DNA of 64,000 nt from Sporosarcina sp. Marseille-Q4063 (lineage in GTDB: Bacteria > Bacillota > Bacilli > Bacillales_A > Planococcaceae), in assembly GCF_018309085.1 (NCBI RefSeq), contig NZ_CP070502.1:2847001-2911000 (forward strand), read 5' to 3'. How positions within the stretch are numbered: the first letter of the stretch is position 1; every line of letters starts with the position of its first letter. Positions 1-64,000 of this stretch are shown one piece after another. A model generated the notes under the pieces. It was given only the letters and a program-made list of their open reading frames with translations. It had not been told where the DNA came from and did not search any database. Made by a program: the position numbers and the translations under genes.

Positions 1-52
1 CTATAAATAATTGTTTTGCAGCTTCAATAACATTACGTTTTCGCTCGTTCAC
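1..52 (-). CDS. TetR/AcrR-family regulator, N-terminal fragment
   Basis: The first 17 codons of a minus-strand gene run off the left edge. They start at a GTG (52-50) preceded by AAGGTGA five bases upstream. The peptide begins MNERKRNVIEAAKQLF, the usual first helix of TetR/AcrR DNA-binding domains. It is divergent from the DHA2 drug exporter at 207, the common arrangement for a TetR repressor controlling its own efflux pump, so repression of that gene is a reasonable inference. Only the N-terminus is visible, so ligand and family assignment beyond TetR are unknown. Confidence 0.6.
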   Translation of the reverse strand, partial: MNERKRNVIEAAKQLFI

Positions 53-206
53 ATTTATCACCTTTGGACTCGTAGTATAGTTTTATTTATGATTGTAAGT
101 GCAATAGAAACAACATCTAGTAAATTTGTAAATAAATTAGTTGATTTTATTGTACAGCAAGTATAACATAGGAGAAGTGATTATAAAAGAAGTGGGGAAA
201 AAATAG

Positions 207-1700
207 ATGGATTTGGATATTAAAAAAATGCATGAGAAACCTCCATACGGAATGCTTGCAATTCTTTTCGTTGGCGCGTTCATCGCATTTCTAAATAATA
301 CGTTATTGAATATAGCATTACCTACGATTATGGATGAGTTTCAGATTAAGCCATCTGCCGTCCAGTGGTTGACGACAGGATATATGTTAGTAAATGGTAT
401 CTTGATTCCGGCGAGTGCCTTTTTCATACAGAAGTTTACAAATAGACGTTTATTCATTACGGCGATGTCCCTATTTTCATTAGGTACATTGATAGCTGTT
501 ATCGCACCGTCATTCGGTTTATTGGTAGCAGCCAGAATGATTCAAGCATCCGGTTCAGCAATGATGATGCCGTTACTGATGAATATTATGCTTGTGGCTT
601 TCCCGGTTGAAAAAAGAGGATCTGCGATGGGACTTTTCGGTCTTGTCATGTTTACGGCACCTGCTATCGGGCCGACACTGTCAGGTTATATTATTGAGCA
701 TTATTCATGGAGAACATTATTTGGTATCGTTCTTCCGTTTGCAGTGTTTACGCTGGTTTATGCGATTTTTAAATTACGGAATATCACGCCAAATCGTGAT
801 GTGAAAATCGACTTATTCTCACTTGTATTATCAAGTGTTGGATTTGGAGGCCTGTTATACGGATTTAGTTCCGCTGGAGATAAAGGTTGGTCATCAACTA
901 TCGTTTATGGAACAATCACTATTGGAGCCATTGCGCTTATCGTATTCATCGTTCGTCAAATCCGAATGGATGAACCGATGCTCGATTTTAAAATTTATAA
1001 ACATCCGATGTTTGCTTTGTCATCAGCAATCTCAGTTGTCCTTTCGATTGCGATGTTTTCAGCGATGATTCTCACGCCTTTATATGTTCAAAGCGTACGA
1101 GGAATTTCACCTTTTGATGCTGGAATACTAATGCTGCCAGGTGCAGTATTAATGGGAATCATGTCGCCGATAACAGGTCGACTGTTTGACAAATACGGTG
1201 CACGCGCGATGGCGATAATTGGTTTAACCATCACAATCGTGACAACCTATTACTTAAGTGAACTTGGAATGGAGTCGGGCTATTACTATATCATGATGCT
1301 TTACACGGTCCGAATGCTTGGAATTTCTATGGTAATGATGCCGGTTATGACTAACGGGTTGAACCAATTGCCGATGATTTCAAACCCGCATGGAACAGCG
1401 ATGAATAGTACATTGCAACAAGTTTCCGGAGCGATTGGTTCCGCGGTCTTGTTGACAATCATGACAAAACGCATGGAGTCAGCTGGTGCCAAACTCTTTA
1501 TAGAGGCAAAAGCGTCCGGCAATGTACCATCTACGGCAGAAGGTCTTAAAGCTTTAAAAGACCAACTTGAAACGCAAGCCATGCTCGATGGGATAAACTT
1601 CGCGTTTTTCATTTCAACCATCGTTGCGGCAGGGGCTTTAGTATTAACGTTTTTCATTAAACGTGTTGCACCGCCTAAAAATGAAGCGCAAACCAAATAA
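207..1700 (+). CDS. DHA2-family MFS drug exporter
   Basis: 497-residue inner-membrane transporter of the drug:H+ antiporter 2 (EmrB/QacA-type) family, length typical for 14 transmembrane helices. Visible marks are the helix-1 motif NNTLLNIALPTI (about residues 30-41), the R-rich loop FTNRRLF after helix 2 and the antiporter motif GPTLSGYI near residue 154. It presumably extrudes hydrophobic compounds using the proton gradient; the substrate cannot be read from sequence. The start ATG follows a GTGGGG ribosome binding site. It is monocistronic, with a strong terminator directly after it, and divergent from a TetR-type regulator that may control it. Confidence 0.9.
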   Translation: MDLDIKKMHEKPPYGMLAILFVGAFIAFLNNTLLNIALPTIMDEFQIKPSAVQWLTTGYMLVNGILIPASAFFIQKFTNRRLFITAMSLFSLGTLIAVIAPSFGLLVAARMIQASGSAMMMPLLMNIMLVAFPVEKRGSAMGLFGLVMFTAPAIGPTLSGYIIEHYSWRTLFGIVLPFAVFTLVYAIFKLRNITPNRDVKIDLFSLVLSSVGFGGLLYGFSSAGDKGWSSTIVYGTITIGAIALIVFIVRQIRMDEPMLDFKIYKHPMFALSSAISVVLSIAMFSAMILTPLYVQSVRGISPFDAGILMLPGAVLMGIMSPITGRLFDKYGARAMAIIGLTITIVTTYYLSELGMESGYYYIMMLYTVRMLGISMVMMPVMTNGLNQLPMISNPHGTAMNSTLQQVSGAIGSAVLLTIMTKRMESAGAKLFIEAKASGNVPSTAEGLKALKDQLETQAMLDGINFAFFISTIVAAGALVLTFFIKRVAPPKNEAQTK

Positions 1701-1712
1701 TTTTTTGAATAG

Positions 1713-1757
1713 AAGCTCCGTGCAGGTTTAGTAAACCGATGCGGAGCTTTTTGTTTT
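1713..1757 (+). terminator. rho-independent terminator of the DHA2 exporter gene
   Basis: Arms AAGCTCCG and CGGAGCTT enclose a 21-nt loop that itself contains a smaller stem (GGTTTA/TAAACC), followed by TTTGTTTTC. Confidence 0.85.
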
Positions 1758-1799
1758 CTGTTATAGTGGAAAAGCACAAGAGTTAAAGGAGCGGTATGT

Positions 1800-2846
1800 A
1801 TGATACAAAGAAATGATCCATGTCCTTGTGGAAGTGGAAAGAAATATAAAAGATGTTGTATAGGTAAAAACGAAGTGTCGATTGATACACTCGTTGAGGA
1901 AGAGTTACAACGCATTTTAGCTGGAATGTATGAACAGCCAATTACGCCTGCAATCCATGCGGAATATGAAATTTTTCATAGAGAGTGGACGACTAAACTC
2001 AGTAGTTTTTGGGACGCAAAAGAAATTGAATATGCGGTGAGCGAGTATTTCTTTTACGTTGCCCGCAGGGATTTGTGGAAACGTTATTTAATAAAAGTAT
2101 TAAATGATCCGATTCGAAGCGCAGTTCGTTCGGTTGTAGAAACGTGGCAAGAACCAGTCATTCTTCTTGGTAATATAACTGGAGAAAAAAATGGATTGGT
2201 AGTCATTGAAGAAGTACTAGGGGACGAGACTTATTATCTCGAAAAACAACAAGATATGCCTGTCGAGAAAGACAGTGTCGTGTTCGGGGTTGCCTTGCGC
2301 GATGATCGGATTGGCGAGAATGGAATTTTCATATTAAACTCGCTACTCTTCGTTAAAGACGGCAATCATAGTTTTGTAAATGAAATTACAAAATTTGCGG
2401 AGTCAAGCGGATTTGATAAGAGTGATGGCTTTTACAAAACGCATATGATCGATATTTATCATCGTATACTTTCCAGATCTGAAGGTTCCGTCTTGGATTT
2501 ATTGAAAGACGAATTGACGGAGATCCAACAAGAAGCGGTGGATATTTTCTATGAAAAACTCAAGTTTTTGAAAATCGAAGCAGACCACCCGGAGTTAATG
2601 GGCAATATCATCGTGACGTATTTATATGAAAAACAACCTAATTTCAAGAAGCCTGAAGTGATTGCGGCAGCGTTTTTACACGCGCTTCTCGAATTTAATA
2701 TGTTCGACGACTATTCGATGGCCCAAAGTGAATTGGCCAAACTATTTGATGTATCCGTTAGTTCTGTGACCAATCAATCCGGGAGAATCCAAGAATTTAT
2801 TGTGGGAATGGGTAAAAATATTGGAATTAGTGAGCCGAACAAGTAA
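1800..2846 (+). CDS. SEC-C zinc-motif protein of unknown function
   Basis: 348 residues. The N-terminus is a textbook SEC-C motif, with NDPCPCGSGKKYKRCC covering residues 5-20; Cys8, Cys10, Cys19 and Cys20 are the zinc ligands. SEC-C motifs occur at the C-terminus of SecA and in many otherwise unrelated bacterial proteins. The remaining 320 residues are acidic, soluble and not a family I recognise. A stretch near residues 290-335 (MAQSELAKLFDVSVSSVTNQ) reads like a helix-turn-helix, so nucleic-acid binding is possible but unproven. AAAGGAG lies eight bases before the ATG. The gene stands alone between two terminators. Confidence 0.8.
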   Translation: MIQRNDPCPCGSGKKYKRCCIGKNEVSIDTLVEEELQRILAGMYEQPITPAIHAEYEIFHREWTTKLSSFWDAKEIEYAVSEYFFYVARRDLWKRYLIKVLNDPIRSAVRSVVETWQEPVILLGNITGEKNGLVVIEEVLGDETYYLEKQQDMPVEKDSVVFGVALRDDRIGENGIFILNSLLFVKDGNHSFVNEITKFAESSGFDKSDGFYKTHMIDIYHRILSRSEGSVLDLLKDELTEIQQEAVDIFYEKLKFLKIEADHPELMGNIIVTYLYEKQPNFKKPEVIAAAFLHALLEFNMFDDYSMAQSELAKLFDVSVSSVTNQSGRIQEFIVGMGKNIGISEPNK

Positions 2847-2885
2847 AAAGTGCAAGTACTAATCTACGAAACTTGCGAATATGGT

Positions 2886-2925
2886 AGACCTCCTAGCAAT
2901 TATAGACTGCTAGGGGGTCTTTTTG
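2886..2925 (+). terminator. terminator after the SEC-C gene
   Basis: 13-bp stem (AGACCTCCTAGCA with TGCTAGGGGGTCT, one G-T pair) and a TTTTTG tail. Confidence 0.85.
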
Positions 2926-2940
2926 TATGTGAATATTGGT

Positions 2941-3042
2941 ATTTAGTCGTTTCGAGGTCGACATTGGTCGTTTGGGAGCCGTTACTAGTCGCATCGAGTG
3001 CGTGTATAGTCGTTTGTGAGTCCATTTTAGTCGTTTGCTCAA
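2941..3042. repeat. 21-nt phased array, family 1, five motif copies
   Basis: The core TAGTCGTTT (variants TGGTCGTTT and TAGTCGCAT) begins at 2944, 2965, 2986, 3007 and 3028: four successive intervals of exactly 21 nt. About 9-10 bases between cores differ. The array lies between the SEC-C terminator and the aldehyde dehydrogenase promoter region. One spacer (AGGTCGAC) reappears in the array at 63.1 kb. Short open frames here are by-products of the 21-nt (7-codon) period. Confidence 0.85.
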
Positions 3043-3106
3043 ATTTCCGCTAATTAATTTCCAAATTAAAAAAGGAATTCTAGTAAAGTTGTCGAAATAG
3101 TAAAGT

Positions 3107-3120
3107 TGTAAGCGTTTACA
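3107..3120 (+). promoter_or_regulatory. CcpA-binding cre site upstream of the lysine-catabolic pair
   Basis: TGTAAGCGTTTACA matches the catabolite-responsive element consensus TGWAANCGNTNWCA at every position. It lies 42 bases before the preferred aldehyde dehydrogenase start, where bound CcpA would normally repress during growth on good sugars. Confidence 0.75.
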
Positions 3121-3162
3121 CGTGGATTTTGTAGGATAGAAAAAGAAAGGGGAATGTTTATC

Positions 3163-4641
3163 ATGCAATTGAATAACTACATCGGGGGATCTTGGCAGGA
3201 ATCAGGGGATGCGAAATATACTGCTGTGAAAAACCCGGCAAACGGGGAAGAAGTAGCCAGGGTCAGGTTATCGACTAAAGAAGATGTTAATCAAGCGGTT
3301 GCTGCGGCGAAGAAAGCGCAAAAGGAATGGGCGCTGGTTCCTGCACCCAAACGTGCTGATTTCCTATATGAAATTGGACGGATCATGATCGAGAAAAAAG
3401 AACATTTGGCCCAGGTACTCACAACTGAGATGGGGAAAGTGATTGAAGAGGCCCGTGGTGAAGTGCAAGAAGGCATTGATATGGCTTTTTATATGGCAGG
3501 TGAGGGCAGACGACTTTTCGGGGAAACGGTTCCGTCTGAACTGCAAGATAAATTCGCGATGAGCGTCCGTGCGCCAATTGGTGTCGTAGGACTTATCACG
3601 CCGTGGAATTTTCCAGTAGCGATTGCAACGTGGAAGTCGTTTCCTGCAATCGTCGCAGGCAATACATTCTTATGGAAACCAGCAACAGAAACACCAATGA
3701 TGGCCTATGAAATGGGGCTTATCTTTGATGAAGTCGGTCTTCCAGCAGGCGTCGCGAATATCGTTTTCGGTTCGGGATCAGAAGTTGGGACTGCAATGAT
3801 CGAGCATCCGGATGTTCGTGTTATTTCATTCACAGGCTCGACAGAAACTGGTCGACATGTAGCTGAAACGGGCGGCCGTCATTTGAAAAAAGTGTCGCTT
3901 GAAATGGGCGGGAAGAATGCTGTTATCGTCATGGACGACGCAGATATCGATCTCGCAGTTGAAGGAATTCTTTGGAGCGCATTCGGTACGGCCGGTCAAC
4001 GTTGTACGGCGTGTAGCCGAGTCATCGTGCACAAGGATGTAAAAGAAGAACTAGAACAGAAACTATTGGAGCAAATGAAACATCTGACAATCGGAAATGG
4101 GTTAGATGAATCTGTGAAAATTGGTCCCGTGATTAATGAAAAAGCGCTTGATAAAATTTCAAGCTACGTAGAAATCGGAAAAGATGAAGGCGCGAAGCTG
4201 TTAGTTGGCGGAAATGTATTAACAGACGGCGACTTAGCGAATGGTCATTATTTTGAACCGACTTTATTCACCGATGTGAAATGGGATAGCCGCATTGCGC
4301 AAGAAGAAATATTCGGTCCTGTCGTTTCGCTTATTGAAGTCGGTAGTCTAGAAGAAGCGATCGAAGTAAATAATAGCGTAGTATATGGACTTTCGAGTTC
4401 TATTTTCTCGCGCGATGTCAATAAAATATTCAGAGCGCAACGGGATCTAGACACGGGAATCGTTTATGTGAACGCAGGAACTACAGGCGCTGAAATTCAT
4501 CTGCCTTTCGGCGGGACGAAAGGGACTGGAAATGGACACCGCGATTCAGGGGTTGCCGCACTCGACGTCTTTACAGAGTGGAAAAGTATTTACGTAGACT
4601 TTAGCGGTAAATTGCAACGCGCACAAATTGATAATTCATAA
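3163..4641 (+). CDS. NAD(P)-dependent aldehyde dehydrogenase, probably aminoadipate-semialdehyde type
   Basis: 492-residue ALDH-superfamily enzyme. Catalytic Cys281 is in GQRCTA, general base Glu247 in LEMGGKN and the oxyanion Asn149 in TPWNFP. ATG 3163 is chosen over ATG 3154 because the AAAGGGG ribosome binding site ends one base before 3154 but ten before 3163. The neighbouring saccharopine dehydrogenase-family gene, 67 bases downstream, suggests oxidation of alpha-aminoadipate semialdehyde in lysine degradation; this is inference from context, since ALDH substrate specificity is hard to read from sequence. A perfect cre site upstream predicts carbon catabolite repression. Confidence 0.85.
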   Translation: MQLNNYIGGSWQESGDAKYTAVKNPANGEEVARVRLSTKEDVNQAVAAAKKAQKEWALVPAPKRADFLYEIGRIMIEKKEHLAQVLTTEMGKVIEEARGEVQEGIDMAFYMAGEGRRLFGETVPSELQDKFAMSVRAPIGVVGLITPWNFPVAIATWKSFPAIVAGNTFLWKPATETPMMAYEMGLIFDEVGLPAGVANIVFGSGSEVGTAMIEHPDVRVISFTGSTETGRHVAETGGRHLKKVSLEMGGKNAVIVMDDADIDLAVEGILWSAFGTAGQRCTACSRVIVHKDVKEELEQKLLEQMKHLTIGNGLDESVKIGPVINEKALDKISSYVEIGKDEGAKLLVGGNVLTDGDLANGHYFEPTLFTDVKWDSRIAQEEIFGPVVSLIEVGSLEEAIEVNNSVVYGLSSSIFSRDVNKIFRAQRDLDTGIVYVNAGTTGAEIHLPFGGTKGTGNGHRDSGVAALDVFTEWKSIYVDFSGKLQRAQIDNS

Positions 4642-4708
4642 ATCCATTTTGTGTCGTTTATCATATGGTAGGAATAGGGGTACTAAACAGACGTAAGGGG
4701 ATGGAGAA

Positions 4709-5866
4709 ATGAAAGTAGTCGTTCTAGGTGCAGGTTTAATGGGGAAAGAAACAGCACGCGATTTGGTGAAAAGCGATGATGTGTCGAAAGTGTATTTGGC
4801 GGATTTGAATGTTCGGCAGGCTGAAAACTTTGCGGAAGAGCTCATGTCCGACAAACTAGATATATTGCTTCTTGACGCAACAAATGATGATCAGTTAAGC
4901 GACGTAATCGCACTTGGGGATGTCGTTGTGAACGCGCTATTCTATACATTTAATGAAAAAGTTGCAAGAACAGCCATTGAAAGAGGGGTTCATTCGATTG
5001 ACCTAGGGGGGCATATCGGCGGGGCGACGGAAGCTGTGCTTGCGTTAAAAGAAAAAGCGATTGAAAAAGGGGTTACGATTATCCCGGATTTGGGCGTTGC
5101 ACCAGGGATGATCAACATACTTACGGGTTACGGGGCTGAAAAACTCGATCAGGTTAAATCGATTAAATTATACGTTGGCGGAATACCGGTCAATCCCGAA
5201 CCGCCGTTAAACTATAATGTCGTTTTTTCACTAGAAGGCGTTTTCGACCATTACACGGATTCTTCACATGTGATTCGCGACGGTCAATTGAAAGAAATTG
5301 CATCACTATCTGAAATTGAAATGATCAAATTCGACAAATACGGAGAACTCGAAGCGTTCCACACATCCGGCGGAACATCAACGTTGACGGAATCATTTTC
5401 ACACGTAGATACGTTGGAATATAAAACGATTCGCTATAAAGGCCACGCGGAAAAGTTTCAGCTTCTTGTCGATTTGGGGCTGCTTGGTCGGGATAATGAA
5501 GTGACTGTTGACGGTAAAAAGGTTAAGGTGCGGGATGTTATGAGAGAACAATTATCACCGCAACTTCGACTTGGCGATAAGTCGGATGCGGTACTCCTGC
5601 GGGTAATGGTAAGCGGGGAAAAAGACGGCTTGCCGGTAACGTATGAATACGATTTAGTCACAGAAAAGGATACAACGAAAAATGTAACGGCTATGGCAAG
5701 GGCTACAGCGAATACAATGTCGATTGTCGCGCAAATGATCGGAACTGGTAAGATTTCAAAACGCGGTGTTTATCCGCCTGAAAAAATTGTGCCAGGTGAA
5801 CCTTATATAGAAGAATTGAAAAAACGCGGCGTGATCATCGAAGAGTTCGTGAAGGAATACGCATAA
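4709..5866 (+). CDS. saccharopine dehydrogenase-family oxidoreductase
   Basis: 385 residues. It begins with a Rossmann nucleotide-binding motif ([14 protein letters not shown], residues 3-16) and continues with the saccharopine dehydrogenase C-terminal fold ([33 protein letters not shown]). Saccharopine dehydrogenases interconvert saccharopine with lysine or with glutamate plus aminoadipate semialdehyde. Together with the upstream aldehyde dehydrogenase it probably forms a lysine catabolic operon under the same cre-controlled promoter. AAGGGG lies eight bases upstream of the ATG. Which half-reaction it catalyses cannot be decided here. Confidence 0.85.
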
Positions 5867-5878
5867 GCATAAATATGT

Positions 5879-5910
5879 AGCTGATCCAAAAGTACTTTGG
5901 GTCAGCTTTT
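5879..5910 (+). terminator. terminator of the ALDH/saccharopine dehydrogenase operon
   Basis: Stem AGCTGATCCAAA/TTTGGGTCAGCT with a 5-nt loop, followed by TTTT. Confidence 0.85.
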
Positions 5911-5975
5911 CCAATTCTTGTGTAACTTTTCCTGAACATTCACAGTCTAATCGGAATAAAGGGAAGGTGAATACC

Positions 5976-7222
5976 TTGAAAAAAATACTAGTGATTTTTC
6001 TCGCAATTTTGCTGGTAGTCATGACGGGATGCGGAACAGAAAATAAGTCGGGAGGGCTTGAAATTTCAAAAGACGTAGCGTTTGGTGAAAAAGACTATGA
6101 AAAAATTGTATCGCCCGCTAATGAATTAGGATTCAAACTTCTTAAGGAAGTAGAAGCCGATGAAAACAACAATATTTTCATCTCGCCAACGAGTTTATTC
6201 ATGGCATTATCCATGATTTATAACGGCGCGGATGGCGTCACGAAAGAAGAAATTGCAAAGGTACTTCACTCAGAAGGAATTGACGTAGAAGAATTAAACA
6301 AAGCGAACGCATCAATGATGTCTGTTCTGAATAAAGAAACGGAAGACATTCAATTGAACATCGCAAACTCTATCTGGTTAAATGACAAATTTACATTCCA
6401 AAAAGATTTCGCTAGCGACAATAAGAATTATTTCAATGCGGAAATCGCTGAAATAGATATTGGTGATAGTAAGTCCCCCGAACAGATTAATGATTGGGTG
6501 AAAAAAGCGACAAACGACAAAATCGAGGAAATTGTCGATTCTCCGTTGGATGCTAATTTGGTCGCAGTTCTTATTAACGCAATTTATTTCAAAGGGAGCT
6601 GGACGCATGAGTTTGATAAGAATGAAACAAAAGACCGCCCATTTCACCTCTTGGACGGCTCTGTCAAAAACGTTCCGCTCATGGCCATGACAGAAGAATT
6701 CTCTTATTTGGAAAATGAAAAGTTCCAAGCGATCACATTGCCATACGGTGACGGTGAAATGAGCATGAAAGTGTTTCTTCCAAAGGAAAACTCCAGTCTG
6801 GAAGAATTTAAAAAATGCTGACGAGTGAAAATTGGTCGGCTTGGCAAAAGGAATTTGAAGTGGAAGAAGGAACGATTCTGTTGCCGAAGTTTCAATTGGA
6901 ATTCGAAGCTTCTTTGAATGAAACGCTCAAAAACTTAGGCATGAAGTCAGCTTTTGATGAAAACGCAAATTTCACGAAGATGATAAATGAAAATGAGCAG
7001 GTATTTATTTCAAATGTAAAACAAAAAACATTCATCGATGTAGGTGAAGAGGGAACTGAAGCGGCGGCAGTAACGGGTATTGAAATGGGAATTACATCAG
7101 TGCCGATTAATGAACCATTCATCATGGAAGTGAATCGACCATTCTTTTTTACGATAACGGATGATGAAACCGATACGATTCTATTCATGGGTTCGATTGC
7201 CAATCCTGAGCAAGCGAAGTAA
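5976..7222 (+). pseudogene. serpin-family lipoprotein with a frameshift
   Basis: Two overlapping frames together encode one complete serpin of about 415 residues. The N-terminal part has a lipoprotein signal (KKILVIFLAILLVVMTGC) ending in Cys, and the first frame stops after SSLEEFKK (stop at 6819-6821). The second frame, from about 6815, continues with LTSENW through to PFFFTITDDET. The break is at a run of six A (TTTAAAAAATGC): one more A restores a continuous protein. The reactive-centre hinge EEGTEAAAVT is of the inhibitory type, and counting from it places P1-P1' near Thr-Ser. TTG 5976 is the likely start, with AAGGTGA five bases upstream, rather than GTG 5967. It may be a pseudogene, a sequencing error in the homopolymer, or a slippage-expressed gene. 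Confidence 0.8.
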
Positions 7223-7298
7223 ATATACTATTCTTGCATGAAACTTACCCGTTAATGAATACGTATGTAGAGGTAGGATGTGAAAGGGGATTGGGTCG

Positions 7299-7997
7299 AT
7301 GAGCAAATATACGATTGATGAATTTATTCGCCAGACGAAACAAGACGAGCGGGGAAATGAGTTTTTTGAACTCGAAACAGAAAGAATTTTAGAGGTGAAT
7401 TTAAATGACCTCGTATGGGCAAAAACGGGCTCGATGATTTCATACGCCGGGCAAATCAAGTTCGAACGTGAAAGAATGTTAGAGCATGGCCTCGGGAAGA
7501 TGTTCAAAAAAGCATTTACCGGAGAGGGCACGTCTTTAATGAAAGCGACAGGAAACGGTCGATTATATTTAGCCGATCAAGGAAAGAAAATCACGATTTT
7601 CGATTTGAACAATGAATCGATTACAGTGAACGGTAATGACCTGCTTGCTTTCGAACCAACCATTGAATGGGATATCAATTTGATGCGGAAAATGGCTGGT
7701 GTCTTGTCCGGCGGATTATTCAATGTGAACTTAAGAGGAAGAGGGAAAATAGCGATTACTTCGCACTACGAGCCATTAACATTGCTCGTTAAACCAGGTG
7801 AACCGGTTATTACAGATCCGAACGCAACAGTCGCATGGTCCGGTAATTTACAACCGGAATTCCGTACCGACATCAGCTTTAGAACATTATTGGGTCGGGG
7901 AAGCGGAGAGTCGTTCCAAATGGAGTTTTCCGGTGAAGGATTCGTCATTGTTCAACCATTTGAAGAAGGATTGGCGGCTCCGCAACCAAGTTCTTAA
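7299..7997 (+). CDS. AIM24-family protein
   Basis: 232-residue cytoplasmic protein of the AIM24 (former DUF124) beta-rich family, recognisable from AKTGSMISYAGQIKFE, GRLYLADQGKKITIF and LLVKPGEPVITDPNATVAWS. Bacterial members have no established biochemical role; the fold resembles TNF-like beta sandwiches. Here the C-terminus is short and ends in GLAAPQPSS. AAAGGGGA lies eight bases ahead of the ATG. It is monocistronic and convergent with the SDR gene, sharing its terminator. Confidence 0.85.
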   Translation: MSKYTIDEFIRQTKQDERGNEFFELETERILEVNLNDLVWAKTGSMISYAGQIKFERERMLEHGLGKMFKKAFTGEGTSLMKATGNGRLYLADQGKKITIFDLNNESITVNGNDLLAFEPTIEWDINLMRKMAGVLSGGLFNVNLRGRGKIAITSHYEPLTLLVKPGEPVITDPNATVAWSGNLQPEFRTDISFRTLLGRGSGESFQMEFSGEGFVIVQPFEEGLAAPQPSS

Positions 7998-8038
7998 AAT
8001 CAATGAATGCGATAGTGTGAGGCCGCTCCTATAAAAGA

Positions 8039-8075
8039 AAGCCCTATTACACGTCAATGACGTATAATAGGGCTT
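8039..8075. terminator. bidirectional terminator between AIM24 and SDR genes
   Basis: Long stem AAGCCCTATTA...TAATAGGGCTT with an inner ACGTCA/TGACGT. T-rich on both sides, especially on the minus strand. Confidence 0.85.
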
Positions 8076-8088
8076 CTTAAAATTCAAC

Positions 8089-8970
8089 TTAAGAACCTAC
8101 ATAATTCCCGCCGTCAATATGAATCGTTTGCCCAGTCATATAGCTTGAATCATTAGAAGCCAAAAACACATAAGCAGGCGCGTTTTCCGCAGGCTGTCCG
8201 CGACGTTTCGCGGGTGTATCTGCTCCGTGTTGTTGAACTTTCTCACCGTCAAATGTCGCAGGGATTAGCGGTGTCCAAATTGGTCCGGGTGCAACCGCAT
8301 TGACGCGTATCCCTTTGTCCGCTAGATTAAGCGCGAGTGAACGCGTGAAAGAAGTAATCGCACCTTTTGTCGCCGAGTAATCAAGTAAACCTGGAGAACC
8401 GTTATAGGCCGTGACAGAAGAAGTGTTGATAATCGCATCTCCGTCGGTCATATGTTGTAAAGCTGCCTTCGTTAAATAAAACAACCCAAAGAAATTAGTT
8501 TCAAACGTTTCGCGCAACTGGTCTTCAGAAATATCAGCGATGTCATCTTTCGGAAACTGCTTACCGGCATTATTGACAAGAATATTGATACCGCCAAACT
8601 CGCTAACTACATCATCAATGATCCGTTCGCAATTCTCTTCTTCGCTAATATCAAGACGAATTTTAACTGCCTTAACCCCGAGATCTTCAATTAGTTTAAT
8701 CGTTTTATCCGCATCGACGTCTTCGTTTTCATCCAAATAGCCGATCGCGACGTTTGCGCCTTCTTTCGCATAAGCGACGGCAACGGCGCGTCCAATTCCG
8801 CTATCGCCTCCCGTGATTAAGGCGTTTTTTCCTTTTAACTTTCCTGATCCTTTATAATTCTCATCATCATAAATAGGCGCTGGATCCATCTCTGCCTCGA
8901 CACCGGGCTGCTGATTTTGTGTCTGTTTCGGAACTTGTTTATCGACTTCTTCATATTTATTATTTGTCAT
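8089..8970 (-). CDS. SDR-family oxidoreductase (YhdF/YhxC type)
   Basis: 293-residue short-chain dehydrogenase with an N-terminal extension of about 40 hydrophilic residues typical of the YhdF/YhxC/YdaD group, several of which are general-stress proteins in Bacillus. Cofactor motif TGGDSGIG, structural NNAG, catalytic Ser in NTSS and the YSATK catalytic pair are all present. The ATG at 8970 is preferred to that at 8991, because GGAGGAGG lies seven bases before it and the earlier ATG overlaps that ribosome binding site. The substrate is unknown. Confidence 0.85.
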   Translation of the reverse strand: MTNNKYEEVDKQVPKQTQNQQPGVEAEMDPAPIYDDENYKGSGKLKGKNALITGGDSGIGRAVAVAYAKEGANVAIGYLDENEDVDADKTIKLIEDLGVKAVKIRLDISEEENCERIIDDVVSEFGGINILVNNAGKQFPKDDIADISEDQLRETFETNFFGLFYLTKAALQHMTDGDAIINTSSVTAYNGSPGLLDYSATKGAITSFTRSLALNLADKGIRVNAVAPGPIWTPLIPATFDGEKVQQHGADTPAKRRGQPAENAPAYVFLASNDSSYMTGQTIHIDGGNYVGS

Positions 8971-9038
8971 CTGTAATCCTCCTCCATACAAGAATTATTC
9001 CCCGATATAGTTGGCGTAAACAAGTTCCAGGGAAACAG

Positions 9039-9074
9039 AAAAAACGGTCAAGAGTTTATCGCTCTCGACCGTTT
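9039..9074 (-). terminator. terminator of the AtoE-type transporter gene
   Basis: On the minus strand, AAACGGTC-GAGAG pairs with CTCTTGACCGTTT and is followed by TTTTTC. Confidence 0.8.
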
Positions 9075-9087
9075 GATGCATTACGAG

Positions 9088-10404
9088 TTAAAAGAAAAAC
9101 AACCCAACGCTTATCACGACACCACTGAGTAAAAGAACAAACACACAGTAACCCATGATATCTTTCGCGCGAAGTCCAGCGATTGCAAGTGCCGGAAGCG
9201 CCCAGAATGGTTGAATCATATTCGTCCAAGCATCGCCCCATGCTATCGCCATCGCGGTTTTTGAATAGCTAACGCCAAGTTTTTCTGCAGCTTCAAGCAT
9301 AATCGGTGCTTGTACTGCCCATTGACCACCACCAGATGGAACGAAAAAGTTTACGAGACCTGCAGCGTAAAACGAGAACAGTGGAAACGTTGCTGCAGTT
9401 GAAATGCTGACAAACCATTCGGACATGACGCCCGCAAGTCCCGACGCAACCATCATGCCCATAATTCCCGCATAGAAAGGGAACTGAAAAATAATTCCGC
9501 CAGCCGTTTTGACTGCAGTCGCAATTGCGGCAAGAAAACGTTTCGGCGTTCCGTGAAAAACAATCCCGAGAATAAAGAAAATCAAGTTAACAATATTTAA
9601 ATTTAAATCAAAACCTTTTGTAGCGAAATGCTGCACAAGATAAACAAGACCGAGCACGCCAATCAGCATTGAAAGCAAGACGCTGTTTTCAAGTCGATCT
9701 GCCGGTGTGATTCTATCTTTCTTTTCTTCAATTTCAACTTCATCTTCCAACAGTTTCGGGTCGATGGAAAACGTGTCCGCCGGTTTCGGCATCATTAAAC
9801 GATTCAAAAGCGGTACAGAAATAATGAGTGCAACAACGATAATGATATTATAAGTCGAAAAAATTGTTTCAGATGTCGGAACGACACCCATCATCCCTGC
9901 AAATGGATGATCCGCTGTCGCGATGGAAAGTGGTATCGAGCCAGCTAATCCGCCGTGCCAAATAATGAAACCGGAGTAAGCGCTTGCAATTAATAGGCGG
10001 TAATCTACAGTCGTTACCTTTTTTGCGATTTCTTTCGCAAAGAGTGCACCAATAACGAGTCCGAACCCCCAGTTAATCCAACATGCAATCAACGATACGA
10101 ATGAAACGAGCAGGATTGCAGAACCAGGTGATTTCGCGAGATTCGCTAACGTACTTAGCAGCTTTTTGAAAACCGGACTAATTGCCAGAACATAACCAGC
10201 CACTAGGACAATAACCATTTGCATCGTAAATGAGAGCAACCCCCAAAAACCATCTCCCCAATGCACGACCATATCTAGCGGACTAGAATCGGTAAGTCCG
10301 ACACCGAGACCGAATACGAGCAAAGTCAAAATCGCGACAAAGACATATGGATCCGGCAAATAACGTTCCATGATCGCGTTCGACCATCTAGTTAAAACTT
10401 TCAT
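9088..10404 (-). CDS. short-chain fatty acid transporter, AtoE family
   Basis: 438-residue polytopic membrane protein matching the AtoE (TIGR00366-type) family from end to end, including MERYLPDPYVFVAILTL at the N-terminus, INWGFGLVIGALFAKE and FFVPSGGGQWAVQAPI. AtoE of Escherichia coli takes up short-chain fatty acids for acetoacetate catabolism. No acyl-CoA transferase or thiolase gene is adjacent here, so the substrate is a family-based inference. An AGGGGG motif lies about ten bases upstream of the ATG. It has its own terminator. Confidence 0.88.
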   Translation of the reverse strand: MKVLTRWSNAIMERYLPDPYVFVAILTLLVFGLGVGLTDSSPLDMVVHWGDGFWGLLSFTMQMVIVLVAGYVLAISPVFKKLLSTLANLAKSPGSAILLVSFVSLIACWINWGFGLVIGALFAKEIAKKVTTVDYRLLIASAYSGFIIWHGGLAGSIPLSIATADHPFAGMMGVVPTSETIFSTYNIIIVVALIISVPLLNRLMMPKPADTFSIDPKLLEDEVEIEEKKDRITPADRLENSVLLSMLIGVLGLVYLVQHFATKGFDLNLNIVNLIFFILGIVFHGTPKRFLAAIATAVKTAGGIIFQFPFYAGIMGMMVASGLAGVMSEWFVSISTAATFPLFSFYAAGLVNFFVPSGGGQWAVQAPIMLEAAEKLGVSYSKTAMAIAWGDAWTNMIQPFWALPALAIAGLRAKDIMGYCVFVLLLSGVVISVGLFFF

Positions 10405-10514
10405 ATGGATAATCCCCCTTTTAATTTATCTGTTTTTCTCCCAACCATAGTTTACTACAAGAAAACTATATAATCGATAGTATTTAGTGTATTTATAATA
10501 ATAAGCCAACAAAA

Positions 10515-10553
10515 AACGAGATAATCCCACAAATTATGCGGAATCATCTCGTT
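10515..10553 (-). terminator. terminator of the GGDEF/EAL gene
   Basis: AACGAGAT...ATCTCGTT stem with inner TTCCGC/GTGGGA pairing, followed on the minus strand by TTTTTTG. The stretch from here to 10404 holds only AT-rich promoter-like sequence for the transporter. Confidence 0.75.
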
Positions 10554-10559
10554 CTCTTA

Positions 10560-12209
10560 TTAATTATGTAGATTAATATTTTGCACGGATGTCGGAAGCC
10601 CTAAATAATAACCTTGCACGGCATCGACACCAAGATCTTTCAAAATGCTGTATTGCATTTTCGTTTCGACACCTTCGGCTATGACATATAATCCCATTGA
10701 TTTGCCAAATTGAATCATGCCTTCAACAAGTTTTTTTGTCTGCTCATTGGTCGTAATAGATTGAACGAAAAATTTATCAATTTTAATCTTCGATATTGGC
10801 AAGTCTTGCATATAACGAAAGGAAGCATAGCCAGTTCCAAAATCATCAAGGGCAAACTCGATCCCTTCACTTTGCAACTCGTTCATCTGCCGAAAAATAG
10901 AACTTTCTTCTTCCGCCTTGAAAGCAAACTTCTCAGTAATTTCAAGTTGTATCAAAGAAGGCGGGCAAGAAGCTTTCGTTAAAATTTGCATAATTTCTTT
11001 TTTAAAATCAGGATTACTAAATTCACGAACAGAAGAGTTCACTGAAATAGTTAAATCATGCCCCTCTGCATGCCACTTCGCCGCGAGCCCGGCCGCTTCT
11101 TTAAGAACGAATGCACCAATCTTGTGGATGAATCCGTTTTCCTCGGCAATAGGAATGAGTTCGTCAGGGGAGACTGTGCCGAGTTCACTATTATTCCACC
11201 GAACGAGCGCCTCGTATAAAATCACTTTTCCAGTGGTAACCTCTACTTGTGGTTGATAAACCACTTGCAACTCATTTTCAATGATCGCAGTCTGTAGCTT
11301 GCGATCGATTAATGCTTTTCTGTTCAACTTTTTATGGGATTCGGCTGACAGCGTTCTGATTCTTCCGCCCCCTTCGTCAATGGTTTCCCTAGTAGCCGTT
11401 AGAGCAGTTTTCATCAAATGCGGATATGTAGGTTGATCTTCCGGAAAACGGACAATACCACCGCTCACAGACAACTCTAATGCTGTATTATTAATATAAA
11501 TGGGATGCATTTTAAGGAAATCTAGAAAACCTTCAACATACCAACTACCAAACTGTGTAAGAACGACAAATTCATTTGTACCAATGCGTGCGATTGAATC
11601 ATCCTTGAAAAACCGTTTCATTCGATTTGTAAAAGATTTTATAATTTCTTTCGCTTCATCATCAGAATGAAGGTCTTTCAATGTGTAAAAATGGTCAATT
11701 GTGATATACACAAAAGTAAAGTGGTCATTATTCGCGATTAACCGATTTACAGTCGATTCCAAACTATGACGGCTCATTAAACCTGTTTCATGATCAACAT
11801 AAGCAATTTTTTCGAGTCGATCGCGGAGTTGAACATCTTCAGTAATATCCATTTCAAAAAGGACGATTGAAACAAGGCCTTCATCTTGATAATGAATGGG
11901 AATCGCTGTCATATTGACAAAATACTGTTCGCCTAAACGGTTTACCTTTTCAACCGTGCCAGACCAGGCACTTTTGGAAGAAAGCTGCTCCCAGATAAGA
12001 TGGGCTTGATCTTGTCCTTCTGTAGTTTCAGGGAACATCTGCCAAATTGTCTTCCCTAAAACTCGCTTGGGTGTCCATTTACTTGTTTCTAAGAATAAAT
12101 TATTCGTATACGTAATGGCGCCGCTTGTATCCAAATAGGTCGTCATATAGTATTGTTCTAGACTTTCTAAGATATTAGGTAAATCTTGTGTGAGTTTTTC
12201 GTAATCCAA
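10560..12209 (-). CDS. PAS-GGDEF-EAL protein, probable c-di-GMP phosphodiesterase
   Basis: 549 residues: PAS domain (about 10-125), degenerate GGDEF domain (about 135-290) and EAL domain (about 300-545). The cyclase signature reads GTNEF (210-214) instead of GGDEF, so diguanylate cyclase activity is unlikely. The EAL domain keeps the metal and catalytic residues: Glu333 (EAL), Asn391, Glu423, Asp455-Asp456 (DDFGTGY), Lys476, Glu512/Glu515 (EGVET) and Gln532. The best prediction is a cytoplasmic sensor-linked phosphodiesterase with an allosteric or inert GGDEF domain. Translation starts at TTG, with AAAGGGG about ten bases upstream. It is divergent from an EamA transporter. Confidence 0.88.
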   Translation of the reverse strand: MDYEKLTQDLPNILESLEQYYMTTYLDTSGAITYTNNLFLETSKWTPKRVLGKTIWQMFPETTEGQDQAHLIWEQLSSKSAWSGTVEKVNRLGEQYFVNMTAIPIHYQDEGLVSIVLFEMDITEDVQLRDRLEKIAYVDHETGLMSRHSLESTVNRLIANNDHFTFVYITIDHFYTLKDLHSDDEAKEIIKSFTNRMKRFFKDDSIARIGTNEFVVLTQFGSWYVEGFLDFLKMHPIYINNTALELSVSGGIVRFPEDQPTYPHLMKTALTATRETIDEGGGRIRTLSAESHKKLNRKALIDRKLQTAIIENELQVVYQPQVEVTTGKVILYEALVRWNNSELGTVSPDELIPIAEENGFIHKIGAFVLKEAAGLAAKWHAEGHDLTISVNSSVREFSNPDFKKEIMQILTKASCPPSLIQLEITEKFAFKAEEESSIFRQMNELQSEGIEFALDDFGTGYASFRYMQDLPISKIKIDKFFVQSITTNEQTKKLVEGMIQFGKSMGLYVIAEGVETKMQYSILKDLGVDAVQGYYLGLPTSVQNINLHN

Positions 12210-12308
12210 AGTTCATGTACCCCTTTCCCGACGTTCTATATTACCATTATAATGAAGATTCACATAAAAATCATTTAATTCTTGAATTTGTAAGAGGAGG
12301 AATGCAAA

Positions 12309-13232
12309 ATGAGCAGATTAAAAGGAATTGCTATGATAATCGCTGGGGCCATGTTGTGGGGAGCAACGGGTCCGATGATCGAGTGGTTATTGGACAATAC
12401 CGAGATGACCGTATCGTTTATGCTTGTCATTCGACTCCTTTTTGCGGGTGCTTTTTTATTAACGATGTTGAAAATGCAAGGCAAACAAATTACATTACCT
12501 TGGCGCTTCAAGTTTTGGGCGCGCCAATTGCTTATATTCGGGATTGTTGGAATGCTAGGGGTACAGTACACATTTGTTGCGACAATCAATGTGAGTAGTG
12601 CTGTCATTGCGACGCTATTCCAATTCCTTGCACCAATTTATATCATCTTATTTGTATCGTGGATGCACCGTAAATTACCGCCAGTCGCTCAAGTAGCAGG
12701 GATGCTCGTCACATTAGTCGGTTTATTTTTCTTGTTAACAAATGGGTCCTTATCTGGACTTACGATAAGTAAAGGAACCGTTCTATGGGGACTCGTACTC
12801 GGGTTCACATTTTCATTTTACACGCTTTATCCATCGCGGCTCATGCAAGAGTGGGGCGTTCTCGTTTCAGTGGGGTGGGCAATGCTTATTGGTGGAATTG
12901 CATTATTGATCATGAATCCTGTGACAGTTGTTAGACAAAGCTATTTGCTCACAGATTGGCGTACGGCCCTCATGCTAGTTCTTATCATAATTGTCGGGAC
13001 AAGCGCATTTATCTTGTTTCTCGCCAGTATGAAATACATAACGGCTATCGAAACAAGTATCTTATCAAGCTTCGAACCGTTGACTGCTATAGTTATATCG
13101 ATGATCTGGTTCGGTCAAGTGCTCGGTGCCTGGCAATTAGTCGGCGCAGTTGTCATGTTGATAGGCGTCACGCAAATCTCGATTGCTGGTAGTAAAATCT
13201 CAAATGAAGCGGACATGCCGCCAGATAAATAG
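12309..13232 (+). CDS. EamA/DMT-family transporter
   Basis: 307-residue membrane protein with two EamA repeats (about ten helices). Each repeat has the typical entry AGAMLWGATGPMIEW or GLVLGFTFSFYTLYPSRL. DMT transporters export amino acids, nucleosides or other metabolites; the substrate cannot be assigned. GAGGAGG is eight bases upstream of the ATG. A longer overlapping frame from 12215 is a shadow. No clear plus-strand terminator; the hairpin that follows has its T-run on the minus strand. Confidence 0.85.
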   Translation: MSRLKGIAMIIAGAMLWGATGPMIEWLLDNTEMTVSFMLVIRLLFAGAFLLTMLKMQGKQITLPWRFKFWARQLLIFGIVGMLGVQYTFVATINVSSAVIATLFQFLAPIYIILFVSWMHRKLPPVAQVAGMLVTLVGLFFLLTNGSLSGLTISKGTVLWGLVLGFTFSFYTLYPSRLMQEWGVLVSVGWAMLIGGIALLIMNPVTVVRQSYLLTDWRTALMLVLIIIVGTSAFILFLASMKYITAIETSILSSFEPLTAIVISMIWFGQVLGAWQLVGAVVMLIGVTQISIAGSKISNEADMPPDK

Positions 13233-13233
13233 G

Positions 13234-13263
13234 AAAACCGGCTGAGATTTTATCCTCAGCCGG
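13234..13263 (-). terminator. terminator of the small spore-protein gene
   Basis: Stem CCGGCTGAG/CTCAGCCGG with an 8-nt loop. The T-run (TTTTCC) is on the minus strand, so it mainly ends the gene at 13296, though it may also slow the convergent EamA transcript. Confidence 0.75.
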
Positions 13264-13295
13264 CAAGATGATGATTATCCATTTCACGAATCAAA

Positions 13296-13490
13296 TTAGA
13301 AGCGGTTGTCGCGTGGATCTAAATTATTATTATTAGTCCGCTGCGTCCGATTGTTCTTGTTTCGATTCTTAACTTGATTCACGTCAATTTCAGTTCCGAA
13401 TTCTACGCGGTTTTTGTTCTCGTCTTGATTGTTGTTTCGTGTATCTTGATTCCGGTTTCTGTTCGGATTTCTGTTATCGTTGTTTGTCAT
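13296..13490 (-). CDS. gamma-type small acid-soluble spore protein candidate
   Basis: 64 residues, more than a third Asn, with Arg, Gln and no Cys. The segment VEFGTEIDVNQVKNRN (about residues 29-44) resembles the EFGTEtdv..V..qN repeat of gamma-type SASPs (SspE), which serve as amino-acid stores in spores. Here the motif occurs once rather than two or three times. GGAGGTGA is six bases upstream of the ATG, and a sigma-G-like promoter lies just above. Both strengthen the assignment, but a low-complexity protein can match by chance. Confidence 0.6.
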   Translation of the reverse strand: MTNNDNRNPNRNRNQDTRNNNQDENKNRVEFGTEIDVNQVKNRNKNNRTQRTNNNNLDPRDNRF

Positions 13491-13512
13491 GGATATTCAC
13501 CTCCGTATCCTT

Positions 13513-13542
13513 TACTATGTGCTCGAAAAATTTATTTTATCC
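13513..13542 (-). promoter_or_regulatory. candidate sigma-G promoter of the small spore protein
   Basis: On the minus strand, GGATA (-35, 13542-13538) and CATAGTA (-10, 13519-13513) are separated by 18 bases. This fits the forespore sigma-G pattern (GNATR...CATANTA). It sits 23 bases upstream of the start codon. Confidence 0.5.
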
Positions 13543-13605
13543 ATGGAATTAAGCAAAATAATAAATAGAAATAGCCTACCTGAGTATAGATTCCTTCGTA
13601 TAGAG

Positions 13606-13625
13606 AACAATATTCACATATTGTT
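13606..13625. promoter_or_regulatory. perfect inverted repeat upstream of the DUF2512 gene
   Basis: Arms AACAATAT and ATATTGTT around TCAC, ending four bases before the GGGAGG ribosome binding site of the gene at 13646. It could be an operator or a leader hairpin occluding initiation. Confidence 0.35.
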
Positions 13626-13645
13626 AGAAGGGAGGAATTGTACCA

Positions 13646-14143
13646 ATGAATTCGATTAGAGCGTTAATCATTAAATTCATCATGATTACAGCGGTGTTAT
13701 GGATAGTTTTTGGGCTTTTCGGATTTACATTTGGAGATATTTTAGTTTCGAGTGTGTTATTAACCGGTGTTTCATATATAGTTGGTGACAGAATTATTTT
13801 ACCGAGATTCGGAAACGTTGGAGCGACGATTGCGGATGTTGGACTTGCGTTTGTCATGCTCTGGTTCTTGGGCTCATTTTTATTCGAACCGCTAGCCGGA
13901 TTGGGAACAGCGTCATTTATCTCAGCCGCGATAATTGGAGTAGGCGAGTTTATGTTCCATCGTTATTTGGAAAGGGAAGTACTAGACGACGACGTAATGG
14001 TGGATAAGGAATTTGATAGCTTTCGACATTCGATGCAAACTGAATTCGGTTCCGAGGAAGATTTTAAACGCAATGAAAGTGATATGCGCGAAGAAGAAAA
14101 AGCTTGGTTGGAGCGAGAAAAGGATGATTATTACAGTGATTGA
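13646..14143 (+). CDS. DUF2512 (YndM-like) membrane protein
   Basis: 165 residues: four predicted transmembrane helices in the first 105, then a very charged cytoplasmic tail (DDDVMVDKEF...EEEKAWLEREKDDYY). It matches the YndM/DUF2512 family common in spore-forming Bacillales, whose function is not established. GGGAGGAA lies upstream of the ATG. It shares a bidirectional terminator with the next, convergent operon. Confidence 0.75.
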   Translation: MNSIRALIIKFIMITAVLWIVFGLFGFTFGDILVSSVLLTGVSYIVGDRIILPRFGNVGATIADVGLAFVMLWFLGSFLFEPLAGLGTASFISAAIIGVGEFMFHRYLEREVLDDDVMVDKEFDSFRHSMQTEFGSEEDFKRNESDMREEEKAWLEREKDDYYSD

Positions 14144-14153
14144 ATGCTTGGCA

Positions 14154-14188
14154 AAACCGGTACCTATCATAGCGGTACCGGTTTTTTT
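14154..14188. terminator. bidirectional terminator
   Basis: Stem AAACCGGTACC/GGTACCGGTTT with an 8-nt loop; seven T on the plus strand, four on the minus strand. Confidence 0.85.
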
Positions 14189-14193
14189 ACGCA

Positions 14194-14910
14194 TTAATCG
14201 ACAAAAAAGAGAAAGTCTTCATTCGTGTCAACAATTTTTAAATCTGCAGGTATCTTCAAGTGAATGATAAGTACTCTGTTTTCCGAAAAAGAATAGCCAT
14301 CAGGCTGGAACTGTCGATTTTTCGTTAGTTGTTGCAATAAAGCGGCATCATAGAAAAAAGTGGCAATTGTTGTATCGCTTACAGGTTTTTTAGGGAAAGT
14401 CATTTTATTTTCAGTCCAAACTGGTTTTGCGATATCAAGGGAATTCGAGAAATCATACTCATCTACAATGAAAAGTGGTTTATAGATGAACTCCTCAATC
14501 GTTTGATCACCCGATTGTTTCCGCTCAATATAAACGACTGGGCTGTAGCCATGATAGGGATCATGACCCCATTGAATCGTTAACGTTTTCCCGGCAGGAT
14601 GCGTTCTGTTTTCAAGTATTAAATCAGGATCGATTGCTCTGCGGTTATAGATTTCGTCCTCGATCGAATAATATTCATTATAATCGTTTCCAACTTCCTT
14701 AGGCGGTGTAGCAGAATTTATCTTCGAATAAAATACCTCGGTAAAAATAGTCGCCACGAATAACACAGCGAGGAAAAAAGCTAATAGATTAAAATGCGTA
14801 TTCCTTCCAATGACGATGGTACTTTTTTGATTTTTACGTTTCACCATCCGATAGCTAAGGATTAAAATAACGACAATTAATATGATCGGAACTAGCCCAA
14901 TACTGCTCAT
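14194..14910 (-). CDS. membrane protein of unknown function, last gene of the GntR-ABC operon
   Basis: 238 residues with two hydrophobic helices (about 5-20 and 42-62), then a long hydrophilic domain (about 65-238), probably extracytoplasmic. I do not recognise a family. Its start overlaps the permease stop by four bases (ATGA), so it is translationally coupled to the ABC transporter and presumably an accessory or substrate-contact subunit. It contains no lipobox or obvious catalytic motif. Confidence 0.7.
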   Translation of the reverse strand: MSSIGLVPIILIVVILILSYRMVKRKNQKSTIVIGRNTHFNLLAFFLAVLFVATIFTEVFYSKINSATPPKEVGNDYNEYYSIEDEIYNRRAIDPDLILENRTHPAGKTLTIQWGHDPYHGYSPVVYIERKQSGDQTIEEFIYKPLFIVDEYDFSNSLDIAKPVWTENKMTFPKKPVSDTTIATFFYDAALLQQLTKNRQFQPDGYSFSENRVLIIHLKIPADLKIVDTNEDFLFFVD

Positions 14911-15668
14911 TGATTTCTCACCTCTAATCGGTTTGTGATAAGTGTCGAAAGCGTAAATAAACCAAGAACAGTTCCGCTAATTTTCAAGATGAACAAGAGG
15001 GCAGAACGTTCGGATCCGAAAAATTGAATAATAGCCAAGGCATATTCCGTACCGTTCCAGTAGTCATTCATAGATGTAAAGAAGATCCATGCAACTGCGA
15101 AGAAGGCAATAAATAATTTATTGGCTTGAACAAGTGAACCAATTAAATAACCAATTAGAAAAAGTAGTAAAATATAAGAAATGGCAGTTATTAATTGTAA
15201 TAATAAATTATTTGGATTTTCTACGATGGAAGAAGAGTAAACGACCATCTCCCCATGAACTAAATATCCGAATAGTTTAATGGCAGAACTGGATAGCGCC
15301 GCACTGACCCCCGCGATTAATGATGCAAAAAGCATAAACAGAAAATTGGAGAGATGGTTACTAAGTCGAGTTGACACAAATGAAAATGATTCGCTTTGTT
15401 TAATCCGAGTTGTTAGCATGATTCCAAGAACAAATGCCCAAATCATTGCGATCACCATGTTTGTATCATTGGCAAGCGTAACGATTGAAACCGTTGAGTC
15501 ATCCGAAGAATAGAGAAAACCATGGCTATTTCCAAGGATCGCCAAAATAATTGCGCCTACTTGTAAAAGAACAAAGGTTGAAAAGGAAGCTGCATTGGCA
15601 TTCAATTTAAAACGAAATTGTTTTTTCGCGATGTCGTTAAGCGTTGGTTCATTCAAATACATCATCAA
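14907..15668 (-). CDS. ABC-2-type permease subunit
   Basis: 253 residues with about six hydrophobic helices and the weakly conserved layout of ABC-2 export permeases. The start (tandem ATGs at 15668) lies inside the last codons of the ATPase gene (20-nt overlap), and its end overlaps the next gene by four bases, so it is firmly part of the operon. Sequence alone does not reveal the substrate; YtrA-controlled systems are often linked to cell-envelope stress or antibiotic response. Confidence 0.75.
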   Translation of the reverse strand: MMMYLNEPTLNDIAKKQFRFKLNANAASFSTFVLLQVGAIILAILGNSHGFLYSSDDSTVSIVTLANDTNMVIAMIWAFVLGIMLTTRIKQSESFSFVSTRLSNHLSNFLFMLFASLIAGVSAALSSSAIKLFGYLVHGEMVVYSSSIVENPNNLLLQLITAISYILLLFLIGYLIGSLVQANKLFIAFFAVAWIFFTSMNDYWNGTEYALAIIQFFGSERSALLFILKISGTVLGLFTLSTLITNRLEVRNQ

Positions 15669-16542
15669 TTCCTCCTTTCGGTTGATCCGTTAATGCAATG
15701 TAGGCGTCATTTGCGGTAACCGATGCAATCGCTATGCCGTCCAACTTTATTTGCTCCAGTTCGTCTTGAGTACATGTATTTTGAATGGTCCATTCCGAAT
15801 AAGGGCCAAGATTGTTTGTGCTAAACACTGTTTTTCCATTCGTATGAAGAGCGAGTTTTTCTTTTTTACCCGTTAACGTAATGAACATTTCCTGCAACTC
15901 GGTAATCGGGCCGTGGAAATGGGCGATTCCTTCATGGACAAGCAAAACATCTTCGAGAAGATCTTCAATTTCTTCAATGTGATGGCTCGACAAAAGAATA
16001 GTTCTCGGATGAGCAAGATAATCCTTTAACAGAGCACGGTAGAAATCTTTTCGAACGGACGAATCCATTCCAGTTGTCGGTTCATCGAAAATTGTTAGTG
16101 CACAGCGAGCGGCAATGCCGATAATTGCATTGAAAGTACTTTTTTTACCTTTCGATAATTGGGCATGACGCGCATTCGGGTGAAAACCAAAATAGCTGAC
16201 AAGACGTTTGGCCAATCTAGTATCCCAATTAGCATAAAAACGACTGCATTCTTTTAAAATATCAGTCACTGTCATCGGATACGGAAAGTTCATGCCATCA
16301 TCAATTAAAATCGAATTCGCGGAGACCTTTAAACTATTGAAGGGCTTCTCTGAAAAAACCTCGACTTTCCCCGATGTCTCTTCAATAAAACCCGCAATTA
16401 GTTTCATAAGTGTCGTTTTTCCGACGCCGTTGCGGCCAATTATTCCAGTAAGTACGCCTTGTTTTATGGTAAAGTTCATTTCTTTAAGCACGGTATGTGT
16501 TCGATATGATTTCGTTACATTACTAAATTCAACAACAGTCAT
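15649..16542 (-). CDS. ABC transporter ATP-binding protein (YtrB-like)
   Basis: 297 residues. Walker A GRNGVGKTT is at 36-44, the signature is the unusual LSKGKKS, and Walker B/D-loop is LTIFDEPTTGMD, followed by the switch His in LLSSHH. The LSKGKKS signature is typical of the YtrB/YhcH group, in which the canonical LSGGQ is altered. The C-terminal 80 residues form a regulatory extension. The ATG overlaps the stop of the GntR gene by four bases. It energises the permease encoded next. Confidence 0.88.
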   Translation of the reverse strand: MTVVEFSNVTKSYRTHTVLKEMNFTIKQGVLTGIIGRNGVGKTTLMKLIAGFIEETSGKVEVFSEKPFNSLKVSANSILIDDGMNFPYPMTVTDILKECSRFYANWDTRLAKRLVSYFGFHPNARHAQLSKGKKSTFNAIIGIAARCALTIFDEPTTGMDSSVRKDFYRALLKDYLAHPRTILLSSHHIEEIEDLLEDVLLVHEGIAHFHGPITELQEMFITLTGKKEKLALHTNGKTVFSTNNLGPYSEWTIQNTCTQDELEQIKLDGIAIASVTANDAYIALTDQPKGGIDDVFE

Positions 16543-16922
16543 TTTGTTCCCTCCTCTTTTCTCACGCGTTCTGCCTCGATCATTGAGAGTAAATGGTGAT
16601 TACTTACGCCCAATAACTCTGCTTCATCAAGCAATTCAAGGATTAACTTTCTTAATGTTTCACTTTTCCGTCTAATGAGTAATTTTTCTCGACCATCTGG
16701 AGATACAAAGGTGCCAAGACCGCGTCTTTGGTAAACAATTTCTGCTTCTAGCAACAAAGTCAGCCCCTTCCCGGCAGTCGCTGGGTTAATGTTGAAAAGC
16801 TCCGCAAGTTGGTATTGTGAATACACTTTTTCATCGGCAGCCAAGGTGCCTTCTATTATTTCTGTTTCAATCCAATCCGCAATTTGAATATAAATCGGTT
16901 TTTTGCCATCTATCTCAAGCAA
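16539..16922 (-). CDS. GntR-family repressor, YtrA subfamily
   Basis: 127 residues: winged helix (about 1-70; KPIYIQIADWIETEIIEG and YQLAELFNINPATAGKGLTLL) and a short C-terminal dimerisation segment, the size and order of YtrA-type regulators. The track frame opens at GTG 16931, but that codon overlaps the AGGAGG. TTG 16922, eight bases after AGGAGG, is the better start. It leads a four-gene operon and very probably represses it through the operator at 16949-16972. Confidence 0.88.
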   Translation of the reverse strand: MLEIDGKKPIYIQIADWIETEIIEGTLAADEKVYSQYQLAELFNINPATAGKGLTLLLEAEIVYQRRGLGTFVSPDGREKLLIRRKSETLRKLILELLDEAELLGVSNHHLLSMIEAERVRKEEGTK

Positions 16923-16948
16923 TCGCGTCACCTCCTAATTCACGAGTT

Positions 16949-16972
16949 AGTGCATTACTGTTGTAATGTACT
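16949..16972. promoter_or_regulatory. YtrA-type operator
   Basis: Inverted repeat AGTGCATTAC / GTAATGTACT with a 4-base spacer, one mismatch in ten. It overlaps the -10 box of the operon promoter, about 30 bases upstream of the regulator start: classic placement for autorepression by the encoded GntR protein. Confidence 0.7.
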
Positions 16973-16998
16973 ATATGCCAATAAATAAGAAATTACAA
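16970..16998 (-). promoter_or_regulatory. sigma-A promoter of the GntR-ABC operon
   Basis: TTGTAA (16998-16993), 17-base spacer, TATAGT (16975-16970) on the minus strand. The start point would fall inside the inverted-repeat operator. Confidence 0.65.
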
Positions 16999-17140
16999 GT
17001 GAATTAGTAAATAATTATCCTTCAGTTCGGAAAACTTATTCAATTTGACATGGTGGTATATACAGAACAGTCAATGTTGTGGCATAATAAGGCTATCGGG
17101 TTTAATTCGAGAGACGAAAGAGTTTTGGGGGTTTAGGTAA

Positions 17141-18883
17141 ATGAGGACAGTTTTTTCACGTGCGCTGCCATACAAATGGCCGATCGCAATCGCGTTATGC
17201 TTGATGTTAATTGAACTTAGCGTTGAACTAATTCAACCGCTTCTCATTGCGAAAATTATTGATGACGGAATCGTCACGGGTGATGTGGACGTCATTTGGA
17301 CTTTTGGGGGAGTCATGATGCTTCTTGCATTCGTCGCCTTTTCATCGGGCGTCATTAACTCCTATTTTGCGGCGCATGCGGCACAAAGTTTTGCATTCGA
17401 TTTAAGAAAAGCACTTTTTCGCCAAGTACAAACCTTTTCGATGGCAACTTTTCTACGGTTTCCGACGGCAGGTCTAATCACTAGGCTGACAAGTGACGTA
17501 ACCATGGTGCAAAACGTTCTATTCATGTCGCTCCGCATCATGTTGCGCGCACCGCTAACTGTCATCGGCAGTTTGGTGATGGCGTTTGTGGTTAGTCCTA
17601 GGTTAGCGCTTTATCTAGTCATTGGAGCACCAGTTTTGCTAGTATTCCTTTATTTCATGGGGCGCACTGGGGTTAAGTTATTTTCACGTATACAAAAGCG
17701 GCTTGACGGTGTAAACCGGGTGATTCAAGAGAATCTGCAGGCTGTGAGGCTTGTCAAAGCTTATTTACGCGGCATCTATGAAGCGAGTCGATTTTCAAAA
17801 GTTGCCGATATGCTTCGAAATGACACGGTAAAAGCCATGCGCTTGATGGAACTAATCTTGCCGATTCTTTTATTCATCATGAATATTAGCTTAATGGCGG
17901 TTCTGTGGTTTGGCGCGATTGAAGTTCGTGACGGGGGCGCGAAAGTCGGGGAACTTGTTGCGGTCGTCAACTATGCGATGCGATTGACAGGGGCATTCTC
18001 AATGTTTGCTTTTATCATTGTTGCGTTTTCGCGTGCAAAAGCCTCTTCCGAACGAATGGAAGAAGTGCTTCTTGCCGATGAAGATCTGGAAATACATAAC
18101 TCGGGTAAGTTACAAACTAGAAAGCTTGAAGGAGATTTACGGTTTGAAAATGTTTCTTTCAATTATCCGGGCAAGCCTGAACCAATTTTGGATAATGTGT
18201 CATTTCATGTATTGCCAGGTGAAAAACTCGCCATTATGGGGGCGACAGGGTCTGGTAAGTCGACATTGTTGAACTTGATCCCGCGAATATTCGAAGCGAC
18301 TGAAGGAAATGTTTTCGTCAGCGGTAAAGAGGTCAAAGAATGGCCGTTAAAAGATTTACGAGACACGATTGGACTCGTTCCGCAACAATCAATCCTCTTT
18401 ACTGGATCAATATTAGAAAACTTGTCATGGGGCGATACCGAGGCTTATGATGACGAACTAATCGAAGCAGCTAAAAAAGCGCAAATCCATGATTCAATCG
18501 ATTTGTTCCCGAAAAAGTATGAAACGCGTGTCGGACAAAAAGGCGTGAACTTGTCGGGCGGGCAAAAACAACGTTTGTCCATTGCAAGGGCGCTTGTTCG
18601 AAAGCCGTCTATCCTAATCCTCGATGACAGTACCAGCGCGCTTGATGTAAAAACGGAATTGGAACTTTGGGACGCGCTTGAAAAAGAAGATGCGACAATG
18701 CTCGTCGTGACACAAAAGATTTCAACGGCAAAAGGAGCCGATAAAATCTTGCTACTCGATGAAGGCCGAGTCGTCGGTTACGGCACGCATAATGATTTAT
18801 TGAGACAATCCGAGCTTTATCAACGAATTGAAAAGTCGCAAACTGAAGGGGAGGTGGAGGCAAATGCTACGCGCGATTCGTAA
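17141..18883 (+). CDS. heterodimeric ABC multidrug exporter subunit with degenerate ATP site
   Basis: 580 residues: six-helix exporter domain (about 1-310) and nucleotide-binding domain. Walker A GATGSGKST is at 367-375 and signature LSGGQ at 471-475. Walker B ends ILILDD, so the catalytic Glu is Asp496, and the switch His is replaced by Gln525 (VVTQKIS). These changes mark the subunit carrying the degenerate site in heterodimers such as BmrC/BmrD, YfiB/YfiC or LmrC/LmrD. The gene overlaps its partner by 20 bases. It probably exports hydrophobic drugs. The upstream 200 bases hold TGGCATAAT, a possible extended -10. Confidence 0.88.
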   Translation: MRTVFSRALPYKWPIAIALCLMLIELSVELIQPLLIAKIIDDGIVTGDVDVIWTFGGVMMLLAFVAFSSGVINSYFAAHAAQSFAFDLRKALFRQVQTFSMATFLRFPTAGLITRLTSDVTMVQNVLFMSLRIMLRAPLTVIGSLVMAFVVSPRLALYLVIGAPVLLVFLYFMGRTGVKLFSRIQKRLDGVNRVIQENLQAVRLVKAYLRGIYEASRFSKVADMLRNDTVKAMRLMELILPILLFIMNISLMAVLWFGAIEVRDGGAKVGELVAVVNYAMRLTGAFSMFAFIIVAFSRAKASSERMEEVLLADEDLEIHNSGKLQTRKLEGDLRFENVSFNYPGKPEPILDNVSFHVLPGEKLAIMGATGSGKSTLLNLIPRIFEATEGNVFVSGKEVKEWPLKDLRDTIGLVPQQSILFTGSILENLSWGDTEAYDDELIEAAKKAQIHDSIDLFPKKYETRVGQKGVNLSGGQKQRLSIARALVRKPSILILDDSTSALDVKTELELWDALEKEDATMLVVTQKISTAKGADKILLLDEGRVVGYGTHNDLLRQSELYQRIEKSQTEGEVEANATRDS

Positions 18884-20693
18884 ACCTTTCGGCTATGAAC
18901 CGATTTTAACAAAAGAAGATATTAAAGGTCCCGGAAGAAAAAAAGGAGAGCGAGCGAGTAACTGGAAATTTGTTCTTCATCAAATCTGGAAGCTCGTCGA
19001 TGAACAACGTGCGCTTTTACTAACGGTTCTAGCGCTTGTTTTCGTCAGCTCGGCTTTAACGCTGTTAGGTCCTTTCATGGTCGGGAAAATCATCGATATC
19101 CATATTGTCACATCGCAGTTTAATGGGCTCGGCGCGAAAATAGGAATTCTTATCGCGGTCTATATAGGTTTATCATCCTCCATGTACTTCCAAAACTATT
19201 GGATGGTCGGGATTGCCCAACAAACCGTTTATCGATTGCGAACAAACTTATTTTCTCACTTGCAAAAGTTGCCGGTCTCTTTCTTTGATAAACGACAACA
19301 CGGCGAATTAATGAGCCGCATGACAAACGACATTGAAAACGTCAGTCAGACGCTAAATACATCTTTCATTCAAGTGTTCTCAAGTATTCTTACGTTGACA
19401 GGGACTGTTGCGTTAATGCTCTACTTGAGCCCGCTCTTGACGTTATTGACGATGATTATCATACCAATCATGTTTATCGCATTACGTTGGATTACGCGAC
19501 GAACTGGAAAGCTTTTTAAAGAACAGCAACAAGCGGTCGGGTCTTTAAATGGAATGATCGAAGAAACGATTTCCGGACAACGTATCGTCAAAGCCTTTTC
19601 GCAAGAAGAACGCGTCATGGAGGAGTTCACTGAAAAAAGTGATCGACTTCGAAGGACGGGTTTTTGGGCATTGACGTATTCAGGTTTTATTCCCAAAGTC
19701 ATGAACATGCTGAATAACGCTAGTTTTGCAGTCGTTGCGGGGGTTGGCGGAATACTAGCATTAAAAGGGGATGGGCTTGTAACGATTGGTACCATTGTTA
19801 TCTTTTCCGAGTTAGCGCGTCAATTCACGCGGCCGCTGAATGATTTGGCCAACCAATTTAATACTGTATTATCAGCGCTAGCTGGAGCGGAACGTGTTTT
19901 CAACATTATGAATGAACCCATAGAGAAAGATCATGCGACAGAACATAAAGATGCGGTTCTAACAGGTGACGTTGAATTTAGAAATGTCTCATTCGGGTAT
20001 GCTGTTGATACAGACGGCTACACGATTAAGGGTGTTTCATTTCATGTGAAAGCTGGAGAAACCGCCGCGATGGTTGGAGCGACCGGAGCAGGGAAGACGA
20101 CGATTATGCAATTGCTCGCGCGGTTTTATGAGGTCGATAAAGGTGAAATTTATATCGACGGCATCCCGATAAGCGAATTGCCGAGACAAACGCTTCGTAG
20201 TCAAACGGCATTCGTTTTGCAAGATCCATTTTTATTCGAAGCGACTGTATTTGAAAATATTCGGTACGGAAAACTGGATGCCACCGACGAGGAAATTATT
20301 GAAGCTGCCAAAAAAGCGAATGCGCATAGCTTTATCAGCCGTTTGGAAGATGGTTATGACACGGTCCTCACTGCCGACGGGGGAGAGATATCGCAAGGAC
20401 AGAAACAACTGCTGTCAATCGCCCGCGCACTAGTGGCAGATCCCGCTATCCTGTTGCTTGATGAAGCGACAAGCAGTATCGACACAGTGACCGAACTCGA
20501 AATTCAAGAAGCACTCGATCGACTGATGGAAGGTCGAACCAGCTTCGTCATCGCGCATAGACTGAACACCGTTCGTAAAGCGGACACGGTTTATGTCATG
20601 GAACAAGGAAAGCTAATTGAATCCGGCGATCAAACAGAACTTATTGAACGTCAAGGGGTTTTTTACAACATGTTGTTGGACTCGAAAATATAA
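18864..20693 (+). CDS. heterodimeric ABC multidrug exporter subunit with the active ATP site
   Basis: 609 residues. The N-terminal 50-residue cytoplasmic tail is followed by an exporter domain and a nucleotide-binding domain with Walker A GATGAGKTT, intact Walker B ILLLDEATSSID (catalytic Glu present) and switch His in IAHRLNT. Its signature is altered (ISQGQ), exactly complementary to the partner: the intact site is built from this Walker B and the partner's LSGGQ. ATG 18864, nine bases after GGGGAGG and inside the upstream gene, is preferred over the earlier in-frame start at 18828. Confidence 0.88.
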   Translation: MLRAIRKPFGYEPILTKEDIKGPGRKKGERASNWKFVLHQIWKLVDEQRALLLTVLALVFVSSALTLLGPFMVGKIIDIHIVTSQFNGLGAKIGILIAVYIGLSSSMYFQNYWMVGIAQQTVYRLRTNLFSHLQKLPVSFFDKRQHGELMSRMTNDIENVSQTLNTSFIQVFSSILTLTGTVALMLYLSPLLTLLTMIIIPIMFIALRWITRRTGKLFKEQQQAVGSLNGMIEETISGQRIVKAFSQEERVMEEFTEKSDRLRRTGFWALTYSGFIPKVMNMLNNASFAVVAGVGGILALKGDGLVTIGTIVIFSELARQFTRPLNDLANQFNTVLSALAGAERVFNIMNEPIEKDHATEHKDAVLTGDVEFRNVSFGYAVDTDGYTIKGVSFHVKAGETAAMVGATGAGKTTIMQLLARFYEVDKGEIYIDGIPISELPRQTLRSQTAFVLQDPFLFEATVFENIRYGKLDATDEEIIEAAKKANAHSFISRLEDGYDTVLTADGGEISQGQKQLLSIARALVADPAILLLDEATSSIDTVTELEIQEALDRLMEGRTSFVIAHRLNTVRKADTVYVMEQGKLIESGDQTELIERQGVFYNMLLDSKI

Positions 20694-20779
20694 TAAACAA
20701 AAGCGAAGGGCGCCTGCACAGCCCCGAAGAGGAAGAATACAGTTCAATTCTTACTTGTTGGATTCGAAAATATAAAAAG
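20694..20779. repeat. truncated palindromic element flanked by a copy of the gene end
   Basis: Bases 20697-20754 match, with an internal deletion, the minus strand of the element at 50556-50713: both carry GGCGCC, AGCCCCGA, GAGGAAGAAT and CAGTTCAATTCTT in order. The element is bracketed by near-identical 20-bp stretches: TTGTTGGACTCGAAAATATA at 20674-20693 (the last codons of the exporter gene) and TTGTTGGATTCGAAAATATA at 20755-20774. This looks like an insertion with target duplication just after a stop codon. Confidence 0.65.
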
Positions 20780-20782
20780 AAA

Positions 20783-20813
20783 AAAGGCTGCGGGATTTTC
20801 CGTAGCCTTTTCG
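20783..20813. terminator. bidirectional terminator
   Basis: AAAGGCTGCGG/CCGTAGCCTTT stem (one G-T pair), T-run on plus strand and T-rich on minus strand. Serves the exporter and the convergent lipoprotein gene. Confidence 0.8.
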
Positions 20814-20820
20814 TATGAAA

Positions 20821-21300
20821 CTAATTATTTTCTTCAATGGTAAGCGTAGTATCGTCGTCGAACGTGATTTCAAGGTCGAATTTCGAGTAATCCTCAATGT
20901 TCAAGGATTCAAGTATTTCTCTCATGATTACCTCTTTAGGTTTATCTTTAGCAATTTTGACATCCAAGAAAAACTCATCAATGGCATTCATAGCGTCTTC
21001 ATCTTTTAAATGGAAATTCTCAATATTATTCTTGTATTCGGCTTCGAATGTATCGTTCTGTTTATTAACTTCGTAATCAATATCGATGGCATCTTTTCCA
21101 TCGATGTCGATTTCAAGATCAAAGTCTAACAAACCAAAGCCATCACCAAAATAAAGTGAACCGTCTCGGTCTTCAACTTCAGAGGATATGGTTGGCTCAT
21201 CTCTGCTTTCAACAGAACTTTTATTATTATTCTTTCCACAACCCGCAATAAGTAAAACACTAGCGAAAATGGTTATCATAAGGAATTTGGATTTTCTCAA
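20821..21300 (-). CDS. YusW-like lipoprotein
   Basis: 159 residues. The signal peptide RKSKFLMITIFASVLLIAGC ends in a lipobox Cys, so the protein should be anchored on the outer face of the membrane. An acidic linker is followed by a YusW-like domain (FDLEIDIDGKDAIDIDYEV... ALNIEDYSKFDLEITFDDDT pattern). The role of YusW domains is unknown. TTG 21300 is chosen because GGGAG lies eight bases ahead and the resulting signal peptide is compact; an upstream in-frame TTG at 21321 has no ribosome binding site. Confidence 0.75.
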   Translation of the reverse strand: MRKSKFLMITIFASVLLIAGCGKNNNKSSVESRDEPTISSEVEDRDGSLYFGDGFGLLDFDLEIDIDGKDAIDIDYEVNKQNDTFEAEYKNNIENFHLKDEDAMNAIDEFFLDVKIAKDKPKEVIMREILESLNIEDYSKFDLEITFDDDTTLTIEENN

Positions 21301-21395
21301 TCGTTTCACTCCCTTTCGCAATAATCCCTTTATTAGTATTTTACCGCTAATTCAGGAAACTAAACAAAAACGAATTGAATGAAGGGAGGAACTTT

Positions 21396-22415
21396 TTACC
21401 ATTTGGCGATGTGTTCTTCAGAGCAACCGAGCATTTGACGGATTTGTAGAATCGAGTTGTCTTGCAACCGTACATATCCATTGAAATACCCGACGAGTTG
21501 ATGCACTTCAGAACGAACTAATTTGGCATCTGTTTTGGAAATTCGTTCGAAAAATGGCGTGAACGTTAAATTTACATCATCCGTAAATTTTGTGCGAATT
21601 TTCCACGGTTTCATATAAAATTTATCATCATAGGTGAAAAGCACATCTTCATGCACTTTTGTCATCTGACCATCAACAAAAATTGCATTTTCGGTCATTC
21701 CGGTACCATCCGTCCACTGACCGCCGAAATTAAGCCCAATACGACGTCCCCCAATACGTTGGGATGCCATTGCCCAATTCCAACTCGCATGTCGCGGCCA
21801 AATCCCGCGCCCGAAATCAAGCACCGAAAAACTATAGTCGGCGTTAAAGTCAAAACGCTGTTCGCCAATTTTAACGAATCCATTCGTTGGTAATGTATGA
21901 TGCTTCGCAGTGAATTGAAAGATGTTGCGATTTCTTGGAATGACGACGTTCAACGTTTCATCTTCAGGCGGATGAAAGATGTGAAGATCAGCATGAAGGA
22001 CCTCGTTGTCAAAATCTGGTATGGAAACGGAAAGATGCGTTTCATTTTGAAGGTGAACCATTTGGACAGACATCGTGTCGTCGACGAATTTGATGCTGTC
22101 GAGTACATCTTCAGACATTTTTACTTTTCGGCCACCGGGAATGGTAATTTGTTTTTCGAAAAATCTTTGGGTTTCGAAATTTAGTATGTAAACGAAGCAA
22201 ACGGCCGCGTAATCGAGATGGGTAATGGTCGCGGAAAACATAATTTCTTCTCCGTAAACGCACCAATAATTCCACTTTTTCTTTCTCATAAAGTTTTTCG
22301 TTAAATTACTTGTGATTAACGGATACCGGGCAAAGCCGATTGCTTCTGGGTTAAGCAATCCTTTATCATCACAAAGAAGAACAGGTTCTGTTATTTCTCT
22401 CTCCAAATGTTGCAT
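21396..22415 (-). CDS. DUF2804 family protein
   Basis: 339 residues, no signal peptide, rich in aromatic residues and beta-strand patterns (NYWCVYGEEIMFSATITHLDY, DFGRGIWPRHASWNWA, RIGLNFGGQWTDGTGMTENA). These blocks match the DUF2804 family, found in many bacteria and without an assigned activity. GGGGGA lies seven bases before the ATG. It is monocistronic, upstream neighbour of the tRNA-Ala locus in divergent orientation. Confidence 0.82.
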   Translation of the reverse strand: MQHLEREITEPVLLCDDKGLLNPEAIGFARYPLITSNLTKNFMRKKKWNYWCVYGEEIMFSATITHLDYAAVCFVYILNFETQRFFEKQITIPGGRKVKMSEDVLDSIKFVDDTMSVQMVHLQNETHLSVSIPDFDNEVLHADLHIFHPPEDETLNVVIPRNRNIFQFTAKHHTLPTNGFVKIGEQRFDFNADYSFSVLDFGRGIWPRHASWNWAMASQRIGGRRIGLNFGGQWTDGTGMTENAIFVDGQMTKVHEDVLFTYDDKFYMKPWKIRTKFTDDVNLTFTPFFERISKTDAKLVRSEVHQLVGYFNGYVRLQDNSILQIRQMLGCSEEHIAKW

Positions 22416-22482
22416 CGCCGCATCCCCCTGCCTATTGTCTTCAATTTGAAATTCTGCTATACTATTATTGTATCAAATTTGA

Positions 22483-22520
22483 GGGGGCTTAGCCCAGCTA
22501 GGAGAGCGCTTCGCTGGCAG
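22483..22520 (+). pseudogene. 5' half of a tRNA-Ala(GGC), truncated after the anticodon loop
   Basis: GGGGGCT acceptor strand, TA, D-arm GCCC...GAGC with one mismatch and an altered G18, then CTTCG and the loop CTGGCAG with anticodon GGC. The sequence departs from a tRNA exactly after position 38: the expected CGAAG is absent and no T-arm follows. It lies 12 bases before a second, complete tRNA-Ala with the same anticodon. Confidence 0.65.
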
Positions 22521-22532
22521 TTCTTAACTCAA

Positions 22533-22603
22533 GGGGCCTTAGTATAATGGGATTACGCTTGCATGGCATGCAAATAATACGAGTTCGATTCTCGTAGGCT
22601 CCA
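22533..22603 (+). tRNA. tRNA-Ala, anticodon GGC
   Basis: 71 nt fold as a full cloverleaf: acceptor GGGGCCT/AGGCTCC, D-arm GTA/TAC, anticodon stem CTTGC/GCAAA (four good pairs), loop ATGGCAT with T33 and anticodon GGC, 4-nt variable loop, and T-arm ACGAG-TTCGATT-CTCGT. The G3-U70 pair is the alanine identity determinant. The D-arm resembles bacterial tRNA-Gly more than ordinary tRNA-Ala. The 3' CCA is not encoded. A strong terminator follows nine bases later. Confidence 0.75.
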
Positions 22604-22611
22604 TAAATAGT

Positions 22612-22653
22612 AGCACCTGAACCTTGTGGATATTGAGGTTTAGGTGCTTTTTT
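22612..22653 (+). terminator. terminator of the tRNA-Ala locus
   Basis: Stem AGCACCTGAACCT/AGGTTTAGGTGCT (one G-T pair) and six T. Confidence 0.85.
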
Positions 22654-22680
22654 GATTGATTTTTTTGATGGGTTGAGGTG

Positions 22681-22734
22681 GTTTGGTCGTTTGTGGTGGC
22701 GCTTTAGTCGTTTGCGGACTTGCATTGGTCGTTT
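22681..22734. repeat. 21-nt phased array, family 1, three motif copies
   Basis: TGGTCGTTT, TAGTCGTTT and TGGTCGTTT begin at 22684, 22705 and 22726, i.e. two intervals of exactly 21 nt. It lies just beyond the tRNA terminator and before the amidase gene. Confidence 0.8.
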
Positions 22735-22801
22735 CAAGAATTTCAAGCCTTCGACTCATGATACTACTTAAAGTCTCATAGATTGGCTTAGGAGGAGATC
22801 T

Positions 22802-23290
22802 GTGTTGTACGACCGATTAGCTGCTGTCCGGTATGCGGATGAATGGTGGAATAGTTATAACCCGGCTTATCCGAAGTTCGATGTTGATTGCACGAATTAT
22901 ATTTCGCAATGTCTTCGGGCGGGCGGGGCACCGATGTGGGGGTATCCAAATCGGGAAAGAGGATGGTGGATCGGCGGCGGTACTTGGAGTTTTAGTTGGT
23001 CGACATCCCATTCGCTCAGATGGTATCTCGCAGGATCTACACGAGGTCTGACTGCAACACAAGTTAGTTCCGCGGAACAATTGGACCTTGGTGATGTGAT
23101 TGTCTATGACTTTCAAAACGACGGAAGATTTGACCATTCAACAATCGTGACAGCAAAAAATGGCTCGGAGCCGCTCGTCAACGCGCATACGTACAATGTG
23201 AAGCATCGCACTTGGGACTATAAAGATTCCTATGCATACAGGCCGAATGCCAAGTATATTTTCTTCAAAATCAATGATAACTTCACATGA
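22802..23290 (+). CDS. amidase-domain (Amidase_6-like) protein
   Basis: 162 residues forming only the putative amidase domain usually seen at the C-terminus of longer exported proteins. Motif [13 protein letters not shown] (about residues 26-38) supplies the nucleophile-type Cys, and [13 protein letters not shown] supplies the His, as in NlpC/P60-like cysteine hydrolases. No signal peptide is present, so it may act in the cytoplasm or in the mother cell/spore. GTG start with GGAGGA five bases upstream. Its cell-wall substrate is inferred from the family only. Confidence 0.78.
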
Positions 23291-23291
23291 A

Positions 23292-23331
23292 AAATGCAGC
23301 CCGTCTACTGACTACGGGCTGCATTTCTTTT
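23292..23331. terminator. bidirectional terminator
   Basis: AAATGCAGCCCGT/ACGGGCTGCATTT stem with TTTCTTTTT on the plus strand. Confidence 0.85.
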
Positions 23332-24179
23332 TATTCTTCATACCATAATACTGCCAGTGTGCCTTCACCAGCATGGACAGCGAGTACTGAACTAATATCG
23401 CCGATTTCAACATCAACTTCAGGTACTTGTTGGGTGATGAGCTTTTTCAAATGCTCGGCTTGCTCAGGAACATTTCCTTGCATCAAGTAGATTTTAGTAA
23501 CGCCAGCACGATGGCCATCCGCTACTTTGTCAACCAAATATTGCAAGGCTCTTTTTTCAGAACGTACTTTATCGATGGCTTTAAGTTCGCCTTCCGTGGA
23601 AATTTGAACAATTGGCTTCACTTTTAGAAGACTGCCTAAGTAAAATTGAGCGGCACTCATACGTCCGCCCTTGTACAATTGGTCAAGTTTACCGATGAGG
23701 ATAAAGTTCGTGCATTTACCAACCATCTTCTCCAACGCTTCTTTAATTTCCGAAACCGTTGAACCGTTTTCATGCATGTCCATCCCGCGTTGAATTAAAC
23801 CTGTAATCCCATAGGAAAGGGAGAGGGAATCGATGAACGTAATCGGGAAACCGGCAATTTCAGCTCCACCTTGAGAAGATGCCAACGTGCCGCTCATTTT
23901 TGCGGAAACATGGATCGCGATAGCCTCTTCGTAGTTCTCGGCGATTTCTTTATATCGCTCAGAAAACTCCCCAGCGGAAGGTTGTGACGTTTTAGGAAAC
24001 TCTTCCGCGTTCTTAATTTTCCCGTATAATTGCTCCGGAGTTAGATCAACACCGTCAACATATTGCTTTTCTCCGAAATGTATATTGAGTGGCACCGAAA
24101 AGAAATCCGGATGTTGTTGTAGCTCTTCAGGAACATAGGCAGTACTGTCTACAATCCACGCTAATGGTTTTTTAGTCAC
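23331..24179 (-). CDS. DegV-family fatty acid-binding protein
   Basis: 282 residues matching DegV from the N-terminal WIVDSTAYVPEEL through PKTSQPSAGEF, the lipid-head-group motif SAKMSGTLASS, and GRMSAAQFYLGSLLKVKPI. DegV/FakB proteins bind a fatty acid and present it to the FakA kinase for incorporation into phospholipid; no fakA is in this window. The track frame opens at ATG 24191, but that ATG directly abuts the AGAGG; GTG 24179 gives the family-typical MTKKPLAW start. Confidence 0.88.
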   Translation of the reverse strand: MTKKPLAWIVDSTAYVPEELQQHPDFFSVPLNIHFGEKQYVDGVDLTPEQLYGKIKNAEEFPKTSQPSAGEFSERYKEIAENYEEAIAIHVSAKMSGTLASSQGGAEIAGFPITFIDSLSLSYGITGLIQRGMDMHENGSTVSEIKEALEKMVGKCTNFILIGKLDQLYKGGRMSAAQFYLGSLLKVKPIVQISTEGELKAIDKVRSEKRALQYLVDKVADGHRAGVTKIYLMQGNVPEQAEHLKKLITQQVPEVDVEIGDISSVLAVHAGEGTLAVLWYEE

Positions 24180-24220
24180 TAGTAAAATCATCCTCTATTA
24201 TCGTTTTTTCTACTAATAAC

Positions 24221-24229
24221 ATTATACCA
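24221..24229 (-). promoter_or_regulatory. extended -10 promoter of the DegV gene
   Basis: Minus-strand TGGTATAAT, an extended -10 with a perfect hexamer, about 40 bases upstream of the start codon; no good -35 is visible. Confidence 0.55.
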
Positions 24230-24299
24230 TGGAAAGCATTATGCGTGTGTATGAATGTTATTTACTATTCTAATAATAGGGTCGTTTTATGACAATCTC

Positions 24300-24744
24300 C
24301 GTGCGGGAATAAATCGTCCCGCAACGGGAATAACATCACGCGTAACGGGAGCAACCCAACCCGACACGGGAATAAAATCCCGGCCAACCCCGTTGCGGGA
24401 ATAAACTAGCGAGCAACGGGAATAACGTCGCGCGTTACGGGAGCAACCCGACCCGATACGGGAATAAAAAACCCGCCCAACCCGTTGCGGGAATAAATTA
24501 GCGAGCAACGGGAATAACGTCGCGCGTTACGGGAGCAACCCAACCCGATACGGGAATAAAATCCCGGCCAACCCTGTTGCGGGAATAAACTAGCGAGCAA
24601 CAGTAATAACGTCGCGCGTTACGGGAGCAACCCAACCCGATACGGGAATAAAATCCCGGCCAACCCCGTTGCGGGAATAAACTAGCGAGCAACGGTAATA
24701 ACGTCGCGCGTTACGGGAGCAACCCAACCCGATACGGGAATAAA
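24300..24744. repeat. 92-bp higher-order tandem repeat built of 21-nt phased motifs, family 3
   Basis: Twenty copies of the core CGGGAATAA (variants CGGGAGCAA, CGGTAATAA, CAGTAATAA). The GGGAAT positions run 24305, 24326, 24347, 24368, 24397 and so on: 21, 21, 21, then 29 nt, summing to a 92-bp unit. Units begin at about 24300, 24392, 24484, 24576 and 24668. Each position within the unit keeps its own variant (the third is always GGGAGCAAC), so the unit has been duplicated as a block. It lies between the divergent DegV promoter and the dipeptidase terminator. Overlapping small frames inside are artefacts. Confidence 0.9.
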
Positions 24745-24779
24745 AAACAGGTACCTGAATAATGGATTATTCAGGTACC
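24742..24779 (-). terminator. terminator of the M20 dipeptidase gene
   Basis: Perfect 13-bp stem GGTACCTGAATAA/TTATTCAGGTACC with a 4-nt loop and six T on the minus strand. Confidence 0.85.
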
Positions 24780-24813
24780 CGTATAATCATCTAAAACCAT
24801 CTTAAATAAGAAC

Positions 24814-26211
24814 TTACTTCTTCAATTCATCCTTAGTAAAGTTTTCAATCTCATAATAATAATCGCCAATCACACGAAGACCTTGATCAAAGTTTTCTAA
24901 ATGGAAGTGCTCGTTTGGCGCGTGGAAGTTTTCAGTTGATAATCCGAAGCCCATGAGCACAACCGGCAGTTCCAATACTTCATCGAATGCCGCGACAATC
25001 GGAATGGAACCTCCACCGCGCGTATACGCAGTCGGCACATTGTATACTTTTTCGTACGAACGACCCGCTGCTTGGATCGCCGGATGATCGAAAGGCGTTA
25101 TAAACGGTTTGCCTTTATCGAATTCTGTAACTGTCACAGTAACGCCAGCAGGTTTATGTTTTTCAATATGCGCTTTTAGTTTTTCAACGATTTCATCTGG
25201 ATCTTGGTCCGGCACAAGTCGACAAGTAATCTTTACGCCAGCTTCGGCAGGTAAAACAGTCTTGATGCCTTCTCCTGAAAAACCGCCAAAAATGCCGTTA
25301 AGCTCAAGCGTTGGACGGGCCCACGTTTGTTCTAGATACGAAAATCCTTTTTCGCCAAATAACTCAGGCACATCGATTTCATTTTTCAAATCTTCTTCAT
25401 CAAATCCAAGCGCTTCATAAGCTCCGCGTTCCTCATCGCTTAAAGGACGCACATTGTCGTAAAAACCTTCAACGGCAATCGTTCCTTCTTTATCGCGGAA
25501 TGATGCGAGCAACTCGACAATCGCATGAAGTGGGTTTTGAACCCCTCCGCCGTATAAACCAGAATGCAAGTCGCCTTTCGCGCCTTTCACATCGACTTGT
25601 ACGCCGCAAAGTCCGCGTAGTCCGTAACAAACGGCTGGTCTGCCAGGTCCTTGCATGCCCGTATCGGAAATAACAATGACGTCCGCGGAAAGCTTGTCTT
25701 TATTATCAACAATATAGCTCTCCAAATTCGGGCTGCCGATTTCTTCTTCGCCTTCGATTAAAAACTTTACGTTAACCGGTAGGCTTCCTGATTCTTTCAT
25801 TAACGCCTCAACCGCTTTAATATGCATGAAAACTTGTCCTTTATCATCACTCGCGCCGCGTGCATACAACTTATTATCGCGAACTTCAGGTTCAAAAGGA
25901 GCGCTATCCCATAATTCAAGCGGATCGACCGGTTGCACATCGTAATGACCGTATACAAGAATCGTTGGTTTGCCTTCCGCATGCAACCAATCACCGTAAA
26001 CGACAGGATGGCCATCCGTCTCATTGATTTCAACGTTTTCAAGTCCAGCCTTCGTCAATGAATCAACCAACCACTCTGCAGCTTGTTGCATATCTGGTTT
26101 ATGTTCGGATAAAGCGCTAATACTTGGAATACGTAAAAATTCATTTAATTCCTCGAGATGCGTTTCGCGTTGTTCGGTGAAATATTGGTCTAATTTTTCT
26201 AAATGCGTCAA
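24814..26211 (-). CDS. M20-family zinc dipeptidase
   Basis: 465-residue metallopeptidase of the M20 carnosinase/dipeptidase group. Metal ligands are recognisable in LVYGHYDVQPVD (His, Asp), GASDDKGQ (bridging Asp), EGEEEIGS (catalytic Glu-Glu) and NFHAPNEHF (His). A dimerisation lid domain lies between about residues 200 and 370. It should hydrolyse dipeptides in the cytoplasm. Start TTG with GAGGG six bases upstream. Monocistronic, with its own terminator. Confidence 0.88.
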   Translation of the reverse strand: MTHLEKLDQYFTEQRETHLEELNEFLRIPSISALSEHKPDMQQAAEWLVDSLTKAGLENVEINETDGHPVVYGDWLHAEGKPTILVYGHYDVQPVDPLELWDSAPFEPEVRDNKLYARGASDDKGQVFMHIKAVEALMKESGSLPVNVKFLIEGEEEIGSPNLESYIVDNKDKLSADVIVISDTGMQGPGRPAVCYGLRGLCGVQVDVKGAKGDLHSGLYGGGVQNPLHAIVELLASFRDKEGTIAVEGFYDNVRPLSDEERGAYEALGFDEEDLKNEIDVPELFGEKGFSYLEQTWARPTLELNGIFGGFSGEGIKTVLPAEAGVKITCRLVPDQDPDEIVEKLKAHIEKHKPAGVTVTVTEFDKGKPFITPFDHPAIQAAGRSYEKVYNVPTAYTRGGGSIPIVAAFDEVLELPVVLMGFGLSTENFHAPNEHFHLENFDQGLRVIGDYYYEIENFTKDELKK

Positions 26212-26376
26212 TCAAATCCCTCATTTCAATAAGTTTGCCTTCTGAAAATAGTATAGCAGAATTGTGTGAAATGAAGTTAAATTGTCATGTGTTTGATGGG
26301 AATTATGGTATGATATGAGGAAATAAATTAAAATAAAATTTATACATAGAAAAACGTCCCTAGGAGGAATGAAGTT

Positions 26377-27609
26377 TTGTTTTTCGCACTCGGATTCTTT
26401 TTAATCATGTCGTTCTTCCTTTCGGGAAGCGAAACAGCACTTACCGCAGTCAACAGGATGAAGGTCCAGCTTCGGGCTGAGCAAGATGATAAAAAATCAC
26501 AAAAGCTACTCAACTTGATTTCGAAGCCGGACCGAATGATAACTGCGATTTTAATCGGAAATAATATTGCCAATATCATGATGCCGACAATCGTAACCAT
26601 GATTTGTATTGAAAAAGGTTGGAAAGTCGGAATTGCAACCGGAATTTTAACAGTCGTGATTATCGTATTCGGTGAAGTGTTGCCAAAGACGATTGCCGCA
26701 ACATTTGCTGATCGCGTTGCCTATGTTGTTGCACCTACAATATCACTACTTGTAAGAATTCTCACACCACTCACGGCGCTTCTTGCGACGTTTACGAATA
26801 TTTTCATTCGTATTATTTCAAAAGGAACAGTTAGGGAAGCAACATTGACGAAAGAAGACCTTAGATCGATGGTGGATCTTGCAACAATCGAAGGGACTTT
26901 CGAACAAGATGAAACGCTCAGGTTAAAAGGCGTGCTTGATTTTAGGGACAAAGACGTTTGGGACGTCCTTGAAACGCATCGTACGGATGTCGTCGGTATA
27001 CCGCTCACAGCCACTTATGAAGAAGTCCGCGACACCATTTTAGAGTTCTTTTACACGCGCTACCCGGTGTATGAGGAAAGTATGGATTCCATTGTCGGGA
27101 TGTTTTATTCGAAAATGTTCATCGAATGGTCTTTAGAGCCTGAAAGAAAGCTCGGGGAATTCATTGACCGCGATATGATCTATGTCGTTCAAACAGCAAG
27201 TGTGGAAACTGTATTTAAAATGATGCTTTCGCAGAAGAAACATATGGCCGTTGTGCTTGATGAATACGGGGGAACGCTTGGTATTGTCACGCAAGAAGAT
27301 ATTATCGAAGAAATGATTGGACAAGACATTGAAGATGAAACCGATATGGAAGATGAAGTGTTGATTTATGAAAAGACGGATGACTCCCTAACTTGCCATG
27401 GTCGTTTAGAAATAATAGACGCGATGGAACTAATCGGGATCGAGCTGCCGACGGATCACGAAACGATTGGCGGGTTTGTATTACAACAACTTGGCCATTT
27501 ACCGGAACCAGGCGAGCGCTTTTCGTATGAAAACTTACGGTTCGAAATAGAGGAAATGGAACGCACTCGAATTATTCGCATGAAAATCACTGCGGAAAGA
27601 GATGATTAA
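26377..27609 (+). CDS. CNNM/CBS-domain (HlyC/CorC) membrane protein
   Basis: 410 residues: CNNM transmembrane domain (about 1-165; SGSETALTAVNR and GEVLPKTIA motifs), two CBS domains (about 185-305; LDEYGGTLGIVTQEDIIEEMIG) and a C-terminal CorC_HlyC domain (about 330-405). Family members act in Mg2+/Co2+ transport or export rather than haemolysis. The start is TTG 26377, nine bases after AGGAGG; the ATG inside that region is out of frame. A weak TTGTCA-N16-TATGGT promoter lies at 26282-26309. The rest of the 26212-26376 gap shows nothing. Confidence 0.88.
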   Translation: MFFALGFFLIMSFFLSGSETALTAVNRMKVQLRAEQDDKKSQKLLNLISKPDRMITAILIGNNIANIMMPTIVTMICIEKGWKVGIATGILTVVIIVFGEVLPKTIAATFADRVAYVVAPTISLLVRILTPLTALLATFTNIFIRIISKGTVREATLTKEDLRSMVDLATIEGTFEQDETLRLKGVLDFRDKDVWDVLETHRTDVVGIPLTATYEEVRDTILEFFYTRYPVYEESMDSIVGMFYSKMFIEWSLEPERKLGEFIDRDMIYVVQTASVETVFKMMLSQKKHMAVVLDEYGGTLGIVTQEDIIEEMIGQDIEDETDMEDEVLIYEKTDDSLTCHGRLEIIDAMELIGIELPTDHETIGGFVLQQLGHLPEPGERFSYENLRFEIEEMERTRIIRMKITAERDD

Positions 27610-27717
27610 TTTCCAACCTTACAAGTTTGTAAGATTACTGAAAGAGAATACGATGGTTCAAATTGTCTTTATTGCTGATAATAAGGTTAATAGCAAAAAG
27701 ACAGGGGAGTAATAAAG

Positions 27718-28263
27718 ATGACGAACAATCTAGATGACTTGTATGAAGAATACGGTCGGTATATCTATCATCTATGTTTAAAACTAACACGAAATAAAGA
27801 AGAAGCCGAAGACGTTATGCAAGACGTCTGGGTTAAAGTGATTCGTTACAGTGATCGACTGGATACGATCGACCATTTAAAAGGATGGATTACGACCATC
27901 TGCATGAACACGTTCCGCGATCGCTACCGAAAAAATATAAGGCATAGCGAACACGTGATGAACCAACCACCTACACTTGACGTTCCGATCCTCGATTTGG
28001 TTCCAAGTGATACATTAACGCCTGGTCAAATTGTTGAACAAAATGATATTCAATCAATCGTTCGCCAAAAAATAGACAAATTAGATGAAATCTATAAAAC
28101 GACAATCGAGTACTTCTACGTCTACCAATATTCACTCAATGAAATTGCGGAAGAAATGAAAGTTTCTATCGGAACGGTCAAATCACGACTATTTCGTGCG
28201 AGAAAATACTTGAAAGAACTAATGATTGAAGATCGAGCAACTCACGAATATGTAATTGCCTAA
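27718..28263 (+). CDS. ECF-type RNA polymerase sigma factor
   Basis: 181 residues with region 2 (YHLCLKLTRNKEEAEDVMQDVWVKVIRY, about 16-43) and region 4 (YSLNEIAEEMKVSIGTVKSRLFRARKYLKEL, about 138-168), the complete minimal ECF core. No anti-sigma gene adjoins: the gene is followed directly by a terminator and then a PLD-family gene, so control must be by another route or by a remote partner. An inverted repeat CTTACAA/TTGTAAG lies at 27618-27633 upstream. Confidence 0.85.
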   Translation: MTNNLDDLYEEYGRYIYHLCLKLTRNKEEAEDVMQDVWVKVIRYSDRLDTIDHLKGWITTICMNTFRDRYRKNIRHSEHVMNQPPTLDVPILDLVPSDTLTPGQIVEQNDIQSIVRQKIDKLDEIYKTTIEYFYVYQYSLNEIAEEMKVSIGTVKSRLFRARKYLKELMIEDRATHEYVIA

Positions 28264-28264
28264 C

Positions 28265-28297
28265 AAACACAGCCAAATCGATGGCTGTGTTTTTTAT
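28265..28297 (+). terminator. terminator of the sigma factor gene
   Basis: AAACACAGCC/GGCTGTGTTT stem with a T-rich tail. Starts within two bases of the stop codon. Confidence 0.85.
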
Positions 28298-28340
28298 TTA
28301 CAGGAAACTATAAAATTATGTGTAGTGATAATTTCTAACA

Positions 28341-28438
28341 TAGAGATTTCACGTCTAGCTTCAGGCCGTATCGCACCGTTTCGATTTTTCATCTGGAATA
28401 AAACCCCGTGTCATTGTTTATCGACTCTCACCACGGGG
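28341..28438. other. intergenic region with repeat fragment and hairpin
   Basis: GAGATTTCACGTCTAGCTTC at about 28343-28362 is an isolated end of the palindromic element found complete at 50556-50713 (GAGATTTCACTTCTAGCTCC there). Further on, CCCCGTG (28404-28410) and CACGGGG (28432-28438) form a hairpin with a 21-nt loop, 44 bases before the PLD-family start; it has no T-run and might be a leader structure. Confidence 0.45.
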
Positions 28439-28481
28439 AATATATCCTATGATCTAGTAGTTTTGAAGCGGAGATGTTCGA

Positions 28482-29918
28482 ATGAAATCTAAGAAAAAGA
28501 AAATAATAATTGGAAGCGTTGGAATACTACTTCTCATATATATAGCAACAATATTATGGCATACATTTAAACCTCTCCCAACAGGTCTCTCATACGAAGG
28601 AAAACTGCATTATACGGACGATGTTCAGATGATTACCGATTTAACATACGCGCAAAATGAAGACGGAGACGACTTGCGACACGAAATCCATATTTTTGAC
28701 GAAGTGAATCAATTAATCGAGGATGCCGAACAATTCATCGTTCTCGACTTTTTTCTCTTTGACCATTATTCGGACGAAAATATTGCTTTTCCGAAAAATG
28801 TAGAGACGATGACAGAAAATCTAGTGAAGAAAAAAGAAATAAACCCGAAAATGCCAATCACTTTCATCACAGACCCACTCAACATAGGATACGGTTCCTA
28901 TGAAAACAAATGGTTCGAACAAATGGAAGATGCCGGCATAAAAGTCGTCTACACAGACTTAGATCCGCTTCGTGATTCAACGCCAATCTACTCAGGCCTC
29001 TATCGAACAATTTTCAGATGGATGGATGTGAAAGGTAAAGGCTGGATTCCAAATGCGATGTCTTGCGAAGCACCGAAAATGACACTGGCCTCCTATGTGA
29101 CATTATTAAATATAAAAGCCAATCATCGGAAGGCGATCGTCACCGAGAAAGAGGCTATCGTCACATCCGGAAATCCCCATAACGCGAGCGGTTTTCACGG
29201 GAATGTTGCCATGAAAGTAACAGGGCCTGTCATAAACGATATTTTAGAAGCTGAAGAAGCGGTAGTGAATTATACGAACGGCGGCACGTTGCCGCGAGCT
29301 AACATAGAAGAAAAAGAAGACGGGGAATACCAAGTCCAATATATAACAGAAAAGAAAATACTCGACACAATGCTCGTCGATATCAATAAAGCACAAAAAG
29401 GCGATCAGATATTTCTCGGAATGTTTTTCATAGCCGAGGAAAGTTTGGTCAAAGCACTTCTAGATGCGGCTAGTCGCGGGGTAGATGTGAAGATGATTTT
29501 AGATCCCAACAAAAACTCATTCGGCAGTCAAAAAACGGGCCTGCCCAATCGGCCAGTTGCTCAAAGAATGAAAAGAGATTCGAAGGGGAAAATCGATATT
29601 CGCTGGTACAATACTGTAATCGGTCAATACCACACAAAGCTCGTCGTCGTCCAAACCGCCGACGAAACCTACATTTCCAACGGCGCCGCAAATTTAACCG
29701 ATCGCGCTTTAAATAACTATAATTTGGAATCAAACCTGCGCATTATCGCGCCAAATGACAGCGAGCTCGTACAAGACATCAACACTTACTTTGAGAGACT
29801 CTGGAAAAACGAAGACGCCCTATACACCGTCGACTTCGAAAAGTATCAGAACGACTTTACCTTTTATCAACGAAGTATTATTCGGTTGCAGAAATTGTTT
29901 AAGTTAACGACATACTAA
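28482..29918 (+). CDS. membrane-anchored phospholipase D-family protein
   Basis: 478 residues, with an N-terminal membrane anchor (about 8-27) and two PLD domains. The HKD motifs are imperfect: NHRKAIVTEKEAIVTSGNPHN has Glu where Asp is usual, and YHTKLVVVQTADETYISNGAANL has Gln. The His and Lys of both motifs remain, so activity is possible. Relatives include cardiolipin synthases and PLD-like nucleases; I cannot choose between them. GGAG lies upstream of the ATG. No terminator is visible before the repeat/intron region that follows. Confidence 0.78.
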   Translation: MKSKKKKIIIGSVGILLLIYIATILWHTFKPLPTGLSYEGKLHYTDDVQMITDLTYAQNEDGDDLRHEIHIFDEVNQLIEDAEQFIVLDFFLFDHYSDENIAFPKNVETMTENLVKKKEINPKMPITFITDPLNIGYGSYENKWFEQMEDAGIKVVYTDLDPLRDSTPIYSGLYRTIFRWMDVKGKGWIPNAMSCEAPKMTLASYVTLLNIKANHRKAIVTEKEAIVTSGNPHNASGFHGNVAMKVTGPVINDILEAEEAVVNYTNGGTLPRANIEEKEDGEYQVQYITEKKILDTMLVDINKAQKGDQIFLGMFFIAEESLVKALLDAASRGVDVKMILDPNKNSFGSQKTGLPNRPVAQRMKRDSKGKIDIRWYNTVIGQYHTKLVVVQTADETYISNGAANLTDRALNNYNLESNLRIIAPNDSELVQDINTYFERLWKNEDALYTVDFEKYQNDFTFYQRSIIRLQKLFKLTTY

Positions 29919-30076
29919 AAACTTTTAAATTTATTAATTAGTCCCGTTGATTTCCGTTCCGGACGGCGCTTTCCTGCGGGCATCACCTCAATCTCCTCGT
30001 CGCTGCGCTCCTGCGGGGCTTTCGGTTGATAAAAGCAAGAGTGATCTTCTCTTGCCATCTTTGCTCTCTATTTCCG

Positions 30077-31989
30077 GTCGAGTAGGTGGAAACCTTTCTC
30101 CCTTTCGGGAGATTGTATTTCACACCCCTCACAGAACCGTGCGTGCGCTATTAACGCACACGGCTCTTCCATTTTATCATTCACAGAATATAGCTAATCT
30201 CTTCGCGAAGTTTAAAGATATTAACCTTTACCTTCGGTATTGGGAAAGGAAACATTCGTAGGAACAAGTTGAACTTGTCAAAGTTAAAAGATTTCCTTTG
30301 ACTTCTTCTGTTCATCCATTTGAAAAATAGAATCTTAACCTTGTCTACAAAGTTTCTAACACTTCGGCTATTGTCAGTTATGCAGTAATAGTTAAAGTAA
30401 CCATTCAATGACCGTTGAAGTCGTTTGGCTACAACGTGTATATTCATTGTGCGATTGGCCATAAGCCACTCTTTGCATTCTTTCAATTTAGCTCGCATCT
30501 TCTTCCCACTTGTTTTCCGTTTCACTCGGAATTTACCATGTTTACTTTGACTACAGAAATGCGTGAAGCCTAGAAATTCAAATGTTTCAGGCTTTCCTTT
30601 TCGTTTGCTGTTTCTTACAGCGTATTTCCCGAAGGGAATAATCTTTGTTTTATCCTCCGCAATTTCAAGATTGAATTTCTTCAGTCTCAAGGTTAGGGCA
30701 CGATAAAAATTATTTGCTTCTGTTTCGCTTTGAAAACAGCATACGAAATCGTCCGCATACCTCACCATATATGCTTGTCCTTTACAGGACTTACGCACGG
30801 CTTTCTCAAACCATAAGTCAAGAACATAGTGAAGATAGATGTTTGCGAGAATCGGTGATATGATGCCACCTTGAGGAGTTCCAACATCTGTTTTGTAGAA
30901 ACTTCCGTTTTCCATGTATCCGCCCTTTAGAAATCTTGCAATAATTCCCAATAGGGCTGGGTCGGCAATTCTATGCTTAAGGAATTTCATCAGCCATTCG
31001 TGATTGACGTTGTCAAAGAATCCCTTGATATCCACGTCAACAATAAAGTTCGTATATCGCTCCTCAAGATATACATTAAGTATTTTGAGCGCATCATGAC
31101 AGTTTCGTTTCGGTCGAAACCCAAAAGAACTATCTAGGAAGATTGGTTCATACATGGCATTTAAAATCTTGGCTATCCCTCTTTGAACTATCTTATCTTC
31201 GTACTCGGGAATGCCTAACGGCCTTTTCTTATCTGAACCTGCCTTTGCAATATACGTTCTTCTAACGGGAACGGGCTTGTAGCTTTTCTTTTTCATTCTT
31301 TCTACAAGCTTTGCAATGTTTTCATCCAGATTCTCACCATATTCTTCTTTGGTAACTTTCTGGATTCCTGTCGCTTTTCCTGCCGGAAGTTCATGGTGAC
31401 ATTGTTTAAGGTTTTCTTCGTTGAGTAAATGCACAACTGAAGTAAACTTCATATCCGGTCTCTCTTTAGCTAACTCAGCTATCCTTATCAGTTTTGTTTC
31501 CATTTAGTTGTCTACCTCCGTGTGTAGTAAATGTTTCCCTTTTAAGGACGATAATATGGCGGTTGCCTTTCCTCCATCAGAATTACCCGACTTCATTGGT
31601 ACTACGCAACCATCCGACTTCCTACCCGGCATTTGGTTTCCTTGCTTTTTATCGCTTGAAATAACCATACTCTCCAATTGGAAAGACCAGACAGGATCTC
31701 CCGAGTTGCTGCAACATATCAATGTATGACGTGCCAAGGTCTACGACTCCGAAGGAGTCCCTGCTTTCTTGCCTTTACGATAGCAGAGATATTGCTTTCT
31801 GTGCTCCCGAGCACATCAGCCTCCTTGATTCGGCATTTCGGAGCTCAATTCCTTCAACCGCTTGGCTTTCGGCCCGTCACCTAACTGTCTACGCTTAAAG
31901 ATACAAGTTACCTTGCATCCTTCAAGACTCGCTACGAGTGAATGGCTAATTCTTGCTCGGTGGGAATTCCACCCACTATATGTTGCAAC
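30077..31989 (-). mobile_element. group II intron (retroelement)
   Basis: The minus strand reads: structured 5' domains with no real gene (31989-31504), reverse transcriptase gene (31503-30181), then a clear domain V. Domain V is the GAGCCGT...ACGGTTC stem with a GCG/CGC inner helix, at about 30172-30125. A domain VI hairpin (CTCCC GAAA GGGAG) ends in CCTACTCGAC at about 30077. The 3' end is well supported. The 5' end (GTTGCAAC near 31989) is tentative because it lacks the usual GTGYG. The intron lies inside a copy of the GTTGATT repeat rather than in a gene. Confidence 0.8.
30181..31503 (-). CDS. ltrA: group II intron reverse transcriptase/maturase
   Basis: 440 residues: reverse transcriptase domain (about 40-310) with catalytic Asp158 (VDVDIKGFFDNV) and YADD at 249-252, TPQGGIISP at 209-217, followed by a maturase (GIIM-like) domain at about 340-420. 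It stops without an HNH endonuclease domain, so mobility would rely on single-stranded targets or replication forks. All RT motifs are intact and the frame is open, so the intron may be active. GGAGGT lies ten bases before the ATG. Confidence 0.92.
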   Translation of the reverse strand: METKLIRIAELAKERPDMKFTSVVHLLNEENLKQCHHELPAGKATGIQKVTKEEYGENLDENIAKLVERMKKKSYKPVPVRRTYIAKAGSDKKRPLGIPEYEDKIVQRGIAKILNAMYEPIFLDSSFGFRPKRNCHDALKILNVYLEERYTNFIVDVDIKGFFDNVNHEWLMKFLKHRIADPALLGIIARFLKGGYMENGSFYKTDVGTPQGGIISPILANIYLHYVLDLWFEKAVRKSCKGQAYMVRYADDFVCCFQSETEANNFYRALTLRLKKFNLEIAEDKTKIIPFGKYAVRNSKRKGKPETFEFLGFTHFCSQSKHGKFRVKRKTSGKKMRAKLKECKEWLMANRTMNIHVVAKRLQRSLNGYFNYYCITDNSRSVRNFVDKVKILFFKWMNRRSQRKSFNFDKFNLFLRMFPFPIPKVKVNIFKLREEISYIL

Positions 31990-32079
31990 CTAGGCTCGGT
32001 CGCTCCGGGAGTCGCCGTCCTCCACTCCAATCAACTAATTTCACTATAAAAAGGATGTTGTTTTACGGGTAGAAAGTCC

Positions 32080-32205
32080 CAACTTGCAAGCAAAATCATT
32101 TGAGTGCAAGCAAACATCATGTGAGTGCAATCAAAACACTTTCAAGTGCATGCAAAACCCATCGGAGTGCAAGCAAACCACATATAAGTGCAAGCAAATT
32201 AGAAA
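32080..32205. repeat. 21-nt phased array, family 2, six motif copies
   Basis: The core AGTGCAAGCAAA starts (at TGCAAG) at 32085, 32105, 32126, 32147, 32168 and 32189: intervals 20, 21, 21, 21, 21. The left end carries the module AGTCCCAACTTGCAAGC, the reverse complement of the right-end module of the arrays at 36.9 and 56.1 kb. Located between the intron-bearing repeat and the terminator at 32222. Confidence 0.88.
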
Positions 32206-32221
32206 TAACGACTGTAATCAA

Positions 32222-32247
32222 AAAAGTCGCCTACACTAGGCGACTTT
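32222..32247 (-). terminator. terminator of the SE1832/glycosyltransferase-like operon
   Basis: AAAAGTCGCCTA/TAGGCGACTTTT with a 3-nt loop and a T-run of six on the minus strand. Confidence 0.8.
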
Positions 32248-32319
32248 TACTTCATATTCTTATAAAGAACAAATATCATTACCTACCAATAAATAACCAG
32301 AGTAATGAGCTATCTAATC

Positions 32320-32505
32320 TCACTCAAACTCAGCAAGCTGTTTATTCAACACCGCAAGTTTCTCTTCCATCGCGCCGAGGCGCACTTCGGATTTGGCGAC
32401 GAATCTATTTTGACCGACAGATTCTAGCTTTTCGATGTCACCTTGTAAATTGACATACTCCATTTTCAGTTCTGCGATTTCTCGTTCGATTTGTTTTTTA
32501 TCCAT
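32320..32505 (-). CDS. SE1832-family small coiled-coil protein
   Basis: 61 residues, almost entirely heptad-patterned (KKQIEREIAELKMEYVNLQGDIEKLESVG and MEEKLAVLNKQLAEFE), the layout of the SE1832 family of Bacillales and staphylococci; function unknown. ATG 32505 is chosen over 32532 because AGGAG lies eight bases before it. It follows the upstream gene by 26 bases in an operon. Confidence 0.75.
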   Translation of the reverse strand: MDKKQIEREIAELKMEYVNLQGDIEKLESVGQNRFVAKSEVRLGAMEEKLAVLNKQLAEFE

Positions 32506-32531
32506 GGGAAAAACTCCTATCTTTTTCCCCA

Positions 32532-33593
32532 CTATATCATATCGGAAGTGCTTTTTCCCGTCTCGTTCAGAGTTCCTCGCTTCGGATACTCAAGATAATA
32601 GAGAATCGCCTCACATACCATCTCTTTACCTTCTCCTAGATTAAGAGCAACTTGACGCTCAATCGCTTTACGCCTAAGCGGCTCATGTAGAAGCGGTTCC
32701 ATGATTGCATTTAATAAACTCGACTGTTTTATTTTCCGTCCAGGACCAAGATGAACAAAACCATGTTTTTCCTTCGGGAAATCTAAAGCAGTTTCAAATT
32801 CATTTTGCGCCAAAACGATACAAGGAATGCCCATAACTGCGATTTCATAAGGCATGTAACCCGACGCACAAAGAATAACATCCGCAGTAGATAAAAATTC
32901 AGCTAATGAGGCAGGCTGTTCTTTGATAAACGTATTCCGTCTTCCCAATGCCATGATTCGCAGCTCGGTTTTATCGTGCTTATAATTTTCACCTAAAAGT
33001 AAAGTTACTTTAAGTGGAATTTGTAGCTGTAACATATGACGAAGTGCACGGTACGTCAAGTTTCCTAAATCTTCATCACCAAAAGTTATTACTAAATGCG
33101 GAAGTGGGCGAGTGGCTGCTTTTCCCAAACCGATATGTTTAAATGAAGACACTTGTTCATCTGCGATAAAAGTTTCCGGTCCGACTACGTAATGCTCATG
33201 CGGCTTATCATTACTTTCCGTGTAAAGCGTTTGAATCACCATGTCGGCCAACTCGCCGCCACCTCCGAAGTCGTCAAAATGAATAATCGAAGGAACGATT
33301 TTACGAATCTTATCGACTTCTTCTTGTGTGGTGGATCCGCTATCTCGAACAAGCAAATTCGGTCTTGTTTTCTCGAGAATGCCCAACAACTCTGAACTAT
33401 TTTTAAATGTGATTGTTTTAAATCCTTCAGGGGCAGGGTGAGATCCTTTTTTAAGAATAAATATAATTTCGATTGTATCTGGTAATGACTCGGCTATCAC
33501 TTTTGCCCGTCGAATAGGGTATGTCCCTTTTCCTTCCGTGTCCTGAATGTAAAATGCCAACATCATTTGCGGTAGTTTGTCTATTGGAATCAT
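32532..33593 (-). CDS. PseG/SpsG-like GT-B fold protein
   Basis: 353 residues with the architecture of UDP-sugar hydrolases/glycosyltransferases related to PseG, SpsG and MurG. The N-terminal half includes GTYPIRRAKVIAESL, and the C-terminal donor-binding half includes ADVILCASGYMPYEIAVMGIPCIVLAQNEFE. A role in surface or spore-coat polysaccharide is possible but no other sugar genes adjoin. The start is uncertain: ATG 33593 abuts GGAAGG, and the next ATGs (33566, 33563) lack a clear ribosome binding site. Confidence 0.65.
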   Translation of the reverse strand: MIPIDKLPQMMLAFYIQDTEGKGTYPIRRAKVIAESLPDTIEIIFILKKGSHPAPEGFKTITFKNSSELLGILEKTRPNLLVRDSGSTTQEEVDKIRKIVPSIIHFDDFGGGGELADMVIQTLYTESNDKPHEHYVVGPETFIADEQVSSFKHIGLGKAATRPLPHLVITFGDEDLGNLTYRALRHMLQLQIPLKVTLLLGENYKHDKTELRIMALGRRNTFIKEQPASLAEFLSTADVILCASGYMPYEIAVMGIPCIVLAQNEFETALDFPKEKHGFVHLGPGRKIKQSSLLNAIMEPLLHEPLRRKAIERQVALNLGEGKEMVCEAILYYLEYPKRGTLNETGKSTSDMI

Positions 33594-33665
33594 CCTTCCT
33601 AATCCAAACGTTTTTATTATCTCTTTATCGTATGGTTAGAAAAATTAATTTATGTATTTTTAGGG

Positions 33666-33693
33666 TTGTACAGAAGTTATATTGTGTTAAACT
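33666..33693 (+). promoter_or_regulatory. candidate promoter of the cation/proton antiporter
   Basis: TTGTAC, 16-base spacer, TAAACT preceded by TGT (extended -10), 35 bases upstream of the start codon. Confidence 0.35.
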
Positions 33694-33727
33694 TGTTATT
33701 TCATTTAGGACATGAGGAGGGGACCCG

Positions 33728-35599
33728 TTGTTTGATTCATTATTGTTTGACTTAATGCTCGTCGTTCTGATCGGGATATTGTCGCAATGGGCAGCGTGGA
33801 GATTTCGAATGCCTGCAATTGTTGTTATGTCTGTGGCGGGACTTCTAGTCGGTCCGATTTTCGGTTGGATTAATCCACAGGAAAGTATGGGGAATCTATT
33901 CAGTCCGATTATTACATTTGCGGTAGCGCTCATTTTATTCGAAGGAAGTTTAAACCTCGATTTCAAGGAAATTAGAGGATTCAATAAACCGGTGCTAAGA
34001 ATCATCACAGTCGGCGCATTTATCGCTTGGATTGCCGGTTCATTAGCAGCCTATTATGTAGCAGGCTTATCTTTATCAGTTGCATTTATTATCGGGGGCC
34101 TATTCATCGTTACCGGCCCGACGGTTATTTTACCGCTTTTAAGGCAAGCAAAACTGAAACCGCGTCCTGCTGCGATTTTGAAGTGGGAAGGGATCGTTGT
34201 CGACCCGTTCGGTGCGCTTCTCGCCGTTTTTGCTTTTGAATTTATTCGATTCGTGGACGGAGAAGTGACATTAAACTCATTTCTATTGTTCTTTGCAGCA
34301 TCCATTTTTGCAGTTCTCTTAGGATGGGGAGTTGCTCATATTCTTGGGGTCGCCTTTGAACGTGGAAGGGTTCCGGAGTTTTTAAAATCGCCTGTGTTAT
34401 TCGCGGTCGTTATTTTCACTTTCGTATTTTCGGATGAAATTATGCCGCAAACTGGTCTGCTTGCAGTAACGGCAATGGGTATGACGATGGCGAATATGCA
34501 TTTAACGTCAATCCGGGAAATCCGTCATTTCAAAGAGAATATTTCCGTGCTCTTGATTTCAGGAATTTTCGTCATGTTAACAGCATCGTTAAATCCAAAA
34601 GTGCTCATCGAAATTTTTAACTCGAATATTATTCTTTATGTTCTTGCCATGTTATTTATCGTTCGTCCAATGTCCATTTGGATTTCGACAATTGGCACAG
34701 ACTTGACTGTGAAAGAAAAGCTGCTTGTCGGATGGATTGCACCACGCGGCATTGTAGCACTGACCGTATCTGGTTATTTTGCTACGATATTATTTGATTA
34801 CGGGTATCCCGATGCAGAGCGACTGACGGCGTTAACATTCGCACTCGTTTTTTCGACAGTGGTTCTTCACGGGTTTACAATTGGACCACTCGCGAAAAAG
34901 TTGAATTTAACAACGACCGAAGAATCAGGAATTCTTATTGTCGGAGGAAGTCGTTTTGCAGCTGAATTTGCAAAATCGGTGAAAGAAACAGGCAATGAAG
35001 TACTCATCATCGATCGAACATGGGCAGGGTTAACACATGCCCGAAAACTAGGGTTGAACAGCTTCGTTGGCGATATTCTCTCGCGGAAACTTGATTATGA
35101 ACTAGATTTGACGCCGTATCGATTCATGTTGGCGATGTCGAAAATCGATACGTACAACGCACATGTCTGTGAAGATTTTGAACCGGAACTTGGCGCCGAT
35201 CATTTGTACCAAACGGCATTTCATTTCAATCATGAAAATATGTCATCGGCAGTTTCAGGCGGGGAGACGCTCTTTACGCCGGCTATTTCTATATACGAGC
35301 TTGAAGATCGCATCAACACGGGCCATGTCATCCGAAAAACATTAATCACAAAACAATACAGTTACACCCAATATTTACGCGAACGCGATGATAAATCAAT
35401 TCTGCTTTACATCTTGCGTGCAGATGGAGCAATCGAATTCTACACGCCAGATGACGAATTGCAAGCACAAGCGGGGGACACAGTTATGTCATTAACATCA
35501 CCTGCAAAAACAATCGAGAAAGTAAAAGAAAGACTCGATGTGGAAAACGGCGAGTCACAAATCCCGATTGAAAAAATTGAAGAATTTTTTACTAAATAA
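33728..35599 (+). CDS. cation:proton antiporter (CPA1/NhaP-type) with C-terminal nucleotide-binding domain
   Basis: 623 residues: about 12 transmembrane helices (1-395) with the ion-site region GLFIVTGPTVILPLLRQAKLKPRPAAILKWEGIVVDPFGALLA and APRGIVALTVSG, as in NhaP-type Na+/H+ or K+/H+ exchangers. A RCK/TrkA-N-like Rossmann domain follows (about 400-500; GILIVGGSRFAAEFAKSVKETG) and then a C-terminal ligand-binding segment. The soluble part probably gates transport in response to nucleotide. TTG start with GAGGAGGGG upstream. Confidence 0.85.
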   Translation: MFDSLLFDLMLVVLIGILSQWAAWRFRMPAIVVMSVAGLLVGPIFGWINPQESMGNLFSPIITFAVALILFEGSLNLDFKEIRGFNKPVLRIITVGAFIAWIAGSLAAYYVAGLSLSVAFIIGGLFIVTGPTVILPLLRQAKLKPRPAAILKWEGIVVDPFGALLAVFAFEFIRFVDGEVTLNSFLLFFAASIFAVLLGWGVAHILGVAFERGRVPEFLKSPVLFAVVIFTFVFSDEIMPQTGLLAVTAMGMTMANMHLTSIREIRHFKENISVLLISGIFVMLTASLNPKVLIEIFNSNIILYVLAMLFIVRPMSIWISTIGTDLTVKEKLLVGWIAPRGIVALTVSGYFATILFDYGYPDAERLTALTFALVFSTVVLHGFTIGPLAKKLNLTTTEESGILIVGGSRFAAEFAKSVKETGNEVLIIDRTWAGLTHARKLGLNSFVGDILSRKLDYELDLTPYRFMLAMSKIDTYNAHVCEDFEPELGADHLYQTAFHFNHENMSSAVSGGETLFTPAISIYELEDRINTGHVIRKTLITKQYSYTQYLRERDDKSILLYILRADGAIEFYTPDDELQAQAGDTVMSLTSPAKTIEKVKERLDVENGESQIPIEKIEEFFTK

Positions 35600-35603
35600 G
35601 AAT

Positions 35604-35644
35604 AAAAAGCTGTCAAAACTTGAAAAAGGGATGACAGCTTTTTT
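35604..35644. terminator. bidirectional terminator
   Basis: AAAAAGCTGTCA/TGACAGCTTTTT stem, T-runs on both sides. Confidence 0.85.
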
Positions 35645-35656
35645 GAATGAAACGTC

Positions 35657-36277
35657 TTATTCCACATAAGTTCCAGTTGAATATTCAATGCCCTCTTCAC
35701 CTACGAACTTCCTAGGTGCCACTTTTTTCAATGTGTAGGTGAATCCTTGCCTGCCAGTCACTTCAATCGTATACATTTCGTTACTTTTTTTAACTACTCT
35801 ATATTCGGTAAACTCTCCTACCACTAAAGGCGACTCTTTTATCTTATATTTCGCAAACGCTTCTTCTAAACTTTCATCCGGATTATACTCAAAACTTTGG
35901 AATCGATCAAAAACGAAAAGTAAATCTTTATCAAAAATAATTTCAAATTTGGTAGGGCTAGTTGTACTTGTTTGTCTCAATAAGGTCCTATCCCAGGAAG
36001 CCGTAACGTCCGTAATAAGCGCTCCATTTCCAGTGGATTCGCCTGCACCTATATAACTTTCATTGTTGATTAAAACAAAAATACCAATGCTGACAGAGAT
36101 TAAAACGACAAGTGAAACGATAGTTGGAACCCATTTTTGGATGTGAAATCCTTTTTTGTGTCGGTTTGGTTGGAAAATATGGCGGCGTGAATTTTCTTTT
36201 TGTGTAGCAGAAGGCTGGAATGATTGACCAAGCGTTTCCAACCCTTTTATCATGTCATCATCAGATAAGTGATTCAT
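35657..36277 (-). CDS. putative anti-sigma factor (membrane)
   Basis: 206 residues: cytoplasmic N-terminus (1-60), one transmembrane helix (about 66-84) and an extracytoplasmic domain of 120 residues. It has no zinc-binding HxxxCxxC motif, and I recognise no family. Assignment as anti-sigma factor rests on topology and on its 17-base overlap with the ECF sigma gene upstream. ATG 36277 follows GGAGGA; the longer frame to 36319 lacks a ribosome binding site. Confidence 0.65.
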   Translation of the reverse strand: MNHLSDDDMIKGLETLGQSFQPSATQKENSRRHIFQPNRHKKGFHIQKWVPTIVSLVVLISVSIGIFVLINNESYIGAGESTGNGALITDVTASWDRTLLRQTSTTSPTKFEIIFDKDLLFVFDRFQSFEYNPDESLEEAFAKYKIKESPLVVGEFTEYRVVKKSNEMYTIEVTGRQGFTYTLKKVAPRKFVGEEGIEYSTGTYVE

Positions 36278-36764
36278 TTGTAAATCCTCCTTTCTCCAAT
36301 TCCTTTTTAAATGCGGCAAGTGCCCGAGACAGACTCATTTTTACTTTCCCTTCCGACCAATTCAAAATGGATGATGTTTCTTTTGTGGAAAAGCCCTCTA
36401 TCCTTCGCAATATAATCACTTGCTGGTAGCTAGACTTTAATTCACGAAGCGCCTCATAAAATTGTTTTTGCTGCGAATTAAGAAGCGCAATTTTCTCTGG
36501 AGATGTATCGTCTCTGAGCAAATTTAAATCGATAAAATACGATAAAGGATTTTTCTTTCTGAAATAACTCATCGTTGTCGTATACGCAATCCTAAAAATC
36601 CATGTCTTTATAGAAGACTGTCCTTTGAATTGGTGCTCATTCCGAACAACCTTCAAAAATGTCTCTTGTGTTAAATCCTCGGCAGTATGTGGATCTTTGA
36701 CTTGTAACAGGATGTAACTGTAAACGGAACCAAAATAGTCATCAAACCACTTCTCACTCGACAT
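36261..36764 (-). CDS. ECF-type RNA polymerase sigma factor
   Basis: 167 residues with region 2 (VYSYILLQVKDPHTAEDLTQETFLKVVRN, about 17-45; RIAYTTTMSYFRKK) and region 4 (YQQVIILRRIEGFSTKETSSILNWSEGKVKMSLSRALAAFKKEL). Co-transcribed with the membrane protein that overlaps its end and probably restrains it. ATG 36764 is preferred: AGGTGA lies five bases upstream and overlaps the alternative GTG start at 36773. The signal sensed is unknown. Confidence 0.85.
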   Translation of the reverse strand: MSSEKWFDDYFGSVYSYILLQVKDPHTAEDLTQETFLKVVRNEHQFKGQSSIKTWIFRIAYTTTMSYFRKKNPLSYFIDLNLLRDDTSPEKIALLNSQQKQFYEALRELKSSYQQVIILRRIEGFSTKETSSILNWSEGKVKMSLSRALAAFKKELEKGGFTNESLI

Positions 36765-36889
36765 CTCTTTCACCTCACTCTACTTACTTAGACGCAATCT
36801 ATTAAAATCCGTAACGGAATAAATTAATATTCAAATCCCTTAAATCGATTGTATCAGTTAAAAGTTTTTTATTTATTTGTTGTTAGTTC

Positions 36890-37010
36890 TAATTTGCTTG
36901 CACTTACACCATTTTTGGTTGCAATAAATATGGGTTTGCTTGCACCAACATGCCATTTGCTTGCACTCACCCCAAGTTTCCTTGCACTCAAAAGATTTTG
37001 CTTGCAAGTC
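36890..37010. repeat. 21-nt phased array, family 2, six motif copies
   Basis: CTTGCA cores (one GTTGCA) at 36897, 36918, 36939, 36960, 36981 and 37001: intervals 21, 21, 21, 21, 20. The right end is the module ATTTTGCTTGCAAGTCGGGAC. It occupies the gap between the sigma gene and topB; bases 36785-36890 hold no other feature except TCCGT-A-ACGGA near 36810. Confidence 0.88.
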
Positions 37011-37127
37011 GGGACTTCTGAACCACCTTTCTCTGGCAACAATTCTCCCAAATCCCGTTCATTCGCCCGACATGCACCAAACTGCAATCTCCTCTATAAT
37101 AGGGATATGTAGAAAGGGGATTTACCT

Positions 37128-39284
37128 ATGTCCAAATCACTTGTATTAGCCGAAAAGCCCTCTGTTGCGCGTGATATTGCGCGAGTGCTAGGCTGTAATA
37201 AAAAAGGAAACGGATTTTTAGAAGGAACAAAATATATCGTCACATGGGCGCTTGGCCACTTGGTGACGCATGCCGATCCAGAAGGGTATGGCAATGAATT
37301 TAAAGAATGGAAACTTGAACATCTGCCGATTATTCCAGACCCGTTCAAACTCGTTCCGATTCGTCAAACAACGCGGCAGTTCAATGCGGTCAAAAGCCAG
37401 TTACGTAGAAATGACGTGTCAGATGTCATTATCGCGACGGATGCAGGGCGTGAAGGTGAACTTGTCGCACGTTGGATTTTAGAACAAACGAAATGCAGAA
37501 AACCTGTCAAACGCTTATGGATTTCATCCGTGACAGACAAAGCGATTAAAGACGGGTTCAACAATTTGAAACCAGGTCGCGCTTATGAAAATCTTTACGA
37601 AGCAGCGGTTGCACGTGCGGAAGCGGATTGGGTTGTTGGCATTAACGCGACGCGAGCGCTAACCGTAAAACATAATGCACAACTATCAACGGGCCGCGTT
37701 CAAACACCAACACTTGGAATGATTGCGGAACGTGAAAAACAAATCAACGAATTTAAACCGAAAGCCTATTACGGCATGCAAGCAATTACCGAAAAAGCGA
37801 CATTTACTTGGCGCGACAACGCCGGTCAAACGCGGTCATTCGATAAAGAAAGCATTGAAAAACGACTCGAAAAATTAGACGGGATTCATTTCGGGAAAAT
37901 TAAAGACGTCAAGACGTCACCGAAATCACAGCCGGCACCTCATTTATTTGACTTGACGGAGCTTCAAAAAGAAGCGCATAAACGTTGGTCTTGGTCGGCA
38001 AAAGAAACGCTATCCACACTCCAGAATTTATATGAACATCATAAAGCCGTGACATATCCACGTACGGATTCAAAACATTTAACGTCAGATATGGAGAATA
38101 CGTTGAAAGAGCGTATTAAAGCGGTCGATTTTGGTCCATTCCGAAAAACGACGAATACACTTCTTCGTTCAGGTACGATTAAACCGCAAAGAGGCGTGAT
38201 TGATGATAAACGTGTTTCAGATCACCACGCGATTATACCGACAGAGGAAACCCCAATTTATCAAAAGCTATCAGATCGTGAACAACGACTTTATGAATTA
38301 ATCGTCAACCGGTTTCTAGCTGTTTTCTTTGGTCCATTCCGCTATGACCAAGTAACAGCTGAGCTTGTCGTTGGGAATGAAACATTCAATGCTAGAGGTC
38401 GCACGGTTACGGATGAAGGCTGGAAAAAAGTATACGCGTCAGACGATGATGCTGTTGAAACGCTTCCTTCATTCAAAAAAGGCGAAGAAGTAAAAGTTCG
38501 AGCGGTGACCATGACAGAGGGTAAAACAACACCTCCTGCTCGGTTCAATGAAGGAACACTTCTTGCGGCAATGGAAAATCCGACACAGTTTATGCAAGGT
38601 GAATCGAAAGATTTAATCAAGACGATCGGTGAATCGGGCGGACTAGGAACAGTTGCGACGCGCGCTGATGTGATTGAAAGATTGTTCAAGTCATTCGTGA
38701 TCGAGAAAAAAGGAAATGACATTTTCACGACGTCAAAAGGACGCCAGCTTCTTGAATTAGTACCTGAAGATTTGAAATCGCCGGCGCTCACAGCAGAGTG
38801 GGAGCAAGGCCTGACGAAAATCGCCAACGGGAAAATGAAGAAAGCGGACTTCATGAAAGATATGATCGCCTTTTCAAAGCAAGCCGTCACTGAAATCAAA
38901 ACAGACGATAAAAAGTTCAGGCACGATAATGTCACGGGAAGAACATGTCCGGATTGCGGTAAACTTCTTCTCGAAGTGAACGGAAAACGCGGGAAAATGC
39001 ATGTTTGTCAAGACCGTGAATGTGGTTATCGTCGAAGCATCTCCAGGCAGACCAATGCAAGATGCCCAGTTTGTAAAAAACGATTGGAACTACGCGGTGA
39101 AGGCGATGGTCAAATTTTCGTTTGTTCATGCGGACACCGAGAAAAACTATCAGCATTTGAAAAACGCCGAAAAGAATCAGGTAATCGCGCGAATAAACGG
39201 GATGTCCAAAAGTATATGAAAAAGCAAGAAGAACCAGAAAACACCGCAATGGCGGAAGCATTGAAAAAACTATTCGATAAATAA
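37128..39284 (+). CDS. topB: DNA topoisomerase III
   Basis: 718-residue type IA topoisomerase. Toprim domain motifs are Glu9 (LAEKPSVA) and ATDAGREGE (103-111), and the catalytic Tyr310 is in TYPRTDS. STGRVQTPTLGMIAERE is also typical of TopB. The C-terminus has two zinc-finger-like Cys clusters (CPDCGK, CQDREC; CPVCKK, CSCG). It decatenates DNA and resolves recombination intermediates. AAAGGGG lies before the ATG. Weakly terminated, so some transcription may continue into the YbaK gene. Confidence 0.95.
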   Translation: MSKSLVLAEKPSVARDIARVLGCNKKGNGFLEGTKYIVTWALGHLVTHADPEGYGNEFKEWKLEHLPIIPDPFKLVPIRQTTRQFNAVKSQLRRNDVSDVIIATDAGREGELVARWILEQTKCRKPVKRLWISSVTDKAIKDGFNNLKPGRAYENLYEAAVARAEADWVVGINATRALTVKHNAQLSTGRVQTPTLGMIAEREKQINEFKPKAYYGMQAITEKATFTWRDNAGQTRSFDKESIEKRLEKLDGIHFGKIKDVKTSPKSQPAPHLFDLTELQKEAHKRWSWSAKETLSTLQNLYEHHKAVTYPRTDSKHLTSDMENTLKERIKAVDFGPFRKTTNTLLRSGTIKPQRGVIDDKRVSDHHAIIPTEETPIYQKLSDREQRLYELIVNRFLAVFFGPFRYDQVTAELVVGNETFNARGRTVTDEGWKKVYASDDDAVETLPSFKKGEEVKVRAVTMTEGKTTPPARFNEGTLLAAMENPTQFMQGESKDLIKTIGESGGLGTVATRADVIERLFKSFVIEKKGNDIFTTSKGRQLLELVPEDLKSPALTAEWEQGLTKIANGKMKKADFMKDMIAFSKQAVTEIKTDDKKFRHDNVTGRTCPDCGKLLLEVNGKRGKMHVCQDRECGYRRSISRQTNARCPVCKKRLELRGEGDGQIFVCSCGHREKLSAFEKRRKESGNRANKRDVQKYMKKQEEPENTAMAEALKKLFDK

Positions 39285-39289
39285 TAATC

Positions 39290-39314
39290 GGCTGCCGCGA
39301 ACTGGCGGCCTTTT
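39290..39314 (+). terminator. terminator or attenuator after topB
   Basis: GGCTGCC/GGCGGCC stem with TTTT; lies in the 49-base gap before the next gene. Confidence 0.6.
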
Positions 39315-39333
39315 ATATAAAGGATGACTACTC

Positions 39334-39828
39334 ATGGCGAAACCAAATAAAGCAGCGAAAACGAATGCTGTCCGAATTTTAGATGGTGAAAATATCGATT
39401 ACGAGTTAATGGAATATGATGTGAGTGATGGCCAAGTAGACGGGGTTTCCGTCGCACAAAAAACAGACCAAGCAGTAGAAACCGTGTATAAAACACTTGT
39501 AACCAAAGCAGGCGAAAAAGAACTGTTTGTGTTTCTATTGCCAGTCGCACTCGAACTCGATTTAAAGAAAGCGGCAAAAGCGGCTGGTGTTAAGAAATTG
39601 GAAATGCTTCCTTTAAAAGATTTAACGAAAGAAACTGGATATATCCGCGGAGGCTGTTCAGCAATCGGCATGAAAAGAAAATATCCGACATTTATTGATG
39701 CGAATGCATTGGCACTAGACAAAATAATTGTAAGCGCTGGTCGGCCAGGCGTGCAGATGAAACTATCGCCGGAAGATCTCAGAGAAGTATCGGAAGCTAT
39801 ATTTATTGATATTGTGAAAACTCAGTAG
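39334..39828 (+). CDS. ybaK: Cys-tRNA(Pro) deacylase, YbaK/EbsC family
   Basis: 164 residues matching YbaK throughout (KTNAVRILDGENIDYELMEYD, TVYKTLVTKAG, GYIRGGCSAIGMKRKYPTFID). YbaK hydrolyses Cys-tRNA(Pro) mischarged by prolyl-tRNA synthetase. AAAGGA lies about ten bases upstream. Probably co-transcribed with the YczE-like gene 29 bases downstream. Confidence 0.9.
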   Translation: MAKPNKAAKTNAVRILDGENIDYELMEYDVSDGQVDGVSVAQKTDQAVETVYKTLVTKAGEKELFVFLLPVALELDLKKAAKAAGVKKLEMLPLKDLTKETGYIRGGCSAIGMKRKYPTFIDANALALDKIIVSAGRPGVQMKLSPEDLREVSEAIFIDIVKTQ

Positions 39829-39857
39829 CAGTTTGAACAGGGGAAAGAAGGACTTGA

Positions 39858-40490
39858 ATGAGAAAGATATTATTTTGGAGATGGGCATTCTATCTATTCG
39901 GCATGCTAGTCATGGCGCTCGGCATCACCATGACGATAAAAGGGCATCGTCTCGGAATCGGACCATGGGACGTACTGCATGTCGGTTTATTTAATAAGTT
40001 TGGACTAACAATTGGTACATGGAGCATACTTTTGGGGCTTACGATCGTGACAACAACAGCGATTATTCGAAAAGAGTTTCCCCAAATCGGCACCTGGCTC
40101 AATATGCTTTTAATCGGGTTATTTATCGACATGTTCAATTGGATGATCCCAGAAATTGAAACACTCGCCGCGCAAACGGTCATCTTTCTGTTCGGCGTTG
40201 TCGTAATGAGCTACGGCGCCGGCATTTACGTGTCGCCCAATATCGGAGCAGGTCCGCGAGATAGCCTCATGCTTGTCATCGTCGATAAATTCGGAACAAG
40301 CCTCAAAAAAGCACGAACCATCATCGAAATACTCGCCGCTTTAGCAGGCTGGATCCTCGGCGGTCCAGTCGGAATCGGAACTGTCATTGTTGCCATCGTT
40401 ATTGGCCAAATCGTCCAGTATTCACTACCGCAAAGTCGAGCACTCTTGTTGAAAATTATTGGTGAAACAGATGTGAAAGTTTTATTGTAA
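39858..40490 (+). CDS. YczE/YitT-type membrane protein
   Basis: 210 residues with five hydrophobic helices; the repeated motif LGIGPWDVLHVGL and IGAGPRDSLMLVIVDK marks the two halves of the YczE/YyaS family. B. subtilis YczE is needed for Sfp-dependent secondary metabolism by an unclear mechanism. No transport substrate is known. Confidence 0.82.
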   Translation: MRKILFWRWAFYLFGMLVMALGITMTIKGHRLGIGPWDVLHVGLFNKFGLTIGTWSILLGLTIVTTTAIIRKEFPQIGTWLNMLLIGLFIDMFNWMIPEIETLAAQTVIFLFGVVVMSYGAGIYVSPNIGAGPRDSLMLVIVDKFGTSLKKARTIIEILAALAGWILGGPVGIGTVIVAIVIGQIVQYSLPQSRALLLKIIGETDVKVLL

Positions 40491-40497
40491 AAATAAA

Positions 40498-40541
40498 GTA
40501 CAGGATGAATTATTCATAATTCATCTCCTGTGCTTTTTTTT
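40498..40541 (+). terminator. terminator after the YczE-like gene
   Basis: ACAGGA-TGAATTA/TAATTCA-TCTCCTGT stem with eight T. Confidence 0.85.
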
Positions 40542-40594
40542 CACTCGATTTTTACGACTAGATTTATTAACCCCACAGTATATTGAAGTCAGTA

Positions 40595-40719
40595 GTTGAT
40601 TGGAGTGGAGGGGGTCGACTCCCGCGGGAATAGCATCAACCGAAAGCCCCGCAGGAACGCAGTGACGAGGAGATTGAGGTGATGCCCGCAGGAAAGCGAC
40701 CCCCGCAACGGAAATCAAC
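40595..40719 (+). repeat. GTTGATT palindromic element, copy B (125 bp)
   Basis: Ends GTTGATT and AATCAAC. Outer arm GGGGGTCG (after GGAGTGGA) pairs with CGACCCCC before GCAACGGA. Inner stems include CCCGC/GCGGG-type and CCTCAATCTCC-like segments. It shares GAAAGCCCCGCAGGA, GACGAGGAGATTGAGG and GCCCGCAGGAAAGCG with copy A. It lies between a terminator and the ATPase gene. Confidence 0.85.
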
Positions 40720-40820
40720 GGTATCCCAGACATTTTTCATTCAGAACAAAACAAGCCGTGCTTTTTTAGGTTGTCCCAGCATAAGCTGATTGTATGAAAT
40801 CGGAAAGGGGAGTGCGCGAC

Positions 40821-41888
40821 ATGTATGGTTCAATAACAAAGTATATGGGGACAGCTTATACAGGTCTAGGAATCTCACATAAATACGACGAACTCATAGC
40901 ATCGGCAGACGAAACGGTATTTTTGAAATGCCCGCCAACAACCGCATTATCAACAATCTTGAACAACACAGGCATGCACTTTGTAAAACGTGGTTTTGAC
41001 ATCGACAAATTTATGAATCCGGCACAACCAGATATTACCGACGCAGTTTTCATCAAGGAACCCAATCTATTATTCATTCAAGCATCGCATCCAGTAGCAC
41101 TTGAACCTTCAGACATCGGGGGACGCCACCGAGTCGTCAGTTTTTACGACATGTACGACGAGCAAAAATTGCGCGAACATAATGGATTCATTGCCAAAAG
41201 CCTCTCGGAAGCAGAAACGGCCTTAGAGAAATCGTTAAGTGCATTGGCCGAAGCGAAAACGATCCACGACGAATGGGAATCGCTAAATATTAAACGCATG
41301 AAATGGCATGAACACGAAAATCTGATCAAATCATTGAGAGAAGAACTATTTGGGACAATCCGTTTAAACAAACAATCGACAATTTCACATCGACTCATCG
41401 GATCCTTAACATCCGCTGGCGCTTGCGATTTTGTCCCCTCGATTACCAGTCATGTAAAACGACGGATGCTGATTAAAGGGCTTCCAGGAACGGGAAAATC
41501 GACCATGATGAGAGCACTCGGAAAAGAGGCGGAGTCAAGAGGGTTTGACGTTATTTATGGTTGGTGCGGTTTGGATCCTGCAGGTATCGACCTCGTATTA
41601 TTCCCGGAGCTGTCCATTTGTTTTCTAGACGCGACACAACCGCATGAATATGACCCCGAATTAAAAGGCGATGAAGTCGTCGATTTGGTATCGATGTGCG
41701 AAGAAAATGAAGAAATCGAAGAACAAATCATTCCAATCAGCAACATCTACCGGGAAAAAATTCTAGATGCAACCGGCTATATGCAGGCCTATGCGCAAGC
41801 TGAAAAAGGCGTGAAAATAACGATGGATTCGGCAATAAAAGACATCATCTTTCAGGAGAAATCTGAAAAGCTCATAGCCCCGCACTGA
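40821..41888 (+). CDS. P-loop ATPase of the PRK06851 type, function unknown
   Basis: 355 residues. Walker A GLPGTGKST lies in the second half (about residue 216), preceded by a coiled-coil region (about 130-185). The C-terminal half contains PELSICFLDATQPHEYDP, reminiscent of a Walker B segment. The first half starts GTAYTGLGISHKYDEL and may be a vestigial duplicated nucleotide-binding unit. ATG 40821, eight bases after AAAGGGGAG, is preferred to 40794. Fifty-eight bases separate it from kbl. Confidence 0.7.
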   Translation: MYGSITKYMGTAYTGLGISHKYDELIASADETVFLKCPPTTALSTILNNTGMHFVKRGFDIDKFMNPAQPDITDAVFIKEPNLLFIQASHPVALEPSDIGGRHRVVSFYDMYDEQKLREHNGFIAKSLSEAETALEKSLSALAEAKTIHDEWESLNIKRMKWHEHENLIKSLREELFGTIRLNKQSTISHRLIGSLTSAGACDFVPSITSHVKRRMLIKGLPGTGKSTMMRALGKEAESRGFDVIYGWCGLDPAGIDLVLFPELSICFLDATQPHEYDPELKGDEVVDLVSMCEENEEIEEQIIPISNIYREKILDATGYMQAYAQAEKGVKITMDSAIKDIIFQEKSEKLIAPH

Positions 41889-41946
41889 CAGGCAGATGGA
41901 CTGTATGGTACTATGAAGGCATATACAGTCTGAAAGGAAGAGTGCC

Positions 41947-43134
41947 TTGTCTAAAATTTTAGATGCATTTTTAACAGAAAACTTAGAAGAACTTCGCGAC
42001 GCAGGATTATACAATGAAATCGATCCTGTTGAAGGACCAAATGGCGCAACAATCAAAATTGATGGAAAAGAGTTAATCAACCTATCCTCAAATAACTATC
42101 TTGGACTTGCAACAGACGAAGATTTGAAAAAACTTGCGAAAGACGCAGTCGATAAATACGGTGTGGGCGCAGGAGCTGTTCGTTCAATCAACGGAACCCT
42201 CGATATCCATATCGAACTCGAAAAGAAACTGGCTGAATTTAAAGGAACAGAAGCAGCAATTTCTTATCAATCAGGATTTAACTGTAATATGGCGGCAATT
42301 TCAGCAGTTATGAATAAAAACGACGCCATTTTATCCGACGAATTAAACCACGCATCAATCATTGACGGATGTCGTCTGTCCGGTGCGAAAATTATTCGCG
42401 TGAATCACCAAGACATGGACGATTTACGTGCGAAAGCGAAGGAAGCGACTGAATCGGGTTTATATGAAAAAGTCATGTACATTACAGACGGCGTATTCTC
42501 CATGGACGGTAATATCGCTGACCTTCCATCAATCGTGGAAATCGCGAAAGAGTTCGATCTCATCACGTACGTTGACGATGCGCACGGATCAGGCGTAACG
42601 GGTAAAGGAAAAGGAACAGTAAAACATTTCGGTCTCGAAAAAGAAATCGACATGCAAATGGGCACGCTATCGAAAGCAGTCGGCGTTGTCGGCGGATATG
42701 TCGCGGGCAAACAAAACTTGATCGATTGGTTAAAAGTTCGCTCACGTCCATTCCTATTCTCAACAGCTGTAACACCAGCTGACGTTGCAGCGACAATCGG
42801 CGCATTGCAACAAATTATTGATTCGACAGAACTTCACGATAAACTATGGGAAAACGGGGCCTACTTAAAAGCAGGTCTTAAAAAACTAGGCTTTGATATC
42901 GGTGCATCTGAAACGCCGATCACGCCATGTATTATCGGAGAAGAAAAGCTTTCACAAGAATTTTCGAGACGTTTAATGGAAGAAGGCGTTTACGCTAAAT
43001 CCATCGTCTTCCCGACAGTAGCAAGAGGAAAAGGTCGTGTCCGAAACATGCCAACAGCAGCGCATACGAAAGAAATGCTAGACGAGGCATTGGCCATTTA
43101 TGAAAAAGTCGGTAAAGAACTAAACATAATTTAA
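41947..43134 (+). CDS. kbl: glycine C-acetyltransferase (2-amino-3-ketobutyrate CoA ligase)
   Basis: 395-residue PLP enzyme of the alpha-oxoamine synthase family. PLP-binding Lys243 is in [13 protein letters not shown], Asp210 and His213 in VDDAHGSG, and [11 protein letters not shown] near the N-terminus. It cleaves 2-amino-3-ketobutyrate with CoA into glycine and acetyl-CoA, the second step of threonine degradation. The first-step enzyme (tdh) lies 0.9 kb away. TTG start with AAAGGAAG six bases upstream. Confidence 0.9.
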
Positions 43135-43145
43135 TGGAATAAAAT

Positions 43146-43179
43146 AAACCCTAGACAGCGATAATTGTCTAGGGTTTTT
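43146..43179. terminator. bidirectional terminator after kbl
   Basis: AAACCCTAGACA/TGTCTAGGGTTT stem with an 8-nt loop. Confidence 0.85.
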
Positions 43180-43185
43180 CTATGT

Positions 43186-43848
43186 TTACTGCGGCGTATC
43201 GTTTCCCATGCGTCTCATCGTATGGAACAACACAAATCGCTGTATCCCGAGCGCGCTCTCAATCGATCTATTCGCTTCAATTTTAAACGCGCTCATATCC
43301 CCGCGCTTCTTCGCATCAGCCGCCTTTAATGAATGAATCATCCACGGCGTTTCCACTTTCTCCGAGAACTCGATAGAATCCATGAATTTTCCTTTTAAAA
43401 TATAAGCATAAGCTTTGAAATAGTCGCGGTGGTCATCGCTTTTGATATTATCGGCATGACGTAACACCGCCTGTGAATCATTCTTAAGAATGGCAAGATG
43501 TGCTCCGTAAATATCATGCATATCTTCTTCGCGATATGTATTCATGATTCGCTTTAAAGCGACTTCAACATCTTGATCTGTGCCATTTGCCAGTGCATAA
43601 GAATAACCGAAAATAGGCCGTTTATGGTTATTGTTTATGTAACGACCAATTGCTTTGATTGATTTGGATTTGTAAATAATATGCGCCGGCCAAAAAGCTG
43701 AAAATCCAATATATGAAACAATAATCAGAACGAAAATAAGCGGCTTCGGAACGCCGTAGGAAATTAAGACGAATGAAAGTAGGGCCACTACGGTAATGAT
43801 AATGATAAATCGAAAAACTTTCGGAAAAATAGATGGTTTTTTTGGCAA
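43186..43848 (-). CDS. membrane protein with C-terminal helical repeats, function unknown
   Basis: 220 residues: cytoplasmic N-terminus, two transmembrane helices (about 16-54), then a 160-residue cytoplasmic domain with helix-pair pattern (DIYGAHLAILKNDSQAVLRHADNI; DYFKAYAYILKGKFMDSIEFSEKV) suggesting TPR-like repeats. TTG 43848, six bases after GAGGTG, is the start; the open frame continues to 44061 but crosses the promoter region of tdh. It separates kbl from tdh. Confidence 0.68.
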   Translation of the reverse strand: MPKKPSIFPKVFRFIIIITVVALLSFVLISYGVPKPLIFVLIIVSYIGFSAFWPAHIIYKSKSIKAIGRYINNNHKRPIFGYSYALANGTDQDVEVALKRIMNTYREEDMHDIYGAHLAILKNDSQAVLRHADNIKSDDHRDYFKAYAYILKGKFMDSIEFSEKVETPWMIHSLKAADAKKRGDMSAFKIEANRSIESALGIQRFVLFHTMRRMGNDTPQ

Positions 43849-43873
43849 ATCTTCACACCTCGAGTTTTCTTTT

Positions 43874-43882
43874 AGTATACCA
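43874..43882 (-). promoter_or_regulatory. extended -10 promoter of the TPR-like membrane protein
   Basis: Minus-strand TGGTATACT, 26 bases upstream of the TTG start. Confidence 0.5.
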
Positions 43883-44025
43883 GAACTAGGAAGTAAATAA
43901 TGTTGTCTTTTCCGCGTGAACATTTTATAATAAAGGAAAGTTGTCATGCACATGTTTAAGTAAATAAACATTTTTAATGTCCTTTCCATAAATACAAATG
44001 ACCGCGAATGAAAGGGGTAATTAAT

Positions 44026-44976
44026 TTGAAGAAAATAATTGTCACTGGAGCGCTTGGACAAATAGGTTCCGAGCTAATCACTAAGCTTCGATCAGAATAC
44101 GGTGTGGATAATGTATTAGCTACCGATATTCGTCATCCAAATACTGGTGCAGCCGCCCGAGGCCCATTTGAAATCTTAGATGTCACAGATGCAAAAAAAA
44201 TGCACACGCTCGCAAATGATTTCGGAGCAGACACCATGATGCATATGGCGGCTCTTTTATCTGCCAAAGCAGAAGAAAATCCGATGCTCGCATGGAATTT
44301 AAATATGGGCGGACTCATGAATGCGCTCGAAGTCTCCCGCGAATTAAATTTGCAGTTTTTCACACCAAGCTCAATCGGCGCATTCGGTCCATCAACTCCG
44401 AAAAAAGGAACCCCTCAAGACACCTTACAACGCCCAACAACAATGTACGGAGTCAATAAAGTAGCGGGCGAGTTGCTATGTGATTATTATTTCAATAAAT
44501 ACGGACTTGATACTCGAGGTGTCAGATTCCCAGGACTAATTTCCAACGTAGCCAAACCGGGCGGGGGAACGACAGACTATGCGGTCGATATTTATTATAA
44601 AGCGCTAGAAGAAGGAAAATATACATCATACATCGCAGAAGGAACGTATATGGACATGATGTACATGCCCGACGCGCTTCAAGCAATCGTTGATTTACTG
44701 GAAGCAGACCCAGCGAAACTCGTTCACCGCAACGCATTTAATGTCACAGCGATGAGTTTTGAACCATCTGAAATCGCAGCATCCATCAAAAAACAAATAC
44801 CAGATTTCGAAATAGCGTATGAAGTCGATCCAATCCGCCAAGCAATCGCAGACAGCTGGCCAGACGCCATCGACCCATCCACCGCAATCAAAGAATGGGG
44901 CTTCAAAGCAGCATATAACCTGGATAAAATGACAATCGACATGTTAGAGAAATTAAAAATAAAACTAAACAAATAA
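44026..44976 (+). CDS. tdh: L-threonine 3-dehydrogenase, SDR type
   Basis: 316 residues of the extended short-chain dehydrogenase/epimerase fold: NAD motif TGALGQIG (about 7-14) and catalytic TMYGVNK (Tyr-x-x-x-Lys) after [11 protein letters not shown]. It matches short-chain-type threonine dehydrogenases, distinct from the zinc-dependent Tdh of E. coli. It should convert L-threonine to 2-amino-3-ketobutyrate for Kbl. TTG 44026, eight bases after AAAGGGG, gives the family start MKKIIVTGA. Confidence 0.85.
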
Positions 44977-44982
44977 TAGTGA

Positions 44983-45013
44983 AAAACCGTGAGCAAACCA
45001 CTCACGGTTTTTT
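44983..45013. terminator. bidirectional terminator after tdh
   Basis: AAAACCGTGAG/CTCACGGTTTT stem; T-run on both strands. Confidence 0.85.
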
Positions 45014-45031
45014 ATTTTTGAGGGAAAATCG

Positions 45032-45150
45032 CCGAAACGACCAAAGTAGCCGCTCAAACGACTAAAGAGACTTCCGAAACGACTAAAGCAGTGTGCAAAC
45101 GACTAAAGAGGCTATCGAAACGACTATAGCTGGTTGCCAAACGACTAAAG
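45032..45150. repeat. 21-nt phased array, family 1, six motif copies
   Basis: AAACGACTAAAG cores (variants AAACGACCAAAG and AAACGACTATAG) begin at 45035, 45056, 45077, 45097, 45118 and 45139: intervals 21, 21, 20, 21, 21. It lies in the convergent gap between the tdh terminator and the EamA stop codon. Confidence 0.88.
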
Positions 45151-45170
45151 CATCCCCACATCACTCTTAA

Positions 45171-46070
45171 TCAATCAACCGGCGCCTCACGAACCTTCCT
45201 AAACTTAATCGAATGCAGATTCATCAACACCAAACTAACAATCATCAACGGCAAACCAATAGCAATCCCGATATGAAGCGGCTCATCTAAAAATAAAACG
45301 CCTAGCGCAATCGAGACGAATGGAACGATGAACGTCACCATGACAGCAAGAATCGGTCCACTTATCGAGACAATCACATAAAAAATCACATAGCCGAGTC
45401 CTGAACTTAAACTTCCTAGCACCAAAAGTGGTAAGAAAACAGCCGGCGATCCAAGTTGTAAAATAGCTGCCGGTTCGATGAACAAACTAATCGGTCCATT
45501 AATAACAACAGCAATCATAAGCGTCCAAAAGCATAACTGAAGCGCCGGAACATGAGAATAAAACTTATTTACATACAGAGAATTAAGTGCATAACACGAA
45601 GTAGTCCCAAACATCAATAATGCATGAAACAATGAAAATTCAGCGCCGATTGCCTGTCCAGAAAAAGCAAGCAACGTAACAACCGCAATAAATCCGATAA
45701 TCAAACTAAACACTTGGTTTCGAAGCGGCTTAACTTTCAGCAAGAAAACGGAAAACACGACAGCTAATAACGGAGTCGTCGCATTCAATATTCCGCTCAA
45801 ACCCGAATCGATACCTTGAAGCGCGAACCCCATGAAATTCCATGGAATCGCCCCTGCCAAAGCGACTACGAGTAAAAACTTGGGCGTCACTATCTTTAAG
45901 TCAATCCGATTTTTCGGTCGCAATAAAAAAGGAAGTAACGCCGCGACTCCAAATAAACAACGTAGAAAAACAATCGTCATCGGTTCAAAATAGTCGAGAA
46001 GCTCTTTCGTCCATAAAAAAGAAGATCCCCATAACACACTAAGAAATAATAAATATAGCACTGGCCTCAT
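45171..46070 (-). CDS. EamA/DMT-family transporter
   Basis: 299 residues, ten predicted helices in two EamA repeats (LYLLFLSVLWGSSFLWTKELL; LLMFGTTSCYALNSLYVNKF). Drug/metabolite exporter of unknown substrate. ATG 46070, seven bases after AGGTGA, is preferred to 46088. Its transcript would run through the 21-nt array before ending at the shared terminator at 44983. Confidence 0.85.
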   Translation of the reverse strand: MRPVLYLLFLSVLWGSSFLWTKELLDYFEPMTIVFLRCLFGVAALLPFLLRPKNRIDLKIVTPKFLLVVALAGAIPWNFMGFALQGIDSGLSGILNATTPLLAVVFSVFLLKVKPLRNQVFSLIIGFIAVVTLLAFSGQAIGAEFSLFHALLMFGTTSCYALNSLYVNKFYSHVPALQLCFWTLMIAVVINGPISLFIEPAAILQLGSPAVFLPLLVLGSLSSGLGYVIFYVIVSISGPILAVMVTFIVPFVSIALGVLFLDEPLHIGIAIGLPLMIVSLVLMNLHSIKFRKVREAPVD

Positions 46071-46174
46071 CAACAATTCACCTATCATTCATTTGAAATT
46101 TCACAATCTATCAAAAGCGTTGTTACTCATCGTAGCATGGAAAATAACGAAATGCTGAAATACCGTCTTTAAAA

Positions 46175-46207
46175 TAAAAAAAGACCTCGCAGTCATCATG
46201 CAAGGTC
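46175..46207 (-). terminator. terminator of the small membrane protein gene
   Basis: Minus-strand GACCTTGCA/TGCGAGGTC stem with seven T. Confidence 0.8.
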
Positions 46208-46255
46208 ATCATGTAATATATCAAGGCTCCCTGAAATGAACCGTCAAATTAGTTA

Positions 46256-46591
46256 TTAAATCGCTAGGAAAGTTGTTACAACCATAGCAATCGCAAGTAC
46301 TCGCGCAAAATGTTGTTTGATTTCAATCGTTAAATGACGCGCATTAATGGTCAGCCGTACGTCCAATTTATCACCAAGTTGTTGCAGTTGATGCCCTAAC
46401 GCGATGATCAGAAATCCTACAACGAAATGAACCCAACTACTCATCCCAACAGCCAAATAAATCAGGCTCGCGGTCATGTACACGACACCAATCATTGTAG
46501 TGAGATGCCCAACGCCTCTTAACAAAAGAAACATCAGTTGACTAAAATTGATCCGCTCATTCCTTGTTTCCAAGTTTTCATGTAAATACAA
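46256..46591 (-). CDS. small membrane protein of unknown function
   Basis: About 111 residues with three hydrophobic helices (FSQLMFLLLRGVGHLTTMIGVVYM, IYLAVGMSSWVHFVVGFLIIALG and a C-terminal LAIAMVVTTFLAI). No family recognised. The start is uncertain: TTG 46591 lies 11 bases after AAAGGGG, whereas the frame stays open to 46654. An operator-like inverted repeat lies 80 bases upstream. Confidence 0.55.
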   Translation of the reverse strand: MYLHENLETRNERINFSQLMFLLLRGVGHLTTMIGVVYMTASLIYLAVGMSSWVHFVVGFLIIALGHQLQQLGDKLDVRLTINARHLTIEIKQHFARVLAIAMVVTTFLAI

Positions 46592-46671
46592 TAAATATAT
46601 ATCCCCTTTACATATATTGTTTCCTCTTAATGGTTCATGAGGAAGACTATACATATAGTATACACTAAATT

Positions 46672-46695
46672 ATCTTATTGTACACACAATAAGAT
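46672..46695. promoter_or_regulatory. perfect 10-bp inverted repeat, probable operator
   Basis: Arms ATCTTATTGT and ACAATAAGAT separated by ACAC. On the minus strand it overlaps a possible promoter (TGTACA, 16 bases, TATACT with -10 at about 46663-46668) of the small membrane protein gene. Confidence 0.5.
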
Positions 46696-46783
46696 TTCTT
46701 TACAGGAAAATAGGACTATGTAAGTTGATATTGAATTTGAATAGAAAACACTAACTAATTTTCTTTATACAATTGAATCTATA

Positions 46784-46918
46784 GTTGATTGTAGTGGAGG
46801 GCGGCGACTCCAGCGGGATTAAGCGGGACAGGTGAGACCCCGCAGTGGAGCGCAGTTAGCGACCGAGGAGGCTCACCGCCCGCCCCGTGGAACGCGTCCG
46901 CCCGGAACGGAAATCAAC
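46784..46918 (+). repeat. GTTGATT palindromic element, copy C (135 bp)
   Basis: Ends GTTGATT and AATCAAC. Arm GGGCGG (after GTAGTGGA) pairs with CCGCCC before GGAACGGA, again compensating relative to the other copies. The interior differs from copy B: GGTGAGACCCCGCAGTGGAG and CGACCGAGGAGGCTCACCG form an inner stem (GGTGAG/CTCACC). Confidence 0.85.
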
Positions 46919-46929
46919 GGTCTATACAA

Positions 46930-46973
46930 GAAAAACCGAGTACTCGAACAATAAATCGTTCAAGCACTCGGTT
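46930..46973 (-). terminator. terminator of the YjiH gene
   Basis: AACCGAGT...ACTCGGTT outer stem plus GAAC/GTTC inner stem; five T on the minus strand. Confidence 0.75.
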
Positions 46974-47002
46974 AATATTGGTTATTACAATGGTCCATTA
47001 AC

Positions 47003-48355
47003 TCAAAACAACAAATGCGCAACACCGGCAACAATCGGCAACGCAATAAGCGTACGCAATAAGAAAATCATGACTAAATCCAAGAAATTCACAGGTATCT
47101 TAGATCCTAATAGCAATCCGCCAACTTCGGCCATGAAAATAAGTTGTGTAACGGAAATCGTTGCAACTACAAACAATGTTAATTCAGAAGTAATCATGCC
47201 TTCTGCTAAAATCGCAGGCAAGAACATATCCGTAAATCCGACAACCATAAGTTGCGCGGCATCCGCAGCTTCAGGAATACCGAGAACCGATAAAATTGGC
47301 TCAAATGGTTTTCCAAGAATAGTAAATACCGGAGTGTACTCCGCCAAAATAAGCGCCACCGTACCGAAAGCCATAACAACAGGAATAACGCCAATCCACA
47401 TATCAAGCACGTTTTTAAATCCATCCGCAAACGTCTTGCCAAATGAGCGATTCGTCTCCGCCTTCGCCAACGCATTTTCAAGACCATGAGAAAAAGAATT
47501 ATACCCCTCAGGCAATTTTTCCTCATCACCCGTAAACGGGCGACCATCGATATACTCGTCAGCCTTACCACCAAGCGGGTAAATACGCGGCATGATAAAT
47601 GCCAGGATTAGGCCAGTTAAAATAACAGTCCCGTAAAACTGCAAGAAGTAAGAACTTAACCCAACGTGATCAATAATAACAATCGAAAACGTAATCGAAA
47701 CAACCGAAAATGTCGTACCAATAATCGCTGCTTCTTTTTTCGTATAATAACCTTCTTCATATTGCTTCGCTGTCAATAAAACACCAATCGTTCCATCGCC
47801 GATCCACGAAGTCAGTGCATCAATAGAAGAACGACCCGGCAGTTTGAATAAAGGACGCATCACTTTCACCATCATCGTCCCGAAAAACTCAAGCAATCCG
47901 AAATTCAGAAGAAGTGGCAATAGCATCCCAGCAAATAAGAAAATGGTGAAAAGAAATGTAACAAGACCATCTTCACTTAGAAGAAGTCCGCCCGTGTTTT
48001 CATTCCAAATCCAATCGGGCCCAATTTGTAAAACGACAAGTAAAGCAAGCGCCGCGCCGATAATTCGTGTAATGACCCAGAATATCGACACACTGAACAA
48101 ATTCGTAGTGAAAGATGTATCTTCTTCATCTTTACCTTTCAATAAATAAAGAATAGAACCCAGTGCCGCAATAATAAGAATAACCGTAGCAGTCCAAGGC
48201 ATAATCGGTGCAATAAAACCGGAAAGAATATCGGCCAAAGTCGCAATCGGCACTTTCCAATCCCCAGTAAGTTTTACCGGTACCATAAATAACAAGATTC
48301 CAAGAATAGATGGAATAAGGAATAATAACCATGTCGATAAATTATATTTCTTCAT
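47003..48355 (-). CDS. YjiH-family nucleoside-recognition (Gate) membrane protein
   Basis: 450 residues, about ten helices, with the Gate/nucleoside-recognition domain (ALTSWIGDGTIGVLLTAKQYEEGYYTKKEAAIIGTTFSVVSITF region, about 180-225) and the second half FTDMFLPAILAEGMITSE...EVGGLLLGSKIPVNFLDL, matching YjiH. The transport substrate is unknown; related SpmA/SpmB and FeoB domains share the fold. The ATG is 12 bases after AGGGGC. A cre site 87 bases upstream may bring catabolite control. Confidence 0.82.
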   Translation of the reverse strand: MKKYNLSTWLLFLIPSILGILLFMVPVKLTGDWKVPIATLADILSGFIAPIMPWTATVILIIAALGSILYLLKGKDEEDTSFTTNLFSVSIFWVITRIIGAALALLVVLQIGPDWIWNENTGGLLLSEDGLVTFLFTIFLFAGMLLPLLLNFGLLEFFGTMMVKVMRPLFKLPGRSSIDALTSWIGDGTIGVLLTAKQYEEGYYTKKEAAIIGTTFSVVSITFSIVIIDHVGLSSYFLQFYGTVILTGLILAFIMPRIYPLGGKADEYIDGRPFTGDEEKLPEGYNSFSHGLENALAKAETNRSFGKTFADGFKNVLDMWIGVIPVVMAFGTVALILAEYTPVFTILGKPFEPILSVLGIPEAADAAQLMVVGFTDMFLPAILAEGMITSELTLFVVATISVTQLIFMAEVGGLLLGSKIPVNFLDLVMIFLLRTLIALPIVAGVAHLLF

Positions 48356-48441
48356 TTCAAAAATCGCCCCTAGTTGTAATTTCTCGTTTGTATATTAATA
48401 CAATATAACTGCTTTATATGCATAAGTAAAGAGTAAAAAGA

Positions 48442-48455
48442 TGTAAGCGGTTACA
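48442..48455. promoter_or_regulatory. CcpA-binding cre site between YjiH and SDR genes
   Basis: TGTAAGCGGTTACA fits TGWAANCGNTNWCA and is palindromic at its ends. It lies 87 bases upstream of the YjiH start and 117 upstream of the divergent SDR start, so either or both could respond to CcpA. Confidence 0.6.
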
Positions 48456-48571
48456 AGATTAATTCTAACAGAAAGTCTCGCTGAATGTGTAACATTTTCG
48501 GAAGATTGACTAGTCTTACAACTTGACGTATTGTGAAATTATAAATACAGGAAATAAATGGGGGTTAAGTC

Positions 48572-49309
48572 ATGAAGTTAAGTGAAAAAATTGGGCTGAT
48601 TACCGGCGGAGCGAATGGTATTGGAAAAATAACTGCTAAAAGATTCCTCGAAGAAGGAGCAACCGTCGTCATCAGTGACGTAAATGAACAAGCCGGAATT
48701 GAAGCAGTAAACGAGCTTAAGCATTACGGTGATATTACATTTATTCAAGCGGATGTATCAAAATCCGATGAAGTCGAATCGATGGTCCAAGAAATCGTAA
48801 GCAATCATCGAACAATTGATATTCTCATTAATAATGCCGGAATTACAATTGATGGTTTTTTAACGAGCATGAACGAAGAATCATGGGAGAAGGTAATTGC
48901 GGTAAACTTATCAGGCGTATTCAACTGCACAAAAGCGGTCGTTCCCGTCATGATGGCACAACAATCTGGCGTAATCCTCAACGCGTCATCGGTTGTAGGG
49001 ATTAACGGAAACATCGGCCAAACCAATTACGCGGCAACGAAAGCGGGCGTTATCGGGATGACGAAAAGTTGGGCAAAAGAATTCGGTCCCAAAGGAATTC
49101 GAGTGAATGCCATTGCACCGGGTTTCATAGCCACAGAAATGACCGCAAAAGTTCCGCCGAAAGTCATTGAATTAATGAAAGCCCAAACGCCTTTGAAAAA
49201 ACTAGGAAAACCAGAAGACATCGCGGCGGGGTACTTGTATTTAGCTTCAGAAGACGCAAATTTCATTAACGGAACGATTCTCACAATCGACGGCGGACTC
49301 ATCATGTAA
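48572..49309 (+). CDS. SDR-family 3-oxoacyl-ACP/acetoacetyl-CoA reductase (FabG-like)
   Basis: 245 residues with TGGANGIG cofactor motif, NNAG, catalytic Ser in NASSV, YAATKAG and IAPGFIATEM, all as in FabG. A stand-alone paralogue outside a fatty-acid gene cluster, so it may reduce another 3-oxoacyl or acetoacetyl-CoA substrate. GGGGG lies upstream of the ATG. Confidence 0.85.
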   Translation: MKLSEKIGLITGGANGIGKITAKRFLEEGATVVISDVNEQAGIEAVNELKHYGDITFIQADVSKSDEVESMVQEIVSNHRTIDILINNAGITIDGFLTSMNEESWEKVIAVNLSGVFNCTKAVVPVMMAQQSGVILNASSVVGINGNIGQTNYAATKAGVIGMTKSWAKEFGPKGIRVNAIAPGFIATEMTAKVPPKVIELMKAQTPLKKLGKPEDIAAGYLYLASEDANFINGTILTIDGGLIM

Positions 49310-49312
49310 ATA

Positions 49313-49351
49313 AAAAACCGTAAAAGCGTGTCACAACGCTCTTACGGTTTT
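49313..49351. terminator. bidirectional terminator
   Basis: AAAACCGTAA-AGCGT/ACGCT-TTACGGTTTT stem; serves the SDR gene and bshB2. Confidence 0.85.
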
Positions 49352-49364
49352 CTCACGTAGCTAT

Positions 49365-50048
49365 TTATTCAAAATCCTCATCCCATTTATAAGAGAAAAA
49401 ACGCTCATAACGAACCCATTTCATCCGTTCTGGATCTTTTGCGGCAAGCTTCGCATCCAATTCTTTCATCATCCAAACAGTTTGAGATTCATGCGCGCGT
49501 AATGCGGCAAGTTTTTGCTCAATCGTATCTTGAATGTCATGAATAATATCGGGCGTGCCTAATTCTGCTTCCGTATTATTCGCGAAAGCAACGGCATAAA
49601 GCTTTGGACGTGTTGCTTCATCCATCCGGCGAATGGCTCGAACGACTGCGCGTGCGCTTGCTTCATGGTCGGGGTGAACGGAATATCCTGGATAAAATGA
49701 AATGACGAGTGATGGATTCGTTTCCTCGATTAAATCTTCGACGAGTTTGACCATTTTTTCATCGTTTTCAAATTCCAACGTTTTATCTCGAAAACCCATT
49801 AGTCGTAAATCATCAAGACCCATTGCGTCGCATGCTTTTTTAAGTTCAGCCTTACGAATTTGCGGCAATGTTTCCCGTGTCGCAAACTGTGGATTCCCTA
49901 AATTACGACCCATTTCACCTAACGTAAGACAGGCGTATGTAACGGGAACCCCCATTTTACGGTACGCTGCAATTGTACCGGAAATTCCGAACGCTTCATC
50001 GTCCGGATGGGGAAGGACAATAAGTACGTGGCGTTCTTTTATAATCAT
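49365..50048 (-). CDS. bshB2: bacillithiol biosynthesis deacetylase BshB2
   Basis: 227-residue LmbE/PIG-L zinc deacetylase. The metal motif is LPHPDDEAFG (about 12-21) with the third ligand in SVHPDHEA. It removes the acetyl group from GlcNAc-malate in bacillithiol synthesis or from bacillithiol conjugates. The pairing with YojF, 14 bases upstream, is the same as yojF-yojG (bshB2) of B. subtilis and supports the B2 assignment. AAGGAGG lies inside the end of yojF. Confidence 0.9.
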   Translation of the reverse strand: MIIKERHVLIVLPHPDDEAFGISGTIAAYRKMGVPVTYACLTLGEMGRNLGNPQFATRETLPQIRKAELKKACDAMGLDDLRLMGFRDKTLEFENDEKMVKLVEDLIEETNPSLVISFYPGYSVHPDHEASARAVVRAIRRMDEATRPKLYAVAFANNTEAELGTPDIIHDIQDTIEQKLAALRAHESQTVWMMKELDAKLAAKDPERMKWVRYERFFSYKWDEDFE

Positions 50049-50062
50049 GAATGTGTTCCTCC

Positions 50063-50413
50063 TTAATATGTGAACGGCGATTCGCTTATATGCAAGGCAA
50101 CCGAAAGTTTCCCTTCATGATCAAGCCCCGCGAGCAACAGTCGATCATGTTCGTCGACTGTATAATGTGTAATTCCTTGTGCATAAATCCAACCAGAAGG
50201 AAGTTTCAAGCCGACCCGGTGCGGAGAATCTCCAACGATCTTTCCGAGCTCGAATTTAATAACGACGTTGCGAATAAACGCCCCGGCGTTTAAAAAACCT
50301 TCTTTAAAATGGCTTGCATACGACCCATTTGTCGTTTCCAAATGGATGTAAACATCTTTATTTGCGAAGGATGTGAGTAACTCCTGTACGTGTTCTTGGT
50401 CCACAATTTCCAT
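50063..50413 (-). CDS. yojF: YojF (DUF1806) protein
   Basis: 116 residues matching YojF/DUF1806 (VDQEHVQELLTSFANKDVYIHLETTNGSYA, RVGLKLPSGWIYAQGITHYT). Function unknown; its constant association with bshB2 suggests a thiol-related role. TAGGAGG lies just upstream of the ATG. First gene of the two-gene operon. Confidence 0.85.
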   Translation of the reverse strand: MEIVDQEHVQELLTSFANKDVYIHLETTNGSYASHFKEGFLNAGAFIRNVVIKFELGKIVGDSPHRVGLKLPSGWIYAQGITHYTVDEHDRLLLAGLDHEGKLSVALHISESPFTY

Positions 50414-50478
50414 AATATATCCTCCTAAACGAAAATCACAACTCTCCCTAGTATATAGATAAATGCGCTATATGATAA

Positions 50479-50507
50479 AGAAAACGACCTCGGAATCTCC
50501 GGGTCGT
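50479..50507 (-). terminator. terminator of pdxK
   Basis: Minus-strand ACGACCCGGA/TCCGAGGTCGT stem (one bulge) and TTTTCTTT. Confidence 0.6.
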
Positions 50508-50555
50508 CGCTTGTTGGATGCTGTAAAGTTACTAATAGTGGAAGTCTTCAAACTT

Positions 50556-50713
50556 GGAGATTTCACTTCTAGCTCCATGCGCCAGCCCCTCGGGTCATAA
50601 GCAATCGAGCTATAAAGAAGAATTGAACTGCATTCTTCCTCGGCAAAAGAGCACCACGTCGCTCGCTTGCTTATGCCTGTCGGGGCTAAACGGGCGCCTT
50701 GCGCATTTGTTCT
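50556..50713. repeat. second palindromic element, complete copy
   Basis: A 158-bp imperfect palindrome. CATAAGCAA (50596-50604) pairs with TTGCTTATG (50667-50675), AGCCCC with GGGGCT, and GCGCC with GGCGC. An inner hairpin (AAGAAT/ATTCTT) sits in the centre. It ends exactly at the pdxK stop codon. A truncated copy lies at 20697-20754 and an end fragment at about 28343. The sequence resembles REP-like intergenic repeats that I remember from Bacillus-group genomes. Confidence 0.75.
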
Positions 50714-51543
50714 TAAACCTCTGCCGTAGTAATCTCCGGTCCGCCGAATTTATTTTTCGCGCCGTGATAGACAGGTCCAACGTATTCATTTAGTTGCCAA
50801 CCATTTGCAATCGCAGCTGAAACGAATTTCTTTCCTTCAATGACAGCTTCTCTAACATCAAGTCCGTTTGCAAGATTTGCCGTGATAGAAGCAGCGAGCG
50901 TACATCCCGCTCCGTGGTTATAATGATTCTCGCTTTTTTCCGCCTCAAGCAATGTGAAAGTTTCACCGTCAAAAAGTAAATCCGCCGCAGCATCATGCTT
51001 GATGGCTTTACCGCCTTTGATAAAGACATTTTTCGCTCCATGCGCATGAATTTTCTTCGCAGCTTCTTTCATATCTTCAATCGTTTTCGGTGTTTTAATC
51101 CCTGCCAGTTGGCCAGCTTCAAAGAGATTCGGCGTGACAACAAGTGCATTTGGAAGTAAATGTTCAATCATCGCATCGACCGTTCCAGGGTTCAGCACTT
51201 CATCTTCACCTTTACAAACCATTACCGGGTCAATCACCACTTTAGAAAGTCCGGCTTCTTTAATCGCGTCGCCCGCGGTTTCAATCACTTCTTCAGTACT
51301 AAGCATGCCTGTCTTAATGGCATCGATTCCTGTCGAAAGAGCAGTCGCAATTTGCGTTTTTAGCACGTCTACAGGAAGTGAATAGACACTGTGGCTCCAA
51401 TTAGTCGGATCCATCGTGACAACAACAGTCAATGCCGTCATGCCGTATGTACCGTGTTCTTGAAAAGTTTTTAAGTCGGCTTGAATACCCGCGCCGCCTG
51501 AAGTATCTGATCCTGCTATAGTCAAAATCTTTTTCAAAGTCAT
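50713..51543 (-). CDS. pdxK: pyridoxine/pyridoxal/pyridoxamine kinase (ThiD-like)
   Basis: 276 residues of the ribokinase-like PfkB/ThiD fold. It has the N-terminal TIAGSDTSGGAGIQADLKTF, GTYGMTALTVVVTMDPTN, DPVMVCKGEDEVL and the C-terminal anion hole NHGAGCTLAASI. The VVTMDP segment and overall length fit the Bacillales PdxK group (ThiD-like, making vitamin B6 phosphates) better than HMP kinase, but dual activity is possible. AAAGGGG upstream of the ATG. Ends next to a palindromic repeat. Confidence 0.85.
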   Translation of the reverse strand: MTLKKILTIAGSDTSGGAGIQADLKTFQEHGTYGMTALTVVVTMDPTNWSHSVYSLPVDVLKTQIATALSTGIDAIKTGMLSTEEVIETAGDAIKEAGLSKVVIDPVMVCKGEDEVLNPGTVDAMIEHLLPNALVVTPNLFEAGQLAGIKTPKTIEDMKEAAKKIHAHGAKNVFIKGGKAIKHDAAADLLFDGETFTLLEAEKSENHYNHGAGCTLAASITANLANGLDVREAVIEGKKFVSAAIANGWQLNEYVGPVYHGAKNKFGGPEITTAEV

Positions 51544-51603
51544 TTTTGAAGTCCCCTTTTATTGGAATGGAATCAACCTTCATTTTACCAAATTAATATT
51601 AAA

Positions 51604-51870
51604 CTACAAATTTCGGATATCATCCGCAATGATTAATTTAAATAAGGCGTAACTAAATACAGCGGATGTGAGAAAGAAAATAATTGCGCTAATCCAATGT
51701 CCATAAATCAGTAAAGCCGTGGAAAGGCCGACGAGAGCAACTATTCCGAGTACAATGAAAGTCAGAAAAACCTTGAATCCGATGTTTTTCGTGCGTTCAG
51801 TAACATGTTCTCCATTTTTCGCCGCTTCGGTAATTTTAGTCAATTTATTTCGCATATTCATATCGGACAT
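51604..51870 (-). CDS. small two-helix membrane protein
   Basis: 88 residues: charged N-terminus (MSDMNMRNKLTKITEAAKNG), then two hydrophobic helices (about 32-53 and 56-78). No family recognised. ATG 51870, seven bases after GGAGGG, is chosen; the frame opens at 51885. Alone between pdxK and the divergent DUF4230 operon. Confidence 0.6.
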   Translation of the reverse strand: MSDMNMRNKLTKITEAAKNGEHVTERTKNIGFKVFLTFIVLGIVALVGLSTALLIYGHWISAIIFFLTSAVFSYALFKLIIADDIRNL

Positions 51871-51974
51871 GTGGAATCCCTCCAAAGATAGTTTAACACG
51901 AATTTCTAGTTGTTGAAACGTCGATTTTGCTATATTGTGAGTAGTATAGAATCAGATGAAAAGGAGGGCTATTT

Positions 51975-52727
51975 ATGTCGAATAATAAAAAAACGGATGA
52001 AATCGAACGTCTTTTAAAAGAACTGAAAGCCAGTGAAGAGGAGACGGCTGTCACAGTAGAAGAAACAAGGAACAGTCAATCCGGGTTTTGGGGTGTTGGA
52101 AAACTATTCTTTTCAGTTTGGAAGAAATCGATTTTGATCATAGCCCTTCTAATCCTTACGTTAATGATTGCGCTGCCTTTTGCGACGTTTTACTTCCTAA
52201 AAACAGGAAGCACATTCACAGAGGAAAAAGGCGTGTTTTTGGAGCGAATAATAGATATTAATGAGCTTGCAACAGCAGAAGCTTATTCGAAAGCTATTAT
52301 TAAACGAGAAGATAATAAAATACTCGGGAAAGACATCGGAATGAACCTGGCAGGCACGAAACGACAACTATTGGTCGTTGTACCAGGGTCTGTGAAAGCC
52401 GGCGTGGATTTATCAGGCATATCAAATGACGATTTTATTTTCAATGAAAGTAAGAAAACAGCTAAATTGACCTTGCCGCACGCAACATTTTTAAGCGATC
52501 CCGTAGTATTCTTGGATAAAGCAGATATCTATTCCCTGGAAGGCTTATTTCGTGGAAAAGCCAATATCGAAGAAGGGTTTGAAATAGCCGAGGAAGCCAA
52601 AGAGTTAATTCTAAAAGATGCGACTGAACAAGGTGTTTTGCAAAGGGCGGAAAAAAACGCTGAAAAGACATTGCGAGAAATGTTTTCATTCGCGGGCTAT
52701 GATGTAACGATTGAGTTCAAGGAGTGA
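51975..52727 (+). CDS. DUF4230 membrane protein
   Basis: 250 residues: cytoplasmic N-terminus, one transmembrane helix (about 52-75) and an extracytoplasmic DUF4230-like domain ([59 protein letters not shown]). Function unknown. AAGGAGG precedes the ATG. It is followed immediately by ung, so the two are co-transcribed. Confidence 0.78.
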
Positions 52728-52732
52728 CAAAG

Positions 52733-53419
52733 TTGAGTAGTAAAATTTTCGAAAATGATTGGGATGAAGTTTTGCATGAAGAATTTACAAAACCGTATTA
52801 TGCAAAGCTTCGCCAGTTTTTGATCAAAGAATACGCTGACGAGACGATTTATCCGCAGCAAAATGATTTATGGACAGCATTTAAATTAACACCGTTCAAT
52901 AATGTAAAAGTCGTCATTCTAGGGCAAGATCCCTACCACGGCGCTGGACAAGCGCACGGCTTAAGCTTTTCCGTAAAACCGGACGTGAAAATACCGCCTA
53001 GTTTAAGAAATATGTATAAAGAACTCGCGGAAGATATAGGCTGTCCCATTCCGAAAAATGGAACGCTTACCGGCTGGGCTAAGCAGGGTGTTCTCATGCT
53101 GAATACCGTCCTGACGGTGAGGGAAGGGGCGGCACATTCCCATAGAAACAAAGGGTGGGAAGTGTTCACCGATGAAGTCATTCGGAAATTATCAAACAGG
53201 GAAAAACCAGTCGTGTTCATCCTCTGGGGAAGACCCGCGCAGGAAAAGAGAAAACTGATCGATGTTTCCGAGCATGCCATTATCGAATCCTTTCACCCAA
53301 GCCCATTGAGCGCAAGCCGCGGATTTTTTGGAAGCAAGCCCTATTCAAAAGTAAACACAGTTTTGAAGGCTTGGAATGAAGAGCCGATTAGCTGGTGCCA
53401 AACAAGCGACATGCTTTAA
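52733..53419 (+). CDS. ung: uracil-DNA glycosylase
   Basis: 228-residue family 1 UDG. The catalytic-water motif GQDPYHG has Asp66 as general base, and the minor-groove loop is [12 protein letters not shown]. It removes uracil from DNA. TTG 52733, eight bases after AAGGAG, is preferred; the GTG at 52724 abuts that ribosome binding site. The neighbours pdxK, ywdI, ywdK and gerQ reproduce the B. subtilis ung region. Confidence 0.95.
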
Positions 53420-53486
53420 TTCGCACTGAACGCGTGATAAGGTAAAAGCACAACATACTTTCGAAAGACAAAGGGATGATAATAAA

Positions 53487-53747
53487 ATGATTTCCTACAA
53501 TCAAGTATTTCTTGAAATGGAGCGACAACTAACTGCCGCCAAGAAAACTGAAGATGAACGTGAAATGAGGGAAGCGCTCGCTGCGATCAGGTCGCTTTGC
53601 GAAGTAGCGCTCGGAGGACAGTCTAGGAATGACGAAAAGGTAATTCCTAAAATGCTCACATCACAGCCAGTTCAACCAATCCAATCGCTCGAAGCGAAGC
53701 CGATGGAAGAAGAAGGGGCAAACGGCGGCTCGATATTTGATTTTTAA
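53487..53747 (+). CDS. ywdI: YwdI (DUF5327) protein
   Basis: 86 residues: N-terminal helix pair ([39 protein letters not shown]), Pro-rich linker and acidic tail ending GGSIFDF. Matches YwdI by sequence layout and position after ung. Function unknown. 26 bases before ywdK. Confidence 0.78.
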
Positions 53748-53773
53748 AGATTAGAAAGAAGGTAGGAATAGAT

Positions 53774-54154
53774 ATGCCATTTTTCATTATTGCTGGCGCG
53801 GTGAACGCAGCAATCGCCGTCATGCTCGGCGCATTCGGTGCGCATGCATTAAAAGAGAAACTTTCCGAACATTACTTAGCCATTTGGGAAACTGCCGTTC
53901 AATATCAAATGTTCCACGCGCTCGGTTTGATAGCCATCGGGATCTTGATGAGTTCATCATTAATCGGTCCGATCACTCAACTAACTTGGGCGGGTTGGCT
54001 ACTACTTGCCGGAATCATTATTTTCTCGGGTAGTTTATACGTTTTGAGCCTGTCAGGTATCGGCATCCTTGGTGCAATCACGCCAATCGGCGGCGTCGCA
54101 TTCATTATCGGATGGATTATGCTCATCATCGCAGCACTAAAAATTTCAAACTAA
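53774..54154 (+). CDS. ywdK: DUF423 membrane protein YwdK
   Basis: 126 residues, four helices, with the DUF423 signature [17 protein letters not shown]...[16 protein letters not shown]. Function unknown. Last gene of the DUF4230-ung-ywdI-ywdK run. Confidence 0.88.
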
Positions 54155-54194
54155 AAAACTTCCGCTAGCCACAAAAGGCAAGCGGAAGTTTTTT
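54153..54194. terminator. bidirectional terminator between ywdK and gerQ
   Basis: AAAAAACTTCCGCT/AGCGGAAGTTTTTT stem; T-runs on both strands. Confidence 0.9.
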
Positions 54195-54622
54195 CATACT
54201 TGACGAGGTTGCACAGTTTGAGGGAAATATTTCACTTGGCCTTCAAACTCCGCATAATCAAAGTAAATCATCGGGAAAAGAAATTGATGATCCGTAGATG
54301 CTTCATGGATAATGACGTGATCACGGCCTGCCGCTTCTACATAACCAGTGATATTCCTCACGTTCAAGGCCTCTCCAACTGTATGTGCAAATGAAAAGTG
54401 AAAAGTTCCTGGTTCACCGATATTTAATCTTAAAATGTTTTCAATGTACGATTGTTCCCCCATGGGAAGTCCAGCTGGTATTGTACCGCTCGGCATTGAT
54501 ACCGGTGGCGGAACCATTGGCTGTTGCATCGGTTGCATCGGTTGCATCGGTTGCATCTGCTGCATATTCGGGTTTTGCATTTTCGGTTGTTGAAAATTTG
54601 GGTTCCAATAATATTGGACCAT
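54194..54622 (-). CDS. gerQ: spore coat protein GerQ
   Basis: 142 residues. The N-terminal 50 are Gln/Met/Pro rich with a QPM-type tandem (MQPMQPMQPMQQPM), followed by the conserved GerQ domain (GEQSYIENILRLNIGEPGTFHFSFAHT...GYVEAAGRDHVIIHE). GerQ is an inner-coat protein cross-linked by transglutaminase and is required to place the cortex lytic enzyme CwlJ. The cwlJ gene lies 56 bases upstream on the same strand, so the two partners form an operon. Confidence 0.9.
   Translation of the reverse strand: MVQYYWNPNFQQPKMQNPNMQQMQPMQPMQPMQQPMVPPPVSMPSGTIPAGLPMGEQSYIENILRLNIGEPGTFHFSFAHTVGEALNVRNITGYVEAAGRDHVIIHEASTDHQFLFPMIYFDYAEFEGQVKYFPQTVQPRQV
54516..54556. repeat. 9-bp tandem repeat inside gerQ
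   Basis: GGTTGCATC repeated about four times, encoding the QPM tract. Slippage here would change tract length in steps of three residues without a frameshift. Confidence 0.8.
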
Positions 54623-54678
54623 TCATTCATCCTTTCATTATATGAATAAAACACGTAAAAGCCTTCAAACGTAGTCAC

Positions 54679-55098
54679 TTAAACTGTTGGACATACACCT
54701 ACAAGCGGAGAGAAAAAGCAATGTGATTTGTATCGGCCCGTATTCCACTGACCATACCATTGAGCCGGACAAGCGCCTGTGGGCATGAAAAACCATAACG
54801 AACGGGTAGCGGGGTGAAAACGTTCACCCGCGAGAACTCGCCTGGCAAGTGCGATATCTTCCGGACGCGCACGTTGGTAGAAGTAGCCCTTTTGTGTTGC
54901 TTCAAAACCTCCGGGCGATTGAAATACCATATCTTGCAAACTGCGAATATTGTTAAAGTCTAGGCAATCACCAAGGACGCGGTTCACGCCAACGTTTCCG
55001 ACCATGAGCATGCCCAGCTTGCCATCTCCTTCCGCTTCGGCACGCATTAGCCGGGCAAGTAGTTCAACCTCTGCCTCATTGTGAGCAATCACTGCCAA
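54679..55098 (-). CDS. cwlJ: spore cortex-lytic enzyme CwlJ
   Basis: 139 residues, the Hydrolase_2 (SleB/CwlJ) domain alone, with no signal peptide as in CwlJ. The probable catalytic Glu is in ARLMRAEAEGD near the N-terminus. GMLMVGNVGVNRVL and the C-terminal TGRYKSHCFFSPL are family blocks. It degrades cortex peptidoglycan during germination. TTG start with GTGAGGAGG upstream, behind a sigma-E-like promoter. Confidence 0.93.
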   Translation of the reverse strand: MAVIAHNEAEVELLARLMRAEAEGDGKLGMLMVGNVGVNRVLGDCLDFNNIRSLQDMVFQSPGGFEATQKGYFYQRARPEDIALARRVLAGERFHPATRSLWFFMPTGACPAQWYGQWNTGRYKSHCFFSPLVGVCPTV

Positions 55099-55118
55099 AG
55101 AAAAACCTCCTCACGTAA

Positions 55119-55147
55119 AAGATATGCAAAGGTTGCTATAAAGATGA
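55119..55147 (-). promoter_or_regulatory. candidate sigma-E promoter of cwlJ-gerQ
   Basis: Minus-strand TCATCTT (-35, 55147-55141), 14-base spacer, CATATCTT (-10, 55126-55119): six of seven and six of eight positions of the sigma-E pattern. The start codon is about 20 bases downstream. B. subtilis cwlJ is sigma-E dependent. Confidence 0.5.
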
Positions 55148-55196
55148 CAGAAAAGCATGAGCCCCTATGGTAAACTGTGGAAAAGGGGGATTTCGA

Positions 55197-56051
55197 ATGC
55201 GCATAGAAAACATCATTCCAGACTTTTTAGTAGTATATGAATCAAACCAAGATTTTAGAATGACTGATTTAGAGAAGTATATAAACAAACATCCCGACAT
55301 ATTCAAGCAATACTTCCCGAATCATTGTCCAAAAACAGAAGAACGACTTCAGATGGCAATAAATAAATATCCAACCAAAATCGACGACATCCGTATGATT
55401 TCAGAACAGCTTCCAACGATTATTAAAGATGTTGAAGCTTTGTTCAATAAAACCTTCAAATTAGACATGGCCCTTCACTACAAACTGATTGTCGGCACAT
55501 TCGGTTCGAACGCATTCGTCACACGAGACAATAAACGTGAAATCTACTTTGCAGTCGAGAAACTATCTGCCGACATCGAACACCTAAAAGTAATCGTCGC
55601 GCACGAAATCGGCCACGTCGCCCATTTTTCATTCGCAACTAATCAAGATATGGACTGGACAACAGTCGATTGGATGCACGGACTCACCACGCTCTACACA
55701 GAAGGCGCCGCAACATATCTGTCTGAGAAGATCGTTCCTGATCTGAACGAATCCGTGTATTTTACATACGATGACGAAGGTGATTCGTGGGTAAAGTGTT
55801 ATGAAGTGAATAAAACCGAAGTGAAAAGACGTTTTTTAGAGGATGTTTCCAATGGTTGGAACATGGCCAAAGAAAAAGAGTGGTTCCGTCTATCAGGCGG
55901 CAACTATTTCGGTCATAATCGGCTTGGCTATTTGTTGGGAACGGATTATGTAGAGCAGCTCGTCGACCGGGTAGGGGAGGAAGAAGCGCTGACGTTTTGG
56001 GTTGAGAATGACGTGAAGAAAGATATTTTAGCGTGGTTGGACACTAAATAA
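55197..56051 (+). CDS. putative zinc metallopeptidase (HEIGH motif)
   Basis: 284 residues, no signal peptide. VAHEIGHVAHFS (about 142-153) is an HExxH zinc site, and LYTEGAATYLSEKI about 30 residues later supplies the third ligand in the gluzincin manner. The N-terminal 100 residues are helical. It resembles DUF2268-type predicted proteases; the substrate is unknown. ATG 55197, seven bases after GGGGG, is chosen over 55167. Confidence 0.72.
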   Translation: MRIENIIPDFLVVYESNQDFRMTDLEKYINKHPDIFKQYFPNHCPKTEERLQMAINKYPTKIDDIRMISEQLPTIIKDVEALFNKTFKLDMALHYKLIVGTFGSNAFVTRDNKREIYFAVEKLSADIEHLKVIVAHEIGHVAHFSFATNQDMDWTTVDWMHGLTTLYTEGAATYLSEKIVPDLNESVYFTYDDEGDSWVKCYEVNKTEVKRRFLEDVSNGWNMAKEKEWFRLSGGNYFGHNRLGYLLGTDYVEQLVDRVGEEEALTFWVENDVKKDILAWLDTK

Positions 56052-56073
56052 CTTGAGAAGCCCATCAAGGGAA

Positions 56074-56197
56074 ATTTGCTTGCACTCATAAGAGGTTTGC
56101 TTGCACTTCGACGTTCTTTCCTTACAGTTGACAGTGTTTTGCTTGCACTTATCCATCATTTCCTTGCACTCAAAAGAATTTGCTTGCAAGTCGGGAC
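56074..56197. repeat. 21-nt phased array, family 2, six motif copies
   Basis: CTTGCA cores (one CTTACA) at 56079, 56100, 56121, 56142, 56163 and 56183: intervals 21, 21, 21, 21, 20. It ends with TTTGCTTGCAAGTCGGGAC, as at 37010. It follows the metallopeptidase stop within 25 bases, with no terminator between. Confidence 0.88.
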
Positions 56198-56277
56198 CTT
56201 GTACCCGTAAGAAAACCGATGTTCAAACAACTTTTTAGAAGAAAACACTACATAACTACTCCTTTATAATGAAATTA

Positions 56278-56523
56278 GTCGATTGGAGTGGAGGGGGACG
56301 ACTCCCGCGGAATTAGCGAGACAGCCGAGACCCTGGACTGAGCGTAGCGAAAGCCGTGACGAAGAACGGCTTTTGCGACCGAAAAGCGAAGCGTTTGGGA
56401 GCACATAGATTTACAGGCTGTATAATTTTGCAAAGGCCGCAAAATTATACAAATCGAACTCTTCGTTGTTCGATTGGCTCGGCGCTCGCCCGCAGGAAAG
56501 CGGCCCCCGCAACGGAAATCAAC
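56278..56523 (+). repeat. GTTGATT palindromic element, copy D (246 bp, enlarged)
   Basis: Starts GTCGATTGGAGTGGAG and ends CAACGGAAATCAAC. GGGGG in the left arm faces CCCCC in the right. The centre is enlarged by inserted hairpins: AGCCGT/ACGGCT with TTTT (about 56350-56372), and a perfect 13-bp stem TGTATAATTTTGC/GCAAAATTATACA (56419-56451). This copy looks like a host for further insertion. Confidence 0.75.
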
Positions 56524-56532
56524 GGTCCATAT

Positions 56533-56573
56533 AAAAAAACGAGTACCTGAATAAAAGATCATTCAAGTACTCG
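56533..56573 (-). terminator. terminator of hemQ
   Basis: CGAGTACCTGAAT/ATTCAAGTACTCG stem (one G-T pair) and seven T on the minus strand. Confidence 0.85.
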
Positions 56574-56609
56574 CAAAATTATATTGTGTTTTGTCTTTTA
56601 ACTACTTAA

Positions 56610-57359
56610 TTAAATCTTAAAAAACTCAGTAGTCTTATCGCCATCTAAAATCGTACCAACGAAAAACGATCCGAACTCAGCATAACGCGCGCTCGCCTCA
56701 TCAAAACGCATCTCATAAATGATCTTCTTAAACTGAAGAACATCATCCGAGAACAACGTAACGCCCCACTCATAATCGTCGAAACCGACAGACCCTGAAA
56801 TGATTTGTTTAATCTTCCCAGCATAACTACGACCAATCATACCGTGGTCATACATCAACTTTCTGCGTGTCTCCATATCAAGCATGAACCAGTTGTCATC
56901 GCCATCGCGCTTTTTATCCATCGGGTAGAAACAGATATACTGACTGCGTGGCAATTCCGGATACAAACGTCCGCGAACATACGGGTTTTGATACGGATCT
57001 TCATCCGACTCGCCTGCAAGATAATTGGACAATTCAACAACCGAAACGTATGAATACGCCGGAATTGTAAAGTCCGCAATCGCGAGCTTATTAAACTCCG
57101 CCTCTAGCTCTTGTAATTCATCCATTGTCGGACGTAAAATCATCAGCATGAAATCTGCTTTTTGCCCAACAACTGTATAGAAAGCATGACTGCCTGTTTT
57201 TTCATCATGTGCTTTTTGGAGCTTGTCCAGATATTGATGAAACTCATCAATTACAGTTTGGCGTTCTTCCTCGGAAAGTGTTTTCCAAGACGACCAATCC
57301 ATCGTGCGGAGATCGTGTAATGCGTACCATCCATCGAGCGTAACTGCTGCTTCATTCAA
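56610..57359 (-). CDS. hemQ: coproheme decarboxylase HemQ (chlorite dismutase fold)
   Basis: 249 residues of the HemQ/YwfI clade: [15 protein letters not shown] near the N-terminus, [21 protein letters not shown] carrying the active-site Tyr, [10 protein letters not shown] with the proximal His, and the C-terminal [17 protein letters not shown]. It converts coproheme III to haem b with peroxide in the Gram-positive pathway. TTG start with AAGGAG ten bases upstream. Divergent from pta, as in B. subtilis (ywfI-pta). Confidence 0.93.
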
Positions 57360-57534
57360 AGAAATCAGACTCCTTCATAAAGAATTTTGCTACTCAAATC
57401 AGTTTAGCACATTTGTATTAAAAACTACTCTCCAGACGGTTTTGTCATGAATTCGTCATGAGTGTGTCGCTGTATACCTGCAGCCATTTCGTGTATGCTA
57501 GAGGTATAAGATTAGGTTGAAAGGTGGACTATTA

Positions 57535-58506
57535 ATGACTGATTTATTCAGTGAAATTCAAGAAAGTTTAAAAGGGACCCAAAAGACAATTGTATTGCCA
57601 GAGGGAACCGACGAACGTGTACTAAAAGCGGCAGCACGCTTACAAAGCGAAGGACTTGTGAAGCCGATTTTACTTGGGAATGAAGATGAAGTGAAAAATG
57701 CCGCTTCTACAGCAGCCATCAATATAGAAAACATCTCAATTATTGACCCCGCTACAGCACCCTATTTTGACGAACTCGTTGAACAATTCGTCGAACGCCG
57801 CCAAGGAAAAAACACAGTCGAACAAGCAAGAGAACTACTTCAAACAGTGAATTATTTCGGTACAATGCTCGTCTATACAGGACGTGCCGACGGACTTGTT
57901 AGCGGTGCAGTGCATTCCACGGCAGACACAGTTCGACCAGCGCTACAAATCATACGAACAAAACCAGGAATCTCAAGAACAAGCGGCGCCTTCATCATGA
58001 TGAAAGGCGAAGAAAGACTCGTCTTTGCAGATTGCGCAATCACAGTCGCTCCGAATTCGCAAGAACTAGCAGAAATCGCAGTTGCAAGCGCGAAAACCGC
58101 ACGTTCATTTGGAATAAATCCTCGTGTTGCCATGCTGTCATTTTCAACAAAAGGTTCAGCTGTGACAGACGAAACAACAAAAGTAGCCGATGCAGTGGCA
58201 ATAGCAAAGGATATCGATCCAGAGCTAACAATAGACGGCGAGTTTCAGTTCGACGCGGCATACGTACCAGAAGTCGCCAAAACAAAAGCACCCGATTCAA
58301 TGATTCAAGGCGATGCAAACGTATTTGTTTTCCCATCACTTGAAGCAGGGAACATCGGATACAAACTAACAGAAAGACTTGGAGGATACGAAGCAATCGG
58401 TCCAGTTTTACAAGGCTTGAACGCACCTGTCAACGATTTATCACGCGGTTGTTCCGCAGATGACGTGTACAAGCTAAGCCTGCTGACCGCAGCCCAAAGT
58501 CTTTAA
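57535..58506 (+). CDS. pta: phosphate acetyltransferase
   Basis: 323-residue single-domain Pta: VLPEGTDERVLKAAARL at the N-terminus, LVYTGRADGLVSGAVHSTADTVRPALQII, KTKAPDSMIQGDANVFVFPSLEAGNIGYK. It interconverts acetyl-CoA and acetyl phosphate. ATG 57535 after AAAGGTGG is preferred to the TTG at 57517. The 175-base upstream gap has a direct repeat GTCATGA and a TATGCT box but no cre that I can see. Sixteen bases before lipL. Confidence 0.95.
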   Translation: MTDLFSEIQESLKGTQKTIVLPEGTDERVLKAAARLQSEGLVKPILLGNEDEVKNAASTAAINIENISIIDPATAPYFDELVEQFVERRQGKNTVEQARELLQTVNYFGTMLVYTGRADGLVSGAVHSTADTVRPALQIIRTKPGISRTSGAFIMMKGEERLVFADCAITVAPNSQELAEIAVASAKTARSFGINPRVAMLSFSTKGSAVTDETTKVADAVAIAKDIDPELTIDGEFQFDAAYVPEVAKTKAPDSMIQGDANVFVFPSLEAGNIGYKLTERLGGYEAIGPVLQGLNAPVNDLSRGCSADDVYKLSLLTAAQSL

Positions 58507-58522
58507 TCAGGAGAAATGAATA

Positions 58523-59362
58523 ATGTCATCATATGAATCTTTTTTACGCATCCCCGAATGGCGATTTATGGACGAATCGATTAGCGCCCAGAAACGTTCC
58601 GCGCTCGAATCATTTGCCGCGGATGATACGCTTTGCCATCTCGTCGGACAACAGATGAGCATTCCAGCGGTTCGAACGTGGGTTCACGATAAAACAATCG
58701 TCCTCGGCATTCAGGATCATCGGCTTCCGAACATTTCGGAAGCCACTACAGTATTAGAAAACGCAGGTTATCAATCAATCGTCCGAAATTCTGGCGGTCT
58801 AGCAGTCGTCTTGGACGATGGGGTTTTAAATATCTCGATGATTCTTTCAGAGCAGAACACATCGATTGATATTCCGACAGGTTATGAAATTATGCTTGAA
58901 TTCGTAAAACTGCTATTCCCAGAAGCGGAGGGTCGAATTAAAGCCTATGAAATTGTCGGATCTTATTGTCCGGGTTCCTATGATCTTAGTATCGATGGAT
59001 TAAAATTTGCGGGGATTTCACAACGGAGACTTCGCCAAGGAATCGCCGTTCAAGTGTACTTATGTATTGAAGGAAGTGGCGGGGAACGCGCGGAGTTAAT
59101 TCGCGAACTATACGACGTGGGGATAAACGGCCAAGCAACGAAGTTTGTCTATCCAACCATAAAGCCGGAAGTAATGGCATCCCTTTCTGAACTGCTTAAT
59201 CTCGAACTGACAGTGAGCGATGTAAATATGCGTGTTCAAATGTTATTGCGCTCACTCGCTGAAAATGTTGCGACAGGCGGTTTTCATGACGATGAAATGG
59301 ACATGTACGCATTTTATTTAAACCGGGTCGTCGAACGCAATAAAAAAATGCTTATAAAATAA
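58523..59362 (+). CDS. lipL: octanoyl-[GcvH]:protein N-octanoyltransferase
   Basis: 279 residues of the LplA/LipB/LipL fold: RNSGGLAVVLDDGVLNISMIL, the acyl-accepting Cys in GSYCPGSYDLSIDGLKFAGISQRR and the Lys in the same block. LipL moves the octanoyl group from GcvH to E2 subunits of oxo-acid dehydrogenases. Order pta-lipL is conserved in B. subtilis. AGGAG precedes the ATG. Confidence 0.9.
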   Translation: MSSYESFLRIPEWRFMDESISAQKRSALESFAADDTLCHLVGQQMSIPAVRTWVHDKTIVLGIQDHRLPNISEATTVLENAGYQSIVRNSGGLAVVLDDGVLNISMILSEQNTSIDIPTGYEIMLEFVKLLFPEAEGRIKAYEIVGSYCPGSYDLSIDGLKFAGISQRRLRQGIAVQVYLCIEGSGGERAELIRELYDVGINGQATKFVYPTIKPEVMASLSELLNLELTVSDVNMRVQMLLRSLAENVATGGFHDDEMDMYAFYLNRVVERNKKMLIK

Positions 59363-59373
59363 TTGCAAATAAA

Positions 59374-59409
59374 AAGCCACCAATCAAAAGCTGATTGGTG
59401 GTTCTTTTG
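59374..59409. terminator. bidirectional terminator between lipL and rsfA
   Basis: GCCACCAATCA/TGATTGGTGGT stem; the 3' half lies inside the last codons of rsfA. Confidence 0.8.
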
Positions 59410-60019
59410 ATACGAGATTTCCGTTCTGTTCCATTTGGAAAACAGGCGCGGTACGTTCATCTTCGCCGTCAAGCGTGACAAGTCTGCGAGCGCGGTTCAT
59501 GATTTGAACAAATGCTTCATAATCAGAGCGAAGCGTTTCATTCTCGTTTTTAAGCTTGTTGATTTCCTTTTCAAGCTGTTTAATCGTGTCATTTGCTGCT
59601 TTTGCTGTTTGCCTCCAACGGAACGATTCGCTATCTCCCGCACCCGAATGATGAAGGCGGACAAGGTAAGCGATGACTGTATCTAGCGTTAACGCAGATA
59701 GTGGAACCGCCACCCTATTATCCTCGTTGCTACCTTGTGTAGGTGTGTATAATTGTTGACCGCGTCTCTTAAAATCTTTACCAAGCATACGAATCGCTTG
59801 TTTTCTTTCCTTTTTGGCATCCTCGAGCTCTACTTCATAATCGCGTCGAACCACTGCGTTCCATCTAAATCCGCAAGCAGCTGCCGTACGATTTAAAGCA
59901 TCGCCGACTTCTTCAAAGGCGCTTAATTGAGTACTGCCTTCTCGAACGTGTCGAAGAACCGTCTCTGCCAATAAAACATCATTTTCTTCCATCCAAGCAT
60001 CCTGCCTAACTTTCACCAT
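59384..60019 (-). CDS. rsfA: RsfA-family forespore transcription regulator
   Basis: 211 residues: Myb/SANT-like N-terminal DNA-binding domain (about 1-60; DAWMEENDVLLAETVLRHVREG, CGFRWNAVVRRDYE), a middle linker and a coiled coil (about 130-170). It matches RsfA/YwfN, a regulator of sigma-F genes in the forespore. ATG 60019, seven bases after GGAGG, is chosen over ATG 60043. Confidence 0.85.
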   Translation of the reverse strand: MVKVRQDAWMEENDVLLAETVLRHVREGSTQLSAFEEVGDALNRTAAACGFRWNAVVRRDYEVELEDAKKERKQAIRMLGKDFKRRGQQLYTPTQGSNEDNRVAVPLSALTLDTVIAYLVRLHHSGAGDSESFRWRQTAKAANDTIKQLEKEINKLKNENETLRSDYEAFVQIMNRARRLVTLDGEDERTAPVFQMEQNGNLVSKEPPISF

Positions 60020-60059
60020 AGTAGTGCCTCCTGCCATGTTCATAATCTCTTTCTATCGA

Positions 60060-60090
60060 TAGTGTGCACATCCAATCACTATTTTATTCA
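60060..60090 (-). promoter_or_regulatory. candidate sigma-F/sigma-G promoter of rsfA
   Basis: Minus-strand TGAATA (60090-60085), 18-base spacer, CACACTA (60066-60060); close to the forespore pattern with the same spacing as the SASP promoter. Known rsfA is expressed in the forespore. Confidence 0.5.
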
Positions 60091-60189
60091 TTCATTGTAT
60101 CCGCATTTAAAAGTTTCTTATTTCGTTTCACGCTTTCAGAGCCGTCATTTTTTGAGTACAATAGACTTAGGGAGTTACGGAGGTGCAAA

Positions 60190-61488
60190 ATGGACTATAA
60201 AAATGAAAAGTTAATCGAAGAAAAAGTGTTTAAAGATCCAGTTCATCGCTATATTCATGTCAACGACAAAGTCATCTGGGATGTAATCGGAACACGTGAA
60301 TTCCAGCGCCTCAGACGAATCAAACAACTAGGGACAACCTATCTTGTGTTCCACGGGGCCGAACATAGTCGTTTTCATCATTCGCTCGGCGTCTATGAAA
60401 TCGTTCGTCGCATTGTAGACGACGGTTTTAGCGGCCGACCGGAATGGGACGATGAAGAACGTCTCGTCACGCTTTGCGCGGCACTATTACATGATTTGGG
60501 ACATGGTCCATATTCACACGCCTTTGAAAATGTCTTCGATCTCGATCATGAAAAATTCACGCAAGCAATTATCCTCGGCGAAACTGAAGTGAATGCGGTA
60601 CTCAGAAAAGTATCACCAGAATTTCCGCAAAAAATTGCCGATGTCATCGGAAAAACATATCCCGACAAATTAGTCGTTAGTTTAATCTCGAGTCAAATCG
60701 ATGCCGATCGAATGGATTATTTACAACGAGACGCTTATTTTACAGGCGTATCCTACGGTCATTTCGACATGGAAAGAATTTTGCGCGTGATGCGTCCGTC
60801 AGAAGACCAAGCCGTCGTGAAATCCAGCGGAATGCATGCGGTGGAAGACTATATCATGAGCCGCTACCAAATGTATTGGCAAGTCTATTTTCATCCTGTT
60901 TCAAGAAGCGCGGAAGTTATTTTAACAAAAATACTCCACCGGGCTAAATATTTATATGAAACTGGTTATGAATTCAAGCAACAGCCTGTCCACTTTCAAA
61001 CGTTTTTCGATAAAACATTACGATTGGAAGACTATATCGCACTAGATGAAGGCGTGATGACGACTTATTTTCAAATGTGGACGAAAGAATCGGACGAGGT
61101 ACTCGCCGATTTAAGTAATCGTTTCCTCAACCGGCGCCTCTTTCAATACGTTGAATTTAATCCGGCCGTTGAATATGAAAAAATGCATGAAATCAAAGAA
61201 CTTTTTATAGAAGCGGGAATCGATCCAGAATATTATCTCGTGGTAGACTCATCATCAGATTTACCGTATGATTTTTATCGACCGGGGGAAGAGAATGAAC
61301 GACTTCCAATATTTTTGAAAATGCCAAACGGCGAATTAAGCGAAATATCTCGTTCATCGGACATCGTCGACGCAATTTCAGGAAAACGCAGAACCGATCA
61401 CAAACTTTATTTTCCAGAGGATTTATTAGAAGCGGGGAAAGCAGACAATCCGTTGTATCATAAAATTTTACAGATGTTGAAAAACTAG
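60190..61488 (+). CDS. ywfO: HD-domain phosphohydrolase YwfO
   Basis: 432 residues: HD-domain metal motifs in HSRFHHSLGVYEIV, ALLHDLGHGPYSHAFE and SSQIDADRMDYLQRDA, closely matching YwfO and dGTPase-like proteins. Probable nucleotide triphosphate hydrolase. ATG 60190 after GGAGGTG is certain; the frame extends to 60064 without a ribosome binding site. Fourteen bases before ywgA. Confidence 0.88.
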   Translation: MDYKNEKLIEEKVFKDPVHRYIHVNDKVIWDVIGTREFQRLRRIKQLGTTYLVFHGAEHSRFHHSLGVYEIVRRIVDDGFSGRPEWDDEERLVTLCAALLHDLGHGPYSHAFENVFDLDHEKFTQAIILGETEVNAVLRKVSPEFPQKIADVIGKTYPDKLVVSLISSQIDADRMDYLQRDAYFTGVSYGHFDMERILRVMRPSEDQAVVKSSGMHAVEDYIMSRYQMYWQVYFHPVSRSAEVILTKILHRAKYLYETGYEFKQQPVHFQTFFDKTLRLEDYIALDEGVMTTYFQMWTKESDEVLADLSNRFLNRRLFQYVEFNPAVEYEKMHEIKELFIEAGIDPEYYLVVDSSSDLPYDFYRPGEENERLPIFLKMPNGELSEISRSSDIVDAISGKRRTDHKLYFPEDLLEAGKADNPLYHKILQMLKN

Positions 61489-61502
61489 AAAGGGTGGACA
61501 AC

Positions 61503-62006
61503 TTGTTGCAAGAACACGCAAAAATCGTGCAATTTATTTCATTGGCGGAAGAAGTCACCGGACGAAAAAAGCTCCAGAAAATGATTTACATCGCAAAAAA
61601 GATGGATTTCCCTTTCTCAGAGAAATTCGAACTACATATGTATGGACCCTATTCAGAAGAATTAACCTTACGCGTGGAAGAATTATGCGAAATGGGTTTT
61701 CTGAACGAACAACGCATCGACAAAGGATCCTATGTGCAATACCAATACGATGTATCCGGCGAGGGACAACGGTTTCTAGAAACAGCTGAAAAAGTTCCCG
61801 ACAGCCTTTCGAATTTCATTCAAAAAATGCAAGCGAAAAGTTCAAGATTTCTAGAGCTGGTCTCAACCCTTTTATATTTCGACCACTTCGAGAAAAAAGA
61901 ACAAATTGAAAAAGTTCAAGTCGTCAAAAACAAATTGAAGTTTTCCGAAGCGGAAATTGAAGACGCATTTGTATTTTTAAATGACCTAGAATTAATTTCG
62001 AATTAA
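61503..62006 (+). CDS. ywgA: YwgA-family protein
   Basis: 167 residues: VTGRKKLQKMIYIAKKMDFPFSEKFELHMYGPYSEEL at the N-terminus and a helical C-terminus. YwgA family, function unknown, always near ywfO. TTG 61503 gives MLQEHAKIV and has AAGGGTGG five bases upstream; GTG 61494 lies inside that motif. Confidence 0.8.
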   Translation: MLQEHAKIVQFISLAEEVTGRKKLQKMIYIAKKMDFPFSEKFELHMYGPYSEELTLRVEELCEMGFLNEQRIDKGSYVQYQYDVSGEGQRFLETAEKVPDSLSNFIQKMQAKSSRFLELVSTLLYFDHFEKKEQIEKVQVVKNKLKFSEAEIEDAFVFLNDLELISN

Positions 62007-62007
62007 A

Positions 62008-62052
62008 AAAAGCTGGCTACCATTGACATAACGTCGTGGAGCCAGCTTTTTT
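62008..62052. terminator. bidirectional terminator between ywgA and ywhB
   Basis: AAAAGCTGGCT/AGCCAGCTTTT stem with T-runs on both strands. Confidence 0.85.
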
Positions 62053-62066
62053 ATATTATGAATAAA

Positions 62067-62252
62067 TCACTCATCAACAGGGCGTTTCCCAGCTACGGCG
62101 TAATCATTCTTTGACATTTCTTCAATGAAAACAACAACATTCTCAGCAGGCGCACCTGTCGTTTCTGAAACAGCTTCAGTTACTTTTTCACATAGCGCAC
62201 GTTTTTGTTCATCAGTACGACCTTCAAACATTTTCACAGTTACATATGGCAT
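62067..62252 (-). CDS. ywhB: 4-oxalocrotonate tautomerase-family protein
   Basis: 61 residues, Pro1 exposed after Met removal (MPYVTVKMFEGRTDEQKRAL), Arg in GRT, and FIEEMSKNDYAVAG. The tautomerase family acts through Pro1; the natural substrate of YwhB is not known. Position between ywgA and ywhD matches B. subtilis. Confidence 0.85.
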   Translation of the reverse strand: MPYVTVKMFEGRTDEQKRALCEKVTEAVSETTGAPAENVVVFIEEMSKNDYAVAGKRPVDE

Positions 62253-62318
62253 TTTCTTTTCCCTCCTTCAAAGTATCCAGTATACTAATGATATTATCAG
62301 AGTTGGAGGGGTAAACAA

Positions 62319-62834
62319 ATGGGAAATGAACAAAAACCAAAACCGAAAATGGGTTTTACAATCATAAAAGATGATCCGACTGACGGTCACAAAGGATTCG
62401 GAATTGGATCATTGTCATTGGAAAATGTATCGCCGGTCATTATCGACGTTGAAGAAGAAGTAGCAACGATTGAAATTGGCGCAATGCATGCGAGAAGCCC
62501 TCTCGAACGAGGCATTCGATTTTTACCAACACGTGAAGAGTCCGCAAACGGAAAAGCGTACTGGCTAATTTGGGTGACCATTGATTATAAAGAAGAAGGC
62601 CCTTATTATTCCGGCGTGACGGCATGTGAAATGGTGATTGATCGTTCCATCCGCCGAGGTTATAAAAATTTTGTGGATCATATGAATCGCATGGACCGCT
62701 CCATGAAAGGGAAAATCATGGTCGATGACATGGACGACACATCCAAACGCGTACTAGCAGAATTTTTAAAAGAACATAACGAAGAAATATGGAATCGCAG
62801 CAACGCTGAATTACATGATGGGTTGCGCGTATAA
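62319..62834 (+). CDS. ywhD: YwhD-family protein
   Basis: 171 residues: GFTIIKDDPTDGHKGFGIGSLSLENVSPVIID, EIGAMHARSPLERGIRFLP, GPYYSGVTACEMVIDRSIRRGYKNFVDHM, matching YwhD. Function unknown. TTGGAGG lies upstream of the ATG. The 200 bases after it (62835-63033) contain nothing I can support. Confidence 0.85.
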   Translation: MGNEQKPKPKMGFTIIKDDPTDGHKGFGIGSLSLENVSPVIIDVEEEVATIEIGAMHARSPLERGIRFLPTREESANGKAYWLIWVTIDYKEEGPYYSGVTACEMVIDRSIRRGYKNFVDHMNRMDRSMKGKIMVDDMDDTSKRVLAEFLKEHNEEIWNRSNAELHDGLRV

Positions 62835-63033
62835 TCGACAAAGTTATGAACGAAATATGACGTTTTTAAAGTAACTTTCGTCAGGATAGTTGAATGTCCG
62901 GATAAAAGTCAGTACACTTATTAATAGCTTGCGAATGTAAGCTAGGACTACCGATTTAGTTCCCGCGAATGCATGTAGAACGTCAAACCAACCCAAGCCT
63001 GATTTTCTATTTGTGTAAGCGGTTCTAATCGGT

Positions 63034-63079
63034 AAAAAAAGCTTCCTATCCCTTGATATCAAGGAGAGGAAGCTTTTTT
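63034..63079. terminator. bidirectional terminator
   Basis: AAAAAAGCTTCCT/AGGAAGCTTTTTT stem with an inner CCTTGATATCAAGG palindrome; seven T on the minus strand, for the PBP gene. Confidence 0.85.
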
Positions 63080-63087
63080 AATTTGCA

Positions 63088-63225
63088 ATCCGACCAATAA
63101 TCATTGAGAAACGACCAAAGTCGACCTTGAAACGACCAAACCGACACTCCAAACGACTATAGTTACTTTAAAGCGACTAAACCATCCCCCTAAACGACCA
63201 ATACAGCAAACTAAACGACCAAAGC
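63088..63225. repeat. 21-nt phased array, family 1, seven motif copies
   Basis: CGACC/CGACT cores at 63091, 63112, 63133, 63154, 63174, 63195 and 63216: intervals 21, 21, 21, 20, 21, 21; mostly within AAACGACCAAA or AAACGACTA. It lies in the 3' untranslated part of the PBP gene, before its terminator. The spacer GTCGACCTTG is shared with the array at 2.9 kb. Confidence 0.88.
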
Positions 63226-63245
63226 GCCCCAGCACCCATCCCACA

Positions 63246-64000
63246 TCAATCAAAAAACGAAAAAGGAAATAAATTAAAGCCGCCGTCTTCATCACTATTT
63301 CGATTTTCTTGCAACGATTTATCCGTACATAACTTTTGCGGCATATCTCTTTCCTTCACATAGACCAGCCGTTGCTTTTCGCACTCTGTCACGGCAAGGC
63401 CGCCCGTTTCAACATCGATAATAACGCCGTTCACGCCATCAGGCGGAATAAATGCTTCAGCAGTTTTTCCACTATGCGCCGCTTCCATAAATTCAATCCA
63501 TATTTTCTTCGACGCGGCTTTATCTTCCGCACTTTCCAATCTTAAGTCAACATCATAACCCGTCCAAATCCCGGCAGCCAATGAAGGAGAATAGCCGACT
63601 AGGTGTTGATCCCAAAGTGTCGTGCCCGACTTCGCTGCATACGGTCTTGTCATTTTGGGGCGCATCGACAATCCAGTCGACGAAGAATAATCATTGAAAA
63701 CAGGATCGAACATCCCGGTCATCATATGCGTTAGAACGAATGCGTCTTGTTCAGAAAGAACGCGCTTCACTTTTTTTGTCGGTTTTTCATAGACAACTTT
63801 TCCTTCTGCATCTGTAATCGAATTAATCGTAGTCGCTTCAATATCCAATCCACTTGCCGCGATCCGACTGAAAGCATTCGTTATCTTCAATAAAGATACT
63901 TCTGTCGTCCCGAGAGCAGTCGCGGGCGCGTCAGGTAAGTCAATATCTAACCCGAGCCGATTAGCCATGCCTTGAAAGTTTTTATCGCCGACTTCTTTCC
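63246..64000 (-). CDS. class A penicillin-binding protein, C-terminal part (PbpG-like)
   Basis: The frame is open through the right edge (251 codons visible). It contains the C-terminal part of a transpeptidase domain: ALGTTEVSLLKITNAFSRIAASG, the KSGTT box (of the KTG type) in YAAKSGTTLWDQHLVGYSPSLAAGIW, then a 90-residue tail. The active-site Ser and the glycosyltransferase domain lie outside the window. Position next to ywhD matches pbpG (ywhE), a sporulation-linked class A PBP. Confidence 0.82.
   Translation of the reverse strand, partial: KEVGDKNFQGMANRLGLDIDLPDAPATALGTTEVSLLKITNAFSRIAASGLDIEATTINSITDAEGKVVYEKPTKKVKRVLSEQDAFVLTHMMTGMFDPVFNDYSSSTGLSMRPKMTRPYAAKSGTTLWDQHLVGYSPSLAAGIWTGYDVDLRLESAEDKAASKKIWIEFMEAAHSGKTAEAFIPPDGVNGVIIDVETGGLAVTECEKQRLVYVKERDMPQKLCTDKSLQENRNSDEDGGFNLFPFSFFD

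Follow-up and report, generated by a model that had tools for sequence, protein, structure and literature searches.

Two-turn-phased motif arrays at operon ends in Sporosarcina as candidate platforms for a cooperatively binding protein

Computational comparison of a 64,000-nt stretch of a Sporosarcina chromosome (the window) with the rest of the same genome (G000) and with its congeners revealed arrays of short motifs that are phased at two helical turns, conserved in their cores only, restricted in size, consistent in position, polar with respect to replication in one family, and matched, in the corresponding gaps of some congeners, by arrays built on different cores. From this combination we infer that the arrays are double-stranded DNA platforms for a putative cooperatively binding protein at operon ends, a reading to which we give a probability of about 0.6. 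A putative sequence-specific protein would bind one core of roughly 10-12 bp per second helical turn, and the bound molecules would sit side by side on one face of the DNA, probably cooperatively, with about six sites per platform being usual in this clade. Such platforms, which would tend to adjoin transcription terminators on their far side and to lie mostly in 3' gaps, may mark or close operon ends, either as a backup roadblock to read-through or as an anchor for chromosome organisation, and the replication polarity of family 2 suggests that the bound complex would be directional. The observation made in the initial annotation of the window is confirmed, and its interpretation is partly supported.

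All eight arrays described there, with cores recurring at 21 nt and occasionally at 20, were found at their places in the window, and they belong to three families of differing sequence in G000. Four are of family 1. The array at 2941..3036 carries the core AAACGACTAAAG on the minus strand at 2941, 2962, 3004 and 3025, with a degenerate unit at 2983; a hairpin was seen by eye before it (about 2887-2924), and the syntenic gap of the congener G012 holds about six units. The array at 22681..22734 (minus strand; cores at 22681, 22702 and 22723) lies downstream of a tRNA, separated from it by a hairpin noted by eye at about 22612-22654, with about five units at the corresponding place in G012. The array at 45035..45150 (plus strand) consists of six cores spaced 21, 21, 20, 21 and 21 nt and begins 59 nt past the stop codon of the plus-strand gene 44008..44976, beyond its terminator; this gene, epimerase-like by eye, served as the anchor for locating the matching 3' gap in congeners, some of which carry phased arrays with other cores there. 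The terminator-like hairpin between the two (44982..45012) was assigned to the minus strand by the terminator scan, its plus-strand T run being recognised by eye. The fourth array, at 63109..63224 (plus strand), has six cores with the same spacing (21, 21, 20, 21, 21) behind a hairpin seen by eye at about 63036-63080, and a single unit of it remains in G012. The three family 2 arrays have six cores each: 32083..32198 (plus strand), with a first gap of 20 nt, all others of 21 and the leader GTCCCAA-CTTGCAAGCAAA; 36893..37008 (minus strand), with the leader GTCCCGA-CTTGCAAGCAAA; and 56075..56190 (minus strand), in a convergent gap. Three, four and five units, respectively, occupy the same places in G012. 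The family 3 array (24304..24745, plus strand) has CGGGAATAA cores at 21, 21, 21 and 29 nt, which form a 92-nt higher-order unit present in 4.8 copies with a 92% match; none was found in the syntenic gap of G012.

In the stretches analysed, the distance between neighbouring cores deviated by no more than 1 nt from a multiple of 20.8 nt in 175/177 cases for family 2 and 236/253 for family 1. Family 1 gaps in G000 measured 21 nt in 101 of 113 cases, 20 nt in 11 and 19 nt in one, and family 2 gaps measured 21 nt in 119 of 147 and 20 nt in 28; the 20-nt gap came first in 24 of the 28 family 2 arrays of at least five units in G000. The genome-wide occurrence that had been anticipated was borne out by 120 family 2 core pairs 21 nt apart (at most two mismatches; 0 in a reversed-pattern control) and 93 family 1 pairs (at most three mismatches; 0 in the control), and neither random spacing elsewhere nor confinement to the window, the two outcomes tested as contrary to the proposal, was seen. 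A lag scan of the window picked up six of the eight arrays, each with a lag of 21, 41 or 42, missing those at 2.94 and 63.1 kb, and gave no array in one block-shuffled control. Applied to 10% of the chromosome, sampled evenly, the same scan returned 13 periodic matches: four with one of these three lags, including one that looks coding, and one or two each at 13, 18, 27, 28, 29, 30 and 60. Family 3 occurs at seven places in the genome, each with the 21, 21, 21, 29 (92-nt) pattern when missed units are allowed for, and keeps to a constant repeat size of 20-21 nt only in part. Because 29 nt is a non-integer number of helical turns, its motifs are not all on one face; the one-face register proposed in the initial annotation holds for families 1 and 2, with their 20.8-nt multiples, and fails for family 3. 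In congener G034, blocks of about five units recur every 102 or 123 nt. These blocks, the off-register step at every fourth unit of family 3 and the non-polar behaviour of family 1 were counted against the platform reading.

Cores and spacers differ markedly in how they evolve. Within G000, the 12-nt core positions are 69-100% one letter, except for a T/C position of family 1, whereas positions in the 8-9-nt spacers hold 0.03-0.57 bit. Across 36 array pairs in syntenic stretches, cores were 0.85-0.95 identical, a measurement biased towards conserved cores because the arrays had been picked by their cores in both species, and spacers were 0.615-0.668 identical, against 0.637 and 0.641 at 4-fold sites in the same comparison. 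Between species, then, cores are conserved while spacers drift like synonymous sites. Before orthologs were counted, six G000 arrays of family 1 that had more than one possible partner were removed, and where one syntenic stretch held two arrays the better match was kept. Non-orthologous cores were 0.81-0.92 identical, orthologous ones being only slightly more alike; gaps and coding sequence inflate the flank identity (0.75-0.85), which did not serve as the neutral yardstick. Since conservation covers the letters of the cores and the lengths of the spacers, but not the letters of the spacers, a protein that counts helical turns, as had been suggested, is the most economical reading. Array size peaks at six units in both families, with variances of 2.06 for family 1 (n=57) and 1.05 for family 2 (n=64) against 9.56 and 7.23 expected from a geometric distribution.

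These data bear directly on the possibility that the arrays are neutral or selfish satellites: replication slippage and unequal recombination would generate them, copying would disperse them, 3' gaps would tolerate them, and the 20-21-nt step would be of mutational origin. Duplications of whole units and of two units are visible (family 1 spacer identity is 0.494 at lag 2, 0.339 at lag 1 and 0.331 in random pairs), copy number differs between species by whole units, the window array of family 3 is missing from the G012 gap, and the long near-identical arrays of G009 and G016, with some congeners reaching 18-24 units, look like ordinary satellite growth. Slippage, however, would not fix 12 letters while the nine between them drift at the 4-fold rate, gives no narrow size peak at six and is not obviously biased to one replication strand as family 2 is. 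We therefore regard satellites as an unlikely account of the whole, one that nevertheless carries some weight, and family 3 and the long arrays may be satellites all the same.

Retention was judged from the window and two protein-anchored gaps alone, the stretches of other relatives having been chosen around matches. Six of the seven family 1 and 2 arrays of the window keep 3-7 units in the matching G012 gap, which was not chosen by core, and the seventh keeps a single unit. Behind the two anchor genes, phased arrays with other cores were present in 8/27 and 6/27 congeners against 6/120 background gaps (p=0.0007 and p=0.009 for the first and second gap), with no array detected in the remaining 19/27 and 21/27; a fuller background that includes arrays hidden by the gene caller gave 14/54 pooled against 11/125 (p=0.004). 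Five of the eight first-gap arrays have one core in common and are therefore not independent. The protein-anchored matches examined were 30 of 32 for the first gap and 30 of 39 for the second, whose set is without G009, G024, G006, G019 and G061, all of which have a first-gap array; short arrays in G020 (first gap) and G025 (second gap) fell under the detection threshold. An off-phase control was positive in 3/120 background gaps, 1/27 first gaps and 0/27 second gaps, the first-gap positive being G013, which has a phased array too. The phased arrays with different cores behind these genes may reflect replacement of the core while the array persists, and the exclusion of one ancestral satellite in the initial annotation is not supported.

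Families 1 and 2 are common to G000, G003 and G012, a core like that of family 2 is present in G034, and family 2 also occurs in an Arthrobacter-labelled record that looks like Sporosarcina. Of 21 stretches from a wider search, eight belong to S. jiandibaonis, two to the Arthrobacter-labelled record and 11 are unrelated, eight of these with two-unit matches only and three with 6, 7 and 10 units (L245, L236 and L234; Chitinophagaceae twice and Thermoanaerobaculia). A shared frame, YG-N3-AWA, fits most congener cores as well as families 1 and 3, and its status is suggestive only: it was noticed and then counted on the same arrays. Of 34 arrays, 23 have a forward match in half or more of their units, three more match on the other strand and eight fail, whereas shuffled units match in 1-18%. 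Among the eight failures, two appear by eye to have been cut so that the motif or the period is split (G064; G009, twice). Across the genus, this post hoc frame makes it doubtful that the cores share no sequence, although family 2 does not fit it.

The arrays are intergenic and biased towards gene 3' ends, as had been proposed. No family 2 array overlaps a predicted gene (0/31 in G000, 0/22 in G012, 0/11 in G003), and family 1 overlaps are few (2/27, 1/19 and 0/11, respectively). The G000 sets of 27 family 1 and 31 family 2 arrays comprise those with three recognisable cores in succession, which leaves out the array at 2941. The upstream gene is co-directional with 25/31 family 2 and 20/27 family 1 arrays in G000, and with such a gene a predicted terminator lies between stop codon and array in 25/40 cases for family 1 and 35/55 for family 2; control gaps have a predicted terminator in 158/329, which means that its presence is not special by itself. 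Convergent gaps account for 21 of 53 gaps with an array and 65 of 517 without (p=3.6e-6). A dif-like pattern of the Bacillus type had no match, and the terminus was consequently placed by GC skew alone, at 0.2-0.4 Mb, roughly opposite dnaA at 2.373 Mb. Relative to replication, 28/31 family 2 arrays in G000 are on the leading strand, as are, by local GC skew and with ambiguous arrays excluded, 20/21 in G012, 10/10 in G003 and 9/11 places with family 2-like arrays in G034. Family 1 polarity was not significant (18/27 in G000, p=0.12; 7/16 in G012; 6/11 in G003), so a strand bias relative to origin and terminus, as had been suggested for testing, marks family 2 strongly but not family 1 as a whole. 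Upstream-gene orientation alone was rejected as the cause of family 2 polarity: in G000, 28/31 arrays follow the leading strand against 25/31 that follow the upstream gene, and 20/22 arrays of the two families together are on the leading strand in convergent gaps, where the flanking genes favour neither orientation. A bolder extension of the platform reading is a genus-wide boundary system, in which a fast-evolving DNA-binding protein or small family would read motif rows behind terminators, block leaky RNA polymerase and let forks pass in one direction, like TTF-I on Sal boxes, the motif drifting per lineage with all arrays following and the platform staying; we consider this speculative and improbable.

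The co-directional upstream genes also fit a function in RNA, in which the arrays would form part of transcripts, either at 3' ends or as small RNAs, and serve for instance as unstructured sites for Rho or another RNA-binding protein. The cores look A/C-rich by eye in the direction of the upstream gene, and PMC8161180, like PMC8625621, describes 52-nt repeats of B. coagulans as transcribed. The arrays, however, lie past the terminator, which is predicted before the array in 60/95 cases, inside it in 0/95 (both families) and within 120 nt downstream on the same strand in 6/95. In a flexible RNA, a strict spacing of two helical turns would serve no evident purpose, the arrays show no sign of RNA structure, and in tandem gaps of G000 the array opposes both neighbouring genes in 5/14 cases for family 1 and 3/17 for family 2, all of which makes an RNA-level role a poor prospect.

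Only a slim chance is left for a purely physical property, whereby phased tracts would bend DNA, or a site of about 130 bp would be wrapped by gyrase or a nucleoid protein, without sequence-specific reading. Family 1 is predicted to be strongly bent (end-to-end/contour ratio 0.775 against 0.941 for random intergenic DNA; wedge angles reportedly those of Bolshoy 1991), and adding 3 nt per spacer abolishes the bend (0.950); six units make about 126 bp, and the 3' ends of genes are sites of positive supercoiling, which fits a gyrase-type reading of array position. Family 2 (0.940), however, shows no bending beyond that of random intergenic DNA, and a bend needs no single exact 12-letter core; intrinsic bending was rejected as a common property, being predicted for family 1 only. 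Very improbable is a mobile-element origin, as dispersed insertion copies or a plasmid iteron array, for although family 2 copies with their polar start (GTCCCGA-CTTGCAAGCAAA, first gap 20) resemble one element of about 150 bp, and direct repeats two turns apart recall plasmid iterons, the arrays stay at syntenic places between species, blastn with one family 1 and one family 2 array of the window gave 0 matches in 72,556 plasmid and 50,697 phage records, and viral contigs held 0 stretches fitting the family 1 pattern and two fitting that of family 2, of two units each with no further array.

The platform reading can be set beside several known systems. REP/BIME elements of enterobacteria are likewise short, dispersed and intergenic, lie 3' of genes with several units per place, and bind gyrase; REP units are folding palindromes, whereas the arrays here are direct repeats, with folding energies on the two strands near those of spacer-shuffled controls (mean z 0.15 and -0.12 for family 1, n=46; -0.24 and 0.03 for family 2, n=50), and hairpin-forming units of the REP type were rejected. 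CRISPR arrays also alternate conserved units with variable spacers, yet their repeats are near-identical, each spacer is unique and about 30 nt long, and cas genes accompany them; the 12-nt cores, 8-9-nt spacers drifting like neutral sites and dozens of arrays found here do not fit this pattern. Plasmid iterons share the few direct repeats about two turns apart, with conserved core and variable linker, and are bound cooperatively by Rep, but they lie in the replicon beside the rep gene, whereas dozens of chromosomal arrays occur here and the two that were searched lack a plasmid match. Sal-box arrays are rows of motifs directly behind eukaryotic rRNA genes, polar with respect to both transcription and replication, where bound TTF-I halts RNA polymerase and blocks replication forks that come from one side; the placement behind a gene 3' end is alike and the polarity agrees for family 2 only, whereas the present arrays are bacterial, adjoin dozens of genes and are non-polar in family 1.

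Closest is the class of Bacillus tandem repeats, 20-21 nt long, whose length is constant and whose sequence varies, described by Subirana and Messeguer in 2021 (PMC8161180), which removes the initial claim that no published description exists, since the class, the remark on two helical turns and the idea of a polymerising nucleoid protein all appear there. Repeat length, non-coding position and several families per genome agree with our arrays. The Bacillus repeats of a species carry a short characteristic sequence, and a short core is present here too; the Bacillus families are species-specific, with sharing noted between B. simplex and B. muralis, whereas families 1 and 2 cross species in G000, G003 and G012. 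Relative to the main text of PMC8161180, the terminator position, polarity, six-unit peak, core/spacer evolution and other cores at the same place appear to be new. Since its publication in 2020-2021 this class has had no function attached to it, and the comparisons reported here recast a curiosity of repeat length as a testable binding-site problem, defined by letters, spacing, site number, terminator position and the occurrence of different motifs in one gap; if a protein that reads the arrays exists, they would constitute a new operon-end or chromosome-organising element in Gram-positive bacteria.

All eight arrays that the initial annotation attributed to the window were recovered as described when the sequence was re-read, and the arrangement occurred genome-wide in G000, the genome containing the window (chromosome of 3,978,257 bp), where 93 core pairs of family 1 and 120 of family 2 were spaced at 21 nt (reversed control, 0). 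A core-pair search of 61 whole genomes, 37 of them from the genus Sporosarcina, also revealed family 2 pairs in the congener G012 (73), in G034 (69), and in G003 (Sporosarcina jiandibaonis LAM9210; 47), the remaining genomes holding 0–6 each, approximately the control level. Family 1 pairs were found in G003 (95) and G012 (47), with 0–1 in the remainder. Family 2 arrays were additionally present in a record labelled Arthrobacter beigongshangensis (L252, NZ_JADHDX010000008.1; L254, NZ_JADHDX010000010.1), with a G+C content of 0.41–0.45 in the two stretches and Sporosarcina-like proteins. One of these arrays is flanked by the same two acyl-CoA-dehydrogenase-like genes as a G000 array at 2.935 Mb, and the record looks like Sporosarcina because tblastx identity to G000 at this shared place was 83–90%; by its sequence, it is probably a wrongly labelled Sporosarcina or a mixed assembly. 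Stretches from unrelated bacteria (L234 and L245, Chitinophagaceae; L236, Thermoanaerobaculia) carried 6–10 units of a motif resembling GTGCAAGCAA, spaced at 21 nt; these may be coding repeats or members of this array class.

The family 1 core (approximately AAACGACYAWWR) and the family 2 core (approximately AGTGCAAGCAAA) both alternate with spacers of 8–9 nt. In stretches from G000, G012, and G003, the distance from one core to the next, counted up to 130 nt, fell within 1 nt of k × 20.8 in 236 of 253 cases for family 1 and in 175 of 177 for family 2, and mean core spacings were 20.88 and 20.80 nt, respectively. This 20.8-nt register bears out the proposed single-face phasing for families 1 and 2, but the rule is broken in family 3, since its spacing was 21, 21, 21, 29 at each of seven places, with missed units allowed for. 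Requiring at least three cores per array, we counted 27 arrays of family 1 and 31 of family 2 in the G000 stretches examined, where core positions were 69–100% one letter, except for a T/C position in family 1, and spacer positions carried 0.03–0.57 bit. Across the three genomes, six units was the commonest size in both families, and the size variance was 2.06 for family 1 and 1.05 for family 2 (geometric expectation, 9.56 and 7.23). Spacer identity within family 1 arrays was 0.494 at lag 2 and 0.465 at lag 4, with 0.339 and 0.360 at odd lags (random, 0.331), and duplications of 41–42 nt were discernible; family 1 arrays therefore seem, from these sequence patterns, to grow by unit pairs. The even-lag effect was weak in family 2 (0.353 at lag 2, 0.275 at lag 1; random, 0.314). 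Family 2 arrays have a polar start, GTCCCGA-CTTGCAAGCAAA, and a first gap of 20 nt in 24/28 cases. By eye, a second dispersed repeat, ACTCCAATCAACTAATTTCATTATAAA with a GC-rich part GATTCCGCGGGAGTCGCCGCCCTCC, lies 5' of this leader in about 11 of the 31 G000 arrays (e.g., window 56200–56330).

The intergenic position of the arrays was supported in G000, where predicted genes overlapped 0/31 family 2 and 2/27 family 1 arrays. Convergent gaps were enriched among those with an array (21/53 vs 65/517 without). Among 95 arrays with a co-directional upstream gene in the three genomes, a predicted terminator lay between the stop codon and the array in 60, inside the array in none, and within 120 nt downstream in 6; control gaps had one at any place in 158 of 329. 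The region from 2.78 to 3.02 Mb of G000 (6% of the chromosome, including the window) held 15/27 family 1 and 8/31 family 2 arrays of the stretches examined. With dnaA at 2.373 Mb, strand bias was evident in family 2, whose core was on the leading strand in 28/31 G000 arrays, but not in family 1 overall (18/27); genes in the same stretches were leading in 625/792. By local GC skew, the family 2 core was leading in 20/21 arrays in G012 and 10/10 in G003, with one ambiguous in each; in G034 it was leading at 9/11 places, two being ambiguous, and three more stretches had no array of three units. These counts include partly orthologous arrays and are not independent. Family 1 was leading in 7/16 arrays in G012 and 6/11 in G003, without overall polarity, and in 10/11 within G000 convergent gaps.

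Orthologous arrays were compared in 36 pairs from G012 or G003 stretches matching on both flanks, six ambiguous family 1 arrays having been dropped beforehand. With whole units aligned and placed to favour spacers, core identity was 0.85–0.95 and spacer identity 0.615–0.668; fourfold third positions of neighbouring genes gave 0.637 (G003) and 0.641 (G012), and non-orthologous arrays 0.81–0.92 for cores and 0.43–0.53 for spacers. Reading the G012 gaps that match all eight window arrays, which avoids selection by core, showed that, of the seven arrays belonging to family 1 or 2, six were kept with 3–7 units; the family 1 array at 63.1 kb was reduced to a single unit, and the family 3 array was absent from its corresponding gap. 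One kept array adjoins what looks like an insertion or a contig break (G012:C2:1-126, end of G012:C1), which splits the terminator beside the array matching window 45.0 kb (family 1). A group II intron (window 30077–31969, minus strand; Rfam matches 31737–31969 and 30077–30168) with a large ORF (30181–31503) neighbours the family 2 array at 32083; the matching G012 gap, only about 130 nt, has the array and no intron.

A lag scan covered 320 kb from five congeners with at most scattered family 1 or 2 matches. In three of the five it detected arrays, 11 by our own count, in which different cores recur at 20 or 21 nt; it detected no phased array in G032 (60 kb) or G023 (20 kb). We also compared the 3' gaps of two genes followed by a family 1 array in G000; these gaps were picked for arrays in G000, G003, and G012, which were left out of the counts. 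Behind the gene at 44008–44976 (plus strand), 8/27 other congeners had a phased array, with four cores other than family 1, one of them shared by five of the eight arrays; behind a symporter-like gene, 6/27 did, with several cores, mostly different again. The same detection found phased arrays in 6/120 background gaps (p = 0.0007 and p = 0.009, respectively); including five arrays hidden by the gene caller (11/125), the pooled comparison was 14/54 vs 11/125 (p = 0.004). In 18/21 arrays listed at these gaps, at least half of the units matched YG-N3-AWA when read in the upstream gene's direction; noticed and counted on the same arrays, this match is only a lead toward a shared frame.

Slippage alone, an RNA function, and bending alone each leave part of the array pattern unexplained. 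A cooperatively binding candidate protein would impose a conserved core of one turn and a free next turn of fixed length, and a fixed face and bounded site number would also be expected from it. The putative bound complex would sit where RNA polymerase leaks past a terminator and convergent transcription meets; for its role, which we infer only from this place, candidate effects are stopping polymerase, fork tolerance in one direction, or anchoring the chromosome. Family 3 and the long congener arrays may be ordinary satellites grown from the same units. In G034 (L340, G034:C1:188162-188560; L341; L350), family 2-like cores are grouped at about five units to a block, and the blocks recur every 102 or 123 nt; this higher-order arrangement is comparable to the 92-nt unit of family 3. 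At window 54523–54565, a predicted gene contains 4.8 copies of a 9-nt tandem repeat, GTTGCATCG.

Among the literature matches listed, nothing pertinent concerned Sporosarcina or Planococcaceae repeats, or phased repeats in connection with terminators and strand bias. The repeat class itself, of which the initial annotation knew no published description, is already in print (Subirana and Messeguer 2021, PMC8161180). Judging from excerpts of that paper, the anatomy, position, polarity, and evolution of the arrays, and those with other cores, may be new to print. A related paper, as excerpted, deals with the transcription of 52-nt repeats (PMC8625621). In the excerpts of PMC8161180, the 20–21-nt tandem repeats of Bacillus are constant in size and variable in sequence, with several families per genome, each with a short characteristic sequence; the authors note that the length equals two helical turns and propose for these repeats either small RNAs or a protein polymerising on the nucleoid.
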